From Boswellia sacra (lineage: Eukaryota > Streptophyta > Magnoliopsida > Sapindales > Burseraceae): a stretch of 64,000 nt of DNA. Under the pieces are notes generated by a model. The model ran no database searches, had not been told where the DNA came from, and was given only the letters and a program-made list of their open reading frames with translations. The position numbers and the translations under genes were made by a program. This document shows, in pieces, positions 1-64,000 of this stretch. Position 1 is the stretch's first letter, and every line of letters starts with the position of its first letter. The stretch is taken from assembly GCA_013180625.2 (NCBI GenBank), contig SNVD02002434.1:124001-188000 (forward strand). The letters are read 5' to 3'.

Positions 1-408
1 TAAAGGAAAACTAGAATTTCTATTTTCAATATAACCCAGTGAAAGAAAACAAATATCTATACCAATTGAAGGGAGAAAAAAGTTTACCTGCCAAGGCTTA
101 TTAGACTCATGTAATGCTTCTTTAAGAGCAGCTTCAGCTTTCTCCCATGTTGCCAGGTCACCCAGATACTTTTCTAGCCTCTGCCTTCAGACATTTGTAT
201 CGAAATGAGTATCATCAATTTTAACACAAAGTCACGATATAGGCAGGTAATTGTTATCGTATGAATATAACATTCCCCATCTAGAGACGCATATAAAGGT
301 ACAAGGAAATGATACTAATATCCTACATTATAGCACACAAACATAAAAAAACCTGTAAGGATGATCTCTCCATGTGAGCAAACACATGGATTATTTGTAC
401 AAGCATAC

Positions 409-783
409 TGTTAGACCCCCAGTCAAATTTGTGTATGCAAGAAAGGGTAAAAAAGGGAAAAAGTGAAGAAATTATTTGTTAGGATGTGTTTTTGACGTGG
501 CAGGACAGTTACAAGTTTGTTAGGATAATTTGTATATAGAGTTGGGGGAGGTGTGAGTAGAGTAATTTTTGGGGAAACCGTTTTGGGCGAAGGCCTTGGG
601 AGGTTGGGGAGTCCTCGAAACTCCTCAGCCATCTTATTTTCAATGTTGTTTCTGCTTGCCTATGTTGCTGTTAACACCTGAATGAGTGAATTGTTCATAA
701 ATAAAAGCTAACGGTCAGGATTTCAGTGCAATTGTCTGTGTTTTATTATGTACTGCTAGAGTTTATATACAGGGTACTTAACA
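409..783 (+). repeat. 5' LTR of the gypsy element
   Basis: It begins TGTTAGACC and ends GGTACTTAACA. Its partner is 5187-5561. The CATAC target duplication lies immediately upstream. An AATAAA-like signal (CATAAATAAAAGC) is near 696-709. Confidence 0.95.
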
Positions 784-785
784 GT

Positions 786-797
786 TGGTATCAAAGC
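786..797 (+). other. Primer binding site of the gypsy element
   Basis: TGGTATCAAAGC lies two bases after the 5' LTR. It matches the usual plant initiator-methionine tRNA primer complement TGGTATCAGAGC with one change. Confidence 0.9.
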
Positions 798-804
798 GAG
801 ATCC

Positions 805-1715
805 ATGGCAAACCTTATCGGAGATGGACGACCACCGGACCGGATTGCGGCTCTAGAAAGGCGGATGAACACGATGCAAGAAGATCTTGCGAATTTTGGA
901 GCTCAACTTGGTGACGTGCGTGTAATATTGCAACGGTTGGAAGCAATGAACACTCACAGACCTGATTTAGGACCAAATCGAGAGGAAGCAAGACATGAGA
1001 GAGGTCGCCACCGTCAGCCAAAGTCTCCGATTCATCGTTACGGGCGTCAAGAACATAGAGGAAAGAAATAGGAGCTTCCTCTTTTCTCGGGTGAAGACCC
1101 ATATGGTTGGTTGTTTCGAGCAAAGCGATTTCGCTATTAATAATATGATGGAAGAAGAGGAGAAGATTGGAGCTGCCTCGGTGTGTTTGGAAGGAAAAGC
1201 TCTGAGTTGGTTCCTGTATAGTTAGGCTCAAGAACCCTTTGTTGATTGGAGAGATTTTAGAGGGGCTTTGCTATACAGATTTAGTCGAGCTAGGGAAGGA
1301 GATCAATCTGAGAGGCTTCTAACATTGAAACAGAAGGTGACAGTGGCTGAGTATCGAGAATCATTTGAGTGTTTAGCGGCGACGATGCGTGGAATTCCTG
1401 AAACAATGTTAAAGACTGCATTTCTAAACGGGCTGAAGGAAGATATACGGGCTGAGGTTAGGCTTCTAAGGCCCATCAATTGACAAGAAGTTATGGATGT
1501 GGCCCAGCAGATTGAACATAAAAATGAAGTGGTAGATAAGTGTAGAAGACAAGTTGAGCCGTCTGGGCTGGGCAAAATATTTGGGCCCAGAAAATCTCCT
1601 TCTTCAGAGCATCAATTTCGGAGACTGACCGAGGAAGAGGCACAATAAAGACATGCTAAGGGACTCTGTTTCAGGTGTGATGAGAAATTTGGTCCTGGCC
1701 ATAGGTGTAAACAAT
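805..1715 (+). pseudogene. gag remnant of the gypsy element
   Basis: Gag forms the virus-like particle. The reading starts at ATG 805 (MANLIGDGRPPDRIAALERR), passes through frame changes near 1050-1070, and continues with the retrotransposon gag segment (EEEEKIGAASVCLEGKALSWF; DWRDFRGALLYRFS; NGLKEDIRAEVRLL). It ends in one zinc knuckle near 1671-1712 (CFRCDEKFGPGHRC). In-frame stops occur near 1222, 1481, 1646 and 1714. The knuckle followed by protease is the normal gypsy order. Confidence 0.85.
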
Positions 1716-1732
1716 GAGAACTTCAAGTTCTC

Positions 1733-4700
1733 TTGCTGTCCCATAAGGGTGTAACGGAGGAAGAGTCCTCCCAAGCCAAGGTTTCAGAGTCGTTGTCTGA
1801 AAAGATGGATATTTCCCTCAATTCATTAAGAGGATACTCTTCAGCTAAGACCATGAAGATGCAAGGGCGGATTGGGCAGCCGGATGTTATTGTGTTGGTG
1901 GACAGTGGGGCATCTCACAGTTTTATTTCAAAGCAATTGGTGACTGAACTCGGTCTACATACAAACCCAACTACACTACGCCATATTTAGGTTGGTAACG
2001 GTCAATTTTGTAAGCAACAGGGAGTGTGTAAAGGGGTTCAACTCTGGATTCAGGACTATCTAGTCCAAGATGACCTCTATCCTTTTGAATTGGGTTGTGT
2101 AGACGAAGTTTTGGGAGTAACGTGGCTACGAACTCTTGGCGAGGTTCGATCTGATTGGGAGAAATTCACGATGAAATTTAAGGACGACGATCGGTGGGTT
2201 TTGCTGGTCAGGTAATCCTTCACTCAGTTATGGTCCTATTAGTCTCTGTGCTTTAGATCATGTGTGTTGTCAAAAGGGGGCTGGATTTTTGTTGGAACTA
2301 CATTTTATGGTTAAGGGGAATAATGATTCGAAAGGATCATTGATTCCACCAATTCTTCAAGAGGTGATTTCTAAATTTGACTATGTTTTTGGTGTACCTA
2401 CTGGTTTACCACCTAAACGTACGCAAGACCATCGAATCATTCTTCATGATGGAGCGGTTCCTCCTAACATTAGGCCTTATCAATATGCCTAGATTCAAAA
2501 GGCAGAAATCGAATGTATGGTGGCTGAAATGTTAGAAAATGGAGTGATTCGCTTTAGTAATAATCCTTTTGCCAGTCTAGTTTTACTGGTGAAAAAGAAG
2601 GATGGTTCTTGGCATTTCTGTGTTGACTATTGTGCCTTGAACCAGTTAACCGTGCCAGACAGATTCCTATCCCCCTTATTGATGAGCTATTGGATGAATT
2701 GTGTGGAGCAAGAGTGTTCTCAAAGTTAGACTTAAGGGCAAGGTACCACCAAATTCGTGTACATGCAGCTGACATTGAGAAAACTGCTTTTCGAACTCAC
2801 GAGGGTCATTACGAGTTCTTGGTGATGCCTTTCGGCCTCACAAATGCGCCCGCTACATTTTAATCACTAATGAATTCCACCTTTCGACCACACTTACGGA
2901 AGTTCGTTTTAGTGTTCTTCGATGATATCCTTGTTTAAAGTTGGACTTGGGCTGACCACCAACGACATTTATCTATCGTTTTAGAAATCTTGTAACAAGA
3001 GAAGCTTTTTGACAACTTGAAGAAATGTGCTTTTGGCAAGGAGCAGTTGGACTATTTAGGTCACATTATTTCAGCTGATGGTGTAGTGGCAAATCATGGT
3101 GAAGTTTCAGCTATCTCCACATGGCTAGCTCCTAAAAATGTTCGAGACCTCGACGGGTTTCTAGGACTTATAGGCTATTATCAACGATTTGTTCGGGCCT
3201 AAAGGCAATTGGCTAGAACTCTTACTAATTTGTTAAAGAAAGGGGGATTCCAGTGGACTAAAGCAAAGAATGAGGCTTTTGAACAACTCAAATCTGCCAT
3301 GATTACGCTTCCTATTTTAGCTATGCCTGATTTTTCTAAGATTTTTGTGTTAGAGACTGATACTTTTGGTACTGGAATCGGAGCAGTGTTGATGTAAGAG
3401 GAGCGACCTCTTGCATATTTTAGCAAGGCTTTATCACCTTTGTTTCAAATAAAATCAGTATATGAAAGGGAGTTGATGGCAGTGGTCCTAGCAGTGCAAG
3501 AGTGGCGGCATTGCCTTCTTGGACGTCATTTCATTGTTTGCTCTGACCAACAGAGTTTGAGATACTTGTTGGATCAACGTTTGCTGCCATCAGACCAAAT
3601 CAAACGGGTAATCAAATTGTTGGGATTTGATTTTGAAGTACAAAACAAGCAGGGAACCGCTAATCGGGTGGCTGACACTCTTTCTTGTCAGGGAGAACTC
3701 CACAATTCGCAAATGGTAGCTCTCTCAATTGCTCAATTTTTGAACTTGGAAGATATTCGTCGAAGTCAGTTGGAGGATTCATTTTGCTCTAATCTAATTG
3801 CTCGCTTAAAAGAGCAACAGGAAGTTCCAGTGGGGTTTGCTCTTCACAATGATTTACTGTATTTTCGTGAACGTATAGTCCTTCCTGCTTCTTCTCCTTT
3901 AATTGAAACCTTATTGCAAGAATTTCATGACACCGTGATCGACGGCCATTCTGGATTTTACCACACATACAAGCGTCTAGCTGCCAATGTGTTTTGGTAG
4001 GGGATGAAACGCGTGATTCGTAATTACATAGCTCACTGCGAGGTTTGCCAGCGATCGAAATAGGAGGCTTTATCTCCTGGTGGATTATTGCAACCTTTAC
4101 CTATTCCGAATAGATTGTGGGAAAACATTTCCATAGACTTTATTGGGGAGTTACCAAAGTCGAAAGGAGTGGATAAAGTGTTGATAATAGTTGATCGTTT
4201 GTCGAAATATGCGCATTTTTGCCCTTTAACTCAACCCTTCACAGCGAAAGAAGTTGTTGCTCTTTGTGCGAGAGGTGGTTCGCTTACATGGTTTCCCTCG
4301 ATCCATAGTTAGCGACCATGATTCCATTTTTATGAGCATGTTTTGGAGAGAGTTATTTCGTCTCCAAGGCACTCGATTACATCCAAGCTCAGCATATCAT
4401 CCTGAATCAGATGGCCAAACTGAAGTCGTCAACCGCTGTCTAAAAATTTATCTTCACTGTTTCGCTTCTGACAAAACCAAACAGTGGTCTTCATTTTTGT
4501 CTTGGGTCGAATATTGGTTTAATACTACCTATAATGCTTCTACCAAGCATTGTCCTTTTCAGGTAGTTTATGGCCGTGATCCTCCCGTTTTACACCGTTT
4601 CCAAGATAGTTCATTTGTGTTGGCTGATATTGATCAACAATTGCTTTTGCGTAATCAAATGCTTGATTTCTTGAAGGAACATTTAGTTGTGGCTCAACAA

Positions 4701-5192
4701 CGTATGAAAAAATTTGCTGATATGCATCGCGGGGAAGTTTCTTTTGCACCTAGAGATTTAGTCTTGCTCCGTCTTCGTCCTTATTTTATGAAATCATTAG
4801 CTCGATGGGTTAATGAAAAGCTCAGTCCACGTTTTTATGGTCCTTGTGCAGTTTTAGAACGTATTAGCACAGTTGCCTACCGACTTAAGCTACCTACAAT
4901 TTCTCGGCTCCGTCCAATCTTCTATATTTCTCAATTGAAACCTTTCAAAGGTAGGGAGTTTAAAGCTCAGCCACTGCCACCCCATATTTCTGAAGATTTG
5001 GAGTTAATTGTAGAACTTGATGCTCTGTTAGACACTCATTTTGTTACTGTTGGCAATCAACAAGTGCAAGAAGTGCTTGTTCGCTGGTTTGGGCTACCAG
5101 AATATGAAGCTACCTGGGAACCTGTTGCTACCATCCGTGATCAATTTCCTTCTTTCAACCTTGGGGACAAGATACGCAGGGGGTATTGTTAG
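1733..5192 (+). pseudogene. pol remnant of the gypsy element: protease, RT, RNase H, integrase, chromodomain
   Basis: The segments follow in order. Aspartic protease has VLVDSGASHSFIS near 1895-1935. Reverse transcriptase has [15 protein letters not shown] near 2590, [29 protein letters not shown], and the catalytic FFDDILV near 2920. RNase H is near 3340-3680 ([28 protein letters not shown]). Integrase has HCEVCQRSK near 4035-4060, then FIGELPKSKGVDKVLIIVDR and HPESDGQTEVVNRCLK. The last ~60 residues (EVLVRWFGLPEYEATWEP) are a chromodomain. Stops or frame changes occur near 1988, 2213, 2490, 2727, 2862, 3200, 3395, 3998 and 4310, among others. The final open stretch, 4254-5192, is intact and its stop lies in the first bases of the 3' LTR. 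Confidence 0.92.
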
Positions 5193-5561
5193 ACCCCAGT
5201 GAAATTTGTGTATACAAGAAAGGGTAAAAAAGAGAAAAAGTGAAGAAATTATTTGTTAGGATATGTTTTTGACGTGGCAGGACAGTTACAAGTTTGTTAG
5301 GATAATTTGTACATAGAGTTGGGTGAGGCGTGAGGAGAGTAATTTTTGGGGAAACTGTTTTGGGCTAAGGCCTTGGGAGGTTGGGGAGTCCTCGAAACTC
5401 CTCAACCATCTTATTTTCAATGTTGTTTCTGCTTGCCTATGTTGCTGTTAACACCTGAATAAGTGAATTGTTCATAAATAAAAGCTAACGGTCAGGATTT
5501 CAGTGCAATTGTCTGTGTTTTTATTATATACTGCTGGAGTTTATATACAGGGTACTTAACA
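5187..5561 (+). repeat. 3' LTR of the gypsy element
   Basis: It begins TGTTAGACC and ends TACTTAACA, pairing with 409-783. A short purine-rich run (GCAGGGGG) precedes it as a probable polypurine tract. The CATAC target duplication follows at 5562-5566. Confidence 0.95.
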
Positions 5562-8500
5562 CATACATAAAGATGCAAGGATGATCTCTCATGTGAACAA
5601 AAAAGTGAACAGAACCGAAGCACATCTCCCATTTCAATGCCCCAACAGCCACACATTCAAAAAAGCATTCAAGTGCAAATTTGTAAAGATAAGTAGAAAA
5701 AAATTCTTTCAAATTTTCGGAAAAGAGAAGGCAGATTTTTCATCCATGCAAATGGTAAGATAAAAAAGCAGTTCCAGACAAAATAATAATTAAAGGTTCA
5801 TATGGCAAAAGTTTAAGTCTATGATACAAAACTTTAAGTGCAGATGAGGGGCAAATATCATACAGTTTATAGCTTCAGCTCATATGTGAACCCAAATACA
5901 TCATACACATAATTGATGAATTCTAGGACTCCCCTCGCTTCATCTTTTATCTGAAAAATAAACTTACATCAGAGACAATCAACAAAAGCAAAAACTTAAG
6001 TGGGATATCAATCAAATTCAATTCACCTGGGACTCCCAGCAGAAAATATGAGCATCATCCTGTAACAAAAAGCAGACTAACATTTATCAGAACAAGGTAC
6101 ATTTACCAACCAAGACAATAAATCATGGGATGATTAAGATTACAAATTATTTCACAAGAATTACTGGTGTGCTGTAAATAAGCCTGCATAGAGTATATCC
6201 CGCTCTTTGACAAAGATATAATTACATAGTTAAAACTGATGATAGCATTCCATATCTGAAAAGATACCTGCTGAAATCTCCCGACACGAGTTAATCCAGT
6301 CAGAGCACCACTTGCCTCATTACAATGCAGGACCCCAAAATCAGCCAGTCAGCGAGGTAGTTCTGCAGAGTCAAGCTAAAGAATCAAGAAAGAATAGTGC
6401 AACAGAGAAGTTTCAAGTTCATGACCTTCATAATTGGATGAACTAAAAATAAGAATAAAAACGTGATACATACATAGATGCATACGTACATACGTACATA
6501 CAACATTTGGCCATAATAGTACTTGAACCTTGGAGGTTAAGAATAATTATGAGGTCACCTCACCATGACGTCCATAAACAGGTCATGCATAGGCACACGG
6601 CTAAAAGCTAGATATACACACATAAAAAAAAAAAAAAAAAAAAAGAAAAGAAACTACACATAAAAAGAACAACTTATCATGTAAATAGCCTCATCATGCT
6701 ACTCGCTAACTTCGTATCATGCAATACAACATGGCATCACAATAAATACACACATGAACAAATAAAATCCACCAGGCTGCAAAATACAACAGATTCTAGA
6801 GATTTTTGTCAAGCGGCGAGACATAAAATGATCACTACTAGATCAATATTTTTCTGATTGATTAACCTAAACCTTCCAGATGCAGAGTGAATATGCTCAG
6901 AAGCAATTAAAATAAAAGAAGCATGCTATTTCAAGAGGAAAAATGCTGCCACTAAATTACTTACCTCTATATGAAGGAACCTTGTGGTCAAACATCAAAC
7001 AATGTCCGGGCAATTCATTGGTTTTGATCCAAAATCTCGTTTTTCAATCTGCACCTAGAACTCAATATGAGCAAATAAAATAAACAACACCAACATTAAT
7101 AATATATGAATAATATAGTATATGACGACAATAAGATTATTCTCTGCCAAGAGACTATAAGGGAGTCTCAAATCCAGAAACACAAGCATGACATCCCTCT
7201 ATATTATATCATTATGAAATTCACAAGCAAATTCAATTTACGAAAAGATCACTCTTGCAGAAAAGGATAGTGCTGTTTACCAAAAACTCCATATTATCAT
7301 GATATCAGGTCCCACAAAAATTAAAAGTATATATATTCTAAACTGTATGTGACGCAATCGGCCTAAGCCTCTAGCTCACTCTCTAGTAAGCTAAATCTGA
7401 CATAGAAGTTCTCAACCACCTCCATTTAATTAGTTGTGTTATTTTCCCACATCATGTCAAAACTTCATACTACGATCTCCATACTTTTTCATGTCAACCA
7501 TTTCTTAAAACATGTAAGAGTGAATTAACCTCAATCTTATTCTCTATGCTACAGGATAGATTAAAACTATGTACTAAAAATAAACATATAAAATAAAATA
7601 TGCAAAAGCTTACGTCAATTAGAAACATATTCTCCTTGTAATTTGCTGCATGAACAGATGTTTCCCAGAGTTTCATGTTATACATATTTGTTGATATAAC
7701 CCGCTCAAAGTCAAGTAATTTTGGTACTCAGATATAGTAGGCAAATGCCAAGGAAATATAATCAGGATTGATTTTTAACCTCTTGATAACCTCTCTCCCA
7801 ATATTATTTCTTTACGAAATCTACTAATTTGTTGTAAGCACGAATGCCACGTGGAAGGAAGAACCAACTTCCTGGACTGCAATTCACAAAAGATGCATCA
7901 TATTAGTATCAGGAAAATCTTGAAAAGCTCATGCACCACACAGTTTATCAACCTGTGATGTGCCCGAGAGGGTGATTAAAGAAAAGCTCTTGCCTTTTAC
8001 CTAATTCTCTATTGTCATATTGCTGTGCATCTTTTAGCATTTAAAGATGTTCCTGGAAAAAAATGAACATCGTTTAGAAGAACAAAATACCATTTGGAAA
8101 CCAATGAACAAAATGATAATACAAGAGGACCATTAGTCTCATCTTTTAACACGGACTAGCTGATCCGTTCATTCTTCTACCATAAACACGTCTATGTATG
8201 TCAATGGTGGTCTGGAAATCACATCTTAACTTATCTTAGAATTAATTTACTGTTCATCTTTTGCAAGTCCCTCTAAGACAAGTTTATATCAAATGAAGAG
8301 GATAAATGCTTATAAGATGAAGTCCTTGAAAATGTCCATAAAGTGTTTTCATTTGCTTATGTCCATCCCTTGTCAAAATATAGGCTTATAACATTAAACC
8401 TTCATAAATCTCTTACATACATATTAACACACAAACACACACACACACACATGCACCCTGAATGCTGTTATGATAGGTATCGAATATGAGACACTTCAGT

Positions 8501-11500
8501 TCTAATTATATATTAACGAATTTGTTATACCCAAAATTTCATCTGTTTTTATGAAGCCCTAGTGGACTGCATTTGCTTATTATTGCATTAGGATAAACAA
8601 TGAATCACTGAAGATAGAATGCTGCCACAGATGTACATTGAAACCAATAAAATCACAAAGTAACTAGTTAGAAGCATTCACTCAAATATTCTAATATCAA
8701 ATTATACCAAATGTAACAAACCAGTTCTATAAATTCTGTCCAGATTACAATTAGTAGAACCAGGGAATGTTTAGGTTGCCAGGACCAATTGACAAACCAC
8801 CCAGTTTCGAACCAAAATCCAAACACATTGAGCAGTTAACAAAAGGACAAAATGAATCTAATAATGCACATGGCTCGAGCAAACATAACAACAATGGCCC
8901 GTAATGAAAATTACCTGCAATAGTTTCTTATCAGGAAAAGATATCCCACAAACTCTCCATAAACTCTCATGATATTTGTTCCCCCTAGAATATGCTGATG
9001 AAGCTTGCAATTAAGAATTCATAAGCATAACAGAAATTTGTACAACCCAAGCTTTAACGTGCATATAAGGCATCACCTTCAAAGATGCAAATTCTTTCAC
9101 AAAAGATATATTTGTTGTATGGGGCCCACGACATAGATTGACCAAGGGACCGCATCTATATACTATAATAGTTTTGACAGCCGGCAAATCGTTGATGATT
9201 TCAACCTAATTAAGAAGGGATAAAGAATCAAAAAAAGAAATTAAATGAACGAAGAGATTTACATGGGAAAAATAATTACGAAACATTCAGTGCAGATGAT
9301 AAAAAAAACTTCGATAACACACCTTGAAATTATTATCAGAAAACATCTCAAGTGCCTGTTCTCTTGTTACTTGAATGCGCTCAAAAGGTTGCTTTTCCTG
9401 AAACATGGATCTATCAAATGAAATACAGACATGACACAGCATTGTTCTTGACTAATAGGAGCACACAAGAAAACCAACCATTGAATGTTAAACCTTTTCA
9501 GTTTAAGATAGAGGTTGCATTTTTACAGGAAAAAATATATTGGTCAATGATGATTAGGGCAAAAAAAACTGAGTGAGCTTTTCTACAATCCTAGTATGCC
9601 TTTGTTCTCATGTGCTGAGAGAAAGAGAGGCCCCAGCTTCAGCATGTAGAAATGGAGATCAGCCAGAGCCCCAATATGACTTTTGGGTTATCAAAAAGAA
9701 AATCTAGAGGAGTACACTACCCAATCTCAAATCTTTAAAACCGATGTTGGCTAGTGTACACAAGCTGATTTACACAAATTAGGCTTTGATTATCATAGTC
9801 ATTTACACAAAGGCCGATCAGATTAATTGTTCTCTAATGGAGAAATAAATTTTTCAAAATGCAATTCCAAATCTTCCACTCTGAGTTGACAGACCAAGCA
9901 GCTGAGTTATGCCACAATTCTTCCCAATTGTTTTCCACCACTAATACAAGAAAATTCAATGAAAACCCTGAAAACAGAGGATAATACTTTTCTTCTGGTC
10001 AGTCATAACTCCATGTTGATAATTCAAGCCATCTACTTTTATTTTATTTATTTTTTTCCATATGCACTGTTTATACACCATAATTATTTTTATAACAAAA
10101 ATGCAAAGAACACTGAATGAATACCCGACAAAAGTTGGAACAACATTTCTTTTACGCACAAGGATAAACCATAGTTATTTATTGTAATATTCAGAAACTA
10201 CTCAAGAAAGGAACAATACAGCAACAGCTTTCTGTGCCCCCGAATCAATAGAGTTGAAAAGATCTTGATTCAATCCCAACTCACAATAAAATGCATCATA
10301 GTAAAAACCCTGCAAAAGCATGTCACATCCTGTAAACATAGAACCTAAATTGCATGTTATATGTAGTAATAATACATTATTCATCACACTTAATGAACAC
10401 AAATCGGATTATTATTCAAAGTAATTTACAGTAGTCCAACTATGTTGCCATTAGTAGACATATATTAGTTACAACAAAAAAATGCCAATAATAACCCAAC
10501 AAGTAAAAATGAAAACTTCAGTGATATTATAACATTATAAGAATACTCAATATGACTATTGCTCCTTGATGCGGAAACCGACTCAAATTGCACAGAAAGT
10601 AAGCTCTGTACAAAAGAAAATAAATTGCACAGATACTGAAATATAATTGATTCGACATAATAAAAGGAGTAAAACCAAATTAATAATTATGCAAAAACAC
10701 TTGGATTCAACAATGTGAATGGCTAACATTAACAAATTTCAACTTCTTATGAGCAACACCAATAACATTTTCCCATCTAGTGAGTCTCACTAATGAGATT
10801 GATAAATATTAAACCTGAATCTAGAGCTACACAATCTTATCGGAAAATAAATATTCACTATCAGCTCATAAAAGAACAAGGAATAAACAATTCTCAATAT
10901 CCCGAAGTATTCATAACTTTATCAAAGAAGGTACCTCTCCCCTCTCGGTGCAGGGCCGATAAATAGCTTGCAACCACACTCCATCTCCACTGTCTGCAAC
11001 GTTAAAAATAAATAAATAAATAAAACTAGTCCATGCATTCAAAAATCAACCCAACCCAGACTTAATTTAGAGATTGGGACAACCTGTCCAAGAATGTGGG
11101 CGCTAGAGTGCCAGAAACTATCACGCACTCCACCACTCTCGACATTGAAGAATTTGAGTTCACAATCGCCTTCCAACGGTCTATTTGAGTCCCACAAATC
11201 TCCATGGAGCATGTAAACCAGAGCATTCGAAACCAAACTACTTGAAATCTCCTTAGCAACCACCATGGGAGAAGTTTCCCATCTCTTTCCCTCCTTGACA
11301 GACCCATCGGGCAAAACAATCCTTCCAAAAACAACAACCAAATACCTCGTTTCAAAAATAAGAAAATAAACCCAGAAAGGGAAAGATAGAATAAACAAAG
11401 AAGAAACAGTGACAGACTTAATGGTGTCGTGGGGCAGTGACTGAATGTGAGCTTGCTGCTGGGAGTGAGGGGACTGATTCGTTTGGGGAGGATTTTCTTC

Positions 11501-11689
11501 GGATACTCGTCATCTTTAGCGGCCCGATTTTCATCAAATAACACCTTCCAAAAACTATTGTCAATATATGACCCCTTTTGCAAAATTAACTATTGTTGAC
11601 CCCTTGTAACATAAGAAAAGACAAACTTATCCTTGACAAATTAAAAAAGATCAACAAAATCTAAATGTCATAAACCCTAAAATCAATCC

Positions 11690-12000
11690 CCACCCTAATT
11701 GGAAATAGCCAAAATTGCACGACCCCGTCATATGCTCCACCGCTGCCCTCACCGGACCGCTTCTGCCGCAGTCATAGCTCCGCTGTTCCCTGGTGTGATC
11801 GTGTCATCGTCAGCTTGCACCGTCGCTGCTCTCCCCTTGTGTCACGCTGTTGGTTGCTTGCCGGTCGCGCCTGCTGCATCGCTGCATCGTTCCGCTACCT
11901 TGCCTACCTCCTCCCGCCGCTGTGGTGACTTGCTCGTCGCCCCTGTGATCTCAGTCATCCGCTGTGACGCCGTTCCGCTGCTGTGGTCGCGCCTGTGAGA
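11690..12000 (+). other. GC-rich island inside the MULE, no recognised product
   Basis: About 300 bases are much richer in G+C than the surrounding AT-rich DNA. They can be read as an open frame from 11699 to 11998, rich in Ala, Arg, Pro and Cys, with no motif I know. It may be a captured fragment or an untranslated leader near the MULE end. I see no basis for calling a real protein. Confidence 0.35.
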
Positions 12001-12227
12001 GTAGAAAAACTCAACTTTCTCTTGGGATTTTGAAATCTCGTTTCTGAGGGTATAAATCTAGAGCCTTATTGTATTCTTTTTCCTTTTCCTCGTATGCCTA
12101 GCTTTTTTCATCGAGATTGGATTGTTTTTCATGGTATCTGCCTCTGCCCTTACGGTTAATTTCGAAATTTCAATGATCCAAAAGCTACTTTGGATGCTGT
12201 AGTTAGATTGCTCTTGTTATGCAATCT

Positions 12228-12292
12228 GCCTTTCTGCACGACCGGGTCGTGCAGTCAGACAGATTGCATTATGCAGTCAGACAGATTGTTTC
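12228..12292. repeat. Imperfect palindrome copy (CACGACC/GGTCGTG type)
   Basis: GCAATCTGCCTTTCTGCACG leads into GACCGGGTCGTGCAG and then a mirrored CAGATTGCAT. It is a long imperfect inverted repeat of the same unit that is arrayed at 17646-17985. Related copies lie at about 13998-14036 (damaged) and 14187-14257. Confidence 0.8.
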
Positions 12293-12752
12293 TTTTAACA
12301 GGTAACTGAATTACAATTCCTCTCTTGATTTGTTTGCTTTAACTGCTACAAATGCAAGTGTATGTGCACCGAAAGAATTATAATCTTCAAATGCGTTACA
12401 CTATGAGGCCAATCTATAATTTCCCTGCAATTTTGAGTTACATTTACCGTCTACTCTATCAGTTGCTCTTTTGGTTGTGCTAGAAATAATGTCAGTATAT
12501 CATTTTTCATTTTCTCTACTCTGTTTAATAAATAGACAAAAGGCCACCGAAAGGCCAATTCTATAATTTCCATGCAACAAAAAGCATAGAAAATTCTATT
12601 GTATGGTAGTACCTTACTTTATTATGAGATCTGTCTAAGTTATGGATGATGCTGAAACTGGTTTAGGTACAATATAATTGGAAATAATTGCTTACTTTTG
12701 TTGCATCTCAAGTGTGCTTATAAATCTGAATTCTTCTTATTTATACGTGCAG

Positions 12753-13135
12753 CTATAAATCTGAAAGGGAGAAAGGTGAATTTGATGATAGCAAGACAAT
12801 ACTTAGTGTGGCTGTGGCTGCTTTCATTCTCTGCATCAGAGCAAATCGTAACATAAAGGTAATGAGCAATCACTTACCATCTAGTACTAGGCTGGCCCAA
12901 AATATTATTCACTTGATGCAAACTTCATTTTCTTAGTAGTTGAACATATGAAATAACTTAGATATTTCAACTATTGACTAGCTGTTTGGGCTGTCTTTTC
13001 TTATTTCAGAAGAGTACACATTTAGCTGAGCACATTATTGCCAGTGAATGGGTTCAACATCAAGGACTAAAGTATCTATATGTCTCTCTTTACAATATTG
13101 GTGTACTTTTGTACAGAAATAAGCAACTGAAAGAG
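12753..13135 (+). pseudogene. Captured two-exon host gene fragment, separase-like by recollection
   Basis: Two blocks, 12753-12858 and 13010-13135, have proper borders (GCAG before the first, AAG|GTAATG after it, TTTCAG before the second, GAG|GTACA after it) and join in frame. The first contains SVAVAAFILCIRANRNIK; the second contains AEHIIASEWVQHQGLKYLY and NIGVLLYRNKQLKE. The product looks alpha-helical, like TPR-type repeats, and resembles part of plant separase as I remember that family; this identity is tentative. No start, stop or other exon is visible. The block lies between the MULE left end and the Ulp1-like gene, in the same orientation as that gene, which suggests host DNA picked up by the transposon. 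Confidence 0.5.
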
Positions 13136-14054
13136 GTACATGCCTTCATGGAGTGATGTGGTTCCTAATTTTGTTCTTATTGATGCATAATTATTTCTCA
13201 TAACCATGATCTAGTTTGGAAACTAAAGCCAAACCCACATGAATGATTATAGTATAAATATATCCCAATTAGGTGGCTTCAAGGAGATTTAGACCTTTGA
13301 TCTGTGGTTCAAATCCGGGCCTTTTACCAGTAAGTCTAGCAACTGGGGATGAAGCCAATATCACATCGTTACAGCAATTTATTTGCAAAGTTTTAGTCGT
13401 CTCATTTTGATGGACTTGTTAAACATTTTTCTAATTCAAGTTTAAAAAGTTTGACTTTGATTTTTTTCTTTTTTTAATTTCTTTTTGCAGAATGAAATGA
13501 AATGATCATCATGATAGCTTCATGCCATATAAATATTAGGGTGCATGTATTTTTATTTTCTTAACATTGATAATGGAGACATCATGTAAAATTGATTTTG
13601 GTTGGAGGAACTAAAAATTAAATAATTTCAGACACCTCGCTTATCATTGCTTTCTCCAATTGCTCATGCAATTGCTATCTGCTCCCAGAATAGATGACCA
13701 AACTAGTTAGCCATATAATCAATTACTAAACAAAAGATCAAAACATAGAAGACTAGATTTGAGCTCAGCTTTTGGGAATGGCTTCCAAATATTTGGAATT
13801 CATGTGCTATGAAAATATAAGTTGAACCATGGAAAAAATTTAGTATTAGCAATTTATGCATCCTTGTGGCTGCGTAGACTATTTAAGATGAAACTGATCT
13901 TTTGGTATTATTCTTATGATTTTCTGCAAGATAAATTTCTGGTGTTAGATGTATTGAGAAGTGCCAAAGAAGCAAACATTGCTACCCTTAGGCACTTGTT
14001 ATGCAATCTGCCTTTCAGCACGACCCGCCGACCGGAATCATAAGAATAAATATT

Positions 14055-14549
14055 AAACTGTAATATTGCTTATGAAAATCTAGTTTATGCTTATGAAAAC
14101 CTTGCCTACAACAGCTTACTTGTGATATTGAACATGATATTTCATTATTTACATTGAAGTCATTGATTTATTGCATTATGCTCTTGTTATGCAATCTGCC
14201 TTTCTGCACGATCGGGTCGTGCAGTCAGCACGACCCGGTCGTGCAGAAAGGCAGATATGCCTTATTAAATTTTTTGATCTTCAATTTTTTTTTTTTTTGT
14301 GATAACATCCGAAACCAATATAGAGTTGTTGTTGAACATATTGATGAGATTGAAATAAACTCTTGATTGCCATGTTATGTTTTGTTGTGATTATAATGAG
14401 ACAAATCTAGTTTAGGTTTTTGAAACTTAGTTTAAACTGTAATATTGCTTATGAAAATCTAGTTTATGCTTATGAAAATCTTGCCTACAACAGCTTACTT
14501 GTGATATTGAACATGATATTTCATTATTTACATTGAAATCATTGATTTA
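14055..14549 (+). repeat. Direct duplication of ~115 bp
   Basis: The segment 14055-14169, starting AAACTGTAATATTGCTTATG, is repeated almost exactly at 14434-14549. A palindrome copy (14187-14257) and about 180 bp of other sequence lie between. It marks a local duplication inside the MULE that involved the palindrome. Confidence 0.85.
14187..14257. repeat. Paired palindrome copies (CACGACC/GGTCGTG type)
   Basis: Two palindromic cores, GCACGATCGGGTCGTGCAG and GCACGACCCGGTCGTGCAG, lie side by side. ATGCAATCTGCCTTT precedes them and the mirrored AAAGGCAGAT follows. This is a tail-to-tail version of the unit at 12228 and 17646. Confidence 0.85.
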
Positions 14550-14724
14550 ATTCCCTATATACTTATCATAAGTGACATTGGTGATGGGAAAGATTTTAAT
14601 GATTGATGATTCATCGATAATTTTCTTGTTTTCCTTCTACATGTGATTTATTCCGTATGATTAATTCCTTATCTTGATTAAGATTGTTGATTTACATTGT
14701 TACATGTGAAGGGTTTTTTCAAAG

Positions 14725-17178
14725 ATGGTTAAAGCAAGGAAATTCAAAGCAACTGCGAGGGGAACGAAGAAAGGCAAAGAAAAGATGTTATCAATTGAGA
14801 AGCGAAAGACAGAAGAAGAAAGGATAAAATCATTTCAGGACAGGCCACACGAAGAAATGAATGTTGATGAGGTAGGTTGGAACACCTTCTATTTTGGAAA
14901 TACTGAAAAATTTTTCCTTCACTCTTATTACAGTACTAAATATTAAAATGGTATCATGCTTGCAGGCCCAATTGAAGGACATTGATTTTTTTCCTGCAAA
15001 GATAACCTGTAGGTCAAAGATCAATGAGGTTTTAACTTTGATTCGAGAAACTCTTTCAAAGTCACAGATGAAGCTGTTTAAAGATTCATGCTTCGGCCAT
15101 TTTGAGGGAATGCAACAAATACAATTTTCATCGTGCATTTACCACAACATGCTTTTGCGGGAAGTGGATAGTGACGATGAGGGTATGACCTTTCTTGTCA
15201 ATGGAAAGAAGGTTACATTTTCATGGAGAAATTTTGCATCGATTACGGGGTTACGGTTTGGAAATTTTCCCCGTTATGATCCAGGAAAGATAGTCCCCAA
15301 AACGCAGAGCTTGTGTCATGGTCTACTGGGTGGAAGAGTTAGGTTCAACCATGGAGAATTACAAGCGGCATTCAAACAAAGCTCAGATAAAGATGACATG
15401 CTAAGAGTAAAATTGGTAATGTTGTATTTCTTGGAGTGTGCATTGTTGGGTAAAGAACCAACAACTAAAATTAAGATAGACCATATTCATTTGCTTGATG
15501 ATATCGATGTGTTCAATGCATATCCCTGGGGCCGAAAATGCTTTGACATGACATTAAACAGCATGAGGAAGAACATTCAGGATCGACATAGCAAGTGGAA
15601 TGTTAAGAAATTGCAGAAGAGCACACACAGAGAGCATTATAACTTGCATGGTTTCCTGTATGCATTTCAGGTAAAATGGTGGTACCGTATTCCCTTTTGT
15701 TGTCCGTTGTTTAATATCTTAGAGCCTAATAATATCTTCTTTCTGTGTAATAGGTGTGGGTGTATGAGACATTTGAGCAATGTAATCCTAGACTGGCAAT
15801 TAGGTTGGAAAAAAAGGGTGCTTTAATTCTTAGATGGATTACAAGAAGTTATCACACCAACAAGGAAGTGCAAGACATCATTTTCCGTTAATCTCAGGTA
15901 TGGACTAACGGAATAAGTATGTTTGTATTTTTAGTAAGATGTATATTACATTTAATAACCTTTTCGTTTATGTACATTTTGTAGGTTGAATCTAAAAGTC
16001 ATTCTCCCGCCCAACCAGGTGAGTCCCCCACCCCATACACTTTAACATTTTTGCATTATGGAAAACTAAAGATTACAAAAACGAGGTTTACACTTAAACA
16101 CGATTCAGATGAGGGGCCAAAAGATGAGCATACGGCAGAAGATAGAGCCACGTCGCCCCATGAAGAAATTGATAAAACACCTACCGCTTCACCTCCTGTA
16201 GCGGATACTGATTATCATGGGGCGGACATGCATTCAAGTATTGAAGAACGATTGGATCGCATGGTAATATTTTCCATTCCCTAATTTGCTTTTTAACGTT
16301 ATTGTTTGACTATTGCACATAACAATCAAATTTTTCTCTTTTCTTGATTGTTTTATAGCATGAGAAGATCGTCCACATGGAGGGTGAGATAGGCTATCTT
16401 CGTGCTGCAGAACGTAAAAGGGAGGCTGACATCACCGAAAGACTTCATCGGATGGAGACCTCGATTAATCAAATCCTTTCATTTATACAAGTTTAATACG
16501 GAGATTCCCGACAGTAATATAGTTCTCCTTCTCCGGTCAATAATACTTTTACTTCTTTGTTGTAGCTTCTGTCTCACATGACTTGTCTTTCGGCAATTCT
16601 TTTGTTTCTTAGGTTTTTATTCCAATAAACGTTGGGAAAGTTCATTGGGTGTTGGGAGATGTTAACATGAAAGAATGCAAGATCGATGTATATGACTCGG
16701 ACCACACTCTATACTTTTTTTTTGTAACCGAGGTGTCCGGGCCAGCTTACGCGCACCACGACTAATCCTCGGAGGAAACTAGCGCAACCACACTCTATAC
16801 GCAGAAGATGAATTTCAAAGTCACTTGTCGCCATATGCCCGGATGATTCCTTCATTGCTACAGGCCATTGATGGGAACAACAGTGGTGGTGCAGATCCAT
16901 GGCTCGTCATTCGAGTCGAAGGTGTTCCACAACAACAAATAAGGTTACTTCCATTTAAAACTAAACTTGTTTTATTTATCGTAATATCCACTCTTGAAGT
17001 TGTAACTAACCATTATGTTCTGTTCTTGTGCAGTGGAGATTGTGGAGTTTTTGTTATCATGTTTCTTAATTGCCTGGTTACTGGTGAGTCTGTAGAAGTT
17101 ATACGTCATCCAAACCATGCTCGAAACTATAGGAAGGAGTTGGCGGCAGACATGTTCGATATGAGATTGTGGAAATGA
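14725..17178 (+). pseudogene. DUF1985 / Ulp1-like (C48 cysteine protease) gene carried by the MULE
   Basis: Ulp1-type enzymes process SUMO. Exons read from the sequence are 14725-14871 (Lys-rich start, MVKARKFKATARGTKKGKEK), 14966-15670 (DUF1985-like: CIYHNMLLREVDSDDEGMTF, FSWRNFASITGLRFG), 15754-15897 (VWVYETFEQCNPRLA), 15985-16018, ~16051-16263, 16360-16496 (coiled-coil-like: GEIGYLRAAERKREADITER), 16613-16943 and 17034-17178. The catalytic triad is visible: His in KVHWVLG, Asp in IDVYDSD, Cys in SGDCGVF, formed across the 16943/17034 junction. Two faults disable it: a stop at 15889-15891 just before the end of exon 3, and a SINE-like insertion in the exon between the Asp and the Cys. The exon near 16360 also runs into a stop at 16494. 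Confidence 0.85.
16715..16786 (-). mobile_element. Short SINE-like retroposon in the Ulp1 catalytic exon
   Basis: A 72-bp insert starts with a run of T (poly-A tail on the minus strand) and is flanked by a perfect 14-bp direct repeat, ACCACACTCTATAC, at 16701-16714 and 16787-16800. Read on the minus strand it contains GTAAGCTGGCCCGGACACC before the A-run, a 3' end I associate with plant SINEs. It is too short for a full SINE and is probably 5'-truncated. Insert plus duplication add 86 bp, which shifts the frame. Confidence 0.85.
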
Positions 17179-17645
17179 GCTCCCAAACCATGGTGAAATC
17201 CTGCATTGTAGAAACTTTGTAATACTCGTTCGGATGTATGTATTTGATTTTGATGGAACGAGTAATTATAGAGTAGAACATTTGGTGATGTTATTATCGT
17301 TTGTATCCATGTAAAGCTCAGAGGAGCTGACAACTTGTAAAGCTCATTTTGTGTTAACATATTACTTTTCCTTTGGCATGTGTCTGTCTTCTACGTGAGA
17401 AAAATCTTATTTCATACATCTTATTTTTGTGTCATGGTCTGTCTTAGATGTGGTGCAGATACATTTGATTGTTCCATTTGCTGTTGTGTTTGTGCCTGCA
17501 AAGAAACAGGATGAACTAGTAATGCATGCCTCCCAGTTTGCTAGTTGAGGAGATTCAATAGAAGTTGTATTTCTGTTGAATGGCACTGGATTTCAGTTAA
17601 ATGGGTGAAGGGGGATCATGATAATGTTTTGCCACAAATTGAGAC

Positions 17646-17985
17646 GGGTCGTGAAGCATTCTGGTTTTCTGCACGACACGGTCGTGCAGTCAACACGACC
17701 AGGTCGTGCAGAAAGGCAGATTGCATTAGGCAATCTGTGAACTCGCACGACTGGGTCGTGCAGTCAGCACGACCGGGTCATGCAGAAAGGCATATTGCAT
17801 TTGCAATCTGTGAACTCGCACGACCGGGTCGTGCAGAAAGGCAGATTGCATTTGCAATCTCCAAAATTGCACGACGGGGTCGTGCAAATTGCACGATTGG
17901 GTCGTGAAAAAAGGCAGATTGCATTTGCAATCTCCAAAAATGCATGACCCAGTCGTGCAAAAAGGCAGATTGCATTTGCAATCTC
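17646..17985. repeat. Array of about nine imperfect palindromes in the MULE
   Basis: Units such as GCACGACCGGGTCGTGCAG recur with spacers reading AAAGGCAGATTGCATTTGCA, itself partly self-complementary. Individual cores vary at the centre (ACACGG, ACCAGG, ACTGGG, ACCGGG, ACGGGG, ATTGGG, ACCCAG), so the copies have diverged. The array lies just after the Ulp1-like gene and just before the 3' end of mudrA. Confidence 0.88.
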
Positions 17986-18279
17986 CAAATGCGCTATTAC
18001 ATAATGCTTTGCCCTGTTTTAGATGTCACTCTTGTCGATTTCTGTTCATATTATATAAAATTACAATGTAAGAGAAATGAAATTGAATTACAATGGATAC
18101 CTAACCGGTGTACAAGAACAACTTAATAATAATGTTATTTATTGAAGTCATTAGGCAACAACATCCACCAATAACATGTCCAACAAAACAATTACAACAC
18201 ACACATCTATAAATGATTGCAACACACACATCATCCAAAGCATAAAGTAAAGCTTTTACAAAGCAGTAGATACATGTGG

Positions 18280-20715
18280 TTACTCCCCACCGGCATCATT
18301 TAATGGAGCCTCCGGATTTCTTTGGGTTGACAGCGGATTCGTCGACCTGTATGTCTTCCGATTATGACTTCTGCCACCACACTGCCCACATTTACGTGAT
18401 GTCCTTTCTTCACCCAACGATGGAATTCGATTCTTCTTTTGCCTTCCTCGACTGCGACATTTCGCGGGGGGTAATATTATACGTGCCTCGACATCATCTG
18501 GGATATCCCACTCCTCATCCGAACCAACAGGGTAGATAACTTCCGCATATACAGTCAATAAGACTTCGGACCTATAAAAATGATGAGTAAAATTATAGAC
18601 TGATAAGTTACGCTCTACACACTGCAATAACGTGTTTGCATGGTAACTGTTCAATCTGGAATTCTCGGCAGCTACATGTTCTTGCATGCAAGTCTACATG
18701 ACCATCTAAATATCCACTTTTGACAGTAAACTCGTGTAGGCTAATTAGAACAACTCTATAAGAAAGGCCTTCCTCGTGCCTATTTTTCAACTATTTTTCA
18801 GCCCATGTTGTTAGTGGAGTTGTCATGTTAATTGCCTCCTCCCTACGTGTACAAAACCATTTTTGTAACACCTCTGATATAATATGATCCATTAGCTTCA
18901 TAATGGGAAATTCTCGTGCTTCCTTGAGAACACCATTCAGGCACTCTGCAATATTGGTTGTCAAAATACTATACCTTCTGCCATCAAAATGCGAACGAGC
19001 CCACTTTGCATACCCAGCTTCGTGTAGATATTGTGCAATAAGGTGGTCGATTCCATTAATTTGTCGCATTAGGTCCTCAAACTCACATTGACGATAAACT
19101 TTGCTGGCTGTGAAGAATATATCACTTATAACCACATCTTTGAATTTGGCCCTAAGATTTTGTGAAATATGATACACACAAGCACCATGTTGAGCATCAG
19201 GAAACACTTTACCCACCCCCTTGCCTATGCTTTTATGACGATCAGAGATTATCACAATATCTTCAACGGAACCAATAGCATCCTTCAATTTCGTTAAAAA
19301 CCATTCCCATGATGCATCATTCTCAGAGTCAACAACGCCAAACGCCAAAGGATAAATTTGATTGTTACCATCCATGCATGCGGCCACAAGCAGGGTGCCT
19401 CTATATTTGCCCTTCAAAAAGGTACCATCCACAGCAACAACGAGCCTTATACAAGTTCTAAAGCCACGTATGGAAGCACCCAAGGCAAAAAAGAAATATA
19501 AGAAATGGTCATGTGGATCAGTATGTATATGAGTGATAGTGCCGTGATTATGCTTCTCTAAAGTATGACAGTATCTTGGCAATAACCTGAATGAATCTTC
19601 TGGTGAACCCCGAACCAACTGTAACGCATGCTCCCGCGCTCGCCATGCCTTTCCATAAGAAATATGAATTCCAAAATTCTTTGCTACATCATGTCTGATA
19701 TCATTAGGCCTATAAGTCACTCCAACATTATTGTACTTCTCATGAATATCCATAGCAATTAACTTTGATGTAGCTTGACGATGATCTCGCTCAAGATTGT
19801 TAAGAGCACATGTATGTACGTCACAAAACTTTGTCACCTTAAAAAGATCACAATTCTTGATTTTCATGGCACGAAGTCGCCACTTGCAAAATTCATCTAT
19901 ACATGCTATCTTGTAAAGGGTTTTGTTGGACTTTTTTACCCTAAACTGAAAGTTCCTTCTTACTGCTAAAATGCTAATCTTGTTTTGCAAATCCCTCTTA
20001 TTCTTGAACACACTGCTTACATATACATCGGTGTTACTATCAGAAAGTCTACATGATGACCCAACATTAGAAGTGCCCAATGAATTAGAATTACTCCCTA
20101 TTTCTTGATTAGATGAAAACTCATTACCTCTACGAAAATAACCTTCACGATTAGATTGAGAAATGTCACATGAACGCGATTCTGGTGCTTCGACATGATC
20201 AAAATTATGTTCATCATCCAAGGGACTAGGATCGAGATCAATATTAATTAATGGTTCTTCCAACACATCATCTTCATTAATAGTGGAAGGAATTGCATGA
20301 CAACGTTCTTCTGGGTATGTTGACGGAACACTGGTAAGAAGTTGGTTACTACCCTCCCTCGAATCTATACCATTTTCAATATCATTTTCATATGAACGGG
20401 GTTCAACAATTGCATATAAGGGAATCCTATTTGAAGAGTCCACATTGAGGTTTTCCTCCAAGAAATATTCAAATCTTCATCACTTTCTACTATTGATGGA
20501 GGAAGTGGAATATGTGCCCTTAACACATATTGCAATGAAAATGTGTTTTCCTCTAATGACTTATTGGTGACTTCAGAAACTTTACGAACTAACTCTTCAT
20601 AGGTTGTTGACATAGGCAAAGTCACACCTTTGCTTCTACGACCATTGAAAAAAAATTCTCTGCCACTTGACACCTATTCACCATCATACACGATAGAAAA
20701 ACAAACATTATCCAT
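18280..20715 (-). pseudogene. mudrA-type MULE transposase, decayed
   Basis: MudrA cuts and moves the element by DDE chemistry. The minus strand begins at ATG 20715 (MDNVCFSIVYDGE) and hits a TAG at 20674-20676. It resumes with SSGREFFFNGRRSKGVTLP and has a one-base deletion near 20461. It then runs open for about 550 codons with MULE landmarks: RNFQFRVKKSNK and CKWRLRAMK (zinc-ribbon-like N domain), VAVDGTFLKGKYRG (first Asp), VIISDRHKSIGKGV (second Asp), CVYHISQNL and TTNIAECLN. A TAG at 18791-18793 precedes the SWIM zinc finger (CSCREFQIEQLPCKHVIAVC). A two-base loss near 18612 shifts the frame before the C-terminal zinc knuckle (CGQCGGRSHN). At least two stops and two frameshifts make it non-functional. 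Confidence 0.93.
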
Positions 20716-20854
20716 TCACTAAAGCCTGCAATACCAATACAAAACATTATAATTAATTTAAAACAGATTTCACTCTATTGCACGACCGTTAGACAAGTAT
20801 TATGTATCATGACTATTTCGACAAAAGTATTATATACCATGACTAATTGGAGAA

Positions 20855-21205
20855 AAGGGTCGTTTTGCACGATACCATGACTAATTGGAGAAAAGGGTCG
20901 TTTTGCACGACCCTTTGGAGAAAGGGTCGTTTTGCACAACCCTTTGGAGAACGGGTCGTGCACCCTTTGGAGAAACGTGGAGAAAGGGTCGTGTTGCACG
21001 ACCCTTTGGAGAAAGGGTCGTGTTGCACGACCCTTTGGAGAAACGTGGAGAAAGGGTCGTTTTGCACGACCCTTTGGAGAAAGGGTCGTGTTGCACGACC
21101 ATTTGGAGAAAAAGGTCGTGCAGCACGCCCCTTTGGAGAAACGTGGAGAAAGGGTCGTTTTGCACGACCCTTTGGAGAAAAGGGTCGTGCAGCACGACCG
21201 TTTTC
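20855..21205. repeat. Tandem array of AAAGGGTCGT..ACGACCCTTT palindromes near the MULE right end
   Basis: About ten or eleven units of roughly 28 bp alternate AAAGGGTCGT, TTGC and ACGACCCTTT, joined by GGAGAA. Some units carry an extra ACGTGGAGA, giving about 38 bp. It shares the CACGACC/GGTCGTG core with the array at 17646-17985 but has a different spacer. It lies upstream of mudrA, between its start and the element end. Long open frames here on both strands come only from the repeat and are not genes. Confidence 0.92.
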
Positions 21206-21691
21206 TGAAAAAGGTGCAAAACATCCTTACATAAAAAATGGACCACTTCAAGCCTTAATTTCCTTCAACATTGACCACTTCAACAGATATCAAACATAAA
21301 AAATGGAAAAAACAAATCTCAAGACAAATCTCAAGAGAAAATCAACTATGAATACCTTCACTCACTAGCTTCTTGGATTCAACAATCAACTTCTTGGATT
21401 TCAATCTTCACTCACTAGCTTCACACTGCTTTAGTGGGAAAATTTTCAGATGCCGTTTTGTTGGAGAGTTGGGAGAGTCGTTTTGGAGTGTTGGTGTAGG
21501 CGAGTTCTGTTGGAGCCGTTTTGGGCGAGTTCTCGTTCTGTGATGTTTTCTTCTCTTCTCTTGTCATTTTAACTTAGGGATAAATTGGACTTTTCATGTC
21601 CAAAAGGGGTCAAAATTAAGCAAATATCAAGAAGGGGTCAATTTTGAAAAAGAGACCCCAAAAGGGGTTAAATAAAAAAATAACCCTAGCT

Positions 21692-21718
21692 CTCTTTGGC
21701 GTGATTTTCGGAGGCCAT
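21692..21718 (-). pseudogene. Probable 5' end (first codons) of the threonyl-tRNA synthetase pseudogene, separated by the MULE
   Basis: Reading the minus strand from ATG at 21718 gives MASENHAKE. At the far end of the MULE, near 11540-11520, the same strand reads DENRAAKDDEY and then runs on into threonyl-tRNA synthetase exon 1. The shared stretch GAAAATC..GCC looks like one exon cut in two by the MULE, with a short target duplication of about 9 bases in which GATTTTC (plus strand) is common to both sides. The order and strand fit a single ancestral gene. The match is short, so this remains an inference. Confidence 0.5.
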
Positions 21719-21759
21719 AGCAGAGATTAGAGAAGCAATTGATGCGGTAAGAGTTAAAC

Positions 21760-24440
21760 AGTCCAGAATGAGAAATAGAGTGAATTTAACAAAATGACCA
21801 AGGGCAGTTTGTTTCGGCTTCTGTGGAGCAGAGCGTATTGAATTTGAAGCAGATCTTAATAATAAAGAAATTTTTTATATTTTAATAAAATAAATATAAA
21901 AATATTTATTATAGTTAAATTATTAAAATAAAATTTTGATATAAAAAATAAAATAAAATACTTAAAATTAAAGAGGTTATTTTTTATGTTTTAAAATTCT
22001 AAAAAAAATTTAAAAAAATTATTAAAAGTTTTAATTTTAAATTTCTATAATTAAATATAAAACAGTTTTTTTAATTATCTAAAAGATTTTTTTAAGTGAC
22101 AATCAAACGATACAAAAAATTTTTAAAAGAATTTTTGATATTAAAAAAATTATTTTATCTAATAGAGAAACCCAAACAAACGCGTTTTAATTCACATAAT
22201 TGATTTATGCTATCAACGTGTATAACACGAAATAAATTAGAGTTTTATTAAGAAATAAAATTCTAAATATCAAAATAAATTTCTAAATAAAATAATAAAT
22301 TATTAAGTAAAAAATAACTCATATTAGAATTGTTTTCAAATTTTATTGGCTGCGAACCCCTAGTTTTGGTGGATCACCCTTGTGCCTCCAAATTTTTATT
22401 TATTAACACAAAGACCCCCATTTGTTAGATACCCGTTAGGTAATATGTAAAATGGATAATAATCTTGTGCGTAAAGTCATATTTATCCTAATTTTTGTCT
22501 TTTAAAAATAATATATTAAATGATTAATGAGATTTATAAATAATAAAGAAGTAGGGCGTATAAAATATTATAACAGATTTATTTTTTTTTTAAATTTCAA
22601 AAAAATGAAAAATAATTTTCATCTCTAATTAAACATAATAAACATATATAGTCCAATTAAACTCTAATACAAATATATTAAAACACTAATAAAAATAATC
22701 CTAATTAAATTTAATGAATCTTATTAAATAAAAAAGCAATTCTGATCAACTAAAATAAATTTCGAGCCCCAAAAGTTTTGCATGTGCCACATGTTTGTAC
22801 AGAAAGTAAAGAAGTATAGCTTAGTATACATCACCTTATAGTGGCCTTGCCCTCCGACTTTGATTAAGAAGTATAGTAAAAAGTAAAGAAGTTTTGCATC
22901 CTTGTCATTGGGCTAATCCATTGTAGGTGAATATATCTCTTTACTTAATGTTAGGTTATGAGCATGCTGGTTCGAGTTGTACATGGATCTCCAATATTAT
23001 CCTTGCAAAAAAAAATGAGGTTGAAACGAGAATCCTTGTCCACTGTATATATTTTACCTACGATGAAGTACTAAGTTAATTACTATAATCTCATCGGAGT
23101 TCATTATTCCTGATTATACGTTCTACCAAGTTTTCAAAACGAAGGAAAGATTATATATGGATATATTGAGGGGAGTTTGGTAACGGGTTGAAATTAGCAA
23201 CAGACTTTTAGCCTTTTGGCAAATTTATCTCGCTTTCAAATTGGATTTCACGACTGCTCAATTAGCGAATAGTCTAGTCTTAAAGAGTCATTAACTTTGA
23301 ATAGAATTAATAGAGTAGGAATTTTGAATTAGAAACAACAGTTCTGGACTACTGACCTTGGGGTATTATATTCATCTGCATGCAGTTTGCTTAGGTTCAG
23401 TTTCACATTCACATAAATATTGATGGATGAGTACTGGGTAGATCGTACGTGTTGTTTGCTAATGGAATCAGGAAAAAGAACAGAAATCAGGTGTTGTACT
23501 TTTAACTCCGATATAAATATATATAGCTTTTTCCGATAGCTAGGAATTAAAAAAAAATTACTTGCTTGCAAGAAGGATCAGGCAACGGCGGAATTAATTA
23601 ATTAATTAATAGGATTTTTTCCGGTTTAATTTGACCCTTTTTTTTTAATCACGAAACCGTCTTTGAACGGCATACCCACTTACGCAAGGCGTTCGTATGA
23701 ATCGAAATTTGTTTCTCTCGCCATTTGATCATGGGTCAGCGTTGATTTATAAATTATACATGAATGCATGAATGGACTGGACTGAGATCGATATTTCCAT
23801 TGTTGTTCATTGGCAGCATGCAGCTCACATTATTGAAGTTTGAAACCCCTTAATTAAGTTTAATTAATGCATGCCTTAAGGAAAGTCCTGATTGTGATTG
23901 ACTTCTTTTCTTGGATGCATGCATTTTATACCATAACCCTGGCCATTAATTAATTGATTGTTATTTAAGATCATATAAAATATTACAGAACCATAATTAA
24001 TATATACGAGAGAGTTCTAATTGTAAAGTAAATTATAAATTAACCACTAATATCAATTATTATAATATGTAATGCATGCCCAGAAGCATCTTAATTAAAT
24101 ATTTTATATATATATCAAATAAATTTACTATTTATGCAAATGAATTAAGGTAATTAAGTTGTTTATTTAGCCGTACGTACAAGCTGTGCACAGATACGAA
24201 TGTTTGATCAGGACCTCTTCAGTCTTCCATGCTGAATTCATAGTAACTAAAATATTCAATTGACTCATTTCCTCATCCTGCTGAAATTACGTGGGTTCAG
24301 GTTCTGATGTTAATTATTCTTTTGCCCTCGCTGCACCATTTATATATATCGGTAAGTAATCAACCTCCAATCCAAGCCAACCCTTTTACATATTTTAAAC
24401 TAAAATCAATCAAATAATTTGAGTTTCAGAAATCTGTACG
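21760..24440. other. AT-rich intergenic stretch, no gene seen
   Basis: No supported gene. Part of 21850-22190 resembles 29990-30315 (shared TATTATAGTTAAATTATTAAA and CCCAAACA ends), so a dispersed repeat is likely. Near 23670-23720, ACGCAAGGCGTTCGTATGAA resembles DNA near 31760, about 0.2 kb before another peptide-gene copy, consistent with old duplication of peptide-gene upstream DNA. Confidence 0.6.
24338..24352 (+). promoter_or_regulatory. Possible TATA box of the 24448 peptide gene
   Basis: CATTTATATATATCGG lies about 100 bp before the start codon. AT-rich surroundings make such matches common, so support is modest. Confidence 0.4.
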
Positions 24441-24447
24441 TTCCAGC

Positions 24448-24651
24448 ATGAAAACCACTCTTATTAATTTGATTAAAGTGTTTTTCCTTCTGTGGTGCGT
24501 TTCCATTGCTCATGTCGCTGCTGGAAGTGGAAGGCCTACGCATATGGCTATGGATGCACGTGGACCTCCAAAGAAACCCGGCTCTGATCCCTGCACCTAT
24601 ATCCCCGGAAACCCTCCCGCCAAATGTCCCTCTCCTCCTCGTGCGACTTGA
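24448..24651 (+). CDS. CTNIP/SCREW-like secreted signalling peptide precursor (67 aa)
   Basis: A short intronless gene. Residues 1-25 form a signal peptide (hydrophobic KVFFLLWCVSIAHVAA). A variable pro-region follows, then the C-terminal motif DPCTYIPGNPPAKC with Cys49 and Cys60. CTNIP/SCREW peptides of Arabidopsis are secreted, share a CTNIP-like motif with two conserved cysteines, and act through the LRR receptor kinase HSL3/NUT in defence and water-loss signalling. The family call rests on the motif, size and signal peptide together. The AT-rich leader, with TATA-like sequence near 24340, and the downstream AATAAA-like signal near 24729 fit a small transcribed gene. It is the outermost and most divergent intact member of the cluster, with a basic Pro-rich tail (CPSPPRAT). 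Confidence 0.75.
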   Translation: MKTTLINLIKVFFLLWCVSIAHVAAGSGRPTHMAMDARGPPKKPGSDPCTYIPGNPPAKCPSPPRAT

Positions 24652-24699
24652 AGTTGAATTCCTATACATGCATATGCAGCAGCTCCAGCACCTCCATAT

Positions 24700-26990
24700 A
24701 CAGTAACCTTTTTATTTTATATATTTCAATAAAGTCCAGATAATATGTATGTCTTTGTATTACATGTAAAATAATATGAATAATTTGTATCTCCTGGATA
24801 TGTAGTTGAGTCCATGCTTATGCATGATGATCAACATTAATAATAATAAGCAAAATAATATATTTATATATTAATATATATATGTAGTGAAAATGTATAT
24901 GTTGTATTCGACATACATATCATGGAAATTACCATACAAAAGAAAGATATTTGCGACAACCCTAATCCCCGAGCCAAGCGACGTTGGCCTGTTATCCAAG
25001 TGGAGGCATTAAGGTGATGGAACGGACAATTATTATTATTATTATTATTTTCATCAATTATTAATTTGCATGCTCAGTCACTTCTTAAAACTCTTACGAT
25101 TAATCCTACCGCTCCGACTGAACCATCGTACTTATTTATTTTCCTTCAAAGTATTTTTTTTCATTAAATTAATTTAATTCGCATGTTCTCAGTTCTTAAA
25201 ACTTTTTCTTTATCTTTATTATTATTTTAAAAGGTTGATTTAGTAAACATGCAATGCTAAACCAAAGATGTCTTATAACTAGTTCTATAAATAAACTGAT
25301 CCTCAATTAGACTTGTTTTAATTTGTTTCTCTCTGCTGGCATATGTAGTTGCATAAATACAATAATTAATAAGTCCGAATATATTTAACCCAATCCAACA
25401 ACTTATCTTCTTTCAATCAAAAGTTATAGAAATTAAAATGCAATACTAAACCAAATATGCCTTATAATTAGTTCCTAATATTTATCTTCAATTAATTTAT
25501 CAACTCCTACAACTTGCTTAATTTGTTTCTATCTGCTGCCATATATAGTGGACAATAGAAAAAAGAAAAGAAGTATAGTCAATCGTTATCCTTCGCAGAC
25601 ACTTCGAATACATGCATATATGTTTGCATGTGCTACATGTTTGTAATTGTAAATATGCAATTGATTAATTTTGTAGCCGAGTTAAAGGCCTTTTCCTCGT
25701 CTATTTTTGGATATAATATTAAAAAATTAATATTGTAGTTATAGTAAGCAAATGAATTATAGAAAGAAAGCAATAGAAGTATAGCTTCTTAGGAACATGT
25801 TGGTTCAAGACTTGGTGGATCTCGAATATTATTCTTGCAAATGTGAATGAGGTCAAAATGAGATGAGACATAAAGATGAAGGTGATGTAACAAATATATA
25901 TGCCCCTCAAGTCGCGCCTGCACCTTCCTGATGGTTTCACAATTGGTGTTGTGGTCTGACTTGGCTAATAGGTTGAAAGATCATAATTTTTACTTTTTGG
26001 CCAATTAATCGCTTTCATTTCTTATTCAAAATCAAAATTTTATATTATTATATCTGTGATCAAGTTGTAGAGTAGATCAAAACGTCGTATTCCTTTTGTA
26101 ATCAATTAAATTTGATTCATCCTGGAAGCAGCGTAATATTGCGTCCGTACGAGAAGCCGTATACTATTTTCTTTTGTATGAGATAGGGCTCCCACGTCGA
26201 AATCGGTGATGGAGTAATACAAGTATATAATAGACTTTCCTAACGTAAGTAGCCTATTATATAATACAAATATGAGTATAATTAAAATAAAGAACTCTCC
26301 GCATTAACCACCTTGATGGTCATGTGCAATCCATGGTAATTGGCCACTCTCTTATTTGAAGAACTTCCTAATTACGAGTTGATGAAAGCATCACCTGATC
26401 AAGAGGAAGGCAAGAAGTGGAAATATAAGACAGTCCAAGCCCAAGCTAAAAGGTAAAATGCTTCTATATATATATACCTTTGTTATTGCCATCCATTTAT
26501 CAGCTTCATAACCAATAAATGGTAACTACTGCCTTGGAAATTTGTGTAGGCTGTTGTAATTAGTTCTCTATTCCCTTCAAGGGAAACTTTAATCTGCATT
26601 TTCATCTTTGTGAAACCTGGATATTGTAATAATAAATAGAGCAATTATTTCAGTTATTCTACAATATTGAAGCCTATTGACTTATTTCAACTTATCCTGA
26701 ACGATTAATTTTACTTGAATTAACTGCTATGTTATTATATAACATTAATCTTATTAGGTTGTAATTAGTTTATCTAGTCCTTTTTTTATCCCCTTTTCTC
26801 TGCTGTTGCAGCATGAGAGAGGTTAATAAAAACTAATATTAACGTGGTAATTGTTAAAAAACAATCACATCAGTAGATTTTTATTATGACTTTCACCCTC
26901 ATAATTAGGATTATCAATTTAATTTCGTAAGTTTTGCATGCAAATACATATTTGCAAGTGACTAGACTTTGGATGTGCACGACTAATATG
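24700..26990. other. AT-rich intergenic stretch, no gene seen
   Basis: No supported gene. Short AT runs lie near 24842-24890. A possible exon-like stretch at ~26380-26451 (MKASPDQEEGKKWKYKTVQ, then AAAAG|GTAAAA) is noted only as a possibility. Confidence 0.5.
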
Positions 26991-27025
26991 AACTGATGAA
27001 TATCTACTATGTTTTCACTTCGCAG

Positions 27026-27162
27026 AGATTGTACTTGATGCCTTTCGCTCCATGTCTGATGAAAGTGATCGGACAAATGGCAGATGTGATCCTTGCGTCC
27101 CTGGTCACTGTGATTGGGCGATATGTAGCTCAATCACTCCACCAAGAATCACAAAAGTTTAA
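27026..27162 (+). CDS. Possible small cysteine-rich exon, unknown function
   Basis: After a splice-acceptor-like CGCAG, 27026-27162 reads EIVLDAFRSMSDESDRTNGR and ends CDPCVPGHCDWAIC followed by SSITPPRITKV and TAA. An internal ATG at 27052 would give a 36-aa peptide. Four cysteines in 14 residues, a PGHC motif like that of the neighbouring peptide genes (GNPGHC), and a position inside the cluster make it worth recording. There is no signal peptide and no family I recognise. It could be a last exon, a relic or chance. Confidence 0.3.
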
Positions 27163-27229
27163 CGTCATTTCGCTTCCTTTTTTATGGTTCATTATTAGAC
27201 CACTCTGTTGATCCAAGTATTTGATAGAC

Positions 27230-28460
27230 TTAGGTGGTGTTTATTTCAATCACTTAACATTTTTTAGATCTAAATACTTTTTAAAACTTAATTTACACAA
27301 CTTAATATGATATTTATTTGCTTTTTTAGATACCACTTAAAAAAAGTGGTAAGATAATATTTTACCTTTATTATAACTTTCTTTACCCTTGTTAAAATAT
27401 TAAATGTTTATATTTGTATTTATACAATCTTTTAAAAATTAAATAGTTAATAAAATTAAATCAAAATTCTTTTTTATTTAAATAATTAATATTATATTTC
27501 TTACAACCTTTAAAAAAGAATTATTAACTAAAATTAAATAAAAAATCTTTTTCATTTAAATAGTTAATATTATATTATATAAACTCATATGATATTATTG
27601 TATAACTACTATATCATTAATATTATAAATTTTTAAAATTCATTCCTCCAATTAGACTAAGTTTAAGCCATATCAATTTGTATAAAAAAAATTATAAGAG
27701 AAGTATTTTATCCATTGAAGACCATATTTTGAATCATAAAATATTAATTCTATTAATTAAAGTGTTTTTCATTTCATAAACTTAAACGAAAAAAAAGCTA
27801 ATATGATCTTTTAACTGACAATATTAAATATTAATTTTTTTACTTTAAATTTACACTATTAAATAAAATAAAATGTCCTTAGCAATCTAATAAATAACTT
27901 TTGAAGTTTCAATAAAACTGTCCCTATAATATGTAATAAAATTCTATCAAATATATTGTCTATTTTAAAACTTGCTATTTATAATGATATCAAATTTTTC
28001 AATAGTTATTACTCAACATATTATTAGCTAATTAATTTGAAATATTAATAGAAATAAATAAAAGTTTACCAATTATAAAAAATGTTTATCATATTTTAAT
28101 ATGGTAATTATAAATATTGTAATAAATAATATAACAATTTGATAATAAATATTAAAACAATCACAAATATACCAAAAATTATACCTTTTAATAAATTAAA
28201 ATAATATTCATAAATAAAAATATGATAAAATTTATATTATTTTAATATGTAGGGATATTTATAGAATAAAATTTTTAGCACCTCATTTAGACAATAATTA
28301 TTAGAAAATATGACAAAATTTATATTATTTCAATATGTAGGAATATTTATGGAATAACATTTTTAACACCTGATTTAGACAATAGTGATTAGAAAAAGTG
28401 ATAAATTTTTACTTTTTCAATTAAGTGATTTATCATTTAAAAAAAGTGGAAGAAAGAAAA
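27230..28460. repeat. AT-rich block, possible non-autonomous DNA transposon
   Basis: About 1.2 kb of very AT-rich sequence. The left side reads TTTCAATCACTTAACATTTT and CACTTAAAAAAAGTGG. The right side reads AATTAAGTGATTTATCATTT and then AAAAAAGTGG. The inverted resemblance hints at terminal repeats, but no clean ends or target duplication were found. No coding potential. Confidence 0.35.
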
Positions 28461-28849
28461 TTGCTCCTTACAGACAGACAAAGTAGGATTAATATGGACT
28501 CTTAAAATTGAAGGAACTAACCTAGCATGTAGTATGTCATATATGTGACCTTATGGTAATATAAATAACCATTTCTTTCCATGCTAAATATTGGAAGAAT
28601 GAAACAGTGTAGAAACTAATTTGGTTAGAAGTTTAGAGATCCCATTTTCCTGCAGAGCAGTGCCCTTGTCAGGAAAGAAAGTAAAGGACGAAATCCCATC
28701 TGGATTAAATAATATGGAGTCATTTACAGAGCTCTAGGTGTTATTATTATGTTATATATAAACAAGATTTATTTACTATGTATCTATCCTATTTGCAGTT
28801 TTGCCTAATTGCATATTGTTTATCTTTTTATTCCAGAGCGGCAGAGAAG

Positions 28850-29032
28850 GGGCAGGGCTGGCTGTTTGCAACCTGGAGAATGTTACCACCCATATCCCAG
28901 ATGTGTTTATGAAACATGTGCTGAATTTCAACTTCCTGGGGAAGGTGACACCTCGTCATCCTAATTCCTGCAGCTACATTCCAGGCAATTCCGGTCACTG
29001 CATGCCCTCCTTACCGCTGAAATTAACGTCCA
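28850..29032 (+). pseudogene. Decayed CTNIP-like peptide gene copy
   Basis: The frame reads [20 protein letters not shown] and then SCSYIPGNSGHC, close to the C-terminus of the 35774 gene (VKVTPPHANPCSYIPGNPGHC). No ATG-initiated signal peptide precedes it: upstream sequence is unrelated and starts after a TTCCAG acceptor-like site. The stop that ends the 35774 peptide is missing, so the frame continues to about 29121. The second Pro before the first Cys is changed to Ser. A chimaeric transcript cannot be excluded, but a dead copy is most likely. Confidence 0.65.
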
Positions 29033-29159
29033 CGTGTGCATGCAAATTAATGTCGCTTAATTCCACAACTCAGCTCTCACCAATTAATAATCACTTTCTT
29101 TTGTATATTCAATTTCAATAGTACCTCTCACCTCTTCTTTTGGCATGCATGCATATATT

Positions 29160-29209
29160 CAATAAATTCCATCATTAGATTGGATTAGATAAACAATTAA
29201 AATTTGATA

Positions 29210-29243
<34 letters not shown>

Positions 29244-31880
29244 AAGGATCAACAACCTCTTAAGATTATACCATTTTTTATACCATGTAATGACTTTTAA
29301 ATGAAAGTATATGGAGGGTGAAGATTTGCCGACATGTCAAAGTTAATGTCAAAGTTAAATGTAATAAAGATAATATTCATTTAATGATTCTTTCTTTTCT
29401 TGTTCTCTTTCCTCTCCACTCTTCATTCTTTTCTCTCTCCCTTCTCCTTCAACTAAAAACAATTAATTAATTTACTAAAAAGCATTAATTAGCATTTAGA
29501 AATTATGATGCCAATCACATTATTAGAGTTATGTTTTTGATACATGCCATATTAAGATAGATGTATATATAAGATTGTTATTTTATAATTATGCATCTTA
29601 TTATCTTTCTTTAATATCATATCACCCAAATCCAGGCTAAATATTTAATGTAGAGGCTAAATTCAATTAAAAGATTATTGTTATTGTTCTACAAGATTGT
29701 TTAATTATTTTCATAGAATTTTCCAGTATGTATGAATTTTTAGTATGAATTTTTAATCATAAATTAATCTACATTAAGAATTTAAAAGCATGTGATTTCT
29801 CTAAAATATTTTATATTTTTTTATGGATTCTGGCCAAGTCTTTTACTAAAGATAAAATATAAAAGATCTACTTCAATAAGCTATACTTGAAGAAGCCAAA
29901 ACAAACAGGCCTAAAAGTTTATTTTGGCTTTTTGAAGTAGAGCTTATTGAAGTAGATCTTTTTAGAATAGAGCTTCTAAAAGTAGAGTTTTTATTAAAAA
30001 GTTATTGATTATTTGATAAAATAAAAATAAAAGCACTTATTATAGTTAAATTATTAAAATAGAGTTTTGTTATAAGGAAAGAATAGAGTAAAATATTAAA
30101 AATTAAATGAGGGTATCTTTAACATTTTGTCAAAAGCTCAAAAAGAGATTTTCCTAAAATCTTTAATTTTGAGCTTTCTAAAACAGTTTTTTTTTTAATT
30201 GTCCATAAGCTATTCTCATGTGGCAGCCAAAAGACACAAAAAAATTTTTACAGAAATTTTGACATTAAAAAAACGATATAAATCAATAAAAAAACCCAAA
30301 CAGGCATGTTCTAAGATGAACCCACCATAAAATGTGGTGAACCCACAATAAAATGCCGTGGAGCCGTGTAGATAGGTCAATAATATTTTATGGATTGACA
30401 TTGCGTTTGTGGCGATTCCGCGGTGTCCCTCAATTTTTCTGCGGGAAACCTTCATTGCAATTTAATTTAATTTAGAGCAAAAAGTCAGAAATAAAGAACT
30501 GATTCTCCGACGTTGGTGAAGTATTATAACAAACAAATAAAAAATTCATTCCTTCAAAATGGATTAATGCATATAGTAATTAACAAGTTCATATGTAACT
30601 GAATCCAATCCGAGAACTTAATAAATCTTTTTTCATTTTGAATTTTAGTTAGATTTTATGATATAGTTAGTACATTATTTGTAATTTATGTATGATATTT
30701 ATTAATGATATTAGCTGATCTTATATATTAAATTATAAGAGAATTCATGACATCATTAAAATGTATAAATACAATTACTTGTTTCCTTAAACGTAAACTA
30801 CCCATTCATTGTTGATCATCACAATCAGTAAATACTACAATTAGAAGCCCTGTACAATTCCATTACCAACAAATAAAAGACATTCGGAATTGGAAGCTGC
30901 TTCACCGTGCTGGGCCAAGCAGCTAGCCCAGTAAAAAGCCCACAAGACTGACCTAGTAAAAACCTTTAAACCACATATATGATATATATACCAATATTAA
31001 CTAGATTAATTTCTTCATTTTGTGCAATCGTTAATTTCTTCATTATGTGCAATCCCGTTTTATTAATTTGTTATACATAATTTATTTATTATTTTTTTAA
31101 ATATTTACATATGAGATAGTAAGGAAATCATGGCCATTGTTAAAATCTATAAATAAAACTACTCATTTCTTTTATTTGAAGTAAAACTGTAAAATAAAAT
31201 TACCTACAGAAAACTCATAAATTATTAGCAATGAACTGTATTACCTTGCTTTTTTGTTAGTTTTTTTATTCTTTTTATTTGATTCTTATCTACTCAAACC
31301 AAGACACAAAAAATCTTAATTCTATTTTAATCTAATTACCGTTATTAGAATAAAATATACAAAAAATTGAGATTTTCCAATCTATTTTAATTAGTTTTAG
31401 AATTTTAAATCACAATTACACATTAATATCTGGAATATGTTAATGAATAAAAAACTATTTAAAGTCATATCGGTGAAAACAATAATTGTAAAGGCCAATT
31501 ATATAAGGGAAAAGTGCTCTGTTTGCTAGTTCTTGCAACGAGTTGTATTAATTATTTAACAGATATAAAGACTAGTTAGACAATTATGAAATGGGATGTT
31601 ACATGCGAAGCAGCTTTCGTTTTGCATTTAAAACTTTTATATTATTACTATTATCATTTCCAGGTTTCGTTTCCGATAATTTTCCAAGAACTCACTTGGA
31701 AAAGAACAGAAGGATTAGGCGATAATTTTACTTGAATAAGACTGAACACGCTGACCGCGTAAGGCGTTTGCATGAATTGAAATTTGACGCTAAATTTAAT
31801 TTGTTTCTCGAACTCGCCATCTAAGGAAAAATATGTGTGAACACTGGTAAATTCATGTACAGTACATATCACATTTCCGG
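29160..31880. other. AT-rich intergenic stretch with dispersed repeats
   Basis: No gene supported. An (AT)n microsatellite lies at ~29211-29240. The stretch 29870-30315 has TE-like ends (CCAAAACAAACAGGCCTAAA; AACCCAAACAGGCATGTTC) and shares its core with 21850-22190. Weak copies of the repeat at 33390-35030 seem to lie near 30650-30870 and 31050-31260. Confidence 0.5.
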
Positions 31881-31983
31881 CTCATCGATCGATTCCTTAA
31901 TAACTAATCAATTAACTTTTTCTGGCGCCTTTAAATCAAATCATCTTTGCGAATTGAAATCATTCAACTTCGCTCGGAAATAA

Positions 31984-32115
31984 TGTACTTTTGTCTGAAA
32001 ACTTTTGTTTTATACGTGGTTATCCTTTCTATGTTGCCATTTGATCTCTGCTAATCATCATGTAGCCGCTGGAAGGGCTATGTTTCTATCCAAGCAGTCG
32101 AATGGCGTAAGTCCT
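31984..32115 (+). pseudogene. 5' fragment of a CTNIP-like peptide gene
   Basis: ATG at 31984 begins a segment aligning with the first third of the 35774 gene: TGTACTTTTGTCTGAAAACT against TGTGTTTTGGTGTGAAAAGT, and TGATCTCTGCTAATCATCAT against TGATCATTTCTGCTAATCACC. One frameshift falls in the signal-peptide region. Homology stops after TCGAATGGC, before any cysteine motif. The upstream 100 bp also resemble those of 35774 (AAATCAAATCATCTTTGCGAA), so a promoter-to-pro-region block was duplicated and then broken. Confidence 0.65.
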
Positions 32116-32589
32116 AATCCAATAAAGGTGTTTGTTTTGTGTATTTGAATTTTTCTTTTTAAAATTTAGTAAGAATATATGTTTGGTTATAGATTTTTTT
32201 TTAAATTTTGAAATTGGTACGACGTTAATATAGATTTAAATATATTAGTAAATGCGTACCTTCTAAAAACAGTTTTCGAAATACATAAACAAAATCTTCT
32301 TTCAATTAATATGAATTTTAATTAGAAGTTTCATGCATGATGTGCAATGCAGTTTGTTGATGCCAAAATCTTGCTTGTCAGAGATGGGGAAGCCAACTGT
32401 CTCCAATAGTATCTTTAGTACTGGAATAGTGTTGTTGTTTCCAGGATAGATTTTCTACTGTTGGGACAGTGTCCTCGGTCTCATAAACATGATATTTAGA
32501 GACTTCTTTACCATAAATAGTATATTAAGATGGTCACCCTACGATACAGAAATACAATTTTGAAATTTTTAATCTATTTAATAATTAGG

Positions 32590-33220
32590 TTGTGTTTGGA
32601 TTAAGGGATTACATCCGCGGATGATACGAACCTTTTTATGACATGATTAACACTAATAAAACATGACAACACGACTAAAGATGCAAATGGATTTTTTATA
32701 TGTTACGTAAGAGTTAAAAAAACGTAATGGATTTTTTTCTAAAGTTAAATTGCATTTTAAGCTTGTTTGGAACTTGATATTTAGTGGACATTTTATTATA
32801 TTGTAGATGAATTTTGAATATTTTCTTTTTTAATTTAAAAATACTAAAATAAGTTGGAAATTAGAATGCTTATTCATGTCATAATTATGTTAATCATTTA
32901 AACGTGTTTGTAATTGTGCCTGTAAAACGTGTCATAAACGTGTCAAGTATTTAAACCTATCATAGTCATATTAAACGGGTCATTTTCATATTAATCATGT
33001 TAAACGAGTCATATTTGTGTCTAACACAAAAATGACTCGTTTATTATTTATATTGTATTGTGTCACTCGTTTAAAAATCGGGTCGTGTTCGGGTTGAGAC
33101 TCTTTGACACGAATAATAAACGGGTTGGGTTTGGGTTGGATTAATCTTTATCATGTCATAACTCGACATGATACAAACACAATTCACGAACCCGAATTCC
33201 CACCCTTATGAACTAGACAG
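32590..33220. repeat. Dispersed repeat of unknown class
   Basis: The block is rich in ACGGGTC/TAAACG words (AAACGGGTCATTTTCATATT, AAAATCGGGTCGTGTTCGGG) and ends AACCCGAATTCCCACCCTT. This style is common in non-autonomous plant repeats. No ends, target duplication or gene were identified. Confidence 0.4.
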
Positions 33221-33389
33221 AGAATGAGAGGGTGTTGAATGCATACTTGAAGCAACAAAAAAGGGTTTATATAGTTGAAGGTTCAAGTCGAAGCTTGCAA
33301 GGTAAGAGTTAGTTTTGGTTTACCAGACAAATTTTTTAGGGGTTTCTATGGTTTTCTTCAAGGGTGACCACCCTAGCTTGTTCATAGAT

Positions 33390-35030
33390 GGTCTCGCTCA
33401 TGACTTTGTTCCATAGCTCACCGTTTGGTAATGGCCACCTAAGAGACTGGGGTGATCGTATGGCCCTGTTGAGGTCGACCATAACACAATTACATTACAT
33501 TTGTTATTATATAATAATTTATAATTTTAGTTATCATATTTATTTATGATCATATAATACTTTATAAAATTATAATAAGAGAATTTATGACCTTTATTAA
33601 ATTGATAAATACTATTACCTATTTCTTTGAATGTGAAATATACGCAATTAAAACTCATGCATTATTCATCAATGAACTTTATTACCATGCTTTTTTTTTT
33701 CTTTTAAATTAAGAAACCCACAGTTAGGTAATTTAGATCATAAATTTTAGTAGCTTCTTATTGTTCCTTGTTAATTAGATGAACAAAAATGTCAAATATT
33801 GGGAAAATGTCTATTTACAGCTACCTATAGAGGAATGCCGTGAGCCTAATAGATTAACTCTAAATTAAGTTGACCAAACTTTGGCTCATATTATAATTAG
33901 TTTGCTTACTATTTAGACAATCTTTCATATATACATATAACTACACTTGTCTCAATCGACATTACCATTAATTGTACAAGTTATATTTGTCACACCGAAA
34001 TCCAGAAAGGTTTAAAAGGAGTACAATGTCGCAACTCATTACATTATGTTATACGTATGAAATGATGGGGCCGACGGTCCCCTTTTTATGAACAATAACT
34101 AACTTTAGTGTCTCACTGTTTCTCTGTAGTGTTCAATTTTTATTTATACAACCAATATTCGTAATATGTTATTGTATAAAATATGTTATTGTAATATGTT
34201 TACAATTTTTATTTTTATTGTATAAAATATTGGTTGTAAATAAAAGAAAATATAATTGGTTGTAAAAATATAATTTGCAAATATTGGTAGGCGCTTTTGC
34301 CCGTGACTTTGCTTCATAGCTTACCATTTGGTAATGGCGATGGCCCTGTTGAGGGCGATCATAACACAATTTCATTATGTATGTTATGATATATATAATT
34401 CATAATTTTAGTTATCATGTTATTTATGATCATATAATTTTTTATAATTGTAATAAGAGAATTTATGACCTTTATTAAATCGATAAATACTATTACTTAT
34501 TTCTTTGAATGTGAAATATACACAATTAAAACTCATGCATTATTTCTTTGACCTTTATTACCATGCATTTTTTTTTCTTTTAAATTAAGAAACCCGCAAT
34601 CAGGTAATTTAGGTCATAAATGAAGCTAGCTTGTTGTTCCTTGTTAATTAGATGAACAAAAATGTCAAATATTGGGAAAATTTTCTATTTACAGTTACCT
34701 ATAGAGGAATGCCGTCATCCTAATATATTAACTCTAAATTAAGTTGACCTTCGTTTGACTCATATTATAATTAGTTTGGTTAGCATTTAGGCTATCTTTC
34801 ATATGTACATATAACTACACTTGTCTCAATCGACATTACCATTAGTTGTACGAGTTATATTTGTCAAACCGCAAATCCAGGAAGTTCTAAAAGGAGTGTA
34901 ATACATCGCAGCTCATTAATTATTCTAGCCTATGCGGGTTTTATGTATGAAATGATGGCGCCCGGTCCACTTTTTATAAACAATAATGAAATTCGTTCGT
35001 CTCTCACTGTTTCTCTCTAGTGTTCAATTT
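33390..35030 (+). repeat. Two direct copies of a ~0.88-kb unit
   Basis: The left copy, about 33390-34130, and the right copy, about 34300-35035, align along most of their length with a period near 878 bp. Examples are GAGAATTTATGACCTTTATTA at 33581 and 34459, and CACTTGTCTCAATCGACATT near 33944 and 34818. Each ends with the TGTTTCTCTxTAGTGTTCAAT block. No coding potential. It points to unequal exchange in this part of the cluster. Confidence 0.85.
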
Positions 35031-35690
35031 TTGTGTGTCGAAAAACAGCTAGCATAAGCGTTATTAGAATGAGGCATTCTGTGATTCAATACATAGGTAA
35101 AGATAAATAACAAGCCAAATCCAACTTTAATTCCTGTATTCTAACGTATTTCCATTATATATTTAATACCGATTCTTTGCAGGAGTCAGGAGATCGGAAG
35201 GAAGCAGCATTAGCGTTAATGAGTATTTGAGATATATATTTTTGGGTGTTGTTTCCTATAGAATTTCCGGGAAGGAATACTGTTGATGCTAGGAAGAAGA
35301 GCAGAAGGATCGGAATGCCAATGGAATTAATTTCCTGGAAGGAACGATTGCTAGGGAGAAGACTAGAAGGATCAGGCTACGCCGTGACAGCTAGCTTTAC
35401 TAATATTAATTAGTATATATAAGATTACTGAATGTTCATGGCGTTTTCACGATTAATTTATCTATGCAATTAAACGTCTTTGAATTGATCAGCACGTACG
35501 TAGTATACGTGTGGTGGTTTGCATGAAAAGTTTCTTGCCAACTAAGGATTTGAACAGTTCAACTATTGTTCCTTCTTCAACCGGAACTTTCCTGTAAATT
35601 TATAGAGTAAAACCTAGATCCCAATCATGGGAAGGCACCTTAATTGATTAATCAATTTTTTTTTTCCGCGTTTACGTGTGGTTATTGACG

Positions 35691-35702
35691 GTATATATAT
35701 GT
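35691..35702 (+). promoter_or_regulatory. Possible TATA box of the 35774 peptide gene
   Basis: GGTATATATATG lies about 75 bp upstream of the start codon, a position suited to a short 5' leader. The duplicate gene at 52593 lacks this upstream DNA. Confidence 0.5.
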
Positions 35703-35773
35703 CCTCTTCCTTCCACCATACTCTACAAACAAATCATCTTTTGAAAATTGGAAATCGTTTGAGAAATTGATCA

Positions 35774-36004
35774 ATGTTGTGTTTTGGTGTGAAAAGTAGT
35801 TTTAATGCTGTGGGTGTCCTTGTATGCTGCCTTTTGATCATTTCTGCTAATCACCATCAGGTAGCTGCGGCAAGGTTTATGCATGATCCAGTCAAGCACT
35901 CGAATGGAGCATCGTCTTTGAATCATCGTGATGAAGTTAAGGTTACACCTCCTCATGCGAATCCCTGCAGCTACATTCCAGGCAATCCCGGTCACTGTCC
36001 CTGA
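35774..36004 (+). CDS. CTNIP/SCREW-like secreted signalling peptide precursor (76 aa)
   Basis: An intact single-exon gene. Residues 1-33 are a signal peptide (VGVLVCCLLIISA core, likely cut after VAAA). The pro-region (KHSNGASSLNHRDE) is polar. The C-terminus VTPPHANPCSYIPGNPGHCP has Cys65 and Cys75 and ends one residue after the second Cys. Motif, length and signal peptide match CTNIP/SCREW phytocytokine precursors, which are processed outside the cell and perceived by an LRR receptor kinase. It is the first gene of a tandem unit; 52593 is its duplicate and 28850 and 31984 are broken relatives. It retains its own upstream region with a TATA-like element. Confidence 0.78.
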   Translation: MLCFGVKSSFNAVGVLVCCLLIISANHHQVAAARFMHDPVKHSNGASSLNHRDEVKVTPPHANPCSYIPGNPGHCP

Positions 36005-36690
36005 CCGTTAGTAAAACCTCCAATCTTGTATTTGCGTATGCAGCTTTCCATTTGGCCGATCAATGTTTTTACTCAGCTTTTGTACCTATTCTTACATTCT
36101 TTTGTGAGGTAATATAGATATATATTCTTGAGTTTTGACTCAATTTCAAATGGAGAACGACCATACATTTTTTATTGATCAACTCTTTAAAATTGCTCGT
36201 TTTTTATCAATCATACCTTTGAAAATGATGTTTTGAGAAGTAAAAACAATGATTTAAAAACAAAGGTACGATTTAAAATATATATTTGTTCTCCGTTTAA
36301 AATTAAATATATTTGTTCTCCGTTTAAAATTAAGTCAAAACTCGAAGATACTTATGTGATTATTATATTTTTTTTGTACATTCAAAAACACCTCTTCTAT
36401 TTCCATTTATTCAATAAATCCTACCATTACATTATATTAGCTAAGGAATTAATATTTGATATTTTTTTTTCTTTTAAGAATTTTATGATGTTATATGTGT
36501 ATGTATATTTATCCCTTGATTCTTTGGTTATATTGAATAAAGTTAATCATGTATGGATTCGTTGTATTAATTAATATTTTGTTTGCATTCGTTCTTACAC
36601 ATGGATCATATGAGTTGCTATAACACAAAAAAAAAAAAAAACAGAAGGAAAAGCAAATATTGGGATTGCATAACATTTCTTTTTCAAAAC
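36005..36690. other. 3' flank of the 35774 gene, no gene seen
   Basis: AT-rich. It is duplicated, with divergence, at about 52821-53460. A ~35-bp piece (AAATATATTTGTTCTCCGTTT) is repeated in tandem near 36276-36330. Confidence 0.7.
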
Positions 36691-36693
36691 TTT

Positions 36694-38138
36694 CAGGATA
36701 AATACACTCTTTATTCTCATTTCCTCCCCCCGAGTTTTCAAAAATAGCACAAAACCCCTAACCATGAGTCTCCGTTCCGTCAAAACTGTCATGTCTTTTA
36801 TACCGAAATACAAAATAACTAATTTACCCTTCAAAGCAGGTACTCCAATTTTTTAAAAATATTAAAAACCAAAATCTTTCTCTCTCTTCTATCTCCTCCC
36901 ATTCTCTCTTATCTCTGATTCTTTCTCTTTCCTTCATTCTTATCTTTAATTCTGTGTCTCCTCCATCTCCTCCCTCTTTTTCACTTCGCCATCGGCATTG
37001 CCCCCCTTTTTTTCCTCAAAATTAATGCAAGTCTACCGCAAGCACCGTTAAAGAACTGCTATTCACAAATCAAACAATTATCAGAATGAAAGGAAAAAAA
37101 AAAAATATGTCAGCAACCACAACCATTCTTCTTCATCACCCACATCCATTTTTCATCTCCACAAACTTGTTGAAAGAAGAATAAAATTTCCAGAATCCCC
37201 AAAATACCCAGTACCGTAGTTCTTTTATCTTTTACAAAATTGTTGAAGACAAGAATAAATGAAAAAAAAAAAGAAAAAAAAAGTTGTAAAATCCGATGCA
37301 AACATACCCACTGCAGTTGTTTCCTCGTATCTACAAAATTCTGGAAACAAGAACAAATAAATAAGAAAAAAATAGACTGCAATCAAACAATTGTTTGAAT
37401 CAAATTACAATCCATGATCAAATAGAAGTATTTAAACAAAAAACAAAACGAAACAAATCAATCTAATCGATAGCCAAACCCAACATAAACAGCCAGCTAT
37501 CATCTCCAAACCCAAAAAAAAAGAAGGAACCCTATCAGTCTAGCACCAGCACTTCTCATCACCATCGCCACTGCCCTCCAGCGAAAAACCTCTGCTCTCC
37601 GTCTCTCGATACCTCAAGAAACAACACAACAAACCATCCACCGCTGACTCTACCCATCATAATCTACTTAAGGTACTTAGAAACTCCGCCTATCTAATCA
37701 TTCCTTACAGCAGTATAAACTAACACAATTGAGTTTGGAGAGAGTGAAGGAAGGCATAGTGGCAACTGGCAAGGGTAGATCTCTGCGTATGGAGACGATG
37801 GGTCCTGAACTCAATGAGTTTGAAGAGAGCGTAAGAGGACATCACAGTAGCTGTGACATCAAGATTGGCGGCGTCTCTGTTTTCGATGTTGTCTGTTTGT
37901 AAGGTTTTAAGGTGAGGCAAATAAAGCGGAAGAGAGAACAGGGAAAAAAAGAAAAAAAAAGAAAATTAAATTTCATATTTTATTCAAGATATTTTGCTTG
38001 TATCTTGAAATTACTTTAGTGCCCTCCCTCTTAATGGTTTCACAGAACGGAGAGTAACGGTTGGGGGTTTTATTCTATTTTCGAAAACCCGAGGGGTCGG
38101 AAGTTTCACAAATAAAGGGGGGTTCCGTGATAGTTGCC
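36694..38138. mobile_element. Non-autonomous MULE-like element, ~1.45 kb
   Basis: The left end (CCGAGTTTTCAAAAATAGC then AAAACCCCTAACC and CTCCGTTCCGTCAAAAC) matches in inverted sense the right end, whose reverse complement reads TCGGGTTTTCGAAAATAG, AAAACCCCCAACC and CTCCGTTCTGTGAAACC. The flanks CAAAACTTT (36685-36693) and CAAAATTTA (38139-38147) look like a diverged 9-bp target duplication. The duplicate segment at about 53450-53500 lacks the insert entirely, which confirms the edges within a few bases. The interior has a pyrimidine-rich block near 36880-37000 and no recognisable transposase. Confidence 0.85.
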
Positions 38139-38147
38139 CAAAATTTA

Positions 38148-39371
38148 ATTGCAACATTGGAATGTTACTTTTACATATCAAAATCAGGATCAAAGTGATT
38201 TGTTAGCTTAGATACTCGACCGACGTCAATATCTTAAAATTAATTTGTTAATCAAGTTAGATTGATCAGGAAATAGATAATATTAACTAAGCTTGGTGTT
38301 GGCCTGTTCTCTGGGCCAATTTTTGTGGCTATGGAATACGTGGTTGTGATTGTTGGTGTGCAATATTATATTGCAGCTTGAAAGCCTTTCTCTTCTATAT
38401 TTAATTACCCAAATTAAAATACTTGAAGCACAAAAGAAATAAAAAAAGGAAAGAAGAAGTCAATATTCCTTCCTTCTGTCTCACTCAACTTTGGATATAG
38501 TCTATTTTTTGATAGGACGTTAGGAAGTCAACTTTCAGTAGTCAAACTAATGGAGAATTTCCTGGAATATCCCTATAAATGTAGACCAATATCAATTTTC
38601 TTATTACATTAACGAACGACTAGTCTTAATATATCTCAAAGGGATACAAATTAAGATCTTAAAAACAATATAATTTTATGATAAAATAATTAAAAATTAA
38701 TTTAAAAAAACGTATTAAATTAATAATTTAATTTATTCAATGAATTCTTATATAAAATACTATAAAGTAAAAGGATTCATCGACCAGACGACAAGTCTTG
38801 TCAACTAGGTAGAATATCTAACTGATAAAGATTATTATATTATAGGGGAGATATTATCGTGCGAAGTTACATTGTGGCAACAAATAACGAGTCAATCGCG
38901 CAGAAGAGCTGGACAAGGCACCGCCTCATGGCCGAGATCGACGACTAGGCTGCAGCCCAGGGTGGGGAATAATGAAACTAATGTGTTTTAATTTTCATAC
39001 ACATTAAAATTTTAAAAAATTTAAAATCAATTAGATATTCATTTCAAAATTTAAAAATAAAAATTTAAAATACTCAAACAAATGAACCCAGAGTCTCCCT
39101 TTTACTTCTTGCCTCAATTCATCGCGTTTTCTTCTTCTTTCCTTTGCCGAGAGTGGCAGTAGTCCTACCATTGCATTTGCATGAAGCTTTTCTACAGACT
39201 CGAAGTTGAATATCCATCGTGATTAAAACGTGATATTCCTTGCTTCTTTCTCACTACATCTTTAATTAATTCAACTTTTTACTTCTACATAATTCCACCT
39301 TTCCTATTGAAATTTCCATATATTCTTCTTTCTCATTTGTATGCATACATGCAAAACCAAGTTTATTTTCG

Positions 39372-39404
<33 letters not shown>

Positions 39405-39760
39405 TAAAAGATTAAATTAGGATATATAAACTTAAATGAACAACTAAAACAATCACAAACTTAATTTATAAACAAACTTTTCTATATATATATGTCCATA
39501 TAAAGCGACGATATATAGAAAAAGCATATGTACAAAAATCAATTCATTAATAAAGAGTGATGATATATCAATAAATAAGTGATTCCCACCGAATGTAAAA
39601 GTTCTATATATATCACAACTCTTTAAACAAGTGATAATGAATTATATATCCCCTTAAACCTTATACCATTATAACTATTCAAACATCCATGTTTCATTAA
39701 CCATCCATAACATTTTTGTTGCCTATAAGTTGTAAAAGATCCAATGTCATACTGGAAGAT
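38148..39760. other. Duplicated intergenic segment, no gene seen
   Basis: It matches about 53480-55230 in the right unit, including AAGGCACCGCCTCA near 38915 and 54391. An (AT)n run is at ~39378-39401. No gene is supported. Confidence 0.65.
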
Positions 39761-39766
39761 GTATAT

Positions 39767-40461
39767 GGGCATGTATAGTATTATTTTACTATATTGTATT
39801 AAATATTATAATACATGTGTTTGGTGTTAATTTAGCATAGTATTAATTAATATAAAGTACAACCCTTAGATGCATTAATATTGTATTAAATTATGTAGAG
39901 TTAATTCATGACATTATCATTACATTGTATAGCACTAATAAAAAATATTAAAATTATCTCTATAAAATTCTATATATCCAACAATACACTTTAATTTTTA
40001 AAATAAATAAAGATGCATTTATTATATAATTTATAAAATCAAATTTATTTAAAATTTATTTTTTTAAAATAAAAAAGGGATGAAGGGAGTCACCGTCCCC
40101 ATTAGGTGACACCCGAGGTCCATTGTCCCCGTCGGACAAATTGGTACCTAGGATGTCATCATAAACTCGAATTGTCTGATAAGTCCAGTGAGGGCATTGA
40201 ACCCCAAGTAAATTTTTTCAACAATTAATGATTGTTCGATACATTACTAAATAACTAATTTTATAAATAAACTAAAAATATATTTATACTTAGTGTATCT
40301 TTTTCGAAAAAAAAAATCTTACTTTTTTTGTACAAATTAATACAATATATGAGTACATCAAACACTGTAATTTTGACATAACATTATTTTTAGTACTATA
40401 TGCGATGCTATATAATGCAATATTATACTACACCATATAATGTCGCGTACCAAACATGCCC
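39767..40461. mobile_element. MITE-like insertion, ~0.7 kb
   Basis: The ends are inverted: GGGCATGT at 39767 and ACATGCCC ending at 40461. The interior is AT-rich and partly self-complementary. The corresponding place in the right unit (~55245) lacks it. The target duplication is unclear; TATAT is common to both flanks. A moderately GC-rich stretch at ~40075-40215 (GGTGACACCCGAGGTCCATT) may be a further nested SINE-like piece. Confidence 0.6.
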
Positions 40462-40772
40462 TATATGTGCTATATATGTAGTTTTTTTATTTAAACAAAT
40501 AAATAAAGACAAGGATTCGTACCTTATTAATTAGGGCCAAGTCACATATACCATGTTTCCTTCTTTTGTAAAATCACAGGACATTTCCTCATCTTGTGAA
40601 TCATAAGAGATTTCCTCTTTGGTAACGTGTGTGTACATATATATAAGACGACATTTCCATCAAATTCCTTCAATCCTTGATCAATAACCCACTTTCTTCT
40701 TTATTAAACCTCCAAACCATCTTGCTAATCACATCATTCAACTTAATCTTCTCCTCATCTCATCCCAACAAA

Positions 40773-41053
40773 ATGTTTTCTTGCATAATGAGAACACTTT
40801 TTAATACCATTAAACTACTTACCTTCTCTTTTGCCTTCTGAATATTACTACTAATATTCCTCATCATATGGTAGTTGCTGCTGCAAGGCCAAGTCCCTCT
40901 ATGGATACTGCTTCCATCAAGCACTTGCATCCAACGTCTCTTGATGGTGAAGTCAATATGTCGTCCCCCGTGACACCTTCTCGTCCTAATCCCTGCACCA
41001 ACATCCCAATTAAACCAGGCAGTACTCCACCTTATGTGATCTACGATATCTGA
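40773..41053 (+). pseudogene. Broken CTNIP-type peptide gene, duplicate of 55790
   Basis: It aligns closely with the intact gene at 55790. The start (MFSCIMRTLFNTIKLLT) is followed by a one-base deletion in the signal peptide (CTTACCTTC where 55790 has CTTATCCTTC), which gives an early stop. The rest, in the shifted frame, keeps SRPNPCTNIPIKPGSTPP. A deletion of about 50 bp after CCACCT then removes the part encoding the second cysteine and the original stop, so the tail reads YVIYDI. Two independent faults, one removing a key Cys, argue that this copy is dead. Confidence 0.85.
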
Positions 41054-41059
41054 TACGTA

Positions 41060-42521
41060 TCGCCAACGTTTCATGAGGTTAATTTGCTCTATTCTCAAAC
41101 ATGAATAAGGCTATATATATAAAGAGTACTGTTTCTAATTTGCAGAATCCAAATCATAAAAGAATAATTTTATGGATGGATGGTGCCCTTTAATGCATTG
41201 TAGATTTCGTTTATTGATTTTTACTCTTTTAAAGCTTGAATTTAAATATATTATTGTTCATATCGACCTACCTTGTGATTGTTTGAGTCTTTTGACTTAA
41301 ATGAAACTCAAAATGTTAATCTTCAATATAATTAACGTCCATTCTTCGTATTTTAATGTAACAGTGTAAAGAGCTCTCACCTAACCATTAAGATGTTTGT
41401 GTGTTATATGTTTTAAATTAAAACTTGAAATCATAAGATAATAATTTATTTACAGAGTGTTTTAATCTTTGATGGCAAGGATTAATTATATATCAACTTA
41501 CCGATTTAGTGTTGTATTTATATGATTTAAAAATCTTATACTAATTACAAATACTTGTGAAATTAATTAATGTGAAGGAAAACAAAGTATAGAAACAAAA
41601 GTAAATATACGTAACTTTCGGTATGATCATGATCTCTTAAGTATCATTAGAAGTACTAAAATGTAGAATATCAAAAGTAATTGTTCTAACTTTCAGTATT
41701 AAAATACATAGTTAATTGTAGAAAACTATCGCAAGAGCCTCAGTTGACCAAACCACAGCAACCATCTTAACGAACATGTGACCCAAAATTCCCTGTTTTC
41801 ACCCTTCTTCTTAACATATTCCACCATTTCCCTCTTGTTGAGTCAGACTTTTCATAATAAATACAAATTTTATTAGTAAAATGAAAGTCAATCGATTTTC
41901 AGCATCTACATAATTAATTGTAAAAAAGAAATAAAGTAATCGAAAAACGTCAATATTCTTTACTTGTCTTGTCTCTCGATGACTCCACTCTCAAATTGTG
42001 AGAGTTAATGTGAAAGACTTTCGAATACATATCGTCTTCGTTAAAGCTAGAAGGCCGCTTCGCCTTTGTCATTAAACATATATTAAATCAATTTGCGAGT
42101 GCAATTTAATTTACCACTGCAATGACGGGATCAATAAATAATCTTGTTTAATACGATAAATTGTCGACATTAATTAATTTGATATATCTATTAATTATTG
42201 AGAATACATGTAAATAAACTTGTGATTAAATACATGTAAATAAATGTTAATCATTGAGAATCCTGATAAGACAAGGAGGCTGGGCAGCCCCATAAATTTT
42301 CGTGCTCAAAAAGAGTGGACGATCATTTATTACTTAAATTAGGCACCTCTCCTTCACCACCTTTAAATAATTCAACTCGCTATACCTGCATCAATGAATG
42401 AAGTGGACACAGAAGTTGGAGTTTAATTCTTTCCCACTGATTCCCAGTTTTCAGTTTTATGTCTCAGCCTCGAGGCCAACTGCATGCTTTACTCATAAAC
42501 AACTAACTTTAATTCGTTTTA
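41060..42521. other. 3' flank of the broken peptide gene, no gene seen
   Basis: AT-rich DNA duplicated at about 56090-57329. GCTAGAAGGCCGCTTC and ATTGTCGACATTAATTAATT mark the correspondence. It ends at the copia insertion. Confidence 0.75.
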
Positions 42522-42977
42522 TGTTAGGAGATTGAACACTCCCACTGCAGCTCAAATATAAGACAAGAAACAAATTGTTATGCTAGAAATAACAATTTAG
42601 GTGGCACTACCTTCCACAATAAATAAAATAGACAACTTGGGCGGCTCAGCCTTACCATAGTAAATAAATTAAAGGCAATAAAGAAAATAAAGACACAAAA
42701 ATTTAACATGGTAAAACCCTCAATTTGAGGAAAACCTCCACGGGATAAGACCGAAAATATTTTACTACGAAGAAAAATATTACAATCTCTCTCACAATTA
42801 GAATGAAGGAGATAATAATGGAGAAAGAAAAGAAAAGCTTAATACATAAGCTTGGGACAAATATAAAGGGAGGAAGAGGCTTTATTATACAGCCTAGTCT
42901 CCCCCTCTTATACTTTGTTTCCCACCAATGTGGGATTGTGTGAAAGGCAAAAATGCCTTCACACTTCAGACTTCACA
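42522..42977 (-). repeat. 3' LTR of the copia element
   Basis: On the plus strand it reads TGTTAGGAGATTGAACACTC to CTTCACA, so the element is on the minus strand with this as its 3' LTR. TTTTA precedes it. Confidence 0.95.
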
Positions 42978-42992
42978 TTCCCCCACTTGAAG
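42978..42992 (-). other. Polypurine tract of the copia element
   Basis: On the minus strand CTTCAAGTGGGGGAA directly precedes the 3' LTR, the usual plus-strand primer. Confidence 0.85.
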
Positions 42993-43029
42993 ACATTTTT
43001 CCTTTCAGTCTTGTCTCTATACATGCTAC

Positions 43030-45213
43030 TCACGTCTCTAACAGGCCACAAGACGTCCTACACCCGATGAACTTGTTAGCATTGATTGGTTTAGTCAATG
43101 CATCTGCTATGTTGTTCTTCGTGTGGATTTTCTGCATATCCACTATTCCATCTTCCACTACTTCTCGTACATAATGATATTGAACTCCTATGTGCTTCGT
43201 TCTTGAAGGAAAGGCTGGATTCCTTGCAATATGCAAGGCACTCTGACTGTCACAAAATAAAGAAATCTTCTCTTGTTTGTGCCCGAGTTCCTCCAATAAC
43301 CTTTTAATCCAAATAGCTTCCTTACAAGCTTGTGTAGCTGCCATATACTCTGCTTCTGTTGTAGATAGAGCCACAACAGTTTATAGTTTGGATACCCGGC
43401 TCACAGCACCTCCTGCAAGCGTAAACACATAGCCTGTAATGGACTTTCTTTTGTCAAGATCTTCTGCAAAATCTGAATCAACATAGCCCTTGACAACAAA
43501 ATCTGATCCTCCATAGCATAGTGCAGCATCAGAGGTCCCTTTGATGTATCTAAGGATCCTCTTAACAGAACTCCAATGCTCTCTCCCTGGATTAGCCATG
43601 AATCTACTGACCACTCCCATTGCTTGTGCAATGTCTGGTCTTATACAAATCATAGCATACATTAGGCTTCCTACTGCTGATGCATACGGTACTCGAGACA
43701 TTTCCATCCTCTCCACTTCATTGCTAGGACTCATACTTGAGGATAATTTATGATTAACAGGAAATGGGGTGGAAGTTGGCTTACAATCTTGCATGTTGAA
43801 GTGGCGCAAGATTTTCTTCAAGTAGTTCTTTTAAGATAGTCAAATCTTCCTGTTTTTTCTGTCTCGGTGAATTTGCATCCCTAGAATCTTGTTTGCCGGT
43901 CCTAAATCCTTCATTTCAAATCCCATAGCCAATTGTGCCTTTAATTTTTGGACCTGATCTTTGTTAGAGCCTGCTACCAACATATCGTCCACGTACAACA
44001 GTCAAATGACAAAATCTTCCTCAAACCTCTTGTAATACGTACAATGATATGAACTGAGTCTGTTGTACCCAAGGCTGATGATGAATGAATCAAATCTCTT
44101 GTACCAACACCTTGGCGCATGTTTTAAGCCATACAGAGATTTGGTCAACCTGCGAACCAAGTTCTCTTTTCCTTTTTTAATAAAACCTTCCGGTTGGAGC
44201 ATATAAATTTCTTCTTCAAGTTCTCCATGAAGAAACACAGTTTTTACATCTAACTGCTCTAAGTGTAAGTTAAATGTAGCACACATAGCCAAGACTGCTC
44301 GAATTGTTGTAAGTCTTACCATAGGAGAGAATATCTCGTTGAAATCAACTCCTTCTTTCTGAGCATATCCTTTGACCACCAGTCTAGCATGATACCGCTC
44401 CATTTGATCATTCCCATCACGTTTGATCTTGTAGACCCATTTGTTTTCGATGGCTTTTCTTCGATGTGGTAGTGGCACAAGTTCCCATGTCTTGTTTTTG
44501 TCTAAGGCTTCCATCTCTTCATGTATTGCAATCCATAGAGATGCATCAGAACTTTTTATAGCCTCCTGAAAGGTTGAAGGCTCCCCATCTTCTATTAGGA
44601 GATAGTATGCAACATTGCTTGCCATTACATACTCTGAGTGCCAAGAAGGTTCTCTTCTTTCTCGAGTTGATCGATGGACTTCAGGTGCTTCAGACTCAAT
44701 TGGTTCTTGATCATCATGTTCAGGTACTGTTTCAGAAGAAACCGTTTCTTCTTATACTGATACAGTCTCAACATTTTTCTTCGTGCTATCACTTTCTTCA
44801 CATTTAACCATGTCTTCTACAAATAAAACATCCCTACTGATGACAACCTTATGGGCAGTAGGATCCCATAGGCGATACCTCTTTACTCCATCAGCATACC
44901 CCAAGAAGATACATTTCCTGGATTTTGGATCCAGCTTTGTTCTTTCTTGGTCATGATACATCACATAAACAGGACATCCGAAAATATGAAGGGAGGAATA
45001 ATCAGTTGGCTTACTAGTCCACATCTCTATAGGTGCCTTCATCTCAATTGTTGTTGATGGAGACCTATTTATCAAGTAACAGGCTGTGGTGGCTGCTTTT
45101 GTTCAAAATATCTTGGGTAGACCCGCAGTCCTTAGTAATGCTCTCATTCTTTCTGCGAGAGTTCTATTTATCCGCTCTGCCACTCTATTTTGTTGTGGTG
45201 TGTAAGCAACTGT
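43030..45213 (-). pseudogene. copia pol remnant: end of integrase, reverse transcriptase, RNase H
   Basis: The minus strand from the CACTA insertion reads VAYTPQQNRVAERINRT (integrase core), then INRSPSTTIEMKAPIEMW and IFGCPVYVMYHDQERTKLDP. RT follows with NKTWELVPLPHRRKAIENKW, QLDVKTVFLHGELEEEIYM, SLYGLKHAPRCWYKRFD and the catalytic LLYVDDMLVAG. RNase H ends it with SKL, a stop at ~43375-43380, then VALSTTEAEYMAATQACKEA and CDSQSALHIARNP. Further stops occur near 45107, 44000 (just before LLYVDDM), 43865 and 43825. The domain order identifies Ty1/copia, and the wording is close to tobacco Tnt1. Confidence 0.93.
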
Positions 45214-45230
45214 CACTGGTAGAAAAAGGG

Positions 45231-45602
45231 CCTACGGCAACGTGCATTGCACGTTGCGAAAAGGCTTTCGCAACGTGCAGACGCATGTTGCTGTTCTGCA
45301 TGTTGCGAAAAGTCCATGACATTTCGCAACGTGCAATGCACGATGTCGTAAGTTTTTTGCATGTTGCAATTAAAGATTTAGCAACGTGCATTGCACGTTG
45401 CTAAATACCCAACAATTATAACTTTTAGCAACGTGCATTGCACGTTGCTGTATCTAAATTCGTAACGTGCATTGCACGTTGCTGTATCTCAAATAGCAAC
45501 GTGCATTGCACGTTGCTATATATGATTAATAGCAACGGGCAATGCACGTTGCAATATCTGAGGTGAGAATTTTTTGGCAACGTGCATTGCACATTGCCGT
45601 AG
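45231..45602. repeat. Left subterminal palindromic repeats of the CACTA element
   Basis: About nine copies of GCAACGTGCATTGCACGTTGC or close variants, spaced roughly 30-50 bp. In En/Spm elements subterminal repeats bind the TnpA-like protein; here the unit is itself palindromic. Open frames over this block are by-products of the repeat. Confidence 0.93.
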
Positions 45603-46435
45603 GTATAATATATATTTTAAAAATAAATGCATATATATTTTTATAAATTTTTGGGTAATTGTGATTCTTGTTATATTTTACAACTATATACATCATAATA
45701 GAAATGATTACATTCAAGTTCACAATTATATATAACATCAAATTGCATATTTAAATTGAAATGAATATCATTACAATTGTAAAAGTTCAAGTACTGTCTA
45801 TACAACAAGTAACAAGCATCGGAATTGAAAATAAGTAGCCTACATGAACAACAAGAAAATAACAAGTAGTAGATGATTTGAGTGCTTAGAATACCACAAA
45901 TGAAACAAACCATTAGAAATCAAAATATCTTCTCCTCTTTAACACTTTCATCATCTTGAAGATTTTAATAAACACCAGCAAGGCCTACATAAGAAAATAT
46001 TAACATATTAGTCATTTTAAACACAATCTTATGCCAAGTTAAATTTATAAAAAAGAGAAGTTGTCATAACAATCTAAAAAAATTTTGGCAAAGTTTCATC
46101 TATTTATTGGCCTTTCCCAAAAGTACATAACATATCAAAAACACTTCTAATACCAAATCATTTTTCTAGAACAACAATAGGATCTCCAATCCTCGTCAAA
46201 CCAAGCCAACTCAAAACAACATCCAAACAAAAGTCATTACAAATTAGTAAAGTATAATGTACATACCTTAATAGTTGACGCACACGAAAAAACAACTTCC
46301 ACCTATAACACAATAAAATATAGCAATGACACAACTTGTGGACTTAATATATTCACAAAAGTAAAATAAATTTGTATTTACAAATTTATAAACACTTATG
46401 AAGTTAATTAAAAAAATTATAAAGTATTACCTTAT

Positions 46436-46672
46436 TTATATCAATTTGATGCTATTCTTAAACCAAGCAATAGCACTTCCTACTGCTTGATCAAGATATT
46501 CAGCTTCATCCGTTGACCTGTATAATTTAACATTACCTTTGTTTGCATGAACTATCCAAACTTTCCAACAATCCCTTCCTAAAGGCTTGTGATGTACTTT
46601 GGCCTTAGGATCTATACTTGCAATCTTCCCTTCAGCCACAATTTCATCTGGATCATCTGAATACCAATGCAA
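46436..46672 (-). pseudogene. CACTA transposase C-terminal fragment
   Basis: The minus-strand frame of 78 codons contains EGKIASIDPKAKVHHKPLGR, CWKVWIVHANKGNVKLYRS and QAVGSAIAWFKNSIKLI. This layout, ending in a GxAIAW-type motif, resembles the plant transposon C-terminal domain found after CACTA transposase cores. No DDE catalytic core was found in the element, so this is a remnant. Confidence 0.55.
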
Positions 46673-46699
46673 TAAATGACATCTTGAATTTTCACTTGG

Positions 46700-48600
46700 T
46701 ATAATTTGTGGACCACTTTCTTGGAATGACTACAATAAAAAAAAAAGAATATTGTAATGAACAAGTATTATAAATTTTCATTTAAATATTTATTATAAAT
46801 ATAACACAACTATAATGTCCAAGTTTCTCGAATTTTCACGAGCCATGTTAACGAAATTTAGTGCCCCCTTCCTATACTCCTCCGAACATCTACAAGTAAT
46901 ATGACATAATACCTTAAACTTAGTTTAGGGTATTTCAATGAATTAACTAACTCTAATGAATTCTTTAAAATAGGAAAAAACCTTGATTGGTGCATCCATT
47001 GTTTATCCATCTCCAACACCTAATTTAACAATCACTTGGTTATATATGCAGTTATATCATTTGCTTCATCTATAGATACTTATAAGCACTTGCTATAAGA
47101 ATGAAATATAAACTTGACATGTCAAGCACAAAGAGAAAACTCTAATCGAACAAAAATTGAACAACAAAGGAAAAGTGAAAGATGTAAATTACCTCCAAAA
47201 AGCTCAGAAATCTGCAGAAGAGATAGCAGAGAGCACAGGAGCTGCAACAAAAGCAAGAGTTCCAACTATTTTGCTAGAGAGAGCAGCGAGAATGGAACGC
47301 AGAGGAAAGAGCAGAGCTGTAGCAAACACAAATGCGAAAGTTGATTCAAACATCAAAGAACTAAATACTGAAACGTAGAAGATTTAATCAATAAATTTGC
47401 TGAAACTACCAAGGAGTGGAGTTTGAGAAATTACTGAAATGTGATAAGTGATTCAAACCGAGAGAAATTAATAGATTAAATGAAATAAAATAGGTACAAT
47501 GTCTTATTAGAGCTCTAGCAAGAGAAAATAGGTTAACGTTTATTGAATCTGCATATAAATTTAAGTGACTTTCCCATTTCTAAAATTCACTTATGATGTT
47601 AATATCCATTAGCAATGGATGTATAATAATTCAAATTTAGCCAAAATTATGCAAATAGTGCTCAAATTAGGCATATCCTTTATTAGATTTACTTGAAAAT
47701 GTTTTTTTACGATATAAATTAAAAATTCCACTAGAAAAGACATTATGTTCATGGAAATATATATTTAACTAAAAAAATAGATTATTTATAAAATGTTTAA
47801 AGAATGTATTTAACAATTATAAAAGACTCTTTATCTCATCTTTTCAAAATATTGGTTTTAAAAACATATTTTTATAAAATAAAATTTCTAAATCTATCTA
47901 ATTTCCATTTTATAATGAAATATGGATAAATATGTAATTAAAAATTATAAAAAGTACTATTAAGTAAATTAACTTAAATGACTTACTAGGAAAAGGATAA
48001 ACCAGGAAAAATAAAACAAAAAAAACTCAAGCTTAACATCATCTACGTCTCCAAAAACTGGAGGCTCTTGGCACACTAACTAGAAAGAGAGTTGCATTAT
48101 ATCGTAATTGTCACTAATAAGTTCAATAGGCCATTGTAATGAAATCTAAAAAAATGTTATTTAGAAAGGATGAGCAAAAAACAATTCAAAGAATACTAAA
48201 TAGCAAAATAATTCCGAGTCTACCATGACAAGCCTAAGCCTAATCATTTGGTCGCTTCTACCTAACAAAATTTTCATTCTTTATTCGACTTTCAACAAAG
48301 CTTTCAACTGTTTACTTTTCCCCATTTCAATAAAAAGCCATTTCAATACCCCATTTGCAACTACAAGTAAAAAGATGTGTGGCGGTGCTCTATTATTTTC
48401 GATTTCTTTGATCTAAAGCGTGGCTGAAAATTGACTGCACAGGACCTTGACAGCATTTCAGACCTGATGGGCTTGGAATATGCTGAGAAAAACCATACTA
48501 ACAACATGCCTCAAAAGCCTAGCCAACCTAAAAAAAAGTGAGCAATGAGAAGAGTCAAATTAAGAAGTGTAATGCTCAACGAACTCGGAACAACGTGTAC
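46700..48600. other. CACTA interior, no recognised gene
   Basis: AT-rich filler. The overlapping plus-strand frames at 47114-47378 are Lys/Arg/Glu-rich with no family I recognise and lie within one transposon, so I do not call a gene. Confidence 0.5.
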
Positions 48601-48639
48601 AGAGGAACAAGGCAGAGGCCATGGGGCAAGTAAACAGCT

Positions 48640-48845
48640 GAGATCAGAGACGCGGTAACAAAGTCACGCTCGTCTTTGCCCAACCACCATCCCCAGCTCC
48701 AACTGAACCCCCAGCTAAGAAGCGTTGTATATGTCCTGAGTTAACTGGGATGGGTTATCAACCTACCGAACCACCACTACCTTTACCTTACATGGGGTTT
48801 GGTGGTTATCAATACTAGTTTTATCAGCCTAATGCAATGGACAAC
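48640..48845 (+). pseudogene. Proline-rich coding remnant in the CACTA element
   Basis: The plus strand reads VTLVFAQPPSPAPTEPPAKK, RCICPELTGMGYQPTEPPLP, LPYMGFGGYQY, then TAG, and continues FYQPNAMDNELELKV in the same frame. It looks like real coding sequence with one stop, perhaps from a transposon accessory protein. The family is not identified. Confidence 0.4.
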
Positions 48846-49756
48846 GAGTTAGAGCTGAAAGTTGATCTCTCCTGGGGTTGAAGCCATCCAGCAGCGAGGC
48901 CAGTTACAGCTCTGAGTGCGGATCTGTCGATCTGTGGATGCTGGACGATGTCGTTGCGCCTCATCATCATCAACTCCATTAAAGAATGGAAATGAAAACA
49001 AATAGACGAAGAAGAAACGAACAACAACTCTTACAATAGCCAGTAATCCCAAATCCAAACCAAGAAAATATAAGAAAATAACATAATAAAAAAACTAAAG
49101 GTACCTGCATGTAGAGCTAGCTACGGTGTCTTTAGGAAATGTTTCAAGAGTAGCAGCAAAACAAGCGTGACAGAGAAGCTGACTAAGCCCCGTGCTCGTC
49201 CAAGGAGGGAGCTACAGGCGTGACAGAGAAGCTGAAGAGGAGGCAAGCGTGACAGAGAAGGTCCAAGGAGGGAGTTATAAGGTGAGCGTGAGAGGCTAGC
49301 CACTAACTGCATAGAGGAGTTTGGACGCGAGGAAGGTTGACGCTGCAACGGTATAGAGGGAAGCCACCATTTTAGGGTTCAACCATTTTGGGGTTGAATT
49401 AGATCGATTTGGGCCGAGTGAATTGAGTTTGTGGCTAAATTGCACACCATTAAAAGGCCAAAACGTCATCGTTTGGATTTCTCTTTTCAAATAGACTAAC
49501 TAATTTAATTTTTTTATTTATAAATTATTTAATTTTTTATTAGTTATAAGTATATTAATATATTTATTTAACAATAAAATTATATTATTTAATTTTTTAT
49601 TAGTTATATTTTGTTAGCCAAATATTTTATAAATAATTAAATAATTAAATAAAAAAATTAATTACATGTTATTGTTATTTAAAGTTTTATATATTATTAT
49701 ATTTTGTGAATTAATATATAAATTAAATAATAATTTAATTTATTCTTAAGTTTAGG

Positions 49757-49828
49757 TTTTAGCAACGTGCAAGACATGCACGTTGCCAAAAGCTAGATTT
49801 CGCAACGTGCACATTGTGCACGTTGCGA
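49757..49828. repeat. Right subterminal palindromes of the CACTA element
   Basis: Two units, GCAACGTGCAAGACATGCAC and CGCAACGTGCACATTGTGCA (each continuing to GTTGC), share arms with the left-end repeats but have different centres. Confidence 0.85.
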
Positions 49829-49863
49829 ATTACCTGTTGCCGTAAGTCCTTTTTCTTCTAGTG

Positions 49864-51599
49864 TGTCTTCTGCCGTTTCACACCTTCTTTACTGCAAAAT
49901 GCATCAAATTCCTTGTTGCAGAATTCTCTCCCATTATCTATCCTCAAACACTTGATCCTTTTTCCGGATTCAAGTTCCACCTGTGCTTTGAAGGCTTTAA
50001 ATACAGGAAATACATCTAACTCTTTCTTGATGATATATACCCAACATCTCCTAGAATAATCATCCACAAACAATACAAAATAATTTGCTCCTCCTAGGGA
50101 TGTAACCGGTGATTCTCAAACATCAGAATGAATCAAGTCTAAAATATTTTTACTGTTAGCAATAGATCTACTAAAACTCAGCCTATTCTGCTTGCTAATA
50201 ACACAATGCTCACAAAATGGTAAACTTATAGTTTTAATTCGAGGAAGCAGTTTTCGATCCAAGAGAATCTTTAAACCCTTTTCGGACATATGGTCAAGTC
50301 TTCGATGTCATATCATAGACAATTCTTCTCCAGAACTAGCAACTGCTGTTTCTGCCTCTTAAACAGTTTCTCCATGGAGCATGTATAGGTTAGCAGCAAT
50401 CTTTTCTACCTTTATCACCGCAAGCGCGCCTCTGACAACCTTCATGATCCCATTTTTCGTATGGAACTCACATCCGAGGTCATCCAACTGTCCCATCGAT
50501 AGCAAATTTTTCTTCAAGCCAATCAAATGTCGTACATCTTGGATGGATCGAATCGTACCATCAAATATTTTTACTTTGACGGTTCTAATACCAGCAATCT
50601 TTAAGGCATGATCATCACCCATGTACACAGACCCTTCTGAGATAGGCTTGTATTGATAGAACCAATCTCTTTTAGAAGTAATATGCTATGTTGCTGCTGA
50701 ATCAATTAACCATATATCAACAAACCTTTTTCTGCCTTCCGCAACAGTTGTTGCCTTGCTGCATAAGATTTTTCCATCTCCTGAAGTACTTGCTACACAA
50801 CCCTGAGATCCTGACGACTCAGATTCTTTTCCTTTGCTGTTTTCCTCTCCACTCTTCTTAAGATGCCAACACTCGTTTTTCACGTGCCCTTGCTTTCCAC
50901 AATGGTAGCATTTAACAAACTTCCTTCCTTTAGACTTTCCCTTGTTTTGATTGTGACTCCCACTGGAACCACGTTCCCTTGATCTCCCTCTGTTGGCAGA
51001 TAAAGCCTCTGCTTGTTGAGAAGTCATATTCTGTCTTTCCTGTTTTTACGTCTGCTTTCTTCTTCTAAAACAGAAGCCGCAACATCATTAAAGACTAGAG
51101 ATGACTTCATCGAACCATTTGCCAAGTTAAGGATGAGATTATCATATGAATCAGGTAGACCCTGAAGTAGAAGTTCAGCACATTCCTTCTCTTCTATGTT
51201 ATGCTCCATGGTTGAGAGATGGGATAATAACGTCTTCAAAGTATTGATATGTTTAGTTACCGGAGTGGTTTCTGACATACGAAGAGTGTACAACTTCCTT
51301 TTCAAGAAAATTTTGTTGTGTAGAGATTTGGCTTCATACAAGCTTGTCAAAGTATCCCAAATCTCCTTTGCAGAGTTCAATTCTTGAATACTTGATAGCA
51401 TTTCATCTGCAACTACTAGATGTAGACTTGCCATCGCATCACCATCTATCTTCTCCCATTTCTTTTCATCTTGCATACTTTCCGGTCTTCCATCAATTGC
51501 TTCAAGGCAATTTTCTTTTCTCAAGATGGCCTTTATTTTTATTTTCCATAGCCCAAAGTTGTTTCCGTCGAACTTCTCTATCTTGAATTTGGCTGCCAT
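49864..51599 (-). pseudogene. copia gag, protease and start of integrase
   Basis: Gag starts at ATG 51599 (MAAKFKIEKFDGNNFGLWKI, the copia gag/UBN2-type start) and stays open to about 51027. A frame change leads to the zinc knuckle VKCYHCGKQGHVKNECW near 50905-50855 and protease start VDIWLIDSAAT near 50690, where a stop follows. The GAG-pre-integrase segment is seen in GLKKNLLSMGQLDDLGCEFH (near 50500). Integrase is seen in FVDDYSRRCWVYIIKKE and CLRIDNGREFCNKEF (50073-49870). It is cut at 49866 by the CACTA insertion. The upstream leader holds the primer site. Confidence 0.93.
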
Positions 51600-51878
51600 C
51601 TGTCTTGTAGTAAACAGTATCGTATACGTGAACAGTAATAATATTCGTATATGTACACCACTGCTAAACAGTAACCAAGAATAGTAGTAAGTGCCGGTAT
51701 GATTTAATATACACCAGGAAAGCTTCTAGGAAACACTGGAGAGGTCACAAGTGGTCTCACTTAAAACCTAGTCTCCTTAGACTCTTATCGTCTTTTTGAC
51801 AAAGCTTTCCTAGACATGTATATAACCATACAAGTAACCACTCACTGCCCTAACCTTTGGCTCTGACTTTGCAACTTG

Positions 51879-51890
51879 GCTCTGATACCA
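51879..51890 (-). other. Primer binding site of the copia element
   Basis: The minus strand reads TGGTATCAGAGC one base inside the 5' LTR, the complement of plant initiator-methionine tRNA. Confidence 0.93.
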
Positions 51891-51891
51891 G

Positions 51892-52346
51892 TGTTAGGAG
51901 ATTGAACACTCCCACCACAGCTCAAATATAAGACAAGAAACAAATTGTTATGTTAGAAATAACAATTTGGGTGGCACTGTCTTCCACAATAAATAAAATA
52001 GACAACTTGGGTGGCTCAGCCTTACCATAGTAAATAAATTAAAGGCATTAAAGAAAATAAAGACACAAAAATTTAACGTGGTAAAACCCTCAATTTGAGG
52101 GAAACTTCCACAGGATAAGACCGAAAATATTTTACTATGAAGAAAAATATTACAATCTCTCTCACAATTAGAATGGAGGAGATAACAAGGAGAAAGAAGA
52201 GAAAAGCTTAATACATAAGTTTGGGACAAATATAAGGGGAGGAGGAGGCTTCATTATATAGCCTAGCCTCCCCCTCTTACACTTTGTTTCCCACCAATGT
52301 GGGATTGTGTGAACGGCAAAAATGCCTTCACACTTCACACTTCACA
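51892..52346 (-). repeat. 5' LTR of the copia element
   Basis: On the plus strand it reads TGTTAGGAGATTG to TTCACA, pairing with 42522-42977. TTTTA follows at 52347-52351. Confidence 0.95.
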
Positions 52347-52453
52347 TTTTAAATGCAAGTGTATGCCTGCACTGTAAAGGAATTATAATTTTAATTTGTC
52401 GATTCATATAGTTTTTTTCCTCTTTCAAAGATAACCATTTTATCATACCACAT

Positions 52454-52587
52454 AATTTTCTTTTTGGTTCAAAAGATCGATATATATGTGATAGGTCAAA
52501 GAGTTATAGGGATGAAGATGAATTAATTTTCTTTTTGGTTCAAAAGACCGATATATATGTGATAGGTCAAAGAGTTATAGGGATGAA
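52454..52587 (+). repeat. Two tandem copies of a 71-bp unit at the duplication junction
   Basis: AATTTTCTTTTTGGTTCAAA starts at 52454 and again at 52525, and each copy runs to TAGGGATGAA. The right unit end (57430-57490) has only one copy. The second copy ends a few bases before the ATG of 52593. Confidence 0.9.
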
Positions 52588-52592
52588 AATTA

Positions 52593-52820
52593 ATGTGTTT
52601 TGGTATGAAAAGTAGTTTTAATGTTGTGGGCAGTATCCTCTTATGCTGCCTTTTGATCATTTCTGCTAATCATGAAGTAACTGCTGCAAGGGTTATGCAT
52701 CTAGTCAAGCACTCGAATGGAGCGTCGTCTTTGAATCAAGTTAAGGTGACACCTCCTTATGCGAATCCTTGCAGCCACATCCCAGGCAATTCCGGTCGCT
52801 GTGAACCTAATCTTCACTAA
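52593..52820 (+). CDS. CTNIP/SCREW-like secreted signalling peptide precursor (75 aa)
   Basis: An intact duplicate of the 35774 gene. The signal peptide is residues 1-32 (VGSILLCCLLIISAN core). The pro-region KHSNGASSLNQ is shortened. The C-terminus VTPPYANPCSHIPGNSGRC has Cys60 and Cys70, followed by EPNLH. Tyr is replaced by His in the CxxIP motif and the tail is four residues longer than in 35774. The sequence directly upstream is the end of the left repeat unit, not the upstream region of 35774, so its promoter context differs and it may be silent or differently expressed. The family call is as for 35774. Confidence 0.72.
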   Translation: MCFGMKSSFNVVGSILLCCLLIISANHEVTAARVMHLVKHSNGASSLNQVKVTPPYANPCSHIPGNSGRCEPNLH

Positions 52821-55108
52821 AACCTTCATTCTTGTATTTGGCCGATCAATGTTTGCTCGCTCTCTTTCCTACTTTTTGCATTCTTTCGTGGGACAATATC
52901 ATAAGTACATTTGAATTTTGATTTAATTTCAAGCGGAGAATAATTGTACATTTTTTATCAATCATATCTGTGAAGTTGTTTATTTTTTATCAATTGCACC
53001 CTAAAAATTATATTTTAAAAGGTTAAAATGATGATTTGAATGCAACTTTAAGGGTGTATTAATGAAAAATACATAATCATTCTCCGTTTGAAATTAAGTA
53101 AAAAAAATAAAGGATATTGACTAATTATCCCTTTTTTTTTGTATATTCCATAGCACCTCTTCTATTTCCATTTTTTCAATAAATTCCACCATTATATTAT
53201 ATTAGCTAAGCAATGAATATTTGATATTTATTTTTTTCTTGTAAGAATTTTATGATGTCACATATGTATGTAGATTTATCTCTTGATTCTTTGATTATAT
53301 TGAATAAAGAAGTTAATTATACATGGATTCTTTGTATCAATTAATATTTTGTTTACATTCGTTCTTATACAGATGGATCCTGCTGTGAGTCTCTGTAACA
53401 ACACAAAAAATACGGAATGAAAAACAAATATTGGGATTGCATATATAACTTTTCTTTTTCAAAATTTAAATTAAGGAATTTAATTGCAACGTTGGAACGT
53501 TACTTTGACATATCAAAATCAGGATCAAAATGATTTGTTAGCGTATGATCTCAACGCCTATTCGACCAACGTCAACATATAAAAATTAATTTATTAACCA
53601 GGTTAGACTGATAATGATAAGCAATTGATAGATAAGATTGAGCCTGACGTTGGACTTATTTCAACGCCTATGTTTGTAGTTATTGAATACGTGGCTGTGA
53701 TTGTACGTGCAATATTATATTGCAGCTTGAAAACCTTTCCTCGCTATATTTAATTACCCAAATTAAAATATTTGAAGCACAAAAGGAAAAGAAAAAGGAA
53801 AGAAGTCTATATTCCTTCCTTCTGTCTCCCTTAACCAGAGGAAAATTTCGTGGAATATCTCTATTAATGTGGACCATTAATCAATTTTCTTATTACATTA
53901 ATGAATGAATAGTCTTAATTAATATATCTCAAAGGGATACATATTAAGATCTTAAAACAATATAATTTTTATTATAAAAATAATTAATTTTTTCAAAAAT
54001 TATATTCAATTGATTCAATAATTTTTATAGAAAGTACTCAATTTTAAAATTTTAACATGTATCAAATTAATATTTAGATAATCTTGATCTTTGTAATTTT
54101 GTCATTTGAATTTGGTGAATTGCAACATATATAAAATTAATTAATTAATTAATTTTTTCACTTTTTGATCAAAAAATTAATTAATTAATTTTTTTTTTCA
54201 CTTTTTGATCAAAAAGAACTATCTGTTGCCTGTAAAGTAAATGATTTATCAACAAGACGACAATGAAATATCCTTTTTGGTCAAGTCAACTCGGTTGATC
54301 TCACTAGTAATAAAGAAATATTATATTACAGAGATACTAGGCGTGTGAAGTTACGCAGTGATGACGAGTCAAGAAAAAAGCAGAGAAACAAGGCACCGCC
54401 TCACGGCCAAAGTGGAGGGCTAGGGTGCAGCCAAGGCGCTTCTCACAGACGGCGTCCCTACCCGGGGTGGCAAATAATGAAATTAATGTGTTTTAATTTT
54501 CTCATGACTTCGCATGCCTAGATTCACTTTCATCGCGTTTTCTTCTTCTTTTCTTCGCCGAAAGTAGTAGTAGTAGTAGAAGTATTGCCATTGCATTTGC
54601 ATTGCACGAAGGCTTCTCTGCAGACTCAACAGTAGAATATCCATCGCGATTAAAACATGATATTCCTTGCTTCTTTCTCTCTCCATCTTTAATTAATTCA
54701 GCATATTTACGTCTACATAAATGCAGATGCAGGGCTTTGACATTAATTAATTGCGTGTTGCTGCAGTCTCTCGCTCCCACTTTTCTTGTTGCAATTTGCA
54801 AATGCTTCTTTCTCCCTCTTTATGCATACCTGCTTGCCAAGAGATTCATTTTCGAATAATATGTATACAAGATTAAACTACGATATATACATAAGCTTAA
54901 ATGAAGAAATAAAACAAAAATAATACTTGAGTTACAAACTTAATTTATATACAAACTCTTATATAATATATTATATCCTATGCCCATATACAAACTCTTC
55001 ATTAATTAAGTTGATTTTTTTATGATATACCAATAAATGAGTGATTTCTCACATGGTGTAATATTAAGTTGTATATATATATATAAGTAATTGTCATTTG
55101 TTTAAAAA

Positions 55109-55143
<35 letters not shown>

Positions 55144-55257
55144 TGACTGTTAAAACATCCTTGTATTACTAACCATACATAACACATTTTGTTGCCCATA
55201 GGTAGTATAATTTGTAAAAGCTCCAATGTCACACTAGAAGATGTACATGTGTGAGTG

Positions 55258-55309
<52 letters not shown>

Positions 55310-55620
55310 GACAAGGAGTGGTGCCTTATCAATTAGTGCCAAAAAAACAAAACACATTCCATATTTCCTTCTTTTGTAAATATATCAAAAGACATTAAGG
55401 CTCTGTTCGTTTATGAATTCAAATCGTGTTTTCTGTGCTACACATTTTCCAACGCAATTTATATTCAATCTCAACCACATATCTTTTTCAAAATTCAAAA
55501 TAATTCAAAATCAACCACATATTCTTAAATTCAACTGAATACAAAAATAACCGATTCATAAACGAACACATCCCCTCGTTTTGGTAGCTTTTTTTTGCCA
55601 CGGACGACATACGTTCGTTT
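52821..55620. other. Intergenic segment of the right repeat unit, no gene seen
   Basis: It corresponds to 36005-40640 without the MULE and MITE inserts. AT microsatellites lie at ~55073-55084, 55111-55139 and 55269-55307. Confidence 0.7.
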
Positions 55621-55628
55621 CAGCAATT

Positions 55629-55641
55629 TGTATATATATAA
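55629..55641 (+). promoter_or_regulatory. Possible TATA box of the 55790 peptide gene
   Basis: GTATATATATAAC lies about 150 bp before the start codon. The broken duplicate at 40773 has a similar CATATATATAAG near 40636. Confidence 0.45.
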
Positions 55642-55789
55642 CACACACTCCCATCAAATCCCTTGAACTAAGCCTTCTTATCCTTCATTAATAACGCATT
55701 TTCTTCTCCATTAAGCTTCCAAACCATCGTGCTAATCACATCATTCAACTTAATCTTCTCCTCATCTCTGTCATCTCATCCCAACAAAA

Positions 55790-56080
55790 ATGTTCTCTTG
55801 GATAATGAGAACACTTTTTAACACGATCAAGCTACTTATCCTTCTCTTTTGCCTTTTGAATATTACTACTAATATTTCTCATCATATTGTACTTGCTGCA
55901 AGGCCAGGTCCTTCTATGGATACTGCTGCCATCAAGAACTCGTATCTAGCGTCTCTTGATGGTGAAGTCAATAGGTCGTCTCCAGTGACACCTCCTCGTC
56001 CTAATCCCTGCACCAACATCCCAATTAAACCTGGCACTCCACCTCCCCTAGCTGGCCACTGCGACCCTCATCATGGCTGA
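55790..56080 (+). CDS. CTNIP/SCREW-like secreted signalling peptide precursor (96 aa), canonical CTNIP motif
   Basis: The longest intact member. Residues 1-37 are a signal peptide (LLILLFCLLNITT core, cut near LAA). The pro-region contains RPGPSMDTAAIK and SLDGEVNRSS. The C-terminus reads VTPPRPNPCTNIPIKPG, then TPPPLAGHCDPHHG, with Cys74 and Cys91. The literal CTNIP string with two cysteines and flanking Pro-rich sequence is the signature of the CTNIP/SCREW family, secreted peptides sensed by HSL3/NUT. Its 16-residue inter-cysteine spacing is longer than the 9-10 of its neighbours. The duplicate at 40773 is broken, so this is the only working copy of the subtype here. Confidence 0.82.
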   Translation: MFSWIMRTLFNTIKLLILLFCLLNITTNISHHIVLAARPGPSMDTAAIKNSYLASLDGEVNRSSPVTPPRPNPCTNIPIKPGTPPPLAGHCDPHHG

Positions 56081-56089
56081 AACTTTCCA

Positions 56090-57924
56090 TATATATGTGA
56101 TCTACAATATCTGATACTTATTGCCAACGTTTCATGAGGTTCATTTGCTCCATTCTCAAACATAAATAAGGCATTGTTTACACACACACACACACACACA
56201 TATAAAGAGCACTGTTTGTGATTTTCAGAATCCAAATTATAAAAGAATAATTTTATGGATGGATGATACTCTTTAATGCATTGCAGATTTTGTTTATTGA
56301 TTTTTACTTTTTTAGAGCTTGAATTTAAATATATTATTGTCTATATCGACCGATGTTATGATTGTTTAAGTCTTTTGACTTAAATGAAACTCAAGATATT
56401 AATCTTCGATTAACATCCATTCTTCGTATTTTAATGTAACAGTGCATAGAGCTTTTACCTAACCATTAAGATATTTGTGTGTTATATGTTTTAAATTAAA
56501 ACTTGAAATCATAAGATAATAATTTATTTATATAGGGCTTGAATCTTTGATGTCCATGATTAATTATATATCAACTTACCGATTTAGTATTTTATTTATA
56601 TGATTTAAAAATCTTATACTAATTACAAGTACTGGTGAAATTCATTAATGTGAACGAAAACAAAGTATAGAATCAAAAGTAAATCTACTTACCTTTCGAT
56701 ATGATCATGACCTGTTAACTATCATTAGAAGTTTTGAAATGTACCTTTCGGTATTAAAATATATAGTTAATTGTAAAAAACTGAACAAGGGAAACAAAGT
56801 AACCGAAAAACGTCGATATTCTTTTCTTGTCTTGTCTCTCGATCACTCCACTCTTACACATCGTCTTCGTTAAAGCTAGAAGGCCGCTTCACTTTTGTCA
56901 TTAAACATATAATTTAATCTACCACTGCAATGATGGGATCAATAAATATTCTTGTTTAATACAATAAATTGTCGACATTAATTAATTTGATATATCTATT
57001 AATTATTGAGAATACATGTAAATAAACTTGTTATTAAATACATGTAAATAAATGTTAACCATTGAGAATTCTGATAAGACAAGGAGACCGGGCAGCCCCA
57101 TATATATTCGGGGTCAAAAAGAGTAGACGATCATTTATTCCTTAAATTAGCTACCTCTCCTTCACCACCTTTAAATAATTCAACTCTCTATATATGCATC
57201 AATGAATAAAGTGGACGCAGAAGTTGGAGTTTAATTCTTTCCCATTGATTCCCAGTTTTCAGTCTTATGGCTCAGCCTTGAGGCCAACTGCATGCTTTAC
57301 TCATAAACAACCAACTTTAATTCGTTTTAAATGTAAGTGTATGCCTGCACTGTAAAGGAATTATAATTTAATTTGTTGATTCATATAGTCTTTTCCTCTT
57401 TCAAAGATAACCATTTTATCATATCACATAATTTTCTTTTTGGTTAAAAAGACCGATATATATGTGGTAGGTAAAAGAGTTATAGGGATGAAGAGGAACT
57501 AATTTTCTGTGACTCAAGTTAGGCCAGCAATAAATAGAGATTTCTACAAGTTAAAACGAGATGATTTGGAGATATATATAAAGTCTTAATAATACCATTA
57601 AAATCAATAAATCTAATAATGCTAAAGTCCATCATTATACCAAAACCACTTGAACACCAAACAAAAGCTTAACCATCAAATAACCAAAAGCCACAATAGC
57701 ACCAAATAAAAGGATTAACTATCAACTAACCAGAACACCACTAATAAAGTAACAGAAACCACAGGTAAAGGCCTAAATAAAAGATTAATTATATATCAAA
57801 TAACCAAAACCACTCTCCTTTTGTTTGATGATGTAGATATATCAAAGATTTAACTGTCAAATAGCCAAAAGCACTAGGCAGAGAGATTAACTATCAAATA
57901 ACCAAAAGCATGCACCCACTAAAA
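56090..57924. other. 3' flank of the 55790 gene; no gene; holds the empty copia target site
   Basis: It has (CA)n at 56182-56199 and AT-rich sequence duplicated at 41060-42520. At 57316-57345 the unoccupied site reads TTAATTCGTTTTAAATGTAA, which is the copia left flank joined to its right flank with a single TTTTA (57325-57329). Beyond 57515, ATCAAATAACCAAAAGC-like words recur at ~57675, 57797 and 57891, possibly a weak local repeat. Confidence 0.75.
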
Positions 57925-58944
57925 TTAACTAGTGTTGTTTTGTTTGATGGAGATTTGGATGTTGAAGGGCGCGTCGTGCATATCTCTGTAATATGAAGGT
58001 TGAATCAAATGTGCTTCAACCTTATCTTTGTTTGGAGAGGCAAGGTTAGTCATCTTCACCAAGTCCACGCCCATGGGAATCCATCGAGGACCAAGGGTAG
58101 CAGTGGTCACATATTCTCTCAACTCCTCACTCCCATTTTCCAGCAGATGCTCTCTGATCTCCTCATCAGTCGACCCAATACCTGCAGCTTCGAACATTTC
58201 TCTCTCCTCATCATCAAGCTGCAGCCCTGGCTCGGCCGGAACAAAAATAGATGCCTCAATATCAATATTAAAGGAGCTTCGGGAGTCGAGACGATTGATT
58301 GACATCCAGGAGTGGTAAGAACTCTTGATGAGGACAAATTGAAGGCTGTGTTTGTGTTCATGAAGAACAACGGTATTGTGGACGTCCGGAGGTAAGGTAA
58401 ACTGCAGGGACTCATTCAACAAAATCTAGTACGGTTGATGTTGAATAATTGGTAGTGGCGATGTGGCCGCGGGATGCAAGAACAACGCAGTCCGGGCGTG
58501 CACATAGGGAATAGGAATCAGGGCAGAATTTGTAGTGATTCTTGATTAAAGGAACCACATGTCTGCACCCATAATACACAGCAACAGCGGCAGCAGAGTC
58601 TGAGGCTTTCTCTATTTCAGAACAACAACAGAAGGGACATTCGTTTCGTTATTGATTTTGTGGCAGATATAGCCATTCTCACACTGAAACCAACCAAAAT
58701 TACCCAATGTTTGTTCGTTTCATAGAATCAATGCATTCATTCGTGCTTATAATTAAGTGAAATTAAATTTATATATGTCTCAATCAGGGCTTCTCAACAA
58801 ATAGGGGCAAGCAGAAATTTAAAGAAAGAAAGAATTGAAATTAGCAAACCTAACCTGAAAGACAGGAGCCGCCAAGGGCTCATAGCAAACACTACATTGG
58901 AGTTTCTCTCCATCGGCTTCTGATCTACCTGGACCCATGTTCAT
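57925..58944 (-). pseudogene. SINA/SIAH-like RING ubiquitin-ligase remnant
   Basis: SINA-type proteins attach ubiquitin through an N-terminal RING, a SIAH zinc finger and a TRAF-like domain. Exon 1 (58944-58855) starts MNMGPGRSEADGEKLQCSVC and continues YEPLAAPVFQ. After a GT/AG intron, exon 2 from 58683 reads CENGYICHK. A frame change leads to CPFCCCSEIEKA, YYGCRHVVPLIKNHYKFCPD and SLCARPDC (SIAH-finger-like). A second frame change near 58430 returns to the first frame for 165 codons (LNESLQFTLPPDVHNTVVLH ... SFNIDIEASIFVPAEP). The RING is also missing part of its middle. The acidic tail (LDDEEREMFEAAG) is not typical. Family call moderate; inactivation likely. Confidence 0.6.
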
Positions 58945-58949
58945 ATTCA

Positions 58950-60325
58950 ATAGCACAAACCGCACACAAACGCTCAAGTCAAATTCATTGACCAATGAAG
59001 AGGAACAAGTTTACCTCACCCCCTTTTATAGTAACAGTAATAGGCTCTTCCTTTCCTCATTGGAAGAGAACATGCCGATTTTATTTCTCAATTAAGGTCT
59101 TAATTTTCCTTTTCCTATTCCTTATTTAATTTGGATCACTCTATAACACTTGACTTGATTTTGTAAAATTGGTCACCCGTGATCTCCAGGGGCACATAAC
59201 AAAAATATTCTTAATTATTTAATTTAAAACATATATTATATATACTGAAATCACTTTAGGGTTTTTTTTTTTAAATAACTAAAATAAATCCATACCCAAT
59301 CCATTTAAGGAATTTTCTTTCCTAAAGTGATCAATATGCAAATAACAATAACAAGACGTACAAAAATAATCGGCCGAATCAGCAGCGAGCAGTTCGCTCT
59401 TTCCCGTTCCAAGTGTAGAGAATTGTCATTCATCCGACGAACATTTTAAAAATACCGACATGTCATAGAGAAGCATTTATATGAACGATGTTTCATTTCA
59501 GCTCCACCCTCCACACAACACTTAGCTGGATGAAGATTGAAGAAGAAATTAATTGTGCCGCATCGTAGACGTACAGGTGGAGAAGGAGGCTTCAAATGTT
59601 GGAGGAAAGGAAGATGGGATCGCCCTGTCCCCTGTGACTCAACTGAGTCATATAGTGACTAAATAATTTTGTCCGAAACCAAAGAAATTCGGTGCCAAAA
59701 AAAGCTTTTCAATGACAAAATTTGGTTACTTGGATCAATTGCAATTCCATTTTGATTTACTACTGGCATATAACTTCTTCTATCATCAATTGGTCGGCCC
59801 CTGTACTCAAATCAATCCGAAAAAAAATCAACAAGTGTGACGTCCTGTTATTCAAAATGACATGCTCTACCATACCATGGTGTTACTACAGGCAAGCATA
59901 ATTTTAAAAAGTACTTTCGGGCTGCTTCCCGACAAACAATTAATTCAAACCCACATGCCGTTTATGAACTCTAGTTCATTGAGACTCCGTGTTTCTACAC
60001 CTTCATATTAGAAAATTTTTTGCAATAACTTCATGAAGTGCAACTCCAATTCAACAGTGAATAAAACAACTAAACATAAATACAATAAAAAAACTAAGAT
60101 GAAATTACAAACTATCATTATATATTCATATTCCAGAGCTAAAAACTAAACCAAGTGGGTGAAGAAGGGAAGGGCTCTGACACTGCTAGAACTAGAAAGC
60201 CTTTTTTGCAACGTGGCAAGCCTAAAGAAAAGAAGGGGACAAAAAAAAGAATCAACTTCTATGTCAAATAAAGGATGCAGGAACAGAATTCCAAATTAAC
60301 TGAGAAAAGCATATGGTATCTCATA
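58950..60325. other. Intergenic stretch, no gene seen
   Basis: It holds the upstream region of the SINA-like remnant, then AT-rich DNA with no motif or long frame that I can support. Confidence 0.6.
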
Positions 60326-60329
60326 AACC

Positions 60330-60438
60330 TTTCAGAGTAATCAAAATCTCACAATAGAAGGCTGAGAAATTCAATGCCAAACCTAATCGAATGTGATGAG
60401 TAGGAGGCAAATCAGCTTCTGCTGCATTGGCTAGCTGT
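60330..60438 (-). pseudogene. 14-3-3 protein exon fragment
   Basis: After a TTTGCAG acceptor the minus strand reads [20 protein letters not shown] and then [14 protein letters not shown], matching the conserved 14-3-3 helix region ([22 protein letters not shown] in the family). His replaces Pro, and Cys replaces Tyr in the FYYEI motif. The frame ends soon after, at TTLKGL-stop, where the normal exon would continue. No other 14-3-3 exon was found. Intron-type borders show that it derives from genomic DNA. Confidence 0.85.
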
Positions 60439-60500
60439 CTGCAAATTGATGATATTAAAAACAAAATTTAGCCTGTGTGCTTGTGCTTGTGCCTGTGCGT

Positions 60501-60505
<5 letters not shown>

Positions 60506-60583
<78 letters not shown>

Positions 60584-60584
60584 T
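60506..60584. repeat. (GT)n(GA)n microsatellite
   Basis: A run of GT dinucleotides of about 58 bp, then about 20 bp of GA, near the 14-3-3 fragment. Confidence 0.95.
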
Positions 60585-61070
60585 ATGCATAGCAGATTTC
60601 CCTTCATGCTAATGTTCTGGTAACTGAAGTTCCATTAAATACTGCATACTACACTACTAATGACGGCTTGAACCCTCGATTACAGCCCATGCAAATTACC
60701 ATAAGTTTGCATTACAAAGAGAAAAAGGAAAAAAGTGTAAAGAGAGTTACCATCTTTCCAGGAAAAATAAAAAAGAAAACTCAACTGCTTTATATTCTGA
60801 TCATTAAGGCATTAGAACAAACTGAATTTAAATTTTAGTTATTTCCAAAAAATCTGAGCAGTAATGTTAAATAGAAGAAAGAATTTAATCACATACATAT
60901 TATGACTTCGTTTTCAGACGGTTAAACCAGATAATGAACCAATGATGCCAAATATGATTATGATTTTCCATGTATAATCATTTTTAACTACCAATATATA
61001 TTTATATATTAAAAAAATAACACAATTAACAGATTTTTATTATACTTGGCAGATGCCCAGATAAGCACAC

Positions 61071-61477
61071 CTGGGGAATATATTGATAAAAGCTGTGCTG
61101 ACCATTTGTTCCAGATTCACCAAAATTAATTTCACCAGCTCTAAGGGAAGTATCATACCATCAATTGAGATCCCGTTGCCATTACTCTCCATACTAACCT
61201 AAATCAAATTGAATTAGCAAAGTACAAGTATATTTAAATGCCACATTTTTTTTCTCTTCTGAAGAAAAGCCAAACAAAGGAGATCTTGTAAACTTGCCTA
61301 TTGAATTTGTGGAGCAAAGTTTCTTCAAGGCTTGGAACTAAGGCGATATAGCCTGGACCGATAACAGAGTATGAGGAGATGAATAAACAAGGTTCAAAGC
61401 TTCTGGAGCAGAAATGCTCGTCCCAGCCGGACGTCCAAGAAATGAAACATTCTGTGTGCTCAATAAACCCCAAGTAC
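61071..61477 (-). pseudogene. Glucose-6-phosphate isomerase exon fragments
   Basis: The enzyme interconverts glucose-6-P and fructose-6-P. The upstream block, 61477-61298, begins after CTTCAG with VLGV, then NVSFLGRPAG, and ends in sequence like QALKKFAPQIQ with one extra base. The downstream block, 61198-61071, has a TTTAG acceptor and CCCCAG|GTGTGC donor. It reads VSMESNGNGISIDG and, after a one-base frame change, AGEINFGESGTNGQHSFYQY. These match adjacent exons of plant cytosolic PGI in the right order and spacing. The ~63-bp segment between RPAG and the QALKK part is unlike PGI, and stops are present. No other PGI exon was recognised. Confidence 0.8.
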
Positions 61478-61887
61478 CTGAAGCACTGACAGAATGTTAC
61501 TAATTAAGTGATAAAGTAATAATGTAGTGAAACCACTAATTGGATCTTAAAGCGGAGATGGTCTTTCCAAGAAAGATCTATTGTTGGTGGATTAATTTTG
61601 CATGCTCTGTCAAAAGACTGATATAGGTCTGTGGCTTAAACAAAATCCATGTTATTGGGCCAATGGGGACTTACAGGTATATTTTTGTCGAAAGCCACTG
61701 AATAAAATTGTAAAGCAATGCTTGAAGCTCTCTGTTAGAACCTTAAATAACAAAAATAGGGGGGCTCTCATTAAAGTATGCACCCAAATCATGTCAAAAT
61801 ATGGAACCAAAAGAATAGTTGTCAAAGCCATTTATTATAATCAGGGATTGGTTTAAAGCCAGACCTCTATGTTCTGGGAATTAAGGC

Positions 61888-62341
61888 TGTGAAGTGTAAG
61901 GTGTGAAGGCATTTTGCCTTTCACACAATCCCACATTGGTGGAAAATAAAATAGAGGTGGGGAGGCTTGGCTATATAATAAAACCTCCTCCCCCTCTTAC
62001 AAGTGTACCAAGCTTATGTATTAAGCTTTTCTCTTCTTCCTCCCTTGTAATCTCCTCCATTCTAATTGTGAGAGAGATTGTAATATTTTTCTTCATAGTG
62101 AAATATTTTTGGTCTTGTCCCGTGGAGGTTTCCCTCAAATTGAGGGTTTTACCACGTTAAATTTTTGTGCCTTTATTTTCTTTATTGCCTTTAATTTATT
62201 TACTGTGGTAAGACTGAGCCGCCTAAGTTGTCTATTTTATTTATTGTGGAAGGCAGTGTCACCCAAATTGTTATTTCTAATATAACAATTTGTTTCTTGT
62301 CTTTTATTTGAGCTGCGGTGAAAGTGTTCGATCTCCTAACA
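61888..62341 (+). repeat. Solo LTR of the same copia family
   Basis: It starts TGTGAAGTGTAAGGTGTGAA and ends CGATCTCCTAACA, matching the 42522 and 51892 LTRs in opposite orientation. Target duplication AAGGC lies at 61883-61887 and 62342-62346. No internal element sequence is present, so it is the product of LTR-LTR recombination. Confidence 0.95.
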
Positions 62342-62346
62342 AAGGC

Positions 62347-64000
62347 AAATACTAGAATGAGCATTTAATGAAGCAAAAAGCCAAGAAAAGATAACATTGA
62401 AACAAAAATAAAAAATACAAGAGGCTCGGAGACACTGAAGTATATTAGCAACCTTTTAGTAGCATTCACTTAAAAAAAAAAAAGAATAAAAAAGAAAAAA
62501 AACAAGAATAAAATTTATTAAAATAGCCAAAGTAAAGGGGGTGTATAATGCGGACTCATTGAGACCAAAAACACCTGACTGAGGCATCATAAACCATATA
62601 AGAAGAAATACAGAAATCTATAGGTATCTGTACACTTTGTAACACAAGTAGCCCTGTATGCCCAAGATAGTCGTCTAGACTAACTCAAAACCGCCTCCCA
62701 AAGAAAGAGATATCCTAGTCAATTGTCGTGAAAACTATTTTCTGGAAATACGTTACGAAACTCTCTCTTATGTTTATAAAATTGAAACTTTTAATCTGTC
62801 TGTCTATTCTATTTCTACTTTCTATAAATAACATATAAAGCAGCAAGTCTATTAAAAAAATCACAACTAATTTTTGAATTTCCAATATATTCCCATAACC
62901 TGTTGTATGATAAGTTAAGTCGACAAGGGATTAGAAATGAAGCAGTATCACGGAAGTGAGGTCCAAAGTGTATACAAATCTGTCTCTATTATCAGACACT
63001 ATTTCTGGCTGTCAATCAGCAAATAAAATTGCTAGTTGATCCATGCAGAACTCAAAACTGCAGTCGGTAACACCAATTCAAACTATTTCAAGTTTTTTTA
63101 CATCAATCAGAAAGAAAGAAGGAAAAGAACATGAAATACAAAATTCAACCAACTTTTCATCAACAATTGAACTTGAAACAGCCAAGCGCAGCGAATTCTT
63201 ACCATTATAGGCCTGCTCAGCCTCAGCCTCAGCAAGCTTCGACGAAATTGAAATTGCCTGCAGTCATAATTCGACACATATTATCTATCAGCTTAAATGA
63301 TGAAAAGAAATCACAAATCTCAACTGTTGAAGAGAAGAGATCCTTGTAAATGATGAAATATTCCAATTGTTCAAGTCGATTTGATTTGAAAACGGGTCCT
63401 CAGTCATTTCGATTGAGAGAATTGTTGGGCAATAGAAAGGTAAAATTTGGGGGAAATGAATAGATTATGAATTAATTATTACATATATTGACACGACCCA
63501 CCTCTAGCTACACGAGCAATTCATGCCTAAAACTGTTCACTAAGAGAACAATCCTTAATTAACTATTTTCCTACAGTTTTTGCTCTGCCACTTTGACAAA
63601 ACTATTCATAAAAAAATTATTTCAAGTTCAGGTCTTTATGTAAAATACTAAAAAAAATGCTCCGAAAATTTTAATGAAAAACCGGCAGAGTTTCCCCTAT
63701 AATTTTAAAGAAAACCCCCTGTAAAAACACACATTTATACACTTCTAAATTATTCCTCTTCTCAATTTCTTTTGGAACTTTCGTCCTTATCAACCACAAT
63801 ATACTAAAAGATAAATAAGTCATATTCAACATACTTAATATTTAAAAGCTTATACAATACATAAAAAATGAAATACTTTCAATGCATGAAAAATTATTAT
63901 ACATCGTGTGGCCTTCCCTAGCATCAGAGACAGCTTAGCACCAAACCTGTAGCACCTGATTGGGAAAAAGAATAGGAAAAGAGTGAGCTAAAGGCTCAGT
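62347..64000. other. Right end of window, no gene assigned
   Basis: No supported gene. A minus-strand exon-like block at ~63257-63202 (CTGCAG before it; AISISSKLAEAEAEQAYNG; then GTAAGA) has good borders but I do not recognise the product. Confidence 0.5.

Follow-up and report, generated by a model that had tools for sequence, protein, structure and literature searches.

The window analysed here, a stretch of 64,000 nucleotides of Boswellia sacra DNA (contig SNVD02002434.1), very probably carries a group of genes that encode small, secreted precursors of CTNIP/SCREW type, sensed by HSL3, and that are the outcome of tandem and segmental duplications in a larger array. Seven related copies lie on the forward strand, four with open frames and three broken, at the places reported by an initial annotation, whose motifs and cysteine spacings (9, 10 and 16 residues) were also borne out (Table 1). 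The copies are best regarded as new members of a known family, an assignment supported by profile comparisons.

CTNIP-type copies in the window

Table 1. Features of the window, with positions counted from its first nucleotide.
Feature	Position	Strand	Remarks
c1, intact CTNIP-type precursor	24448..24651	+	67 aa, CTYIPGNPPAKC (PCTYIPGNPPAKC); 10 residues between Cys
c2, broken, 3' (peptide) half only	28942..29001	+	CSYIPGNSGHC; tblastn E 1.4e-8 against c4
c3, broken, 5' (signal-peptide) half only	31978..32130	+	5' half at 32029-32130; tblastn E 4.4e-7 against c6; blastn 73.7%
c4, intact	35774..36004	+	76 aa, CSYIPGNPGHC, PCSYIPGNPGHC; 9 residues between Cys
Duplicated unit A (c4 and c5)	35778..42521	+	tail resumes at about 52347-52593, past the Copia insertion
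c5, broken	40773..41053	+	signal-peptide frameshift; altered 3' end without second Cys; NPCTNIPIKPG kept
Copia LTR retrotransposon in unit A	42522..52346	-	LTRs 42522-42979 and 51892-52346, 94% identical
c6, open frame	52593..52820	+	75 aa, CSHIPGNSGRC, PCSHIPGNSGRC; 9 residues between Cys
Duplicated unit B (c6 and c7), tandem copy of unit A	52594..57508	+	
c7, intact	55790..56080	+	96 aa, CTNIPIKPGTPPPLAGHC (PCTNIPIKPGTPPPLAGHC); 16 residues between Cys

The four intact proteins (67-96 aa) are all below the 150-aa limit of the family, and each begins with a hydrophobic core (15-residue Kyte-Doolittle mean of 2.2-2.8) from which a signal peptide is predicted. The C-[TS]-x-I-P core is found in six of the seven copies, c3 being the half that does not contain it; both C-terminal cysteines are present in all four intact copies and in c2, while c5 has lost the second one and c3 has no such half.

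The two half copies, c2 and c3, are broken at the same codon region, by reading, and c3 also reads as frameshifted near its start; c2 shares a related 3' flank (29152-29213) with c4 and c6. A single gene cut by an insertion was considered for this pair and rejected: the 3' half (c2) lies upstream of the 5' half (c3), therefore a simple insertion is no explanation.

Family assignment

A profile built from public proteins only matched six of the seven copies, with E values of 3.8e-4 (c1), 6.2e-7 (c2), 2.8e-12 (c4), 1.6e-8 (c5), 1e-12 (c6) and 1.5e-9 (c7), in agreement with the family membership initially proposed; the next best place in the window had an E value of 0.46 and the best one in five shuffled windows 0.079. 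The remaining copy, c3, was not found by this profile and reached E 0.21 with the A3 profile. The profile comprised 133 of 144 public proteins, the other 11 having been left out, seven after being read and judged fused or truncated models and four, unread, for length. The test is not fully independent, because the public proteins had been gathered with alignments that included the window copies.

Among 177,635 PDB sequences, a profile of the copies from this genome retrieved 9w1s_C (E 2.3e-6) and 9wum_B (E 0.0017), the third match being at 0.39; with the alignment of own and public sequences the values improved to 6.6e-10 and 1.7e-5. Both entries also contain AT5G25930, that is HSL3, and the matched chains are HSL3-bound ligands. 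When the profile was restricted to the four window proteins, it ranked these two ligands first and second in the database, but at E values of 0.32 and 0.82, which are not significant; significant matches to CTNIP/SCREW proteins came from the broader profiles.

The expectation that relatives retain the two-cysteine motif held at the family level, where both residues are present in most of the 66 relatives read from public data; no exact orthologue of any window copy was identified in a close relative, and a search with c7 as single sequence gave no public match with an E value of 1 or less. In the Brassica carinata protein P0139 the cysteines are at 58 and 68, the positions mutated in AtCTNIP4 (PMC9191895). 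The same paper applies a filter of 9-11 residues between the cysteines for "confident" CTNIPs; c1 (10), c4 (9) and c6 (9) are within this range and c7 (16) is outside it. Accession PF27884.1 is given for P0091, one of the public relatives, and was not recovered on scanning that protein.

These results bear on the reading of the copies as chance open frames in repetitive DNA, a negligible probability in our estimate. The surroundings are rich in transposons, and a Pfam search of the short window proteins returned no family; against this stand E values down to 1e-12 with the 133-protein public profile, the profile matches to HSL3-bound ligands and the motif counts. PC[TS]xIP occurs five times in the six frames of the window, always within the copies, whereas 40 first-order Markov shuffles gave a mean of 0.075 and a maximum of 1; for the looser C[TS]xIP there are eight occurrences, six of them in the copies (shuffles: mean 1.5, maximum 5, n=40). 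The profile and motif results already refute this reading.

Comparison with Arabidopsis and other plants

The window copies resemble Arabidopsis CTNIP1-5 in being short precursors with an N-terminal hydrophobic segment and a C-terminal C-x-x-I-P...C motif with both cysteines. Both groups have an Arg directly behind the signal peptide; in c1 and c7 it is followed by Pro, as in 9w1s_C. Differences are also evident: the window copies have DPC or NPC, whereas the two Arabidopsis ligand chains (9w1s_C and 9wum_B) have NGC; three of the four intact copies carry Ser-Tyr, Ser-His or Thr-Tyr in place of Thr-Asn; and the 16-residue loop of c7 departs from the Arabidopsis CTNIPs. Arabidopsis has five CTNIP genes in all, while here a dense one-strand array is found. 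The precursor layout of the window copies is shared by short CTNIP-type proteins of other plants (for example P0004, P0028 from Prunus, P0023 from Salix, P0046 from Carya) and by another gene of this genome, C4927:293 kb. A weak profile match (E 7.3) was seen to the TaNNS-C chain of entry 9uob, NGCTNNPKHPPGGKC, which we take, from its name only, to be a wheat peptide; it has CTNNP, not CTNIP, and chain A of that entry is labelled protein kinase domain-containing protein.

Duplication history and selection

The two units of Table 1 are recognizable at the DNA level: 35778-36692 is 75% identical to 52594-53467, and 40637-41727 and 41907-42521 are 80% and 84% identical, respectively, to 55632-57329. 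The homology to c4 starts at 35778/52594, while 52347-52587 instead matches 57325-57508; the start codon of c6 thus sits on the duplication junction, and the 5' flank present at its paralogue c4 is missing from c6. This copy is predicted to be silent or differently regulated.

The window region is rich in transposons. The Copia element of unit A has TTTTA on both outer sides of its LTRs and retains gag (51.0-51.7 kb) and RVT_2 (44.0-44.8 kb) coding regions.

Gene-average dN/dS is below 1: the c4/c6 pair gives 0.56, and c7 compared with the open remainder of c5 gives 0.49. Positive selection on the ligands is unsupported at the gene average (0.12-0.73 over eight pairs), as it is on the receptor ectodomains (0.23-0.37 over 21 pairs of seven receptors); for the kinase portions of the receptors, 15 pairs had values of 0.21-0.60.

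The larger array

The window is part of a one-strand array of about 148 kb with nine intact ORFs and about 13 fragments. L031, non-plant DNA by impression, was excluded from the family count, and L033 is a weak match (E 0.9). About 13 of the 22 contig copies, three of the seven in the window, are broken or partial, as would be expected if most window copies were unexpressed leftovers of birth and death, with only one or two array genes working. The missing 5' flank of c6 agrees with such decay, and partly relaxed copies, too, give dN/dS values near 0.5; on the other hand, the four open frames retain the hydrophobic start and both cysteines, and TATAWA words are found 82-159 bp upstream of c1, c4 and c7, weak evidence since they are common in AT-rich DNA and present also at the broken c5 and at c6. 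On balance, decay of this extent appears unlikely, at perhaps a quarter of the probability.

In the tree, c1 is nearest to the intact gene C1194:121.8 kb, which precedes the window by 2 kb (support 99/88). The array and C7308 group apart (89/87, not a starred branch), away from the short CTNIP-type clade of other plants, suggesting that the array is a lineage-specific branch. The branch nearest to it joins P0004 with C4927:293 kb (84/79), and a further gene of this genome, C4927:277 kb, falls together with proteins of Xanthoceras and Pistacia (96/88), which is suggestive of Sapindales. For the tree and the residue comparison the 105.9-kb protein was trimmed at HG, before a tail of about 15 residues. 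Splicing of four intron-like gaps, the first with GT at 106132 and AG at 106258, would allow this array locus outside the window to encode a precursor of five units; that C1194:105870-107215 is a multi-peptide precursor made by amplification of a 150-bp peptide-bearing exon is, in our estimate, rather improbable.

HSL3-type receptors and proposed mechanism

Ten HSL3-type receptor places were found in the same genome, six of them within 135 kb and one possibly an allele. They show 53-59% identity across the whole ectodomain, the others being one partial at 53% and the remainder at 42% or less, and in the tree the ten join AtHSL3 at 100/100, separate from HAE and HSL1. Together with the ligand array, they indicate that ligand and receptor are both amplified in this genome.

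The signal peptide would direct the precursor into the secretory path, and some 20-45 residues from the C-terminus, closed into a loop by a disulphide bond linking the two cysteines, would be released outside the cell as the peptide. There it would bind the leucine-rich-repeat ectodomain of the HSL3/NUT receptor kinase, with recruitment of a BAK1-type co-receptor and calcium, ROS, MAPK and transcriptional stress outputs; the window genes may themselves be expressed under stress. Duplication within the lineage-specific array would have yielded the pseudogenes along with the intact copies. CTNIP/SCREW-HSL3 signalling has been linked to stomata, root growth and stress responses (PMC9191895 among the sources), and over 40% of such genes were missed by annotation in a published survey (PMC9191895).

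The loop between the cysteines is changed (CSYIP, CSHIP, 16 residues in c7), and it was therefore considered that these CTNIP-derived peptides now bind another receptor or antagonise HSL3. Motif and loop differ among the copies, the array stands on its own branch (89/87) and CTNIP recognition was species-specific in published tests (PMC9191895); yet the amplification of HSL3 genes in the same genome is what continued use of HSL3 by the ligands would lead one to expect, and both cysteines are retained in all four intact copies. Such re-targeting seems doubtful, again about one part in four. Under continued sensing by HSL3, it is conceivable, if slightly less probable still, that ligands and about ten receptors were amplified together into partly private channels, with the odd loops as specificity determinants.

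If spliced, the five-unit precursor would represent a new route to making a CTNIP hormone. Receptor-ligand co-evolution is a question opened by the CTNIP-HSL3 pair according to its founding paper (PMC9191895), and a single array with nine intact ligand ORFs, together with about ten HSL3 receptors, provides a natural ligand-by-receptor matrix.

CTNIP/SCREW-like genes of the window

Seven copies of one small gene, c1 to c7, all on the forward strand, are found at 24.4-56.1 kb of the window. The counts, motifs and Cys spacings proposed in the initial annotation were right (four open and three broken copies; 10, 9, 9 and 16 residues). The relics c2 and c3 are broken in the same codon region and lie in reversed order along the strand. 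In the six frames of the window PC[TS]xIP occurs five times, always within the gene copies, against a mean of 0.075 and a maximum of 1 over 40 shuffled sequences; for the less strict C[TS]xIP there are eight occurrences, six of them within the copies (shuffles: mean 1.5, maximum 5). TATAWA words precede c1, c4 and c7 by 107, 82 and 159 bp, respectively, but they decide nothing, since they are also present upstream of the broken c5 (135 bp) and of c6 (112 and 41 bp).

Features of the CTNIP/SCREW-like array, of its surroundings and of the receptor genes
Feature	Sequence	Position	Strand	Description
c1	window	24448-24651	+	open, 67 aa, 10 residues between Cys
c2	window	28942-29001	+	broken, 3' half
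c3	window	32029-32130	+	broken, 5' half
c4	window	35774-36004	+	open, 76 aa, 9 residues between Cys
c5	window	40773-41053	+	broken: signal-peptide frameshift, second Cys lost
c6	window	52593-52820	+	open, 75 aa, 9 residues between Cys
c7	window	55790-56080	+	open, 96 aa, 16 residues between Cys
Retroelement domains	window	3.4-5.2 kb
MULE transposase	window	18.8-20.5 kb
Copia element	window	42522-52346		near end of first unit; LTRs 94% identical, TTTTA at both outer ends
CTNIP-type gene	C7308	422.7 kb		intact
CTNIP-type genes	C4927	277, 293, 309 kb		three genes
Second CTNIP-type group	C3431	58-174 kb	5/6 on -	six places
CTNIP-type places	C3848, C5300, C806, C233			broken or weak
HSL3-type cluster	C5674	5,173,516-5,308,090		six of ten places, within 135 kb; partial place among them
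Other HSL3-type places	C878, C2972 (two), C5928

No family was matched in a Pfam search of the window proteins. A profile of the own-genome copies collected 90 proteins at E <=0.01, as did a wider one that included public sequences; many rows are nameless, and all the named organisms are plants. Of 144 public relatives collected, 66 were inspected by sequence and are mostly short precursors carrying a two-Cys motif at the C terminus, with a few fused or truncated models; one (P0081) lacks the cysteines. A public-only profile, built on 133 of the 144, bears out the CTNIP/SCREW assignment of the initial annotation with significant matches to six of the seven copies (E: c1 3.8e-4, c2 6.2e-7, c4 2.8e-12, c5 1.6e-8, c6 1e-12, c7 1.5e-9), while c3 was missed in this search of the window. 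The next place in the window has E 0.46 and the best in five shuffled windows 0.079; the test is strong and not fully independent, because the public proteins were gathered with alignments holding the window copies.

The PDB was used as an outside check. Entries 9w1s and 9wum contain AT5G25930, which is HSL3 (PMC13056886), each with a CTNIP-motif peptide chain. These chains are matched at E 6.6e-10 and 1.7e-5 by the profile including public sequences and at 2.3e-6 and 0.0017 by the own-genome profile (third match 0.39); with the four window proteins alone they are the top two of 177,635 (E 0.32 and 0.82; unrelated third 1.3), and the public-only profile gives 47.7 and 29.2 bits (42/43 and 23/23 residues given). 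In a relative from Brassica carinata (P0139) the cysteines are at 58 and 68, the same positions as those mutated in AtCTNIP4 (PMC9191895, Rhodes et al. 2022). As the family is already known, the window genes are new members of it.

According to the same study (PMC9191895), CTNIPs are stress-induced, more than 40% of them are unannotated and Arabidopsis has five; the last 23 residues of CTNIP4 are sufficient, both cysteines are required for HSL3 binding and activity, and the tests made there showed species-specific recognition. Its "confident" CTNIP set has 9-11 residues between the cysteines, a range outside which c7, with 16, falls. In Poaceae it describes expanded HSL3 and an absence of clear CTNIPs. 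Chain C of PDB 9uob (TaNNS-C) is a peptide with NGCTNNPKHPPGGKC, chain A being a kinase-domain protein, and is matched by the profile only at E 7.3; if it comes from wheat, as judged from its name, it may be relevant to the reported absence of clear CTNIPs from grasses.

Duplication history

The copies c4 and c5 form one unit, of which c6 and c7 are the tandem copy. The matching stretches are 35778-36692 with 52594-53467 (75%), 38142-38761 with parts of 53.5-54.0 kb (79-80%), and 40637-41727 and 41907-42521 with 55632-57329 (80% and 84%). The Copia insertion is probably younger than this duplication, since the unit copies differ by 16-25% and its LTRs are 94% identical. An LTR-like stretch at 61888-62341, in inverted orientation, is 89-90% related to this element. 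The segment just before c6 (52347-52587), which carries a 71-bp internal repeat, matches 57325-57508, the unit tail, and homology of the c6 region to c4 starts at 52594; therefore the c6 start codon lies on the duplication junction. c6 is without the 5' flank of c4, and for both reasons it is weaker as a fourth working gene.

The DNA of the window is of plant origin and contains transposons. The retroelement at 3.4-5.2 kb is presumably of Ty3 type; beside the MULE transposase, 20853-21210 holds a short-unit tandem array (TGGAGAAAGGGTCGTTTTGCACGACCCTT-like) with internal inverted symmetry. Frames at 14876-17175 carry DUF1985 and Peptidase_C48 (Ulp1-like) domains, a pairing known from plant transposons.

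The array beyond the window and other loci

The window corresponds to positions 124001-188000 of contig C1194, in a 638.6-Mb genome assembly of 7431 contigs. The array spans 60.5-208.2 kb of this contig, with nine intact ORFs (85.9, 88.9, 105.9, 112.8 and 121.8 kb, plus c1, c4, c6 and c7) and about 13 fragments, each in + orientation; outside 50-238 kb, coverage of C1194 comes only from genome searches with single proteins (c7, c4 and the C4927 protein). Weak fragments, scored with a profile including own copies, are those at 60.5 kb (E 0.023), 109.0 kb (0.002) and 112.2 kb (0.039), and c3 (0.21). In the C3431 group three places have E 0.001-0.017 and three 0.1-0.9; open frames with CTMIPGRKGRKC were read at three of the six.

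In a tree of 16 own and 33 public proteins, whose bootstrap had not settled, the C1194 genes and that of C7308 form one branch (89/87), adjoined by the C4927 gene at 293 kb and the public relative P0004 (84/79), both values below the tool's star. This common branch makes it most likely that the array arose by lineage-specific expansion of one CTNIP branch.

The locus C1194:105870-107215 comprises one complete precursor and, after it, four units, each exactly 150 bp long and indel-free in all six pairs. The units are separated by gaps of 127, 126, 124 and 107 bp, which show 1-20 gap positions when aligned in pairs; each gap opens with GT, closes with AG and has the same phase as the others. Splicing them out would leave a continuous reading frame across five CTNIP-type units, of which two lack the second Cys, one of these carrying CTNAP; a sixth, partial unit has CGG in place of the others' CAG. 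Taken alone, a five-unit CTNIP precursor made by splicing is improbable here: a gene fragment repeated in tandem would have nearly the same appearance, and against the precursor stand the equal similarity of exon-like and intron-like parts (84-90%), the dN/dS of the units (0.35-0.83 over six pairs) and TTTA-type simple repeats in the gaps, where indels are easily gained.

HSL3-type receptors and joint expansion

The AtHSL3 ectodomain, taken from a PDB alignment, was the query for receptors, with scoring of 75 among 2482 candidates, which makes the counts lower bounds. Among these 75 are at least ten full-length places (53-59% identity, 639-730 bits) and one partial place (53%), all others reaching at most 42% and 420 bits. 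One C5674 receptor has a shorter open frame (697 aa vs 889-929), and the short branch of the C5928 place suggests that it may be an allele of C5674:5,186 kb. In a tree of 13 of the 75 places and three Arabidopsis receptors, all ten HSL3-type places group with AtHSL3 (100/100), while one own gene groups with AtHAE (97/92) and one with AtHSL1 (99/98); a long-branch warning concerns the thirteenth, more distant gene.

For seven of the ten ectodomains (21 pairs) dS is 0.18-0.43 and dN/dS 0.23-0.37. Among the ligands, dS is 0.20 for c4/c6 and 0.21 for c5/c7, and five older pairs have 0.43-0.74; across all seven pairs dN/dS is 0.42-0.73. The 88.9/112.8-kb pair (dS 0.09, dN/dS 0.12) is recent. By this crude clock (dS), the two expansions overlap in time. 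Pairwise dN/dS gave no gene-wide positive selection in the ligand or receptor pairs compared. Gene structure, homology, gene-average selection and the receptor genes are direct observations. For any single copy, the peptide may instead have been re-targeted to another receptor or act as an antagonist, or the array may be decaying.

Among the papers listed in the literature searches on CTNIP, HSL3 and SCREW/NUT, no CTNIP array or joint CTNIP-HSL3 expansion was found; large CTNIP or HSL3 numbers in other species may already be in print, for instance in the per-species counts of Figure 4b of PMC9191895 or in its supplements. By analogy with the CTNIP family, the peptides would be expressed, secreted, processed, disulphide-bonded and bound by a receptor. 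The intact genes would most likely give secreted two-Cys peptides, most likely sensed by at least one HSL3 protein with a BAK1-type co-receptor; as judged from sequence, ligand and receptor have expanded jointly in this genome.
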